Shown piece by piece: positions 1-52,725 of a stretch of 52,725 nucleotides of DNA. Source of the DNA: Saccoglossus kowalevskii (taxonomy: Eukaryota; Hemichordata; Enteropneusta; Harrimaniidae). The position numbers and the translations under genes are program-made. A model generated the notes under the pieces. It did no database searches. It had not been told where the DNA came from and saw only the letters and a list, made by a program, of their open reading frames with translations. Numbering within the stretch: position 1 is the stretch's first letter; each line of letters begins with the position of its first letter. The stretch covers positions 3,119-55,843 of the forward strand of contig NW_003138331.1 in assembly GCF_000003605.2 (NCBI RefSeq), written 5' to 3'.

Positions 1-1435
1 GATACTGTACTGCCTTACACTGCAGTGCAGTTACTGACACTTCAATACATGATACTGTACTGCCTTACACTGCAGTGCAGTTACTGACACTTCAATACAT
101 GATACTGTACTTCATTATACGGCAATGCACGTACCTACACTTCAATACATGATACTATACTGCACTACACGGCAGTACAGTTACCTACACTTCAATACAC
201 GATACTGTGCTGCACTATACGGCAATGCACTTATCTACACTTCAATACATGATACCGTACTGCACTATACGGCAGTGCACTTACCTACACTTCAATACAT
301 GATACTGTACTACACTATACGTCAGTGCACTTATCGACACTTCAATACATGATACTGTACTGCACTACACGGCAGTGTAGTTACCTACACTTCAATACAT
401 GATACTGTGCTGCACTATACGTCAGTGCACTTATCTACACTTCATTACATGATACTGTACTGCACTACACGGCAGTGCAGTTACCTAACTTCAATACATG
501 ATACTGTGCTGCACTATACGTCAGTGCACTTATCTACACTTCATTACATGATACTGTACTGCACTACACGGCAGTGCAGTTACTTATACTTCAATACATG
601 ATACTGTACTGCACTACACGGCAGTACATTTACCTACACATCATTACATGATACTGTACTGCGCTCCACGGCAGTGTATTTACCCACACTTCATTACATG
701 ATACTGTACTGCCTTACACTGCAGTGCAGTTACCGACACTTCAATACATGATTCTGTACTGCTCTACACGGCAGTACATTTACCTACACTTCAATACATG
801 ATACTGTACTGCACAACACGCCAGTGTATTTACCCACACTTCATTACATGATACTGTACTGCCTTACACTGCAGTGCAGTTACCGACACTTCAATACATG
901 ATTCTGTACTGCTCTACACGGCAGTACATTTACCTACACTTCAATACATGATACTGTACTGCACAACACGCCAGTGTATTTACCCACACTTCATTACATG
1001 ATACTGTACTGCCTTACACAGCAGTGTATTTACCCACACTTCATTACATGTTACTGTACTGCCTTACACTGCAGTGCAGTTACCGTCACTTCAATACATG
1101 ATACTGTACTTCACTATACGGCAATGCACTTACCTACACTTCAATACATGATACTGTACTGCACTTAACGGCAGTGCAGTTACCTACACTTCAATACATG
1201 ATACTGTGCTGCACTATACGGCAATGCACTTATCTACACTTCAATACATGATACTGTACTGCACTATACGGCAGTGCACTTACCTACACTTCAATACATG
1301 GTAATGTACTGCACTACACGGCAGTGCACTTACCTACACTTCAATACATGATACTGTACTGCACAACACGGCAGTGTATTTTCCCACACTTCAATATATG
1401 ATACTGTACTGGACTACACGGTAGTACATTACTTT
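1..1435. repeat. 50-bp minisatellite array, about 29 copies
   Basis: Every 50 bases the unit restarts with GATACTGTAC and ends near TTCAATACAT or TTCATTACAT. One monomer near 480-499 lacks a base, shifting later units by one. Many monomers carry a short inverted repeat (ACTGC, 8-base spacer, GCAGT, sometimes extended to GTACTGC/GCAGTAC). The blocks 700-849 and 850-999 look identical to each other, a three-monomer 150-bp higher-order repeat. Open frames across the array only reflect the repeat and are not coding. The array reaches the left edge, so its full length is unknown. Confidence 0.97.
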
Positions 1436-2921
1436 CACTTTAATGTACCAATTCCATCTACGTCCGTCTTTTTTGGACGAATAAGTATAAAATGTTGAAT
1501 TCGAATTCGTACCACGGTAATCAATGAGAAATGTTTTATTTTCCAACGGATTTGTTTGCATCTGAATCCGTTAAACTTTTTTGTTTTTAAAAACAGATAA
1601 AAACTGAATATATGTAATATGCATTTTTAGATATACAATACAATTTCTAAAACAGCATATGGAAAGGTAGCAACGTCTTCGTCATTTGGAAAATTTGCGC
1701 GACGTTTACGTCACATTCGAGCACGTTATTTTAATTACGTCAAATTCAGAATTGCCATAGCGATACAACGTTTGTCGTGCCGAAAAGAGTGATTTTGCGG
1801 AGCACCCCGTAGCGATGTTTCACGATTGAGTGTCATTTGCCAACTGAAAACTGTCGGATATCTTTCCATTATATCCGGACCCGCGGTTTAGAAAATAAAC
1901 AGACATAATCCACGAAAAAAGTTGTAATATGTCTCGATTTTGTGAATTCCATCGAAATTCTCTTTCACTTGGTTTCTATTACATGTAACACTTCATTGAT
2001 CTAATACCTCAACACAGAGAGGTATATTTACTTATTTTTTATTCAAGGGTACTCAAAATACGGTAACATGTGGTGTTTACTACACCATTACATACATGTA
2101 TACTTTATATGTAAAGCACATTCGCGTTTGTCATTAAAACATATCGTTTTAATTGAAAGCACACTGCTGTAATTAAAAACATGTGTATTATATAACAAAG
2201 TATTTTCTATCAAAACAGTAGTGTTTTAGTATTTTCAGAAAAGTGTTTTAGGTAGTTATCAAAACATATTTTCGCTCTACGATTTTACTTGCGGATATGC
2301 TAATTTCATCTCGTTTGGTTCGAATATTTTCCCTAAACGAGTCATAGTTTTATTGGGTTGGCACATGTTTGCTGTAACCAAACTATTCAATGGTGATTTT
2401 CTATTAAATTGGATTAAATTCGCTAGTCCCTGGGTTTTGTATTTGTTGTCACGAGGTCTTAACTGCATGCATTTGCGTTTATATGATGCAATACACAATA
2501 CGTGTTAGTACTCTCTGAAATGTATCCTTCATCTGCTTTATCGTAGAGTGGTTATGTCGCAGTGCATATCGGTCGGATATATTACGTCTGGTGGTTCAGT
2601 CTGTGTTGCGTTTTTGACATATTCATCGACGAGGGTAATTGAAATGTGGCCTGTGTAACATGTTGCTTAGTTGAAAATCATAAGTCTCGAACGGGTATAT
2701 TGTGTCAAGTGTTTCATATTTCGGCTATCGGTCACGCATGGCAATTTGTGATGATAACAAAAATTGTTTCCAATGATACCAAAGAAACACAACATTACCC
2801 TAACTTCCAGTGACGTGAGAGATACAAACTCATTATAGCGCCACCCTTAGTGAAAAAAATGCAATTCTCATTCACACGTATAGAGGGCGCTAAAATGTCA
2901 AATTTCTATGTGTCAGTGTAA
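1436..2921. other. Intergenic, no gene recognised
   Basis: The sequence is AT-rich with short open frames only. I see no exon with paired splice sites, no RNA gene and no clear repeat until the MITE at 2922. Confidence 0.6.
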
Positions 2922-3580
2922 CTAAGGTATAGAACCGGGTTCGTGGGCACTCGGAGTGAATTTTGACATGTTTACACTAGTTTTTCAACGTCTCCACGAA
3001 CAAAATGACGTTTGGGCTTATTTTTAAAGCTTTGCATTCTCGGACACTGACATTCGAAGTATGAAATACTGACCGAGATTGAATATACGGCACACATCCT
3101 GCATGACAACATTGTAATATGAAAACAAAACATAATATATATATATATATATATACGCCTGTATATACGCTGATAACTTTTGTGTGAAAGTTTTATTCAA
3201 AATAAACAAGAATTTTTCGAGCTATTTAGATTTGAACTTCCACTGTAAAGTGAAAAACACAAGTGGAGATAATGGATAATTTGCATATTAACCATTCACT
3301 CAGTAAGAAGTTTTCTAGTGCTCATAATTGAAATGGCTGTAACAGTTGCAAATTTAAACCTATTATCGTTTTGTAAAAAGTTAAATATAGTGCATAATAT
3401 AGTGCACCATGTTTCTTTTTGATTATTTATGTACAGCATTGCTAAATTTTGCTAAACATTCAAAACAGAGAGAATGTTTGTACCTGTTTTGTTAACAGTC
3501 TATAGCCAAGACTGTTTGGACAATAACAAGAAAAAACAAATGTACTCCCCAGTGCACACGAACTTGCATCTACACCTTAA
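2922..3580. mobile_element. TTAA-type MITE, family A, copy 1
   Basis: The left end (CTAAGGTATAG, then GGTTCGTGGGCACTCGGAGT) and the right end read on the minus strand (TTAAGGTGTAGATGC, then GTTCGTGTGCACTGGGGAGT) are the same terminal sequence over about 45 bases, so this is an element with long inverted ends of about 659 bp. The flanking tetranucleotides are CTAA and TTAA, consistent with a degraded TTAA target duplication. The part around 3340-3540, reverse-complemented, matches the interior of the copy at 6423-7213. There is no transposase frame. TTAA targets are typical of piggyBac-mobilised elements; that link is inference. Confidence 0.8.
3133..3155. repeat. (AT)n microsatellite inside MITE copy 1
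   Basis: A run of about 11 AT dinucleotides. Confidence 0.95.
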
Positions 3581-6422
3581 ATAGTTATTATTGCGTTATA
3601 CATGAATAATCGCGGAGTGTAATCTTACAAGTGTACATTTCTGATATGACTCACGGAGTTATTAACGAAGTTTGGAAGCAGGTGATTCTGTTCGTCGCAC
3701 CATTGTTGTTTTTATGGCACTCGAACAAGTTAAATTACAGTATTCGTATTTAATCAACATGAAAAATACTGTGTATGTGTATGTGAACGGTCGGAACCGA
3801 GTTGGCACGTGAACGGCACGTGCTAGATAGATGCTACTGATAGATGCTCGGCACCCAAATTCGGCACGTGCCACAATTTGATGCCTGAACGCACGACACG
3901 AGCCGAATTCACGCCCTCGGTGGTGAATTGAAGAGAACTTATACTGATTATATGTGGATGGGGGAGTGGAGCTATATATGGTCGGATGCTGCCGTAATGA
4001 ATGAAATGAATGCAAACGCATGATTATGTGCTACTGCAACCGTTTTTTTTTTTTTGCTATGCTACATCAACGTAACAAAATAATTGTTTTTCGAATCTTA
4101 TTTGCCGTTCATGTGCACGATGACTCGTAATAATATCATTATAGCAAGTGGATATAATTTATAGTAATTATTATTATCATCGTTTTCTTTGTTCTAGAAC
4201 AGAGTTGCATTTCCATATCAACACAGCGTTCAGTCGAAAAAAAAAAACATTTGTCCGCGAAAAGAAATGTCAAAATACGTATTTCTGGTGTGTTAATTTC
4301 AAGTTTCCGTTTATAAGGTTGCTAGGCTACAATGTATGTGACGGGGCGATCTGGCTAGCAAAGTGATGGTGAGTCTGGCTTTCCAAAAATAAAACCCGCC
4401 TTCCAGTGACGAGACCCTAATACGACATACGAGTAAATAGTGAAACGAGAACCGTTTCAAGTACCGATATTGTCTGTTGTCGTCCATCAACGACGATTAT
4501 ATTTTTGTTTGAAATTTTTACTAGGTTCTAGATGAAACGGAGTGGTCGATATGAACGACGCTGCCTTCATCAATATACATAATGTGTTTATAACAAACAC
4601 GCTCTGTCACACAAAGACGTTATTGTATTTGAATTTTACGAAACCTCGGCTAAAATAAACTGTCGATTGATACATCGTGTTACAAGGATATTTTCGATAT
4701 TTTGCGACCACGTCAATAATTTGCCGTTGCCATGGTTTTTACTCGATCTTGTAGATGATTTTCTATTGTTACAAAATATATTCAAAACATACTATTAAAC
4801 TTTCCCGACATTGCAGATAATTTCATGTTGTTGCAAATAACTTTTAAGGCTTTCTATACAATATGTAAAATGGACAGTGTAAGGCGTCAACTAGAACTTC
4901 GCACCTGCCAAATATTTTACTATGTTTTATTTGGCAACTTTTTATACAGTTGTCCACCTTCCACTTATAACCGCTCAAAATAACGTTTCTGACATTGACG
5001 ATTATTCGTTATAAACAGTTTGCTTCTTACGCACTATCATTCACTTGTTCTCCTCATACAATGTTACTGCTCTGCAATTGCCTTTTTCGACATTGTTGAT
5101 TGCAGAGTACTTGTCTTACTTTCTAATCAACATTCAATGTCATCGTCTTATTATGACTTTATATACACCCTTTATGAATCCTTTGCACATTCATAAACAA
5201 GATATATAAATTCCTATGTAACGTTCAAGGTTTCCAATACTTCTAAGGCATCGACGCTACCCGTCATTGCATAACCCTTTCACGCCGAAAGTACTCTGCA
5301 ATGTGGAAGCTTTATATTGCCGCGATCTGTGAGCGGCGAAATTAATTGGTAAGCGTCTCATTCTGGAAAAGGACATCGCATTACACTCGAGCATATCGTA
5401 CGGGTGATCAGACTGCCCTGTCGTAATAATCATTTGAGTGCTGGTAGAATAATTATTGTGAGTTTTCAGCATTGAAACTCAGTTGAAGTGTTTATGTATT
5501 TTATAGTGTAACTACCGTGGGTGAACAATTCATATAAGAGTGTACTGGTCATTGAAGTGCTTTGCCTAAGGAATTACATGTAGCTATACTGAAAATATCA
5601 ATTTGGGATTCCATAAGCTGGCGATTTGTGATGTAATGCAACCTGTCGTTTATTATGTATTTGATGCGCCGGTATCCTAAGTGTGATGTCATCGCGGACT
5701 AATGACTATATCGACCGTATCCCACCGAGCCACTAGCTTGTCGTATGCAAATGCACATAATGGCACAATACTGTAATAAATATTACACTAGCCTATTAAA
5801 CCCACTATATGCATTCTTTGTAAGGGTTTACGCAGCGCAGCACATCAGAAGGTTGTGCTGCCATGTTTTCTCCAGGTAGTTCATGTTTTTATTATAGCTT
5901 AAACATTTCACAGTTACTTTTATTTAGAACGAACGGCCAAGTGATTCATAGGACGACGCACTGGTGTTGTTGGCTCTTCTGAACAGTGTAGACAAACCCT
6001 ACATATGCAACATATATCAATTTAGTTGCTCAGGATTACTTTAAAGTTGAGTTTGATCTGTTTTTCCTTTTTCATTAGCTCCGGCATTCTGCAGCAACGC
6101 GTGCATAGCCCGTAGAGATACATGGTACATACATATATGCAACGAATCCTCCGTTCGGCAAATACTACTGTTACAATAAGTAATATTTATAGAATCGGAC
6201 ACGAGTGACTGCTGGCGCACGGATCGTACTGTATTTCAATTATACACTAGGCGCTAGCGAAGGACAGTTAGCAACAACTGTTGAGTCAGAGATTTCAATT
6301 CAATTTATCACTGATGAATACATTTTGAGCGTCAAATTGAAGGTAAATAATTTTCAACATATCCAACAGAACAATATGAACAAAATTATGCCGTACACAT
6401 CGTTAATCTCTGAAAATATAAC
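3581..6422. other. Intergenic, no gene recognised
   Basis: Only short open frames occur, including a 119-residue minus-strand frame at 3662-4021 with low-complexity composition and no domain. Three CACGTG motifs cluster at 3806-3870. I see no other structured feature. Confidence 0.6.
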
Positions 6423-7213
6423 TTAAGGTAGAGATGCAGGTTCGTGGGCCCTTTGGAGTGAAATTTAGTTTTTTTGCTTTTTATTATCCAAACAGTCTTA
6501 GAATTGTGAATAGTGGAACATACTCGAAAACGATTTTAAAATATAGATAACAGGTGCAAACATTCTCTCTTTTGAATGCTTGGCAAGATTTAGCAAGGCT
6601 GTATATAAATAATAAAAAAGGAACATGGTGAAAAAAAAGTAATGACGGGATTTCCATATTTAACTTTTTATAATTATCTCAGCTTATTTTTAGTGCATAT
6701 CCCAGAACTTTAAAAAAAATAGCTCATAGGCGCTTTGATCTTTTGTTTTGAAATTTTCACAAATGATTGACAATCTTCAAAACGCCGTCGGGGCATTGTT
6801 TTTGGTTGAACAGTGTTACAATAATCGAACAGACAACTAGCCTGGGTGTTAATTTATGCATAAACTTGAAGTAGTGAAATTTGAGCTGCTGCCCTGCAAA
6901 ATTGACAACTGGTAGACAGTTTTCAAGTTTTAATAGTAAACAGATGTACCCATGAACCAATTTTGACAGGAAATAAGAAGCATGGTTTAGAAGCTATTTT
7001 TTTTAAATCACTTTTGACCAAAAAAGCTCATTTTTGTGCATATTTAAAACTACAGTGTCCATATAAAAAAAAACAATTTTTAAAATTCATACAATAAGCT
7101 TTCCGAAAATATATAGTTTTGTGGACAAGGGAGGTCATCTTGGCTTCCTGATTAACTAATTAAAATACTTGTCAAAATACTAAATAAAATACTAAACTGC
7201 ATCTCTACCTTAA
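6423..7213. mobile_element. TTAA-type MITE, family A, copy 2
   Basis: Perfect terminal inverted repeats: the left end reads TTAAGGTAGAGATGCAG, and the right end CTGCATCTCTACCTTAA is its exact reverse complement. The symmetry continues one or two bases outside the TTAA on both sides. The element is about 791 bp including both TTAA copies and has no transposase frame. Its left 130 bases and interior around 6540-6680 match copy 1, partly in the opposite orientation. The perfect ends suggest a younger insertion than copy 1. Confidence 0.88.
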
Positions 7214-7800
7214 GTGTACATTTTTGTGAATATCTCCACAAATGGATATTTGCACAGCCAGATTGTAGTTAAAAGTGTTCGCGCTCTGCATAGGAATATG
7301 CTGTTCCAATTTATTCCAGTATTACAACATCAGAGAATATAGCGTCGACCGAAGGTAAATGGGTACCAAAATATTCCCGGTGCATCTCAATGTTATGTAT
7401 GAATGTGATCAAAGTATTGTTGCTCCTGTAGTAACAAGTGACACAATGTTAAACGAAGAGCTGTTCATATGATAGCAAACTATAAACGCCTGTATTAGTC
7501 TATGCTCACATCTGAATCTGGTATTCCCTGAACCCAGATATAAAACTTTTTTTATTAACGTTTCTTTTTTTTTCAATTCTAGAAATTATGAACTGTGTAT
7601 ACATATGTGATTACTGATCCTCTTGATGCAAAAACACACTGTTTTTCATAATCTGGATATAAATTCTTGAATTAACGAATTTGCGGTGACCGCTAGCGAA
7701 CATTTGGCAAATAATAAGGGTTTAGAGTAAACAGATCAAATACGGGGACTAAAAGGTGAAAATTCATAGTTCAAACATTATTACATATTATGTTGCTGCT

Positions 7801-7846
7801 TAATATATATATATATTATATATATGTATATATGTATTTATACATA
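7801..7846. repeat. Imperfect (TA)n microsatellite
   Basis: Alternating TA, interrupted by TT and TG. Confidence 0.9.
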
Positions 7847-8186
7847 TTTCAATTATCCAATAGTTTCGGCTACATATTAAAAGTTAGTAAACGATTGGTG
7901 TGCAATCGAATTGCAAGGTGTAATGAAAACTCATGTATTCTGATAATAATGTCAAATTGACGCAATCGATTCCAGTTCCTTCGATTAAGAAATAGCATTC
8001 TAAAAAATAATACATCTGTCATGTTTTTTCCGGTTGATCGGTCTGGCAATAATTACGGAAATTTCAATGAACACCCAAACTCCATAGTATCTTCACTGGT
8101 TGAACATAAAACGACTGAACCGAGTCTGAAACTTGCGGCGAATTGGATACATGTGATGAACCGAATATCAAAAGTCGTGACTCGTG

Positions 8187-8286
8187 ATATCAGATGTATT
8201 AAACTCGTGTAACAATGACCACACTGTTGCGAGCCATTAGCGAGAAAGATATGGCAATAACTAGGCTAGTTTAATACATCTGATAT
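8187..8286. repeat. Inverted repeat, 19-bp perfect arms, 62-base loop
   Basis: ATATCAGATGTATTAAACT at 8187-8205 is exactly reverse-complemented at 8268-8286. The outer flanks are partly similar too. It may be a tiny MITE or a structured transcript element. I found no coding sequence in it. Confidence 0.85.
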
Positions 8287-10689
8287 GATAATCGTGGGTC
8301 AGTCATTAGATATACTCCAGCATAATTATAAATTCAGTGGTCACATTGTTTACACGATTTCAACACAAGCAAGTAGAGGTGAGAATGCGTGCAGGGGCGG
8401 ATAATACATATTAAGCATGGCTTTTTCAAAAGGGTGATATATTTAGAGTTATATTGACTTCATCACGCTGCAGCTGACACTCAGATCACTTCACCCTGGT
8501 GATATTTCAATAGAATCGCCTCGCAAACAAATGGAGAATACAAAGATTATGCTTGAACATGTGATGATGCTAAACCAATGTTAGTGTAACGATATTCATT
8601 ATTTTGTATGTATTGACATATAACTTCATTTGAAACCCACTCTGTCAAACTTTAGACAACGCACTCCTAGTACTAACCCACAGTTGTGTACGAAGTAAAT
8701 AAATAAATAATAAAATATCAAAAAATAATAACGTGTCACATGAATTTGTAAATGTGAAAACAGACCATCATATTAGTGAACCAGATAATAGGATAACAAT
8801 TCAGTCTTTTGTAATACGAGGTATGTTCTATAGATTAGATTTAATCTCTCGCCAGCAGGTGGATATGAACAAAAAAGGACGATTCTAACAGACGCATGCT
8901 TGGCAATACTATAGAACATCGTCACAGAAAAATAGATTCGAACACTCACACACAGAGTGAGTTATGATATGCTGTTTTCTAACTCTATAATGTTTTGTTT
9001 TTATTTTGCAAATTCTAACGACGGGTCGATACATTCGAAAATGGAAAACATAAATATTATTTAACATAACAAAATCATCCCAACGACATAAACGATGAAT
9101 AGTAACAGAAAGGGTGATTTTGCTGATAAAACAATCAGATGCATTGATCCAATCATACAATATTTCAATAAATGTCGATGAAAATACAGTAGGATTTTAG
9201 TATAACACCCACCAACATACATATACGTGATATTTCGTATTTAAACATACTACATATTTGAGTGTACGATTAACCACTCGGTTGCAAAGTTATCTTACTT
9301 AAAAATGGTTATATGTTATATATTGGATGTTGTAGTGAAAATATTTCGTGGGTGGACGCAGACTGACCTTATGGTGTGGTGAATATTGAAAATCAAATCT
9401 GCTTCACTTTATTGACATGTGTCATCACGATGATGATAATACATACCGGCGATGGACTGGCGGCAGAATATATGCAGCAGTACATTCAGTGTGTTAACCA
9501 AACTGACCCATATGTTTTATGTGAAAGAATGGTCACATTTATGCCTATCGCGTTGCGTAAGTCCACTTCGGGTGTACATTGCCTAGCTAGATCAAATTAA
9601 AACTAATTATATTCTCGGATTTGAATAAATATAATTTTTTTGTGGACGAAGAATTAATTATTCTTTTTGTTTTTCTTTCTTGAAGTTCAAAATGAGAGCC
9701 AGTTTTAGAAACATGTGTTCGTGATTATGTAGCAGTAGGCGGTACCATGACAAATCGTTTGATCAATTGAATTCAGAACCCCAATGACATGTGTGCCTGA
9801 TACACTGTTGTGTTGTGTTTTACATGGACACGTTCATTGATTTATACATAAATTTGATACTAAATTTTTGCGGTATTTTAGCTACTCCATCACAGATATT
9901 TTCCGCCGACAGAATGTCAAATCTGAATAAACTTGATCATCAACCACATCATGATCACAATCATAAAATACTAATGTGAGCATGCATGGACACAAAACGA
10001 CAAAATTGTCAGCTAATTCTGTTTCGAGTTTATCGGTCGACTGAACGAGAATAATAAAACAAAAATACGCACACTGACAAAATGAGAAACGTAGGCGGTA
10101 ACATAGAAGCGTGAATATCAAAATATATAATCTACGAAAATAAATCATAGTAGAAAAACTCGTGACTTACAACCTGGGTAAATAACGTCATTTCATTTAT
10201 TCAACTGATCCTGTTTTTTTCTATGGTACAATAATTTTAAATTTATTTTAAATAATAGTAGGCAAATTACAATAAAAATAGACGAAATGGTTTGTGTTCT
10301 CAGTCGTAGTGAAATATGCTTCGAGAGTCATGTGCCAATTGAACATATATGACGTTTTGTCTCAATCGTTGACAATCGCTGTACAATTCCACTTCATTAT
10401 AAGGTACCTTTGCTGAATAGCAGCGAGTCATGTACTTGATAGTTGGTTTATTTTCATATGTTGTTATCAGTATTATTACATTTATTTCACATTTATTTAT
10501 CACGTTAAATTCAAGCCCATAGACTTGACTGGTAAGTAAGCCTGCGTGAGTGGGTGGTAAATGACCAATTATTTTGCGCCTGACTTGTTGTCCTTTCGTT
10601 AATCATGACACATTCCTGATAATAGATTCTTGTGAACAGATGTAGAGCCCCTAACTGGACAAACAAAAAAATGACGTTATTTTGTACAC

Positions 10690-10767
10690 GAGTAATATTT
10701 TGTGTTCAGTCAGAATAGTCACTTCATATAATATCATCTTATACATAGGCGCAGTCGTATCTCTCAG
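10690..10767 (+). promoter_or_regulatory. Possible untranslated first exon of gene 1
   Basis: Gene 1 must have an upstream untranslated exon, because an acceptor lies one base before its ATG. This stretch ends ATATCATCT, then GCAGTCGT, then a GGTAAT donor at 10768. Genes 2 and 3 have a comparable ending (CATC/CATTG, GCAG, GGTACT). The similarity is short and the upstream part does not align well, so this is only a candidate. Confidence 0.25.
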
Positions 10768-11907
10768 GTAATATTATGTTTTACTTTTATTATGTGTTAT
10801 CATATTTACTTATATTTTATCCCTTGAAGTAAAAATTGCTTTGGTTCCGAGTTGCTTTCACCTTATTACATATATAAATAAATATTTCACCACATTGTTA
10901 TAGCTGTTTTTTTTCGCTTTACTCGGACAGTCATGTATATGAAATTTAGAAGATAATTGTAATATATTACTGCGAAACATTACTAGTGACAGAATGCGTT
11001 ACGCAGTCAGATTTTTGTAAACACGGTTAATTCGTATTAGATAATAGGGGACAGTTTGATGACATCGAAATAAAACATGTCTTTACTTGTAGATTTTATA
11101 ATCAAACTAAGGCATTTTTGCAAATTTTAACACAACAAAACATTGAACCTTAAACGACTATGTACAATTACGTTATATAGTACTAGTACGAGCATTTAAA
11201 TGGTCAAAATTGCCGCCATTTACTGAATTTGTTGCTGAACGAACTAACAATATCACGTGAACATATATCGAAATTGATGCCATGGACGGAGTTCGTGCAT
11301 ACTAAAGTTGTTTCTTTACATACAGAACATAAATTATATAATTAACTGTGATTTTCCATGTAATTCGCAATCATATAATTTAAGGTACTGGATTCGTACT
11401 AGAGAAATGCAAAGGGACGATCAATTGAATGTCTGTTGTTACTGTGCATTCAACTGGGTTGCAAACATGCGCTACAGGCCTGTGTTATTTTTTTAAATCT
11501 ATTATTTTTTCCGAAACTGTGGCTTAATTTGTCACATTGGAGCACGTATAAAGCATGTTGATGATGATATACATATGTATTCATATTAAATCTGAACGGT
11601 TTATTTCTTCTCGGTCGAAATATATTGAAATCCATATATGAACTATATGAATATAATGTGGTTACTAAATGCAATTTTGATTTACATAAACAATACTCAC
11701 TGAAGTCACACGCTTTATTACTGGACACGTTGCTGCTTCCAATTTATCGATTGTTCATAATAATTTGAAATGCATTCCTTGCAGTCAAATTGACGGCTAT
11801 TGACTAGTTTATTCCAAATAATGTGAGGAATGCAACCATCAACTGGCTATCCATGTACACATTTATTATCCATACAAAAGTTAACAATTTATTCTTTATT
11901 TACCAGA

Positions 11908-14900
11908 ATGTGTAAACACTTAGTGATCTACATTTTCGTTGCATCATGTGTTGGTCACTGCATGTCAATGAAACTTGGACATAAGGTAAGTAAATCTAAA
12001 CTGTTCTTAGTTCTTATGGAAATCGTGAGCAATTCAATCTTTGCAGGTGTATTTGTGGGTTTAACAGTCATCGGAGTCTTGCAAATGCTTCCTCAGATCT
12101 GCTTTCTCTGTAATTTCCTTTCGCAGAATTGCATGTCAATGTCCCGGTTTTTTGGATACCGAATCGCTACTATTGCCTTCACAGATAGTGTTTAGGAAAC
12201 AACTTGAAAAATCAGTAAAGGCAGTAAAAGAAAAAAAAAATAGAAACCCTTTGGTATACATGAAGTCATGTCTGGTATTTCTAAACTTCAGTACATTCCT
12301 CACCACATATATGTGTATTGTGTATTGCCGTCAATTCAACGTACAGCCATGTTCGTTGCCAAAGCAAATAAAAAAACTAATAGGATGGATGTTGTATTTC
12401 CCCAGGACCACGTGTGCCAGTTCGGTGTCCACGAGTTTGCAATGTATATTTCGGGGACTATTCCAGGTCTGATTTTGGTTTTGAACATCGATGAGAGAAT
12501 GTCCGTATCATGTATAACTCATTAAGTTTTACAAAGCATTATACCGTTTTTGTCATTTAGTTTACAAACAATTTAAATTGAATAAGGCAACTTCTCCGGG
12601 GCTGATTAACATTACAACTTTGCCACCAATATATGAATCAGGGTGGTGTTATTACTCATTTAGAACATAAACTATACTTATTCTCATATATCAAATCATT
12701 AAAGGGGAGCAGAGGTTAGGTTTTGACGCTCTGTACATGGAATTTGAGATCTAAAAATGAATTCTGTCTACAAAAACATATTGTATGTGCTGCAAAATGC
12801 TAAGTTTATCGAAATTCCAAAGGAAAAATCATGTTGTTGGTTGCGAGAAATCGGCAGAAGAACTAACCTGAAAGTGCAGCGTACGTACGGCGTTCTAGCT
12901 ATAGTAAACAGTTAATGAATAAATATTGTACGGGTTGAAACTAAAGTAGAAATACGTTAACATCACTTGAACTACAGCACTCATTTCGCACAGCTTCCCA
13001 CTTTTTAATCGACCGCGTATCGCTTATCCGACGGCACGATATTTTCCGACCGGAAAACGACCGCCTTTCTATTGTTTTCGTCCTTTCGCTGGCTCATTGA
13101 AAACACAGACCGGTCCCCTAGCACTGATCACTGGTACAGGAGTGGTCGAAATGGTGATATTAGTGATACAGTTTGAGGATACAACGGGTACTAACTATTA
13201 TTAAATTCTAAACAATTCTTTAAATCTATACCACTTTGTATCGTTCGCGAACGCAGCTTCATCTGAGTCCAATATCGAATAAATGAGTTTGCGTAATTAT
13301 TATGAAAGCGATATATTACAATGTTGACATTTTTAGAGCCGGTACAATATTGTAAACAAATTTGTGTAATTAGAAAAACAGCACACTAAGTAAACGATTT
13401 TGAAATATACAAGTGTGCGTAATTACAGCACCGCCAGAAATAAAAACAATTTTACAAGATCGACGCTCGGAGCATCAAAGAAAATGATTGCTAAGGTAAC
13501 GCGCCAGTTCAGTGCGTGACTTGGGGTTAAACTTTGGTAAATATACACTAGATGTCAGCATCGCCGCGCAATAAGTTTTGCAATGCAGTACTTGAAGTTC
13601 AATAGCGCCCAAAATGACGCCGTTGATCACTCAGTCTTCTGCCAACTATTATAGACTAGTTTTTAAGCTTTTCGTTAATTTTCAAGTCCTTTATGTTATT
13701 TCATGGTCTTTACAATAAGTGTGAATTGCTGTGCTAGGCTATTATACACAATCACGGTCAGCCGACGTCATGAAATCTAAGCATAGAACGTAGGCGACCT
13801 GCGGCCGTTTGATTTCCTACTCTCCCTTGAAGCGATTGGTAAGAATGGTTGTTAATATATTACCCGATGCTCTACGATTTTTTTCATTTCAAGGTAAAAA
13901 ATAACAAATATATATAATGAATACTATTTGTTTAATTATTTGGGTTTTCAGCCGTCAAATTACTGACTATGATCGCATGAATTACGGTCAATGTTTGTTC
14001 TGTCTCGGCTTGAATGACAGACGTCGACACTGACGCATCCTAAACTCAGTATGGAGAGATCGACATTTTAAAGAAATTATTAACGGACCACGGTCAATAG
14101 GCATTTCAAACAATCGAAATTATTATCAGAAGACTACAAACATTAATTATACAAACACGTCGTGAAGATTCAACAATCAGAAAAGGAAACCTAGAAATTA
14201 CACCGATGTAATCTGACAATCATACCGTAATTGTGTTTTAATATATTTTGTGCGCAGTAAGTATCGTCAGAATATTATTTAAAAAAATATTATTCCATCC
14301 CAATCAAATCTAGGTCAAAGGGTCAGATTGCGTGCACATAATTATAGATAATTAAATCATAGATCATAAATCTCAAATTCCATGCACTGAGTGACAAAAA
14401 CCAGACCACTGTTTCCCTTTAATATGTTTCAATTGTGGTTTAAAATATTAGCACAGTGAGGCATGCGCACACATAAATCTTCATGTATATCTCAATTAAA
14501 TGAATATACAGTAATGATTTAAACAATGGCTTTTATTGTTAATATATTGTCATTCAACTCATCATAGAATATGGTACTACTTGTGATATTCTTTGCACAC
14601 CCATCACCCAATTCAATGATCACATCAATATTACATGAACAAAAGTGATATATAGCGTCATAACTTAATTGATTCATGGTTTAATTTTGATTATAGATGA
14701 ATAAATTAGGTCATTTGCAATCAGTCCTAAATATTTTATTAACACTATTTTAAAATGGCGACGCTGTTGAAACACGTGACCAACTATGTTAATGATGACG
14801 TCAGAGTATTTAATGATAACAATTCACTTATGTTACAGGAGATCCATGGCGTGACTTCACGATTCGGTAAGTTTATTTTTGCAAATGCTTTCTCCCTGAA

Positions 14901-17540
14901 AAGCCTGTACACGAGACATGTCATTTATATTAGGTATAAGTCCATTCATTTATAATATCCACAAAAATCTACTGCTAACATGTACCATAATATTTCACGT
15001 TCGAATTAGAACCGAAAATGTCCGGAGGCCCTGTATTCGACACACTTGNNNNNNNNNNNNNNNNNNNNNNNNNNNNNNNNNNNNNNNNNNNNNNNNNNNN
15101 NNNNNNNNNNNNNNNNNNNNNNNNNNNNNNNNNNNNNNNNNNNNNNNNNNNNNNNNNNNNNNNNNNNNNNNNNNNNNNNNNNNNNNNNNNNNNNNNNNNN
15201 NNNNNNNNNNNNNNNNNNNNNNNNNNNNNNNNNNNNNNNNNNNNNNNNNNNNNNNNNNNNNNNNNNNNNNNNNNNNNNNNNNNNNNNNNNNNNNNNNNNN
15301 NNNNNNNNNNNNNNNNNNNNNNNNNNNNNNNNNNNNNNNNNNNNNNNNNNNNNNNNNNNNNNNNNNNNNNNNNNNNNNNNNNNNNNNNNNNNNNNNNNNN
15401 NNNNNNNNNNNNNNNNNNNNNNNNNNNNNNNNNNNNNNNNNNNNNNNNNNNATCGTAAATGCAGAATCCCTGAGTACCCCATACACAAGTGTTGTTTACA
15501 TTGACAGCGTCTACGTAATCATAGATAAAGAAGAAGGGGGTGTTTTCAGAGTCGATCTTCTACAACAAAAATATCTTTCTGTGAGTATAATTACTATTGT
15601 GAAAATTACCAAATTGACATTATTTTGTTCTTTTGTTGTCGTTGCACTATTTTTGTCGCTGTGTTTTGTTGCGAACTATGTCATTCACATGAGCAAATCA
15701 TTTTGACATTCTATGTTTCACATGATTATTTTATTTGTTTGAATTAACATTATTTGTCTAAAGCGGATGTGCAAACGATTTTTCACACATAAAACCAAAA
15801 TATAAATGACAAATATGTATTGGTGTTATGACATAAATATGTATACCTAAAATACCACGTGTTGTTGTCTAGTTACACCCAACATATAACTTAATTAATT
15901 ATAAATGATTTGAATATTAAATCAAGTTTAAAGCGGACAGTCAACAAAATGACTATTCAGCGAAATGCACCTCATGCCGGTTGACATCATTATTCATGCA
16001 AAAATCAATATATCATAAATTTAAGAAAAAATGTATAGTTCTTTTTGTGTGTGGCCATACTAATTATGCATGGGCTGCATAACATTATGAAACACATTTG
16101 ATACAATAGGAAACCAATTAGATGAGTTTACTAATTACAGAATGTATGCGATTCATTAGGGTAAACTTATGTCGTATAAATTGAGCATATTTGCTAAATA
16201 TGCCAAATTGGTCTACGGCGTTTAATCTTTATTTCAATAAGCGTAATTTGTCTTTTCGAAATAATTCTACTTCGTGGCTAATTGTTTGTTAATATAAGTT
16301 AATTTATCTTATATATTCTAATATGATAGATTTAAAATAAAAAAAAATATTACGAGCTTACGTCAAAATATGTCGTGACCTAGCTAGTAATAAATTGTGT
16401 TATTTTACTATAAGAGTTAAAGCGGGGAGTCGTCACCTGCGCATGCGTCAGATGGCCATAGCGTGTAACTCTTTACAAACAAGCGTCTACCATGAGCCTT
16501 TGCGTTTTAGCGTGTGTTGTTATCGTTGATTGGAACTATTCATACTATTCAAATGTACACATGACCATTTATATTGTGTTTAGATGTATGGTTTAAAAGC
16601 TGAAACATTTATTTATTATTTAGAAAAATAAAATGCATATAAAACATAACGGTATAATTTTAGAAATCGCTAAGGATGTCCCATTTCAACACAGAAACAT
16701 TCACAAGTTACATTCACAATAGATGAATATTCCGCCGAATGGGATCTACATTTACCGCATGCAACAACAAAAAGCGATTTGCGGGCAAAACAAAATCAAT
16801 TGTGATATGATTGTGTATGATCTATACAACGCGAATGAACAATTCGACAATATTACCATTATAAGTGTATATATTTTTAGCCAAATTTAGTTAATCAGAT
16901 GTCAAACAGATTATAATTGTGACGGACGAGTGATGAGTATGATGATCCTGGACCGTATTGTGTACACGAATTGATATATTTAAATATTAAATGGCAACAC
17001 TTAACAAACTGTACTGTATGTATCTTTAAATATAAAAATGAAATAAATAAAAGTGAACAATAACTAACAATGCACATATATTAATTATGTAGATTTTTTA
17101 TGATTTATTATATAGATCAACAACGAGAAATCAATCCACATTGTAGACATAGTAGACAAATGGGAAGACAAGGTTAATGGTATTTCAATCATGGAACGCG
17201 ACAATAAAATTGTGTTGAACAAAGCCGGTGAATTCAGCTTGAGTTGGGATGGAATTGGACGCGTCAATATTAAACTTGATGACACTTACAAAGGTCACGT
17301 ATGTGGGCTGCTGGGAAATGCAGATGACAATCCAGATGATGATCTTATGGAGTTAACAGCAGATGGTTTGAAGTTGACAACGAATACAGACGAATTCGCA
17401 AAAAGCTGGGAAATACCAGATAGGTGAGTTGGTAGATTCGAGAATATTTACATATCGGGGAAAACAAATATCTGCACATCAGCGTATGATTATCTAACTG
17501 CGCCGTTTTCTTTTTCTTTTTCAGTTGTCCATCTAAATAA
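11908..17540 (+). CDS. Gene 1: secreted single VWD-domain protein (assembly gap inside)
   Basis: Coding exons are 11908-11985, 14839-14866, 15010-15580 (with the N gap), 17116-17423 and 17525-17540. The first exon encodes a signal peptide ending in ...CMSMKLGHK. The 28-nt micro-exon encodes EIHGVTSRF. Exon 3 opens the VWD domain (SGGPVFDTL before the gap, then IVNAESLSTPYTSVVYIDS). Exon 4 carries its second half (SWDGIGRV, VCGLLGNADDNPDDD, FAKSWEI), and the last exon gives the end SCPSK. If exon 3 matched gene 2 the protein would have about 229 residues. VWD domains are extracellular, disulfide-rich, calcium-binding folds. This copy departs from its paralogues: GDP is GGP and the Cys before WDG is Ser. 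The ATG follows a TACCAG acceptor by one base. Intron 1 (2.85 kb) is the longest in the family. It is probably functional, but a decaying copy cannot be excluded. Confidence 0.82.
12268..12525 (+). other. Unassigned open frame in intron 1 of gene 1
   Basis: This 85-residue frame starts MSGISKLQYIPHHIYVYC and contains FPQDHVCQFGVHEFAMY. It lies inside intron 1 of gene 1 on the same strand. I recognise no family. A poly-A-like run (12229-12240) precedes it. It could be a pseudogene fragment, a transposon relic or chance. Confidence 0.2.
15049..15451. other. Assembly gap (403 N)
   Basis: The run of undetermined bases falls inside coding exon 3 of gene 1. By comparison with gene 2, about 92 coding bases should be missing, much less than the 403 N shown, so the gap length is either arbitrary or includes inserted sequence. 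Confidence 0.99.
16417..16530 (+). mobile_element. TTAA-AGCGGG MITE, family B, partial copy
   Basis: TTAA at 16417-16420 is followed by AGCGGGGAGTCGTCACCTGC and about 100 bases matching the complete copy at 22496-22663. The right inverted repeat is not visible, so the copy is truncated or decayed. It lies in intron 3 of gene 1. A second possible left end (TTAA then AGCGGACAGTC) lies at 15928 in the same intron. Confidence 0.75.
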
Positions 17541-17793
17541 TATACAAAACGACCGATACATGTGATAGTTGTTACTGACAATAACGTTGGGATACTAGCC
17601 AAGACGATGTTCTACTGGTTTGTTGGCGGCATTTTTGCATTGCTTATTTATTTCACTGCTCGTGCATTGTATAGTTATGGAACAGACGTTATTATCGTCC
17701 GCACTCCTCGTTATAAATGCACATGTCTATTAAGGTTTGCTATATGCATGTATAGTAGCGATTATCATTATAGGTGTTTCTATATCAATGATC

Positions 17794-17799
17794 AATAAA
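17794..17799 (+). promoter_or_regulatory. Polyadenylation signal of gene 1
   Basis: An AATAAA hexamer about 255 bases after the gene 1 stop is a reasonable 3' UTR end. It was chosen by position only. Confidence 0.5.
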
Positions 17800-19197
17800 A
17801 ATGAATTTGGGTGATACAAAATGACCATAGCTTCGTTTACTTTAGGTCAGACTAAAATCCAACGCTCAGATACATCGTAAATATGTACGCTGCGAGCTTA
17901 TGTACAAACTTCGCGAATGTCTTCCATACGCAATAAAAGAACGACGGCTTGAGTGTCTAGTTTTAAAATATTCAAATTGGATTGAGTTTTGTTACAGATG
18001 TTGACAATTCTTTAATCTAATTAACCGCCTTATCCGTGTCTTGTTTTGCTATACTTCCACTGATATTCGTTTAGATGCAAGACGTCAAATAAGGTTACTA
18101 TATTAGATATTTATATTTATTCCGTTTCATAAATATGTGATGCATCAAACAAATACAATGTCGTGTATAATGACATAGGGGTGCTCATTTCGCCGGAATA
18201 TTCACATTTTTAATATTGCAACTTTTTATTGCATAACAGTGAGAGGTAGTAATGAAACTAAAATTGTATTATCACCGAAAATGGCGATGCTGTTTCAAAA
18301 GTATGTCACGCCTGTAAATGCACGATTGCGATTGAATGAGATGTAGTTTTAGTCTATGCAATCCGGTATAAAATGATCGATATACCTCAGTTTTCTTTGT
18401 TTGGAAGTAGGCCCAAGGCCTGAATAACACGCATCAACTTTAAAGCTTAAACGCTTCTGTCAACTGAAATCGACAAAACTATTATTTTACGCTACCAACG
18501 TATCACGCGAGGAAGAACATCAGAAGTACACAAACAAGAAATTGATTGTCGTCTCCATTACCTTGTGAATCCCAAGCCTTTGTCGATTCCAAAAACGCAA
18601 CCGAGTGTGCAGCGCTAATGGGAGTCTGTTTTTTTAATTGAAATTATGTTGAACCTCGCAACGAGAAAATACAATTTTCGTCTCCGCTCAATATAATAGT
18701 CAACTTACCAGAGTTTATAAATGGTGAATTGTCAATGCTCACTGTAGTTTGAAAATATCAATATAATTTAAAAGGTTCTTTGGATAATCTGTACTGAAAC
18801 CTTATTTTCATATTTGGTTAAAGGCTTTTCCGGCACTAAAGCAAAACATGGTACGGTATATCAAACGCCATGTCGGCGAATTTTGGTTATGTTCATATAA
18901 AAAACTGTACACTTATTATGCTAAATGCACTGCAACTTAAAGCTGGCGTTGTCAAACTATGAATGCTCATGAAAATGCTGATAACAATTGGAATTTGTTA
19001 AAACGCATAGCCATATTGTATAGTATAGCACTACTCAACATCACCATCATCACAATCATCATACTGTCTTGTGACCGACTGCAGGGTGAATGAATATCCA
19101 TTAAAATTATGCCACTCGTCAGTCTGCCACTACATCCAGCTCATTCAGATGTCTAGAATCCCCAGCAGCTTTTTGGTTTTCTTTTTCTCGCAATAAC
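17800..19197. other. Intergenic, no gene recognised
   Basis: AT-rich sequence with no sustained open frame, paired splice sites or RNA gene that I can support. Confidence 0.6.
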
Positions 19198-19330
19198 TTA
19201 AAGGGCGGCAGTCGTCGCGTCGCGTCCTGTTCGACATGGGACTCATAGCGACGTATACAACGCATGTAAAATACATTGTTTGTTTAAATAATTTTCAAAC
19301 ACGCGCTGCGCGACGACCACCGCGCTTTAA
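19198..19330. mobile_element. Small TTAA-type MITE, family B-like
   Basis: TTAA, then AGGGCGGCAGTCGTCGCG at the left; at the right CGCGACGACCACCGCGCT followed by TTAA. The arms are imperfect inverted repeats of about 20 bp, and TTAA flanks both sides. At 133 bp with no coding capacity, it shares terminal AG-GCGG-AGTCGTC with the family B copies but is internally different. Confidence 0.8.
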
Positions 19331-20619
19331 CTAAATAATTAAAATAAAATCTACTTTATTAAAAATGGACAATTAAATGAATAAATGAAAATAAAGTTAA
19401 GCACTACGAGCCTCCCATATAAATATAGAATAAATGCTGACATTTTCTTTTTATGAAAACAAAATTATTAAACTCCAATCAGGATGTTTTGAAATGTTGG
19501 TTCATGACTGCATATAACCACATTACCAAAATACCAAATTGGATCAAAATGTAATGAGAAATATTTGCTTACACAGACTGAAATGAAATATTTGACATTG
19601 CGCTGAAACTAATCATATCTGTTCATTATTCCATGGTACCATGGTAACAACTGTGATTTACATAATTCCGAGATACATAATAAAGTATTGCATATCAAGC
19701 CCTGGTAACCTACAATTGGTTTTATTTTTTGAGGGTTTCTATTAAGCTTACACTGGTTGTAATTGATATCGTTTTTAGAGATGACGTTTTATATAGAAAA
19801 GTTTGCGATGGTTCAATTAAAAGCTACCGAATACAATATACAAAATACGTTTGCATGTTTCACATACATACAGGACAGTGCACAGATGCAGCGACAATAC
19901 CAAGCTATCGCTCCAACACATGCAGCAACGCAATCGAACAAAATCCTTCATTTATTTCTATTTACCTTCGGCACATCCATATGTGAAATAATTACGATTT
20001 CGTACAACTTGGTCTCTGATCACCAAACACGGTGTATTCGAGTGCAAGGGGTAAATTATGTGTTGTTAGCTCATATGTACTCCATTGTGATGCCAAGCAT
20101 TGTAATGTGAAAACTGCGTTTCCCTTTTCGATTTGTGAAATTATTTCGTGTTTTCAAAAAAACAGCCCTGAAAATAACTGACTAATATATTTGCTAAATT
20201 ATTACTGAACGAATGGGAATGAAAGTACAAACTATCTAGTGTGTTCAACATTTCATGTTTGAATAATAACTTTAATAAATAGGACATTACTTGGCAAAAA
20301 CATATATTTTCCTCCATAAAAACGAAAGAATTCAACAATATCATTGTTGCAGTATTTGTGTGTCTTATTGTACAGCTATTCAAAATGTACCATTTGTTTA
20401 ATGGGGGATCGTGAGAAAGCTAATAAATATACATGTCTTATTGTTGCAGCATCATTTTCAACTTTAGATTTGTTTTTGCTTGTCAGAAAATAGCCCTGAA
20501 CCTTATCTCATTATATAAGTGTATGTGTGCATTGAGTATGTAGAATAATGTGGTTGTATTATTTTGCAGTCACGTCGCTTTATAAAGTAACAACAGAGAA
20601 AAGACGAGTTAAACATTTT
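19331..20619. other. Intergenic, no gene recognised
   Basis: Two overlapping open frames at 19729-20110 have no recognisable domain, and the base composition is unremarkable. Confidence 0.5.
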
Positions 20620-20698
20620 GTTTTAATAAATGCAGTACTAGTTCTATATCTCTGAGATGCTTTGACTAATTATATTCACATTTTGCATATTCATTATA

Positions 20699-21690
20699 AC
20701 GGGATGATCAATAAGTTCTCGACCCCACAACGAAACAAGGGGCGGAACTCCTATTCTGGGGTATGTCTACCTGTAGTAATTCAAATTTGGGTATTCAATA
20801 AATAGCACGTGCACGTGGTGCCCATTTAAAATCAGCAGGTGAGACGAAAATCACAAAATGGACCAGACAGAAGTTAGTGCTGTGATCAAGTATCTCTATC
20901 AAATACGATTGGCTACTAAAGAAATCGAAGAAGACATTGTCACGACAGGGGAGAACTCCCCTACTTATTTCACTGTAAAGAAGTGGGTTGCTAACTTTAA
21001 ACGAAGCCATGAGAGCATGAAAGATGACCCAAGGTCTGGATGTCCTACAATCAGGTTGAGGCCATCTGACATATCGGGCATTCACCAGCCATCGATTGTG
21101 GCGCAGTTCAAAATATTTTGTCCGACAACTTGGTGATGAGCCAGCTGTCTACAAGGTGGGTGCCCCGAATGTTGACTCCACATCAGAAGTTGAACTGGTT
21201 GGAAGTTTCATGGACGCTTTTGGCTAGTTGCCGGTCAAATCCTGACAACTTCCTCAAGAGATATGTAACCCAAGATGAGACATGGGTTCACCACTTTGAT
21301 CCATAATCAAAAGAGCAGAGGAAACAATATACACACAAGGGTTCCCAGGCGCCCAAGTAAAAGGGGGGGGATCGTCCACACAACACATATGGCAGTGGCA
21401 GCAGCAGCCGAATGTATATTTGAACCCTTGTCTAGCCTACTCACCTGACCTGGCACCGTCGGCCTTCTACCTGTTTCCTAAACTAAAGTCCCACTTGCGT
21501 GGTCACTGTTTTGAGACTGATGACGTCATCCAATCTGTTGAGCCATATCTAAAATCCAAGATAAAACCTTCTTCCAGCAGGGAATAGGAAAACTGGAACA
21601 TCGATGGACTATATTGAAAATAGTGTAAGAAAAATCTTTTTTTTTTAACGTTTTATGAGGAAGGCCGATATCTTATTGATCGCCCCTCGT
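20699..21690 (+). mobile_element. Mariner (DD34D) DNA transposon, defective
   Basis: Terminal inverted repeats share GATCAATAAG near both ends: the left begins ACGGGATGATCAATAAG, and the right, reverse-complemented, begins ACGAGGGGCGATCAATAAG. A TA dinucleotide adjoins each end, the usual mariner target. At about 992 bp it is shorter than a typical 1.3 kb mariner because of internal deletions. It is inserted in a local tandem repeat. The ends may be off by one or two bases. Confidence 0.9.
20858..21650 (+). pseudogene. Mariner transposase remnant
   Basis: The ATG at 20858 opens an N-terminal helix-turn-helix region (MDQTEVSAVIKYLYQI ... FTVKKWVANFKRS ... DDPRSG). The frame breaks near 21100 and resumes as DNLVMSQLSTRWVPRMLTPHQ, reaching the first catalytic Asp in TQDETWVHHFDP, with a stop at 21304-21306. 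The block with the second catalytic Asp is largely deleted. The third-Asp motif reads YSPDLAPSAFYLF, where intact mariners have PSD, so the Asp is replaced by Ala. A C-terminal trace FFQQGIGKLEHRW follows in another frame. The enzyme is clearly dead. Confidence 0.9.
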
Positions 21691-22110
21691 ACATCATAAC
21701 ATAGATATACAGGTATATCCGATTCAAAATGGGGGGCTATTTTTGTGCAGAAAAAGCAAAAATCATCAAAAATCAAGGATTTTTGGTATTTCGGAACAAT
21801 ATATCGGTCGTTATATATGGATTTTTTTAAACGTGGTACATACAGTAGACATTATTGATGCTAGTCGTTTTGTTTTTCATATAGCAATATATCTGATATG
21901 CTTTGACTGATTATGTTCAAATTTCATATGTCATCATCATAGATATACAGAAGTATTCAAAATGTTTCAGGGCAAAATCTCTCAATATGGAAAAGTACTC
22001 GTTTGACAATCAGAAACATGATGACTGAATGTCAAACATGTTAATGTAAAAAATCATCATATTCAAATTAAGTTTCTGGATTCATATCTCTGACATGTTT
22101 ATGTTCCAAC

Positions 22111-22495
22111 TATATTACTAAAAACGAAAACTATATATTTTAAATTTGATAATGAATGGAACTGTGCCATGCATGGTTTATTTGTTTTTGCCGATATTCT
22201 GTTTAGTTCAAGCATTGTTTAATAGTGTGTCCGATCTGAACAAACAAAGACATACATATGGCACATATTTACCAAATATTGACGACAGTTTAACAAATTA
22301 AACGAGTCCGTTCATTTATTTGAACGAGTCCGTACAGTTTCCTAACAAAAGGATACATTTTACTTCGCTTCCACAATTAAGATAAAGTTCTTCTATCTGT
22401 GTGGCCGCGGCATCGGAATATATAACGCACATGCTATAACAGATTATACTTTTGCCAAGACTCATGCAAGAATGTGCCACAGCAAATGTTTCATC
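22111..22495. other. Intergenic, no gene recognised
   Basis: AT-rich sequence. A duplicated phrase AACGAGTCCGT occurs at 22302 and 22323, with no other structure. Confidence 0.5.
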
Positions 22496-22663
22496 TTAAA
22501 GCGGGTGAGTCACCTGCGCATGCGTCAGATGGCCATAGCGTGTCATTGTTTACAAACAAGCTTAATCGTCTACCCATGAGCCTTTGCGTTTTTATCGTAT
22601 GTTGTTATCATCGCAAGGCACCCAATTATCGCGCGTGCGCAGGTGACGACCCTCCCGCTTTAA
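22496..22663. mobile_element. TTAA-AGCGGG MITE, family B, complete copy
   Basis: Left TTAA then AGCGGGTGAGTCACCTGCGC; right GCGCAGGTGACGACC then CTCCCGCT and TTAA. The arms are near-perfect inverted repeats of about 25 bp, and the element is 168 bp with both TTAA copies. It is GC-richer than its surroundings and has no transposase. The interior matches 16417-16530. Confidence 0.87.
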
Positions 22664-25600
22664 ACCGATCTTCCATATTGTTGATGTCGTATATTTATTA
22701 TTAATTATTTTTAAATGATTCGATCGAAGGTACAATTGTTATGTGTATTTAATTTATTCATGTTATTAACTAAACTTGCTTTAACTGTTCCAAAGAGATC
22801 CATTCCTATACTCCACATGTAAACATCTGAACGTTAATACATTGAACCTAGTAGAAACAATCATGCTAGTTCATTTCACACAGAATCAGTCGAATCTAAT
22901 ATTATAATTTTTGCCATAACAAATTACGTTACGAACAAAACTTAATAAAAGAGAGTTGATACGCATTTGTGTTTAAATGTGTGAATCACGAATTTTACAG
23001 TCGGCCTGTCACCCATTTAAATGGAATCAACACATGCACTAGAAAAATAGGTCACTGTGCAATCTTGTAAACCTTTCCTGTGGTAAGTTTTGTCTAGAAC
23101 TATTGATATCTTATGGTATCAAACTAAAAAGCAACATTTAAACCATCGACTCCATGTTAAAATGTCCAAGATGAGAATAATGGTTTACACCTTGTCTTAG
23201 AGGGCACTGTCATGAATTTGTTTGCGCGTATCTGATGATCGACTTATTTAGCTGATTACTAGCGAATGGCTGTGTTATATCTGTCATCATTTAGGCTCAT
23301 GCGAGGTCCTGGACGGAACTCGACTTTTAACTGCTTTGTAATTGGTCAAGGTTTTGAAGATGAATAAAGAGAGTTTTGAGTTGGTCTTGGCGAGTACATC
23401 ACTATAGACGCAGTCTTGGTCTAGTCTTGGGTCAGCCTTGCGATAATCTTGGGGACTTTTCCCAAGGGCGCTGTGTCTTATAGAGTGCTCGACTGACCGA
23501 CTAAAGACGAGAGTTGAAACGTATTTCGTTGTGTGCGTTTATTTGACTGTAATGTTTAAGCGTCTTTCCCGATCCCGTACCTCAAGGGGACGTGATAGAG
23601 AGAAAAGACGAGATCCCCCCTGACACGTGTGGAGAATCCAGAGGAGAAGAATTTCCCCCTGACACCCAAATACCCAAATGTCGAGACAACTGTCGACAAA
23701 ATGACTAAAACAAATTACAAATTTTCAGTTAATACAAATGATAAACCATGAATGACTACCACGGTGCCAAGAGCAAAATCCAATTGCAAATGCATGTGTG
23801 TTCCCAGTGTCATAATTATGATACGTTGTCGAACAAAACATCCAATATGAACGAGCCGCCATGATGGCGCCCCCATGGGATTAGAATGTAACATATGGTA
23901 CGAAAAATACGCTGCATTTCTTTATTATGCACAATAGTATGTACACCAACGTGAATAGAATATTTCGCTTAGCAAAAGTAGAATCTTTCACGACAAAGAT
24001 AAGAAGTGTTACAGACGTGTAATCATCATTAATGGAGACTTTAAAGATTCATTCTCTAAGACCGGACAGCAGTCTCACAAACTTAGGGCCTGCTCGCGTA
24101 CTTTTAGAACGTAAACCGTTGATGGCTTTATTTAAAATGTCTGCTTTTTGTTGTTTTGGCAATAGTTTTCGATTACATTTTTAAGGTTGATCATCAGACA
24201 TGAACAGAACCACGTTATTTTCAATACGTTACTATCTAAGCAATGAGTCGTGCATATCAATATCAATATCAGTTCAAAATCACTGTGTTCTTTGAGCAAC
24301 ACTATACATAGAAAGAGAAAATCACGGTGTACATGGCGTTCATTCAATTCAGCATCGGGATTAAACATCATATTGGATAATAATAATACGATGTTTGTAA
24401 GTAATACCACAAGTACATTCAAACTACATCACGTTCATAAACTCATTTTATTTTTCTGTTTTTCTGAACTGCTCGTAGGCACATTCACAGCCAATTTTGA
24501 AGACTTTCTTATAAATTGTACATTAATATTGGTTTTTTTTTTTAAATGTGAAAGCTTAAACATAATTATATGACAGTTTATAATTGTTTCAACTCATACT
24601 GGAGCGGACAGCTACATCGAACAAACTTTCGTAGCTGATAGGAAATTCAACGTGAGAGACTTTCAAAAGATGAACACCAGACGACGAGTTTTAGCGATTT
24701 ATACTTTCGGCGGACTAACAGTTGATCGTATTGGTTGATCGCCGTTACGATAGCTATTGCTGATTTACAGTGGCAATATATATTCTTCTGTGTAATGTTT
24801 ATGCAAGTTTATGCAAATAAATTCCCGGTTTTATTCTACATGAACGACTCAAACAAATAAAATATTCACTGTGATGGTTTTCAAAGTAATGATCCATAGT
24901 AATTCGCGGAGCAAAACATAATTAACACCTACACCATCGAACACTTACCAACGAAAATTGACTCTGTTTGCCCATGTATGATTTCTTCTTGACCTTTTCA
25001 CAAAAAGCAACGTGCGGTTGAAGGAATAGAATTTTGCAGGAGGGTGTAAGTTACGTCAAAACATCCCGTTTTGCGTAAAATCATCCGAGGTTCCCTTAAC
25101 TGTACGCAAATAATAAAATTATACATGTATTGATTGTTTGGAACTAGGGACAAATTCCGACCAGTGTGATTAGCACTTACCTAATTGTAGGTGAGTAAAG
25201 TGCCAAGGAATTATTGGTTGGTTTGATGGCTGTATTTACAATGCTACGAGGTACATAAATGTGTGTTGGTATAATTTTGTCTGAAAATTAGTAGCATATT
25301 AGATGTACTTATGTAGAATGTCATCATCGTTGCCGCTGAGCAACAATTCAAGTAAAAGGGAAGCCTGCACGAGTTGCCCCGATACTATGATATTACTCTA
25401 TTGTGTACTGTACAGTACAGATTCTCCCAAGGAAATTTGGATGCTGAATTTTGTCAATTATGTTTGTGCCATCTGTCTGTTTCAGCTCATATTTATAGTT
25501 ATAACTCAGAAGGAACTCGGCTTGGTCGTCGATGAGTTATGTACAGTTTACAACCATTAATGGGAGATGTTTTATTCTGTCATATTACGCGTTGATGTGA

Positions 25601-28289
25601 TACCATTAATCTGGTGGCATACTAAGGAATAGCGCCCTCATATGTTTTGTTTCACAATCTTCCCCGGACTGCAGACCAACTCATTAACACACAGCACACT
25701 ATACACGATAGGTATAAGGTTAGGTTGCAGGATGTAGCCACTGGGACAGTCCGACCAACGATTTATTTACTCATTTTCACAAACGCCATTCCAAAACAGC
25801 CAAATGTATAAAACCGCCAAAACTAAAACTCACATTACTAAAATAATAACGATAACATAACTAAGAACAATCAGGTATAATGCAACGGAACTCGAAAATT
25901 ATACACAATAAAAAAATATAAACTACACTGGCAAAAAGCGGGAAACTTTATTTATCCGCCATCATCCATATCATTGATATAACATGTTAGTAACAACGTT
26001 GAACATTATAGCTGACTGATGACTGGCTTGGTGGCCGAGTACACTGGAGTATGTACTAGAAAGCGGAGCCACCCTTTTTGTTTTGTTTTCATGTGTAAAA
26101 TCTTACCAGCGGCATTCTATCGAATGTGTTTTCATCACAGGTAAATAATGAATGGTTTTTTCCTGAAAAAAAAGTCTACCACATTGGATTCCGTCAACAA
26201 TCTGTTTCGTTGTTATATATAACTGGTTTTAAATAATACAAGATTTGATGAAGAACCAGCTATTTCTGGTTGTTTTATTGTACCAGTCATTAATGCTAGT
26301 TTTGCTAAACGAAATTAACATAATTGACGTTGTTACCATTGAGAAATCATCTGAGTTACCAAGGAGAATTACGGTCTACGTAAACAAACTTAGTTTATTT
26401 GGTTTGGGAAATTAAATACGATGTAACCTAAGTTATCTTCACTGAGGGCGGTCTCACTTAAATAGCGCCACCTACACGTACATAAATTTCATTTCCTATT
26501 TGCGGGCGCACTGACGAAAGTTATCTTGCTTTGTTCACTTTTTTGCTAGCTTGTTTCCCTTTTCTATGTTTCGATTCGAGTAGGTTTTCTGAATTAACCT
26601 TTCGTGTTTGTAAATAAACATCATCTGCATTGGCGCAAAGAAACGTATTTGCGTTCATTTGAACTATATGTGATACATTGCTTACCTTGCATGAACGTGT
26701 TTAAGGGTATGAACGTTATATTTGAATATTTGCAGTTGTTTACATGGGGCACAGAAACAGCGTGCAGCGCGTGATGGAAATAACACTTGCCACTACCCGC
26801 AAACGTTCACGCAAGTTGAACATTATTTGTTTCGAGTTTTGGCTATAAACTGTCATCAAAAAAAATAATATAAAAAGGTTATGACTGTAAACTCTATGTT
26901 ATCATTTTATATGAAGTTGTAACATGTTATCACTTTGCGTCATTATCGTAGTTGTATGAGCGTTAAATTTACGACTTTTCAGTAACTGTTATTTAAAAGC
27001 CTACGTCTTTCGATAAGTTTTGCTAGCTTTACATGTCACAATCAAAATAGAAAAAAAACGAACTACAAATACTCCAAGATTTTTTTGACTTCATTAAAAA
27101 AATAAAATCGTTTTTGTAGGATGGGAGCTTTTTGAGGTCAAAACCCCCCACCCCCAAACTAAAGGAAATAAGTTTTTTATCCGACATCGATCTTTTGACG
27201 TCGTCCCTAAATGTATAGATATTGTATAATGAGGAACTAACAGTGAACTTGTTGTAGACCAATTAACGATGACTTTTATTGAGGGGACTGATACAGGTTA
27301 CTGGAAATAAAAACGGATTTTTACGCTTTTACAAAAAATAAAATGAAAGTTCCATTTACAGTAAAAAATAGGTTTTTACAGATAGAGAAAACTCCTAATT
27401 ATATTTTGATAATATTTTTGATAATTTTTTATTTTTTGAATCAAAATTGGAAATTGCGTACTACTTACAACATTAAATTTGGAAAATGCTTTATACGCTT
27501 ATAAAAAAATATTTTTTTCTCCAATATAACATAGCAAACCTCGTAACAGCAATGTCATTTTAAATCCATACCACCTATCTCCATTTTTTTCGATCGTTGT
27601 ACAAATCCATCCAAACAACATACACAATAACGTTACTCATACATATTTCTTTTAAATCAACATTAAACTTCGTCGGAATAAAATTATGTTGTACGAGAAT
27701 TAAGGTCATGAATTTGTGAACAAAAACTGTTATTTAAACTAGCAAGTGTGTATTTGAATATAACAAAAGAAGATGCGACACAGCGTATTCTAGAATGATG
27801 TGTTCAAAGTCAAACCTCGGGTCTCTCATTCCAAATATCCATAGCTCGTCTGCTGATAAAACCCTCACATACGCCATTGGGATACATTTACAGTGTTTTT
27901 CAAAACAATAGCATCGACCATTAAACGTAGATGATGTAGATCGCAATGGACACAGGTGCCGCAGACAGGCGTTGCGGTAAGCATGAACTGTTTATTAATC
28001 ATATGCATCATGAGAGTGAAATTCATTTTTTAAATGATAAAGTGTTATCGCAATTGAAGCTTAGTATATTGTTAATAATATCAATACATGAAATGCACAG
28101 CTTCAAAATTCTTCTTTTCAAACCATGTTAATTTTTCACAGTCAATATAAAAGATAACTTACAACAAATGTGTCAGATGACACGTTATTTTTTATATTGC
28201 CTTTTTTATTTTGCAACATCGACTCTATAAGGCGTGGATGGTTATTTTTCCCTTTTGCCCTTTGTTGGAAAAACATCTCATCTCCGGTG
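22664..28289. other. Intergenic between genes 1 and 2
   Basis: Apart from a possible LTR fossil (23209-23665) I can support no gene here. Open frames of up to about 107 residues (for example 24250-24573, 25303-25560 and minus strand 27734-27946) have no recognisable domain. Confidence 0.5.
23209..23665 (+). mobile_element. Possible solo LTR fossil
   Basis: The stretch begins TGTCATGAAT and ends CCCCTGACA, giving the short TGTCA/TGACA inverted ends usual in LTRs. It contains an AATAAA, a TATAG-like box and richer GC than its flanks. No internal coding region lies nearby and I see no clear flanking duplication, so at most it is an old solo LTR. It could equally be a promoter-like unique sequence. 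Confidence 0.25.
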
Positions 28290-28473
28290 CCATTGTTTCA
28301 TCACAAAACTGACACAGGTATTGTAACAGCTTGAGACCTGTTGGATTGTCACTAATTTGCTAGAATTTATTCTATATTCAGCCAGTCAGTCATTCTATGC
28401 GTTCCAGAGTCTGTGGCGACACATCGAATTACATCATCTCTGTACAAGTCATTGAATTGCGCAGTTGCTTAAG
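28290..28473 (+). promoter_or_regulatory. Promoter and untranslated first exon of gene 2
   Basis: About 180 bases align closely with 43360-43563 upstream of gene 3. Shared parts include CACAAAAC, GACACAGGTATTG, ATTGTCACTAATTTG, CCAGAGT and CACATCGAA. The block ends in a GGTACT splice donor (intron from 28474) that pairs with the acceptor one base before the gene 2 ATG. A TATATTC box at about 28370 fits a start near 28395. Such conservation beside freely diverging neighbours suggests a functional promoter and 5' UTR exon. Confidence 0.65.
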
Positions 28474-29505
28474 GTACTAATTTATGCATGTTTACTGTTT
28501 TACAGAAATTATACATACACTTTTCTTGCTTTAGACGATAGAGATATCGACAAATGGTACAGTTTATATCATCTTTCAACAATCTTTCAATTTTGCTGTT
28601 TCCATAGATTATATTGAAAACTACTCTTACTTTGACATGGCTAGACTTATGGCGTGTCAGGTTCAGTTTGTTTTGTTCAGTACATCAACGTTCCCTTGTT
28701 TGACCGGCTTGGGCAAAACTACACTATATAACGCACTATGCCTGATACACACTCGCATTGACATGGGCCTCTCTGTCCACAGTTTCTAAAATGAAAAAAA
28801 GCACTTCGGAATAAGTATGCCTTTTTTTATCTAGTCGAAAGTCAAAGCCATTACCGGAAAAGTTTAATATTTGCAGTCTGAACGTGTACAATTTCATGTC
28901 AATTCGTTTTATATGTTTGTTGCGTATAGTTTAAGCTAGGAAATGAATATTGTAATGTTCCTTGGCTAAGAGTTCATTGACGTTATACTCTCGCCGTCGA
29001 TGTCTACGTGTCTGGAGGTTTTAATATTTGTAGCGCAGTGAATTACGTTACTTGAACGAGTAGACGCTTCAGGGAATTGAAATGCCTCACGAATTTATAT
29101 AATAATGTGAACGTTCGCGTCGCTGTCTTTCGTATAATGTGCACAATCTAAAGTATCGACAGATAGCCAATGTTTAATCTATTCACCCACAACGCGAGAA
29201 ACTAGACATGCTCATGATATTGACAAACAGAACAGACATAAACACACACATAGTGAATTTATCGTTTTTCCAGAATGTTGTTTTTCTATTTCTCAGAACA
29301 ACAATTACAATTTACTACTAGATGGCAAAACATGTAAATACATAAATACAATAACTATCTAAACAAATAAGTTACTAAATGAATAGCTCAAAAAATAAAT
29401 TTTACAAAAGTTTCTCTTGAAATAATACATCCATGCAGTCATTTCAATTTCTTATAAAATAATAATACATGTTATTCTGAAATTGCTTTTTATTTACATT
29501 GCAGA

Positions 29506-30847
29506 ATGAACAGATACTTACTTTGTTACATGCTTGTTGCAGCAACTACAAGAGCTGCTATATCAATGAAGCTCGGTCAACAGGTAAACTACATGTTTTT
29601 TTTTAGTTTATTTGTGAGTGGACATTGAGCGAGGAAAAATACACTTCAAATAGAGAAAACATGTTCCAAACATTGTACCATTGTTTTTCGTACATGCTTG
29701 TAATTCATATTAATATACATTCTTCCCCATTCACGGGTCACAATTGACCAATGGCGATGGCTTTTTTTGTATTGATAATGTTCTACACACTTGGTGGCCT
29801 GAAACATTCGAATTAGTACCGTTTATTGGGAGTACGTTAAATCACACCTACAGTCACTACACAAATGATTTAGACCGATATAACAGGAAACACTATTTTC
29901 ACGTATCCGCATTCTGCAACTTCAACAATGATATGATTATATGATCTTGAACATGTGGATTCAAAAAGCAACAATCCGTAATAATATTATACTATTTGAA
30001 AATAGTGTAGCCGTAACTCAAAATGCTCATGAATAAGTTCCAATATTTGTTGATTATTAGAGAATCCAACTCATGAAAATGCAAAGTTTTGGTCTTGTAA
30101 CACGTAGTATATTACTATAAATAATAGTGGTAGTAATACTCATACATTATTACAATGAACTAAAATATACTGCCGTCTAACTTATTTAATTCTTAACAGG
30201 AGTTTCATGACGTTGGTGTGCGAAAAAGTAAGTTATAATAAAAATATTTTCAAATAAACCAAACTTGTTCTCGTTTTTTTGAAAAAAAATAAAACGCAAT
30301 TCAAATGCCGGTATTAATACAAACACTTATTAACGTATTATTCTTATCAGGCGGAACGGGTTCGGGAGACCCTCAGTTTCACACCGTTGATGGTAAGCAG
30401 TACTCGTTTGACGGTAATTGCTCGTACGTGTTGCTGAGAGAGTGTCAGGACCCATTGGAACAACCTCGTTTCTCCGTGAATATTGTGAACTCCAGAACAT
30501 TGAAGACCCCGTACAAATATGTCGTCTACATTGACAGCGTCTACGTGATAATAAATTTAGAAGGAGGAGGTGTCTTCAGAGTTGACCTACTACAAAACAA
30601 ATACTTGTCAGTAAGTACAAAGCGATCGAATACATCAGAAAGTTAAAGTTAGGACATGTGTCCTTTTGCCTTTATGTAACCTTTATTAAATTACATTTTA
30701 ATTTATTTGATCGAATACCGTCAGTGAATATGTGATGTTTAATCCACTACCCCAATAATGTGTTACAGCAAATGCTTCGGTGTGTTGTACACTTGGGTTG
30801 TGCACTTGGATCAGCACATTCTTTCTAAGCTTTTTTTCACAAATCAT

Positions 30848-30900
<53 letters not shown>

Positions 30901-32272
30901 TTATATGTTTACTGTTCAGTGGTAACAACACTTTCTCTGTCCGTCGTGTATGAACATTTTTATTATCATCTATCTACACACACTTAATATAAATATGATA
31001 ATCTTTATTCCGCAGATCAACAACAATACATCCATCCACATTGTCGATATCGTAGATAAATGGGAAGATAAAACAAATGGCATTAGCATAAAAGAAAAGG
31101 ACAATAAAATTGTTGTAACAAAAAAGAACGAATTCTGCGTGTGCTGGGATGGAATTGGACGTGTCGATGTAAAGGTAGACGACAGTTTCCATGGCAAAGT
31201 ATGCGGTCTCATGGGAACTGCCAACAATGATCCGGATGATGATTTCAAGATGCTCACAACAGAAGGTTTAAAATTAGTAGAGGATGTGAAAGAGTTTGCA
31301 AATAGCTGGCAAATCAAAGATAGGTGAGTGATGCTTATAACAAAACGAGAAAATAATAGTTTAATAGTATGTGTATTAAGATATAATTGTGTTAGCACTA
31401 GAATTATAACATGATTGTAATGATACATTGTGTGACAAAACACATTTTAAAATTCGATTTTAACATGTGACAGGTAAGGTAAAATTATAATATCGCCCAG
31501 AGTGCCAGTTCATTCGTTTCGAGAATCTACATTCGGCTTTGAATCTTTACAACACTTGTTTTACAAGTACATTTTTTGAGGATACACTCAGACCGTTCAT
31601 GATATTGTATAAAATTTATGAAAACTAAATGATATTGTGATTTGAATATATATATTCTACATATATATAGTGGAACATATCATATATATATATATATATG
31701 TTCCACTATATTTATGTAGAATTTGTTAAACCTGGGCGAGATTGTTTGATTTATGTAAAACCAGCATTACATGAATAATATGAAATTAATCAAGCTTCCA
31801 AGGTCTGGTTATTACACGTCTACTGGCCGGAATTTGTTTACAGTGTAGCGTTATATACCAAGCGAAAGACTCATTTCGCAATCGGGGCTCTAACAAATTT
31901 GCTACGTTTACATAACATAAATCTCCGACGAGTATGATGGTTGTACCTTACCAAACAATGCCGTATCGTTTTAATATTAATTAGTTTGGATCCTAATTCC
32001 TCTATCAGCATAAATACCCATATATTTTGCTATAATATCAAGCCTTGGATACTGAAAAAAAGCATTTACTTTTGTAACATTTTCCTTCTGTTACAAGGGC
32101 TTTCGACACGAAAAACCAAAAGTCCAAAATCTATAAATATTTTTCAAGCTATCATTACTAGTAAATGTGGTTGCTTTGTATTCCATTAAATGCCGAGCAC
32201 TTCGTATCATATTGCCATCATAGTTTTAATATTTTCTTTTTTTTTCTTTTTTTTAGTTGCAAGATCAAATAA
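29506..32272 (+). CDS. Gene 2: secreted single VWD-domain protein
   Basis: Coding exons are 29506-29583, 30200-30227, 30351-30610, 31016-31323 and 32257-32272, giving 229 residues. Residues 1 to about 20 form a signal peptide (MNRYLLCYMLVAATTRAAIS). A short linker (MKLGQQEFHDVGVRKSGTGS) leads to the VWD domain: GDPQFHTVDG, then NCSYVLLREC, WDGIGRVDVKV, VCGLMGTANNDPDDDF (the calcium-loop region), and FANSWQI, closed by a last-exon Cys (SCKIK). There are no C8, TIL or other domains, unlike mucins or von Willebrand factor. The usual CGLCG reads CGLMG. EFCVCWDG carries two Cys, one more than gene 3. The ATG follows a GCAG acceptor by one base. A role in extracellular matrix, secretion or defence is possible, but none can be read from the sequence. 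Confidence 0.92.
30851..30910. repeat. (AT)n microsatellite in intron 3 of gene 2
   Basis: About 19 AT repeats followed by interrupted TTATATATAT copies. Confidence 0.95.
31656..31722. repeat. Near-perfect hairpin in intron 4 of gene 2
   Basis: The left arm 31656-31681 and right arm 31697-31722 are inverted repeats matching at 25 of 26 positions, with core AGTGGAACATAT, separated by a 15-base AT loop. It could be a tiny foldback element or a small-RNA-like hairpin. Confidence 0.88.
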
Positions 32273-32392
32273 TATGGTTATTTACATTGCATCCACGGTG
32301 TAATGCTCCAATGTGAACAGTTAACAACACTGGCGATTAATTTACTTTACGTAATCAATTTTTTCTCGGGTTCATAAGTGGAAATAAATTTA

Positions 32393-32508
32393 ACTTTGCT
32401 TGCTCGTTCTTGTCTTAGCAGATGTGATGCTGGGAATATAGAAAGTAAATGTATAACCAACGTATTTGGATGTGACATTCAAATGTAGTTAATACAATAG
32501 TGAATAAA
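32393..32508 (+). promoter_or_regulatory. Polyadenylation signals of gene 2
   Basis: AATAAA occurs at 32393-32398 and again at 32503-32508, 121 and 231 bases after the stop. Either could end the transcript. Confidence 0.5.
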
Positions 32509-35500
32509 ATATGTGTTAATCTATCATAAATGGGAGTTATTTAAGTTGCTACAGTTAGCACATATGATATGTTCTGTCAAAATTAGCATAAAAACTACAC
32601 AAGCAATCATCACGGGTAATTTACGATAACACAGATATTACATTGTGATCAAGGATGGACTAAATCTCAGACACGGCAATCCAGACTAGAAAGATATCAA
32701 TTCTCGGGTGATTTCGGTGGAAATTTGAGCTTATTGTTGTCTACTAATACAAAATCCTAGTTTGAACTGACTGGATAAAATAGGGAAAAAATTGGTGAAT
32801 GCATTAAATTGCATGTACAATAAATACATTTACAGATTTAGGTCACAGAGATAGATACAGACACGTCATAACAGTAAAACATATTAGGTAGTCAGAAAAA
32901 TAAGCAAAACTAATGACGTGAGACTAAATTGTTATATTGGAGGCGATTATCCATGGAGTGGGAAAGACAAGAGGAATTTTGTAAGACGTTTATGACGACA
33001 TCGACGTAGTTAGGAGTAGGTCCTCAAATTCAAAAATATAAGACACCATAAGACACCAACAAACCAACGTAGATCAAACAAAACAGCCAAATAAATAAGA
33101 GAAAGATATAAGAAACTTACAATATTACAATAGCTTTTGAAAGGAGTGAGCACATTCTACTTCACATGTGAGACCCGCCATTTCTCAATCTGAGTCATAA
33201 TCAAATGATTTTTGTAAGCAAGCTGACGTCTTTGACATACAAGTGCATGAAATCACATGTAGATCAGTGTTGTAATTTTTTATGCAAAAGCTTATATCTG
33301 TGAAAAAAAAATGTTGCAAAGTTTGAGCAAGTCATTATTCACATTATCCTTTGTGTAAGTGTTAGTATTAGCATATGTATTCGGTGATACACTATGGTAA
33401 TTGTTTATTCAGACCACGGAAACACACGCCTCTGAGCATTACGGTTGCTATTTGAATATACCTAACTATTATTATTTCATTGAACGCTACATATATCCAA
33501 TAATTATTAGTAAAGTACAACTTTTTCACTTCATTTTCACAGTGGAAGAGTTATGTCAGTTTAGTAGAATATAAAGATATATTACAAACCATGACGAAGT
33601 GTTTGCAACTTTCCCCATTAGACAAAGAATGCAGCTACAATCGTCAAGTAAAGAATACCTGTTCAGACACCACTTACCTCATTTAAAAATTCTTGAACTT
33701 GTTAGACACCATGAAATTGGTCTAAAATTATGATTAGCCCACGTTTGAGCAAACAACAAGCAAAGACAACAACATAAGGATTTTGCTATGAATTTAAATT
33801 TCACATGGCCACTATAAATACGTAACATTGAGCATAATAACCGGATATCCACAGATGATAACGGTCTAGCCCACAGTCAATAAACCAACAAAGAGAAAGC
33901 TAAAGAATGTGTTTGGCATGCACGGCATAGCAACACAGCTAGAAAATGACACTGACCCGACGTATGGTCAAGTGAATAATTCATCACAATTGTGGGACAT
34001 CAGGGCATGATAGAAAAATGCGGGGGTTTAATAAAAGTCTGTAGGACAGTGGTAAGAGCACATGTATGTAATAAAATATTTGTTAAACTACATCCACACG
34101 AAGGGCTAAGGTCAGTGAGTCAAACGTCGCAGCGTGGCAAGTGATTTGGAAATGCATCTTTATGAAGGAAAATCCAGACGTTGTAGTCATATGCCCTGAA
34201 GAAAATTTAACTCGAAGCATTTCTCAATCAAGGGAACACTGGAGGGCAAACATCTTGCTAATGATCTTTAACCAGGAAGATCTGGAATTATTTCAATAGG
34301 ACCCACGTTTTCATTGGAAAACTAACAAGTTAGTTGACATCATAACCTATATATTTATAACTAACTTGATTTTGATACTTTGCATTCAGTATATTTCCAC
34401 GCCAAGCCTCAACTAATATTATTAGCGCTGTTGTCTTGACAACACATATATTGACAAGTGCTTATGACATGTTTGAAGACACGTATCAAAAATGTCAATG
34501 GGTGTACAAATATCGGCTGAGGGCCATGGCTTCGTCGTCAACACTGCGGTTTAATCATTGTTTGATTCCCAACGCAGTGTCAGCCATTGCAAACTTTACA
34601 CCAGCCTCGCCAGAGTATCATCATATTTAAAAGTAGAAAATTACCTCCATTGATAGTATGGTGTAGTTGGAAGCACATGTGCGTTACTAAGAAAAGGTGG
34701 ATGACAGAAGATTTGAGACGAGCAGCACTTTATTCCATTTAAACACGAATATAGTTTATACATGCGATGGTTATTGTAGAAACAAAATGGCTGGACGTAT
34801 GTGACAGATGAGGCTATTTATGTTACACATGTGTGCTAAATAAACTGATCGTAAAAAACTGTATAATTTGTATTCAATATTAACTCAGTCATATTGTGTT
34901 CAGTAAACATTATTAGTAACACATTTTATACAATTGTGAGTTAGTGTATGTATTTATAGTGCACAAGCTGACGGTTGTTCAATAGAAGAAGTCATTCGTT
35001 CAGCACGATTCTAGACAGAGCGAAAACAGATCTGTCATATAATCAACCTCTTGAATTTTTATGTGAGAAATTTATCTATTTTCAACCGACCCGCGGATCA
35101 TCATTTTTTTCGATGCCGTATGTTAAAGTAGAATGATATTCTATTAGAAATACTAGCCGCCAAATGTTGGAGAAATGCAACTACTCTGTTTTAAATATTC
35201 GTTTAATGGATAAATATTAAGGACACATTTCAGATATTCTCATCACACCCATTCATTTTAAAAGGGAAGTTGTATAATGTGAATAACATATTCAGTGTAT
35301 CTTCATCTTGGCGACGATAAATGACAAGCTAAACTGTATGGACTTTGGATGAACGAAACGTTGGACAATTCAATGAAAATTCAACTTAATTAAAGTCTTA
35401 CATTTGCGAAAACTCGAAAATATTTACTGTCATACAAGGGACCCTAACACGAGTTCACCATATTAGGAAATAAGACATTATGTTGATTGAACAATACTTA

Positions 35501-36288
35501 ATTAATATGTATCAGGCATTTGTATCTTGATCGTTATTCTCTGTATTTTACACTACATTGCTAGTCATGTTATTACTTTCTATGTGAACCCGCGTGGTAC
35601 TAAGACCGTATAATGTGAACACAATAGAAAAAAATAAACATGTAACTGGAATTACAATTTTATAATTTTTTTTTTATTGGAATTCAATTAACATTCAATT
35701 AGAATCCGAGACCGAGTGGATAAATGCAGTAACATATTATGGTGTGCTGTCACATTCAGGATTTCAAAATGGTTCACTTCCGGTCAATGGGCGCCTCCAT
35801 TTTGTTTGTTGTTTCACAAACTATGTGAAGCAAAACAACTCATTCATGATAAAATATCTTCAGAATGTTGTTTAATGATAAAACCATCATTTTTTGGCAA
35901 CTACAGTTAAGAGCCATTTTGATCAGCGGCGAGACACGACTCATGCATGTATTGGGTCATCTTCAATCCCACTCACGTCGCGAGTGAACTGATACCTAGA
36001 TTTCCGCAATTAACGAACTACAACGTTCGATGTTTACGTCAGTTCTATTTTTAGTGGGTTAATAAACTGCTCGGCTGTACTTGCTCACCAAGCATTCCTG
36101 CTACATGTTAGTTTATAGAAATAATATCAATTCTAGGTGCAATCAAACAACCCAAACTCTATGAAACATTATTATTCAAAAAAGGAGATTTCGAAAAGGC
36201 CTGTTTAGTTAAAAATCACTGAGGTGTCATTGACGTTCGACGTCTTCTATTATGGAAGAGATATAAATGACGTTACAAAATTACAAAC
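32509..36288. other. Intergenic between gene 2 and the LINE
   Basis: Only short frames without domains occur (34436-34630, 35716-35910). I see no RNA gene, MITE ends or splice-paired exons. Confidence 0.55.
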
Positions 36289-36289
36289 C

Positions 36290-36322
<33 letters not shown>

Positions 36323-36323
36323 G
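36289..36323. repeat. (CTGT)n microsatellite
   Basis: About nine CTGT repeats lie just beyond the 3' end of the minus-strand LINE. Confidence 0.95.
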
Positions 36324-36339
36324 AAATAAAAGTGCAACA

Positions 36340-39300
36340 GTGTTTGTTTGTTTTTTTGTTTTTTTATTTAAACAATATTTTTTATTTCGTTTCAATAATA
36401 TAGACATACAGCACAAAATATTACATTGCATAGAAGTACAAGGAAGTAAAATTAAGAGGAAGAAAATAAGGAGAAGAAAAAAAAGTGATCTGGTATAACA
36501 TCTAAATTTACCCATTATATAGCCAATTAGTTAATGGTTCCCATTTCTGATAATGGATAAGCTCTTTGTTTTTGTTTATTGCGATTTGTAGTTCAATATT
36601 TCTATTTTCCCTGTTCCAACTTTTATATGCGTATTTTGTTGGATGAACCTTTTGAACCCTACAGGTATATACATATTATTTAAATAATAAAATAAAATGA
36701 TTTAATAATATATTTTCCGGTTCACATAGACCTATAATAATATTTTTGACATTACAAACAAAATTGGCAATAAGTGTGCAATCACTTTGCAACAGTCTCC
36801 AAAGTCTCTTTACAACAATACATTTAACAAATAAGTGTTCTAATGTGTCTTCTTCTCTTTCACAAAAAGAACAGTGGAGGGACTTGATTATTTTCCATTT
36901 ATACAGTTTTACATTAGTTGTTAAAACTCTGTGTAGAATTTTGTATTGGAATGCCTTAAGATTTGTGGAGATTGTTGTCTTGAAAGGTAGTTTGAAAATT
37001 ACATTTTGTTTCATTCCATACAAATATTGGAAGGCTATGGCGATATTTGGCTCTTTAATAATGTTTTCACACAAAGATTTATACATCGTTTTGCTCGTCA
37101 GTGTATTAATTGCAACGTACTTAGAATTCCATTTGACTTTATTTTGAAAATCACACCACTCATGGGTATTAGCATGAATGTTCTCTCTCCAGTCATCTGG
37201 TATTTCAGAGATTAGGTCTTGTATAGTATGGTATTCTGTCAAAGTGATACCTTTTCCCTTCCAATATTGCCAGTGATGAAAGTTTCCATAGAAATCGATT
37301 AGGTCTATTATTCTTAATACTTTTTTTCTTTCCAAACTTTTCAGATAGACTGTACGATAGCCGTTTTTTAATAATCTATTGTTCCATAGTATTTGTTTAT
37401 CAATTTCAGATGTTGTTTTTGGAGTGTATGATGTCAGAGATGAACATTCTCGGATAATATCATAATAAAAGGGTGGGATTTGATTTTCAAATTGTGATTC
37501 ATCATAGTTGCAAAAAAACATAGTCCCCAAACTTTTTCAATAGTCCCTTCAATATATCCTTCCACCCGGCTTGGCTATCAGAAACAAACCGTTTCACCCA
37601 TATAATCTGTTGTGCTTAAAAAAAGAGTCCACCCCAATCATATGTAATCCACCCCTTTCAATATCTGAAATAAGGATGTTTCTTTTAATTGTATCCTTTC
37701 CATTCCAAATAAAATTGTAAATAATACTATTGATTTTTTTTATAATTGATTTTGGCACTGATACGCCGGAGGTTTTAAGGATCTGTATTTTAACAATTAT
37801 TGAGAGTTTTCTTCTAGACCACAATGAGCATACTGACTTCAGACTGTTAATTTTCTCTGAAAAATTTTCTTCATAGACAGATGCATAGGTAAAAAAAAAT
37901 CCCAAAATTGTTATTCCATTCGACCATTTAATATTTATTTTCTCTTTTGGCCTGTGAACACACGTCAACAAAAGTGCCTCAGTTTTATCCTGATTTAGAT
38001 TTAATCCTGAACATTTTCCAAATTTGTCAACTGTATTGAAGAGCGGTATCATTGAGGTGGGCTTAATTGTACAGGTTATGTCGTCTGCATACATTACTAA
38101 CTTAATACTTTTTTTAACGGTACCAATACCATTTATAGTTAGATTATGTAATTTCACTACTATTATAAACAGATAAGGGGATAAGGGGTCTCCCTGCCGC
38201 ACACCTTCTACAATGGGAAAAATAACCAGTTGACCTTCCATGATTCATCACGCAGGAAGAGATGCTACTGTAAAACGTGTTTACCCAATTTATAAAGGAG
38301 TTACCAAAATTAAATACCTCCAATGTTTTTATCAGAAATTTGTGATCAACAGAATCAAAAGCTTTTTTGAAGTCCAGTGATATTAACACGCCATGTGTAT
38401 TTTGATGTCTAGTTAGCCACATTACATCAAAAACTGTGCGAATTGCATCACATATAAATCTGTCCTTCACAAACGCACATTGGTCTGGGTGAATGATAGT
38501 TGGCAGGATGGCATAAATGCGTTTAGAGGCTATCTTGACATCGGTATTAATGAGGGAGAGTAGTCTATAGTTTTCAAGGAATGTTTTATATTTGCCTTTT
38601 TTAGCAATCAGGATTATGACCCTGTTAACTGTCCCTTTCTATGAGAGTAATTTAAGCTATTGAGTAAATGTGAACTAATAATGTTCCAAAATGTTTGATG
38701 AAATTCAGCTGACAAGCCATCATTACCCGGTGTTTTATCTTTTGGTAATATGTTTAAGGCTCTAAAACATTCATTCAAAGTTAGTGCTCCCTCATAAGAC
38801 CACTTTGCTTACTCACTTAGGCAAGAAATGTTAGTATTATATAAAAATTGTTGGACGCCCAGTTCTGATTCTATCAAATGATCTTACACATTTCAATAGA
38901 ACTCTTTAATATAGGACATGATGTGATCAGTATTTGTTTCCTCAGTATTGTTAATATGTAAGCGCTTCACAGTTGTTTTAGTTTTGTTTGATCTCTCCAA
39001 ATGCTGAAAAAAATTATTACTTTTTTCTTCCAGCTCGTAATGATTACATCTAGATTGTATAATGGAACCCTGTACTTTATCATTCCAGATTTTCTCTATT
39101 TTCAATTTTGTCTCATGATATTGCTCTGTTTTAAATTTATTATCAAGAATATTTTCCAAGTCCTCAATTAACGATTCCAGTTAATGAAGTTTTGTGTTTT
39201 TTTCTTGAGCTTTTGAATTTGAATAGGTCATTGTAAAACGTCTTATTTTATACTTTAGATACTCCAAGGAAATCATTGGTTCATTGTCTAAAAGCTGAGG

Positions 39301-39380
39301 CTCCCACTCCTTGATTTGATTTGATAGCTTTAGGACATAATTTCTACCTTTACACAAAGAATTATTAAATTTCCAGTGTT
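36340..39380 (-). mobile_element. 5'-truncated LINE, Tx1/L1-type
   Basis: On the minus strand the sequence reads from the linker before reverse transcriptase (HWKFNNSL at about 39377) through the RT and C-terminal domain to an A-rich 3' tail region near 36340. The endonuclease and ORF1 are absent, so about half of a full element is missing, as is common for incompletely reverse-transcribed LINE copies. The exact 3' end is uncertain. Several frameshifts and stops show an old insertion. Confidence 0.85.
36676..39380 (-). pseudogene. LINE ORF2 remnant (reverse transcriptase)
   Basis: In order on the minus strand: the linker with ELEEKSNNFFQHLERSNKT (38893-39159); fingers and palm with GVLISLDFKKAFDSVDHKFL (38144-38470); VEGVRQGDPLSPYLF and the catalytic YADD at 38091-38080 (frame 37594-38241); and a 284-residue thumb/C-terminal part (36676-37530) ending in a CCHC-type motif, CSFCEREEDTLEHLFVKC. 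These motifs are typical of the L1/Tx1 superfamily. At least three frame changes separate the parts, so no active enzyme is made. The catalytic YADD itself is intact. Confidence 0.88.
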
Positions 39381-42300
39381 AAAAACGAGGCAAATGCAGT
39401 ATTTGGGCAGTGACAATGACACAATTAGTAAAAGCCTATTTTTTCTACTAAAATGATATACAAAAATCTATTAATTATTAACTTGAGATTCATAAATAAT
39501 TCTATGAAGTGTGGTATCACTTATTATGGATTGGTGTGTCGATTTTTTTTGTGTTATTGCACTTGTGAAATTACTTATACAATTTGTGTGAACAAATCTA
39601 TGACTGGGTGTGTGGCCGTATTATTAATAAAGTATTATAAAAATATTACTAAAATAACTTAATATTTAACATAAATCTATATTGCTCCCAGGAAACGTGT
39701 TCACAACAATATATGTGTAAAATGATAGCCGCGATTAACTACAGCTGTTGGTAAAAAACGAGTTGTGATGAGAGGGTTGTGTAAATGTATTTTGCGTGTG
39801 GGCACTATTGTTGTCGTTGCAGTGCTATAACTGTGCTATAAATAATCAATTTTGGCTAATCCTTTTAATGATTAAACCCTTATGGTGATTAATATTCATA
39901 ATCACAAAAATACATGAGAGATTTGCAATACAAATGAAGAAGAAAGACAACACAACGTCAGTCCGTAATTATAAAGTAATACACAACGAGCGATAATTGT
40001 GTATAAATGTGTGTACACGTGGAAGGTGCATGTTCTCACATTCAACTCTTACATTGTCCATGAAAGATGTTATCAGTGGTTAACACTATAGTATGTTGGT
40101 CAACCCTGCATTTAATGGAAAATCAACATATAAATATACATATAAATGTGCAAAGCGTGGCACATACACATTAGCGGAGGACGTTGTGGCGTTCAAGTAA
40201 TAATGAACAACAACAACAACAGAAACATCAGAAAGAAACACTTTGCTCACTGTATTAAATACCCAAACATTTTATTGCGTCATCTCATTGGCACAATCGC
40301 TTATGTGTGACAAAAAAATACGTCTATAAAATCAGAAGTTGTGTGTATAAATGAATGCTTAAATAATTACCGGTTTTCCCGCTCCTTGAACAATATGTTA
40401 TACTAGAACCATTTTATAATACACAGAACATGCCTAATTCACATCAGTTATATTACTGGCGGTTTGCCTTCTTTACTTCACATTACACCAAGTGTAAGAA
40501 ATAAAATTATTCTGTCATTTATCCTGTCATGCACCTGTAGAGGGCGTTGTTTTTGTTGCTACCAACAAATGTGACACAAATATGCTACGAGTGTGTTTAA
40601 GTGTATATGTGTGTCTGCATGTATAGATATATACATATGTATGGCATATATGGTATCCACCAATACGTTGTATATGTTTATTTATGTATACAATGGAACT
40701 GCACCATCAGTGTTACCCACGATATCCCAAGCGACCGGGGATAACCTGTGCAGACTTTAAGATAAATAGTCAATTTTACCCAGGTGATTAAGAATATTGA
40801 TATTCAAATACTGTGTTGAGGTTAACATCTCTGCTGACTGATCCTGATGTTAAATCGATTTCAGTGTAAAAAAATAATGTAAGTATGCAAATTTAGTCAT
40901 AATAACAATACGGAGAGACTAAGCCACCATAAGAATAAGCAACTACATGTGCGAATAATCAAGATACTTTTTTGTTATTTTATAATATATTTACCTTGAT
41001 TAATCTAAAATGCTATGTGAGGAATCAGAGAGGAAACAGAAAAAAGTCCATATCTTCAAGTTAACATACGTTCAAGCACGCAAGAAAATGCATAATAAAC
41101 TTTGGCAAACCAATCCCCCTAATTGTACTGTGATTGACTTGCGGTCAATGAAACCTGTTTTTTTCCTCTTATGTAACAAATTAATGGCGCTATAATCAAA
41201 TTTAGGATTCGACCGATTTTCTGTATACGATTGCATATATGGTCTACCTTCAAAATCAATCATTGGTCTGATCCACAGAACTCACGTACACATGTTCTTC
41301 TCAGAGCCTCAAGTAATTTAAAATGGTTCGGGAATAGTAAACTATTAAATAGTAAGACTAAAACAAATTGCATGAGCAACATAGTTACTACACGATATAA
41401 AAAATTATAGATGCCTTGTAAAATAATTATATTTGTGTCAATACGCCTTAGTCTCGGGTAAGCATCGAAATGTCGTTAAGAGCAACAAAGTTACGCAACT
41501 TGTTTTCACCTTCGAAATATTTCAATCTCTGTCGACATATGCGTTTACTGTTTCAATTACCACGGTTATATAGGCCAGCAGAACAGTGACCGCAATGGCG
41601 GTAAATAAAACACTGTTAGGTGGAGAAGTCATGTGATTCCATTGATATCAACGAGACGTCGTGGCCGGTTGTTTATAGGATATGTTGTCGCTGCTATTTA
41701 GTGGAAATTCTCATCCAACTAAAGATAATAATTATATATTAGTTGTATACATGTGTATGTTGTACTAGTAGATAGTTTTAAATATGTTGTTTCAAAAAAA
41801 ACTGCCATGTGAATATAAAACTTGTACATATATAATCTGTAGATATTTATATAATCTGAGCGTCAAAAATATTTATTTTTTGTATGCATGTCACGTGATT
41901 CTCATATTATCGTCAAGTCAGTATTTATCATATCGCATGTCCAACCTGACTGTAAGCGGGTGTTTTAAGGACGATTGCTAACATTAAAATTCGTAAATAA
42001 AAATATGTGGTCAACGAAACTAAGTTTGCAGAAAACGAATTCGGAAATAGGTTTTAAGTTTGCAATCGGAGACATTCCATTGTATCTCAAACTTTTGTTT
42101 GGCGACCTACGCTGTAAAAAAATATTATAAGATGTGACAGGCTGAGTGTTTTGAATACTAGTGTAAGTTATCCACACCACAGTACGTTTATATGATATCC
42201 TATGATACATGTTTAGCAAATATTCTCTTAAAAACATATCGTTGTTTCTCCGTAATAACTTTAAATGTCAATGACTTGCGTGTATGTGTAACATCGCACA

Positions 42301-43359
42301 ATAATTATTGAATATTTTACTGTGATACATGTTTTAATGGTAGCGACTCACCTTGATTGACCATTCACCAGTCTCCATAGAATCAGTGAGAATATACAAG
42401 GTAGGTGTATTTGCGTATTTAATTTAAGTTTAGTGATTGTGACGTAGCGAATTTTAGGGGATAAAACTTATAATTATTAAATCAGTAAAGGTCTTTTGAG
42501 TAGCATAGGAAAGGTATGTATTGCATACATCACTACATGCAGCAAGGTGGAGTTGTCTGTTAGTCTGATTTGATCAAAAAATTATTGGTCGAGAAACATA
42601 TACTTCCCATTGTAAATTTTAATGCAAGGGCTAGGCCACCGTGTTTTGTCATTACCGCAAGGAAGTGTATGCGTTTTCAGTGAAATTAAAACAAACCTTT
42701 ATTATGATTTTCTATTTAGTTATGAACAATTTTATTCCAACTGCAGGGAACATAGATTGCTGCACTACACGTTCACATTGGTTGTATTTGCCATTATGAA
42801 ATGTTTAAATACGCTTGGCTGACAAGACAAAAACACTGAAGACTTTGTTTCTCGCTACACTATACTAGTCTCCCCCTTTGAAGTAAGAGTGTGTTGAACG
42901 CATACGCCAAATAAACAAGTGTCGCAGATGGTAAGCGTGTACTGAATATGCATGCAGTGCGTCATTGAAGAAAACGTCCTTTGAAAAAATAAATAATAAT
43001 CAATTATCTCATGGTTTACAGTCTATGTATGTAACAATTTGAATTCTGTTAAATAAAATAATAACATGTGCAGCACATTTCACAGAGCAACATTTCAAGG
43101 CATGAGATATTTTTTCTGCGTCATCTGCTGAAATTTAGATCGTCGATTTTTTTTTGGCAAAAGTGCCGTATGAGACTAGACATTTTTGTGTAATTTTTGG
43201 TTTGTCAGTGCCGTGGTTCCAAACCACTGAAATAATTATATGTCTCAATAACGCATAATGTTTTGTCATGAAAATAATATGAACAATAAACGATTCTGTG
43301 ATGTGGAAGTCTTGTGCAGTCGTGTGCTGTCACCTTTTATTCCGAAGCTCCACCGCCTG
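39381..43359. other. Intergenic upstream of gene 3
   Basis: AT-rich, with only short frames lacking domains. I recognise no gene, RNA gene or transposon end here. Confidence 0.55.
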
Positions 43360-43563
43360 GTATAATTGTTTCTTCACAAAACAGACACAGGTATTGGCAC
43401 AGCTTGAAAACGGGTGAATTGTCACTAATTTGTTGGGCACCACGAACCATTTTATATCCACTCATTCACTCATTCTCTCCTATCCAGAGTTTGGAGTTGC
43501 ACATCGAAATACATTGTATCCTTACAATTGAAATCACCGTTTAGATCGACGCAGCTCATTGAG
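43360..43563 (+). promoter_or_regulatory. Promoter and untranslated first exon of gene 3
   Basis: This block is homologous to 28290-28473 over its whole length. It includes a TTTTATATCC box near 43450, a CCAGAGT segment and a terminal GGTACT donor (intron from 43564, 466 bases to the acceptor before the ATG). With a start about 30 bases after the box, the untranslated exon would be roughly 80 nt. The start site is inferred. Confidence 0.65.
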
Positions 43564-44029
43564 GTACTGTAGTAATCTAGCTTATTTAATGAATGGATTG
43601 AACCACAGAAGTGTTGCATATTTTGGAGATACATCTATATTTTTACCATGTTTTGTTTTCTAGTTACCAATCACAAACTTATACGAACAACCGCGATAGC
43701 TTCAATATTCTAGATTTCTTTCTTTTATCTATAGTAGCAGCAATTAATACTTTTTAATCAGTTACTGAGATTTTAGAATTTTTTTAAAATTATACACTGA
43801 GTACACGAGTAGAGGCCAAATATATGATTCAAATATACGTGACTTACAAAACGAAAATTTGGGCAGATATTTTACTAAATTGAGTATAAATCTTCTGTTA
43901 AAATTCAGATTGAAATTTTAGGAAAACTGTCCGGTGATAACATATCAGAGTTATGTTCATATGTTCTGCATGCAGACAAGTCAATGGTAAAAATAATGTC
44001 ATGTCCTCTCATTATTATGTCATTTCAGA

Positions 44030-46905
44030 ATGTACAGATTCGTGCTTGTTTACACGTTGGTGGCAGCAACAGCCAGTCACGTTATGTCAATGAAGCTTGG
44101 ACAACCGGTAAACAACATTATAGGCAAAGGCAACTAAATATTATTGTCCGCAAACAAAACGTAAAAACAACTTTCCACACAAAAACCACATCTACTAAAA
44201 TATTATTAGATATAACATTGGTGAATAGTTAAGCACTATTTCATGGGTAGATCTGTTTCCTGTAAATCATTACACGCATGCGTGTACAGTCCATTTTGTT
44301 GCACCTTATTTTTCCCAGCAAGTTACAGCATGTTGTTGTATATGTTGTTATATATTGTGTTGTGTCACATTACTGGAAATACACCATTAACTTCATGTAA
44401 AAGTAGTTTGTTATTATATTACGGACAATTTGTTTCTCACATCATTTTTCAACATAATCACGCGAATTATATTTATAGATGTTAAATGTGGGTCCGCGGC
44501 AACAAACAAACACACATTATCGTGAATAATGATTTATACAGCAATAGTGTATAAAATGACAGAGCATTAGGAACTCTTAACACGTTTAAAATATTGTAAC
44601 AATCAACGTGTATTTTCCTTCATCAGAACCATCATAGCATAGGTGTGCGAGCAGGTATGTTACTTTTTGTTTATTTAAACAATCCATATACATAACGCAG
44701 TTAGTAATTAGTAATTTTGTGATTCGATCTCGTTATCCTAAGGAACATTTGAAGTACCAATATATGTGCTTTGTCTAAACATTGTATCATTTAAATCATG
44801 CATGTGAAGGTGGTTGGGGAGATCCCGAGTTTGACACTATTGATGGCCGAATGTACGTATTCAGCGGCAATTGCTCGTACGTGTTGCTGAGAGAGTGTCA
44901 CGACCCATTAGGACCACCACGTTTCTCTGTGAATATTGTGAATGCCAGAACATTGAATACACCGTACACAGCTGCCGTTTACATTGACACCGTCTACGTG
45001 CTAATAGATTTAGAAGGAGGAAGTGTCTTCAGAGTTGATCTACTACAAGGAAAATATCTTTCAGTAAGTAATGAAGAGAAGTAATAAGCGATTGTAAAGT
45101 AGATTGTATGAATCGCAGCATTCAATAAGCTTTATTTGTAGAAACCACCGTGGCACAGTTCGCTAAATGTTTATTGAACACGTCATAATGATAATACTAC
45201 ACGTGTTTCATAGAGTTATTAAAGAAGAGAAATAGATACAGCATAAACATATTCGAGGATATGGGAAAAAAACTATATTTATAAATATATATGAATTTAC
45301 AACCACGATTATTCTTCTGATTATTTTGACTGTATTTTAACGCCCTCAATGGTCACTAAAATGTGCGCTCGACCGTTTATTTAATTTCTGGTAGCCGTGT
45401 ACGGACGATCGATTGTTTGGACGGCTGGTTGATTGCTCGATTTACTGGCTGGATGATTGCTTGGTTATTCGGATGTTTGGAGAAGTTGTGTGTAATACAG
45501 TAAATTTAAAAGATAATTGTGAACGCATTGGGTTCACTTTTAAAACTAACTACAAGAATTCCGGCCATCAGCTGAACGGAAGAGTTGCCAGTCAATCGTC
45601 TTCCGCATCCAGCATACTCAAAAAGGAAAACTATACAATGAGGAATCAGCGTATTAGATAAATTGTTTACCAATTGACTACTGTTCAGAAATATAGGTTT
45701 ACCCCTACTGCTTTTGTCATGATAGAATAAATTTAAGGTCTGTTCTTATTTCGTGTTGAAATCGTTTATTATGTGTTCTGATAAAAATTTGAACTCAGTT
45801 TAATGAAATATTTTATAAATTACTAGAAAATGTATGCTGTTTATTTGTGAGTTATAATGTATGTTATGAAATCCTTCATTCCTGTTAGTAAAGTCTATGC
45901 CAGAATAACAGATTATAATATTAAATTGATATTGAGATATTGTGAAAGGAACACATCGCCAAATAAATGTAGCTTAGTGTTTTAGTTTGTTTTTTGTTTG
46001 TTTGTTTGTTTGTTTGTTTTGTTTGTTTGTTTATTTATAAACATAAACTGGTAATTTATACAAATGACTTTTTTTATTGGATTAGTTTTCGATCACAGTA
46101 GTCTCTAACTTTTAATCTTCGATAAAAAAAATATTTGTGGTAGTGTCACTGTTGTGTATATTCGGGTACATTCTAATTCACCAGGGCTATATTTTGTCAT
46201 TGTTGATGAGGCATTTATGAAATTTTGTCAAGAATGTTTGTCAGTAAAACAGTTTTCTCTTCATTGTGGAGGTGTTGCGTATATGCCCAGTAGTAATCAC
46301 GTTGACCTGCCGTTTTGACCGTTTCTGTGCGTTCTGCACTTTCACTTCTCATGGGAGTCAGAACTGATTGTATTGTCATATTAATCAGCATATTACAAAG
46401 AGACTTGTATTATTAACTTGTAGATTAACAACCAGACATCAATCCATATCGTGGATATAGTGGATAAATGGGAAGATGTGGAAAATGGCATTACAATAAG
46501 GCAATTCAATTATAAAATACTGGTTACAAAACGTGACGAATTTAGTGTGTGTTGGGATGGTAAGGGACGTGTCGATGTAAAGGTTAACGACAATTTTAAC
46601 GGCGAAGTATGCGGTCTGCTTGGAAATGCCAATGATAACCCGGATGATGATTTACAGGAGCTCACAAGTGAAGGATTACAATTAGTTGAGAATGTAAATG
46701 ATTTTGCAATGAGCTGGCAAATAAAAGACAGGTGAGTATTGCAAAGTAATAATTTGGGCTGTCATAACATGATAAAGAGCGTCGCTCTAAATTCTCGCAA
46801 ATTAACTAATGTTTAGTTGCATGTTGCAACTAATGAATCCATTGAACACTCTGTCATACTACTAAATTGTAATTCTTTTCTTATTTCAGTTGCAGGATCG
46901 AATAA
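44030..46905 (+). CDS. Gene 3: secreted single VWD-domain protein
   Basis: Coding exons are 44030-44107, 44627-44654, 44810-45063, 46424-46731 and 46890-46905, giving 227 residues. The signal peptide is MYRFVLVYTLVAATASHVMS, followed by MKLGQPNHHSIGVRAGGW. The VWD domain runs from GDPEFDTIDG through NCSYVLLREC, VCWDGKGRVDVKV, VCGLLGNANDNPDDDL and FAMSWQI, closing with Cys in SCRIE. The calcium-loop pattern GNANDNPDDD is the best preserved of the three. Exon 3 is two codons shorter than in gene 2; otherwise exon sizes and phases are the same. Gene 3 is closest to gene 2 by eye, especially in exon 3. The ATG follows a TTTCAG acceptor by one base. Its function is unknown beyond being an extracellular VWD protein. 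Confidence 0.92.
45982..46033. repeat. (GTTT)n microsatellite in intron 3 of gene 3
   Basis: About twelve GTTT repeats with small interruptions. Confidence 0.93.
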
Positions 46906-47086
46906 CATGGCATTGCGCATCCACGGTTAAAAGTGAATACACGTGAACAGTTATCAACACTCAATAGCGACTGAACTGATGAAATATTTCACCTATTTTT
47001 TTCGATTCATAAATAGTTTTCATTTTGGCCCAAATGTTATTGTGTTGGTTGTAGCTTAATATATAAATCTACACTTATAATACACT

Positions 47087-47092
47087 AATAAA
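47087..47092 (+). promoter_or_regulatory. Polyadenylation signal of gene 3
   Basis: AATAAA lies 182 bases after the stop, a plausible 3' UTR length. Confidence 0.55.
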
Positions 47093-47593
47093 GCACTAAT
47101 TTATTCATGTGGAACGATGATTTATTTTGACAATTGAACCAAGGCACAGCTAATTGGCCATGTCACTAAAGGTATATTGTATTGGGTGTTTCCATGGCAA
47201 TGATAATCATACATTTCAAAACAACTGAGAGTATATGCTTGTAGCGTATATCACTTCTGGTCTAATAATTAGAAAATAGACTATTTACTCAATCCATGTA
47301 AATGTACGTTTATCAAGCTGTTAGTGGAATTGGTGTGTTATTATGTATGTTTAAATTATATCGCTTTACAGATCTTGGTCATCTGTCGTAATTCCGGTAC
47401 AAGATAACATGTTATATTCTCACCACTACAAGGCAACCACGTGTGATGTATTGAGTAATACACAGATCAGTGTGCATCGCTGTAATTGACCTTACTTGCC
47501 AAAACACACCGGCAACGTCTTTCAAACTCCCCTATTAAAATAACAAAATATATACACTACACAGAGAGAGATTTACTTCATTGCTAAACAAAT
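47093..47593. other. Intergenic, no feature recognised
   Basis: AT-rich sequence without open frames, repeats or RNA genes that I can support. Confidence 0.55.
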
Positions 47594-48730
47594 GAGGGTG
47601 ACGGTCCATTTGTTGTATAATTGTGACAGATTCAAAAACAAAAAGAACAGCCGTTGAGGGCATGATGTATTACGATCCGCTACAACACAAAGCCCCTGCC
47701 CCTGTCAACAACCACTCGGCCCACAGTTTGATTATTGATTTTTTTCTGCTCTGTAACAGTTATTGGGTACAATTGTATCTGTTACAGTCGACTCTTGGCC
47801 AGCAGATGACATCAGATACGTTACGGTCAACACTACTATACGTAGTTATACGACTGAATGTTACAGTCGGGTAACTTGAATTGTCCAGGTGGCTATTAAC
47901 TAAGATGCGACAATATATGTCGATTTACTCTGATATGTATTTTTGATAAAATATTCCATTACCTAACACTTGAAGTACAGCACATATTCCAGTTTGCAAA
48001 TAAAATAAAATGTCCGCAGGCATGTGTCCAGGTCTCAAGGAGGTGCCATCTACTGAAATCCAGTATTGTCAAGCAAACCTTTTGGCATTCCAGTACAAGA
48101 TAACAACTTACCAGGGCCCTGAAAACTCGTCACATACGTAGTCATCTTGAGAAGATGAGCTTAACTCTATCTCTCACTGATGATTTTACGTGTGCTTTCT
48201 TATAATAGTGTGCAACGTGTATCATAATGTTCTATGGTACACCGCTACGTAACACATTTCAATAAAATGGCGCCAACCTGAACCACAGTTTCCAATCGCA
48301 TTTAATGTGTATTTGTGTAAACTCACGTTGCCAATCGGTTTTTGTCTAAAACAATATTTCAGTTTGGTTGGATTATCATTATGTGGTTATTTAAGCAAAA
48401 ACAGCTATTGTCGCGTTTAAAGATTTAACATTTTCAGCATAACGACCGTTGCTGACCGTTGGTAGGCTAGAATCGCATGGCCAAGTTGCTGACTTGATAA
48501 AAAAAATGGCAGGAACAAAATTATCGTTTTTCGACTTTCGAGGATCAACGTATATGCTGATAACATGAGATACTGATGTAGTACAAAATAATAACATTCC
48601 CCATACGAACAAAAACCATTAGTCCTTGAATGCATTTAAATCGATGCAATCGGAACAAGGATCATCATATATATGTTGTGTAATTACTACAAAATTCTGT
48701 CAAAATGAACAAACAATAGAAATAATCATT
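47594..48730. repeat. 1.1-kb duplicated unit, copy 1
   Basis: Segments align in order with 48733-51770: the GACAGATTC...GCCGTTGAGGGCA part with 48770-48850, GTTACGGTCAACACTACTATACG with about 50344-50366, CTACTGAAATCCAGT with about 50743-50757, and GGCTAGAATCGCATG with about 51484-51498. Sequence divergence is substantial, so the duplication is old. No coding frame is conserved between copies, so it looks like a non-coding repeat or a decayed element. Confidence 0.75.
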
Positions 48731-48732
48731 AA

Positions 48733-51700
48733 AGGTGACCGCCCAAGGTTGTGTATGTTTTAGAATTTTGACAAGTTCAAAAACCATAAGAACACTAAAA
48801 TACAGCCATTGAGGGCACGGTTTATTGAGAGCCGCTACAGCACATTGACCGCCCTCAATCGCTCCCTATCGGCGTTTTGCTATCTGTAACACTTAGCGAA
48901 GCGAAACAACCACATGGTACACTGTTTTGTTATTGTTATTTTAACTTTACACCGAACTTTACCGTGCCTGGTTGAAATATAGTGACAGTTTTCAAATTAA
49001 AAATGTAAGCATTCTTCGACTATTCTAAAAATTACACTGTGCTCGCACAGGAACAATCATAACCGTCGCTCTTCCAAAGGAATATCGGTAGAAAAAACTG
49101 ACGCTTAAATCACCCAGCTGTGGGAAATTGGCTCTAAGTTACGGAGTATAGTTACAGTTTTGGGTAAAAAAAAAAAAACATTATAACAATTACCTAACAT
49201 TTATCTTGGTCATGCATACACTCTGGCTTCTACTTCCCCGGTCATGTGGTATCATGTTTTTTTCACATCGATCTACGCGTCACAAGCGAGTTATTCTGGT
49301 AAGAGCCAGGCGGTGTGAGTATATGAGCAAAATAACTCAAGGCTTGTAACCCTCCATTTTTGTTTCTTATCAGGGCAGATTCTCTAGGTGGAACATACAT
49401 GCAGGTGTGTGAGGCATTCCAAATTTATTTGAAATATGTTTCATATTAGTCTAGGGGTTCTTTTTACCATGTATTTTGAACTAGTGTATATTTGCAGTTG
49501 ACAATAAATTATGTATTAACTTCATATCAAGTTAAATATACTATCAATATACAATGTAATAGAGCGTGTTTTTGTAAATTTGTCTTAAGGCTTGTGTTTT
49601 CTTTACAATTGTTTTAGGTGGTGAACCGGACCTTGATTTTAACAAAAAGTTATTACCATGCATATCCATATGTAATTAATGAAATAACAATTGATGTCCT
49701 TCACTAAAACGGAGTAATGGCTGCACTGACCAGCCTTGCTAGAAAGACATTCTCTCCCTAGCTGATACACCCTCATTTTTACGACTTGGTTTTGGTTTGC
49801 ACTCACGTTTTGTGTAACCTGCTGATAATTGTTGGGTTTGAACACTAGTATATTTTACGCATTGTATTATTTGGCGGCTAAGCCGAATGTTCGTTTCGCT
49901 TCTATCAAGTTTTTACGGTTAGGTTGAACCAGATTATCAATAAAACAATCTATAATTGAGGGCGCTGTACATATCAAGAGAGAATAGAACAGATATTTTT
50001 TTTTCAAAACTAATAATTATGTGCCAAGCCTTGATATCACTTTCACCTGTACTGTCGTTTTCTATGAGTGTGAGTTTTGAGGCAAACTCTTAACCAAATG
50101 GGTCCGCATAGCCTTCATCATAGTATAGTGTGCCTGAATGGAGTATCTAAAAATTCTTCCAGGCTCCAAGGTGATCTCCACAACATAACGTCGTAAATTT
50201 ACCTGGGTCTGACAGATGTTGGGTTCGTGAACCCAAGCACCGCTATTTCAAAATCATTATCACAAAATACGTTAGGTTCAACATTTATTGGATACACTTG
50301 TATCTGCTACCACCGACTCTCGGCAAGCACATGGTATCAGGTACGTTACGGTTATCACTACTATACGTTTTATGTATTGTGGTTTCAAAAGTTAAAGAGT
50401 ATGAAAACGCATATGGGAATCTGGCTCTTGAGACGAATAATAAGCTGGCTACACACCTCGCGATTTGACTAACTACTGCTGTTTTGCGACTGAATTTTTA
50501 CAATTGGGTAACTAGTCTAGGTGGTTATTAACTATGATATCCAATTAGTTGATAGTGTCTCAAAGCGGCAAAATATTTAACTATGTTCTATTTTTCTCTG
50601 ATATATATTTTCAATAAAACATCGGTAATTCGAAATGTCCATCACCGAAATATTAACACTGAATGTATAGCACACACGCTATAGCTTGCAAATAAAAAAT
50701 GATGATCGAAGGGGTTGCGTCCGGGTACCTAGAGGGCGCCGTCTACTGAAATCCAGTTTCCCATGCGAGCCTTAGAGTTTGCGGCACAAGATAACAACTG
50801 ACCGGGCGTCCTGGCAAATCGTCAAATACGTTGCCATCTTGGAAGACTAAGCCTCCCTCTGGCGATCTCTCGTTGGTTATTTTATGTGTAATTTCCCGTA
50901 ATAGTGTGTAACATGCGTGATAGTTTTCTATGACATCTCAAACCTTAGTTTTCAATAGACCATTTTCCGTTCACTGCAAGAATCACGCATCATGCGTGAA
51001 ATCGAACGTAAAAACAGGACAAACAAAGGTCATAGCGTCGTAGTGGTGACAAACATCGCGTAGGATTCGACAAACGCAAACATATTTTGGAGGGCATTTC
51101 CATGTTTAATAATGTGCTCTACACATTTGATAATATACAATTTCGATTAAGTGAGGGTATTCGAAAGCAATATTCCTCTATCGAAGATCGGCCGGTCGAT
51201 TTGAGCGACGAAATAAAGACATTCGAGTTCAAAATCAAATCGTTCGATTTTTGCGGCAGACGTTTGACGCGCGTATTTCATGCATCTCGCGAGATCTCGC
51301 AGTTGAACGAAAAATTACCTATTGACTTTGATTCACGTGTAGAGTGTCTGAAACAATGTTTCGGATAGATTTAGTCGTATACATGTGGTTAAATTTAAAT
51401 AAAAACAAGTCTGAAATCATAGCTATTGCCGTTTTAACAGATTTATCATATTTAGCCTAACGACTATTTTCTAACCATTGGTCGGCTAGAATCGCATGAA
51501 GCCAAGTTGCTGACTGTCAACAACTAGCTCATTACTCATATTTATAATTATCACACAGTCGCCAATTTCATAATTGGCAAAAAATAGCAGAAACAAAATC
51601 ATCGTTTTGCGACTTTCAGTCTATGTGTTAAACAGTGGATTCACGCATATTGTATATGTAACATACTAGATGAGGCTTGATAGAGTAAATATGAAAACCA

Positions 51701-51770
51701 AGTTCAAGTTAGAACGATTTATATTATGCAGATAACGTGAGATACTGATGTTGTACTGACTAATAATGTA
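48733..51770. repeat. 1.1-kb duplicated unit, copy 2, expanded by insertions
   Basis: It starts immediately after copy 1, so the two are head-to-tail. Homology stops near 48891 after CTGTAACA and resumes near 50280. It stops again near 50940 and resumes near 51410. The extra sequence makes this copy about 3 kb. The first insertion has no recognisable content; the second holds an open frame at 51102-51368. Confidence 0.7.
51102..51368 (+). CDS. Unassigned 88-residue open frame in an insertion
   Basis: From the ATG at 51102 the frame begins MFNNVLYTFDNIQFRL and ends DFDSRVECLKQCFG, 88 residues with mixed charged and hydrophobic composition unlike the random frames nearby. It lies in sequence absent from repeat copy 1. 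The DNA is CpG-rich compared with its flanks (for example around 51265-51305). I recognise no family. It may be a small gene, an exon of an inserted element or chance; no splice sites or signal peptide are evident. An AATAAA lies about 30 bases after the stop. Confidence 0.3.
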   Translation: MFNNVLYTFDNIQFRLSEGIRKQYSSIEDRPVDLSDEIKTFEFKIKSFDFCGRRLTRVFHASREISQLNEKLPIDFDSRVECLKQCFG

Positions 51771-52725
51771 ACCCAAGGTTACAGTCCATGTTTACATTTT
51801 GTAAATTAGGTACTTATGTTGTTAGTTTTTAAAAACTGTATTTTTTGAGGGCAGGAATATTTATTTCAATCTACCAAGTTTTTTTCAGATATGGATATAT
51901 TGCACTCTATAGTTCTTTTTGGTGTACCGCCGTTTATTATATATATTTTTGGTTTTAAATATGTATTTAAAGAATTGATTTGTCATTTGACATTGTAATT
52001 TTAAGGTAAAAGCCTTTTCAGATCGATCACGTCAAAGGTCGGAAGAGCGGAAAAATCCGTGAGCGTAGGTTGTCTGTGCGGCGCTTGTACTGAATGTTTA
52101 AGTCAAGAGCCAAAGACTGTTTCGGTGTAAGTGTTGAGTATATGGCTGGTTGAGTATATGGCTAAAAGTGAACTATATGCTGTAGGAAATCGCCATTGCT
52201 GCGGGTCGCGTTGAAGCTGTGAGTAATTTTGTGAACACGGGGTTGGACAAATTATTGCAAACAGCGTTTCACAAAACCGGTTGCAATTCAATGACTTCAT
52301 GTGATATACTATAATTGTGTTATTGTTGTTTATTGCGAGCATGTGAAAGATATGGTGTAGCAATTCAACAAACTGATTCCTTGATAAAAAAAAAGAAAAC
52401 TTGTTTTGGCATAGGATACTTTTTTGGTTATCTGAACCTGGCAGTCTTTCAGTGGAAAAAGATCGGAATTAATTATTTAAACTCTCTAGGCTGTCGTGAG
52501 TATTTGAAAGTACTACCCAACGTACAACGTTTCAGTGTCCTAAAATAGGACCCCGTGTAGTGTGAAGTGTCATAGGGTCAGCAAAGCAGTTAAATGAACG
52601 CCAACGGCTTGACGGTTTTGTGTTTACCACAAAATATCAACCTGAATGAAAAAATGAGAGCGTCAGTATTTTATTTGTATTTATCTAATCAATAAAACAT
52701 CACAAGTTATTATCATATAGAGCGA
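51771..52725. other. Intergenic, no gene recognised
   Basis: The first part (51781-51870) weakly resembles the start of the 1.1-kb unit (CCCAAGGTT, TTGAGGGCA), so a third decayed copy may begin here. The remainder shows only short frames without domains. Confidence 0.45.

What the first reader, a model, noticed from the sequence alone, without database searches (positions are those of the whole stretch)
11908..46905. Tandem array of stand-alone secreted VWD proteins with an identical five-exon layout
Three same-strand genes share exon sizes 78/28/254-260/308/16 and intron phases 0,1,0,2, including a 28-nt micro-exon and a last exon coding only the closing Cys and three residues. VWD domains usually occur with C8 and TIL modules in mucins or von Willebrand factor; here the domain stands alone behind a signal peptide. 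I know of no named family with this architecture, and the tandem expansion suggests a lineage-specific secreted set.
Basis: partly seen in the sequence, partly recalled or inferred. Interest (0 to 1): 0.75.

Follow-up and report, generated by a model that had tools for sequence, protein, structure and literature searches.

The report
Family of single-domain secreted VWD genes
Three neighbouring animal genes each seem to encode a small secreted protein made of one von Willebrand type D domain and little else, and they have many relatives across the same genome, which is unusual because this domain is best known from giant mucus and clotting proteins.

Summary
The three genes are real. Two (29506-32272, 44030-46905) have complete coding models with exons 78/28/260 or 254/308/16 nt, phases 0,1,0,2. 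The first (11908-17540) fits at four exons, but a 403-N gap breaks its exon 3, so that size is unverified. Pfam calls VWD in all three. No C8, TIL or other Pfam domain was found around them, and selection has kept the protein.

The main addition is scale. In the window's own 572-Mb genome, 60 of 70 exon-4 matches (41 contigs) have no C8/TIL within 20 kb on the same strand; pooled searches give 107 such VWD places, against 47 beside C8/TIL. All 25 relatives examined end exon 4 at the same phase-2 donor, and 17 have a candidate last exon of at most 16 nt with the closing Cys. The second Cys of CGLC is Leu/Met in 28 of 28 exon-4 proteins, and its usual partner before GDP was not seen: two disulfides are predicted, without the CXXC motif of polymer-building mucins.

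Most likely they are monomeric, Ca2+-binding extracellular binding proteins in mucus or matrix (inferred). Signal peptide and micro-exon are shown only for the window genes. Expression and species are unknown.

The parts
11908..11985 (+). gene 1 exon 1 (78 nt): signal-peptide-like start, SMKLG near its end
   Evidence: phase-0 donor gtaagt; hydrophobic core
14839..14866 (+). gene 1 exon 2 (28-nt micro-exon)
   Evidence: AG/GT borders, phase 0 to phase 1
15028..15580 (+). gene 1 exon 3, interrupted by a run of N 15049-15451; size not verifiable
17116..17423 (+). gene 1 exon 4 (308 nt), C-terminal half of VWD
17525..17540 (+). gene 1 exon 5 (16 nt): closing Cys, three residues, stop
29506..29583 (+). 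gene 2 exon 1 (78 nt): signal-peptide-like start
30200..30227 (+). gene 2 exon 2 (28-nt micro-exon)
30351..30610 (+). gene 2 exon 3 (260 nt), N-terminal half of VWD
31016..31323 (+). gene 2 exon 4 (308 nt), C-terminal half of VWD
32257..32272 (+). gene 2 exon 5 (16 nt): closing Cys, three residues, stop
   Evidence: 20 of 20 pyrimidines before the acceptor; DNA conserved with gene 3 exon 5
44030..44107 (+). gene 3 exon 1 (78 nt): signal-peptide-like start
44627..44654 (+). gene 3 exon 2 (28-nt micro-exon)
44810..45063 (+). gene 3 exon 3 (254 nt), N-terminal half of VWD
46424..46731 (+). gene 3 exon 4 (308 nt), C-terminal half of VWD
46890..46905 (+). gene 3 exon 5 (16 nt): closing Cys, three residues, stop
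28292..28447 (+). element upstream of gene 2 conserved with 43365-43527 upstream of gene 3; possible 5' UTR exon or promoter (function not tested)
   Evidence: 73% over 163 columns, E 8e-23
43365..43527 (+). element upstream of gene 3 conserved with 28292-28447

Best explanation
A large animal gene family encodes secreted proteins of roughly 205-210 residues that are one VWD domain almost from end to end (shown as gene models for two window genes and most of a third; inferred for the relatives from exons 3-5). The coding sequence is a signal-peptide-like exon, a 28-nt micro-exon, two exons that split the VWD domain, and a tiny last exon whose main content is the Cys that closes the domain's first disulfide. 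Compared with VWF-type VWD, the Cys before GDP and the second Cys of CGLC are both missing, so two disulfides remain and the CXXC motif linked to polymer building is lost. The acidic loop after CGLL (for example NANDNPDDD) resembles the VWD calcium site. Most likely the proteins work as monomeric, Ca2+-stabilised binding modules released into mucus, matrix or body fluid, where each paralogue recognises a partner (a mucin/FCGBP-type glycoprotein, a receptor or a microbial surface), as the RGMB VWD binds Neogenin. Duplication would then have given many binding specificities. Shown: domain, exon layout, absence of C8/TIL, number of relatives, selection. Inferred: secretion, disulfides, monomer state, calcium, binding role (the binding role alone about 0.35).
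For: Pfam VWD in 3 of 3 models and no other family above its cut-off in them. No other Pfam family at E 0.01 in 74 plus-strand ORFs of at least 45 aa around the genes (ORFs holding N left out). TIL (84 matches) and C8 (74 matches) genome-wide, none on scaffold C2960. 60 of 70 exon-4 matches without C8/TIL within 20 kb on the same strand; 107 of 154 pooled VWD clusters likewise. AG|GT phase-2 donor before the closing Cys in 25 of 25 relatives. Ser-Cys-stop exon of at most 16 nt in 17 of 25 relatives and 3 of 3 window genes, against 0.007-0.016 expected per 1.5 kb. Second Cys of CGLC absent in 28 of 28 exon-4 proteins, and no Cys before the DP motif in exon 3 of 18 of 18 loci where the motif was found. 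dN/dS 0.11-0.39. Stand-alone and C8-linked VWD halves separate in the tree, support 89/90, below that tool's mark for strong support.
Against: No transcript or protein evidence. Exons 1 and 2 were not found in the sister genes, although about 1-1.7 kb upstream was examined for the five closest, so signal peptide and micro-exon are shown for the window genes only. 8 of 25 relatives lack a last exon meeting my criterion. The relative L056 ends exon 4 differently and was left out of the 25. One relative (L034) lacks the first VWD Cys and one (L044) the first Cys of CGLC; gene 1's first two cysteines would lie in its gap. For 4 of 25 relatives the contig ends less than 20 kb downstream, so C8/TIL could be hidden. 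An acceptor-like 'cag' sits one base before each start codon, so an upstream exon probably exists and could in principle code. One sister (C514) has a stop inside exon 3. Nothing here tests the binding role.
Confidence: 0.6

Rival explanations
1. The exons are part of a larger modular protein whose other exons were missed.
For: An acceptor-like site directly precedes each ATG, so an upstream exon is likely; exon 3 of gene 1 is broken by a gap.
Against: Exon 1 has a hydrophobic, signal-peptide-like core in all three; a stop codon follows the closing Cys in exon 5 of all three; only VWD among 74 nearby ORFs; no C8/TIL match on the scaffold (51,850 of its 216,140 bases read N).
Confidence: 0.12
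2. They are decaying fragments of FCGBP/mucin-type genes.
For: The genome holds C8/TIL-linked VWD clusters (47 of 154), and one sister copy has a stop inside exon 3.
Against: Open frames, intact splice sites, dN/dS below 0.4 in all nine comparisons, the same exon-4 end in 25 of 25 relatives, and sequence separation from C8-linked domains.
Confidence: 0.03
3. They are ligands or surface coats of another known kind: RGM-like signalling ligands, shell or spicule matrix proteins, adhesives, or luciferase-like enzymes.
For: RGMB uses a VWD outside a D assembly as a ligand (PMC10880436, introduction). A luciferase chain is a weak hit (E 0.14, E 9e-4). The mature proteins of genes 2 and 3 are acidic (31 D+E against 27 and 18 K+R).
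Against: No RGM domain or second VWD found by Pfam and the proteins end three residues after the closing Cys, leaving no hydrophobic tail; nothing positive for mineral, adhesive or enzyme roles.
Confidence: 0.25

Closest known systems
FCGBP (IgGFc-binding protein) VWD domains, including its isolated C-terminal VWD
   Same: Best sequence match among solved chains (E 3.5e-65 for the multi-VWD chain); the first two VWD cysteines and the first Cys of CGLC align
   Different: Human FCGBP is a giant of 12 D assemblies plus one isolated VWD (PMC10880436, introduction); here one VWD is the whole protein, CGLC is CGLL/CGLM and the GDPH His is replaced in genes 2 and 3
Von Willebrand factor and gel-forming mucins (MUC2, MUC5AC, MUC5B)
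   Same: VWD sequence and several Cys positions, including the closing Cys
   Different: No C8 or TIL found nearby and no CXXC, so no polymer-building D assembly
Repulsive guidance molecules (RGMA/B/C)
   Same: VWD outside a D assembly, used as a ligand in RGMB (PMC10880436, introduction)
   Different: No RGM domain found and no hydrophobic C-terminal tail for a GPI anchor (these defining features are recalled); RGM chains were not among the sequence hits
Vitellogenin VWD
   Same: VWD keeping four of eight VWF-type intrachain cysteines and a Ca2+ site (PMC8727950, passages)
   Different: Vitellogenin is a large multi-domain protein; none of its other domains was found here
Cypridinid luciferase
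   Same: Small secreted VWD-based protein (weak 'Luciferase' hit; identity as cypridinid type recalled)
   Different: Recalled to carry two VWD domains; similarity here is marginal

Membership tests
VWD domain proteins (PF00094) | Match to the VWD profile above the curated cut-off | tested here: met
   76.7, 73.4 and 46.1 bits against a cut-off of 22.9
D-assembly proteins (VWF, gel-forming mucins, FCGBP) | VWD followed by C8 and TIL | tested here: not met
   No C8 or TIL match on scaffold C2960 although 74 and 84 exist elsewhere in the genome
D-assembly proteins (VWF, gel-forming mucins, FCGBP) | CGLC (CXXC) motif | tested here: not met
   CGLL or CGLM in window genes; second Cys absent in 28 of 28 exon-4 proteins
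GDPH self-cleaving VWD | GDPH motif | tested here: not met
   Gene 2 GDPQ, gene 3 GDPE, and the known start of gene 1's exon 3 lacks it; 7 of 20 loci with readable exon 3 (gene 2 and 19 relatives) have GDPH
Repulsive guidance molecules | RGM N-terminal domain and C-terminal GPI signal (recalled) | tested here: not met
   Only VWD found by Pfam above cut-off; proteins end three residues after the closing Cys
Secreted proteins | Cleavable N-terminal signal peptide | tested here: inconclusive
   Hydrophobic core in three exon 1s by hydropathy only; no signal-peptide predictor available
Stand-alone VWD family described here | Split VWD with phase-2 donor before the closing Cys, second Cys of CGLC replaced by Leu/Met, no C8/TIL nearby | tested here: met

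The most novel reading that the evidence does not exclude
An animal genome carries an undescribed superfamily of about a hundred single-domain VWD genes that have shed the covalent tie between the first strand and the rest of the domain. In members that keep GDPH, self-cleavage could therefore free the short N-terminal peptide instead of leaving it tethered, making the VWD a cradle that matures and releases a peptide; in the window trio, which lack GDPH, the peptide stays attached.
Probability: 0.1. Interest if true: 0.75.

Novelty: new variant of a known kind. Interest (0 to 1): 0.52.

Why it matters
VWD domains are known mainly as building blocks of polymerising or giant proteins (mucins, VWF, FCGBP). 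A large family in which the domain is nearly the whole secreted protein, with the CXXC cysteine removed, would give simple soluble models for what the VWD surface itself binds, and a natural set for testing how GDPH cleavage and disulfide tethering depend on each other.

Tried and rejected
Gene 2's last exon was not evident by eye; scanning for an acceptor followed by a Cys codon and a near stop gave 32257-32272 (four candidates were listed, this one with the longest pyrimidine tract), later supported by conserved DNA. Upstream exons of sister genes: scans for signal peptides and 28-nt micro-exons in the loci gave nothing convincing. tRNA and Rfam scans of the window were empty. NCBIfam gave nothing for gene 2. 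Molluscan haemocyanin domain in the own genome: no match, but the control genomes also gave none, so it says little about phylum. Papers: ten searches; only one search used six phrasings of 'single/stand-alone VWD' and gave two papers, neither on such a family. Seen: PMC10880436 (abstract, outline, sections 3, 8, 11 and passages), PMC8727950, PMC4224354 and PMC4595640 (passages only); all others as search listings. VWF disulfide pairing (867-996, 889-1031, 898-993, 914-921) is recalled, not from a call. Weak points of my own counts: exon-4 acceptors were listed only if phase 0, so the phase there is partly assumed; the phase-0 exon-3 donor found in 20 of 20 loci used a loose motif that would often match by chance, and I do not lean on it; the CGLC contrast set was chosen by a pattern that requires CGL-x-G and one of the nine loci tried (L008) gave no row; the hit lists for searches were pasted by hand (numbers of rows checked: 150, 70, 84+74, 65); relatives are not independent (five loci, L046, L047, L051-L053, are near-identical).
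Full report
WHAT IS THERE. The window is animal DNA (about 34% GC; 'animal' is inferred from spliced VWD genes and transposon remains), lying at bases 3119-55843 of scaffold C2960 in an unnamed 572-Mb assembly of 4830 contigs. Three plus-strand genes were rebuilt from splice sites. Gene 2 (29506-32272) and gene 3 (44030-46905) have coding exons of 78/28/260/308/16 and 78/28/254/308/16 nt with intron phases 0,1,0,2 and give open proteins of 229 and 227 residues. Gene 1 (11908-17540) matches at exons 1, 2, 4 and 5, but a run of 403 N (15049-15451) breaks exon 3; about 150 nt of it are known, and at face value its length would not keep the frame. Gene 2's last exon was found by scanning and sits behind a 20-of-20 pyrimidine tract.

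IS IT REAL. Pfam finds only VWD above cut-off in the models, E 3e-21, 3e-20 and, for the partial gene 1, 8e-12. Best solved relatives are FCGBP, VWF and the gel-forming mucins. Comparing the territories of genes 2 and 3, the same-strand DNA matches are exons 1, 3, 4 and 5 plus one upstream element (28292-28447 and 43365-43527); the 28-nt exon 2 is below that search's reach, the introns gave no same-strand match, and two short minus-strand matches look incidental. dN/dS (Nei-Gojobori) is 0.11-0.22 for exon 4, 0.14-0.38 for exon 3 (or its known part) and 0.31-0.39 for exon 1; dS runs from 0.4 to saturation, so the duplications are old. Among 74 plus-strand ORFs of at least 45 aa around the three genes (those holding N left out) only VWD was found at E 0.01, in five.

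DOES IT STAND ALONE. TIL has 84 and C8 has 74 matches in the genome; none is on C2960. A search with gene 3's exon 4 gave 70 matches. Sixty have no C8 or TIL within 20 kb on the same strand and lie on 41 contigs; ten do, all within 5 kb. Pooling that search with the VWD-profile search (150 listed of 158 matches; 150 of 425 candidates scored) and an exon-3 search (65 matches; 150 of 179 candidates scored) gives 154 clusters: 107 without and 47 with neighbouring C8/TIL, on 70 and 24 contigs. The pooled 107 is a count of places, not of proven genes: 49 rest on a single match, and it includes other VWD proteins, such as one in a 2676-residue open frame. Contig ends can hide neighbours: in 4 of the 25 relatives below, less than 20 kb remains downstream. 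On C2960 itself only the three copies were found (51,850 of 216,140 bases read N).

HOW CONSISTENT IS THE FAMILY. Of the 30 loci, three are the window genes, one (L055) is C8-linked and one (L056) is divergent with a different exon-4 end; the other 25 were compared. All 25 end exon 4 with AG|GT, a phase-2 donor, at the homologous place just before the closing Cys, with exon lengths 284-305 nt for the acceptor at the homologous position (there I listed only phase-0 acceptors). A last exon of the form Ser-Cys-(0-3 residues)-stop, at most 16 nt, was found within 1.5 kb downstream in 17 of 25 relatives and 3 of 3 window genes. The same criterion gave 0.007 per 1.5 kb in C2960 beyond 56 kb (111,968 bases, both strands) and 0.016 on the antisense strand of the 30 loci. 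Exon 3's best acceptor is phase 1 in 17 of 20 loci where one could be scored (gene 2 and 19 relatives; two further loci start too near the edge). The signal-peptide exon and the 28-nt micro-exon were not recovered for any relative, so the complete five-exon layout is shown only for the window. In a tree of 28 stand-alone and 8 C8-linked exon-4 segments (two of the latter identical) the two sets separate with support 89/90, below the tool's mark for strong support and with one long-branch row (L005) flagged. The closest relatives of the trio (40-53% identity over exon 4) are single matches on C446, C514, C4559, C1748 and C2261.

WHAT THE CHANGES MEAN. In VWF-type VWD (pairing recalled) one disulfide joins the Cys before GDP to the second Cys of CGLC, one joins the Cys of 'GxCxYVL' to the closing Cys, and one joins the next Cys to the first Cys of CGLC. 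In this family the second Cys of CGLC is Leu or Met in 28 of 28 exon-4 proteins, while the first Cys is kept in 27, and no Cys precedes the DP motif in exon 3 of any of the 18 loci where the motif was found. Both partners of one disulfide therefore seem gone, while the other two pairs are kept in genes 2 and 3 and in most relatives (L034 lacks the first Cys, L044 the first Cys of CGLC; gene 1's first two cysteines would lie in the gap). The tiny last exon then has a clear reason: it supplies the closing Cys. Yeshaya et al. [quoted passage not shown] Genes 2 and 3 read GDPQ and GDPE and gene 1's known start lacks GDP, so cleavage is not expected in them; 7 of 20 readable loci keep GDPH. Cysteines just before the 'WDG' motif differ between the three window copies: two in gene 2, one in gene 3, none in gene 1.

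MECHANISM. Best-supported reading: a secreted, monomeric VWD that binds calcium and an extracellular partner, diversified by duplication. Domain, layout, lack of C8/TIL, number of relatives and selection are shown. Secretion rests on hydropathy only. Disulfides, monomer state, calcium and binding role are inferred from the cysteines, the acidic loop and the known use of the RGMB VWD as a ligand.

NOVELTY. Six phrasings of single or stand-alone VWD found two papers, neither describing such a family; the library holds open-licence papers only. VWD outside D assemblies is known (RGM, MUC4, FCGBP C-terminus; PMC10880436), so this is a new variant of a known kind, not a new domain. Lineage restriction was not tested.

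Noticed in passing
window 11907, 29505, 44029: In all three genes a pyrimidine-rich acceptor-like site ending 'cag' lies one base before the start codon: a 5' UTR intron or a spliced-leader trans-splicing site.
   Followed up: partly
window 1-1444: A 50-bp satellite array of about 29 copies at the window's left edge.
   Followed up: no
window 20843-21587: Apparently broken mariner/Tc1-like transposase (weak HTH_48 match, E 0.055, on the first ORF only) between genes 1 and 2.
   Followed up: no
window 36676-38638, minus strand: LINE-type reverse transcriptase split over several ORFs (RVT_1 and zf-RVT matches) between genes 2 and 3.
   Followed up: no
L018-L025 (scaffold C2960, about 142.9-210.4 kb): Seven ORFs on both strands bearing a CAV(V/F)GNS motif that I recall from GT29 sialyltransferases, with further ORFs like their second halves; no family search made.
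   Followed up: no
L031 (C514:27518-27745): A sister copy with a TAA inside exon 3, possibly a pseudogene.
   Followed up: no
genome contigs C2922:763397 and C1622:35134: A TIL match inside a 9175-aa open frame and VWD and C8 matches inside a 1473-aa one, probably giant mucin-like proteins in the same genome.
   Followed up: no
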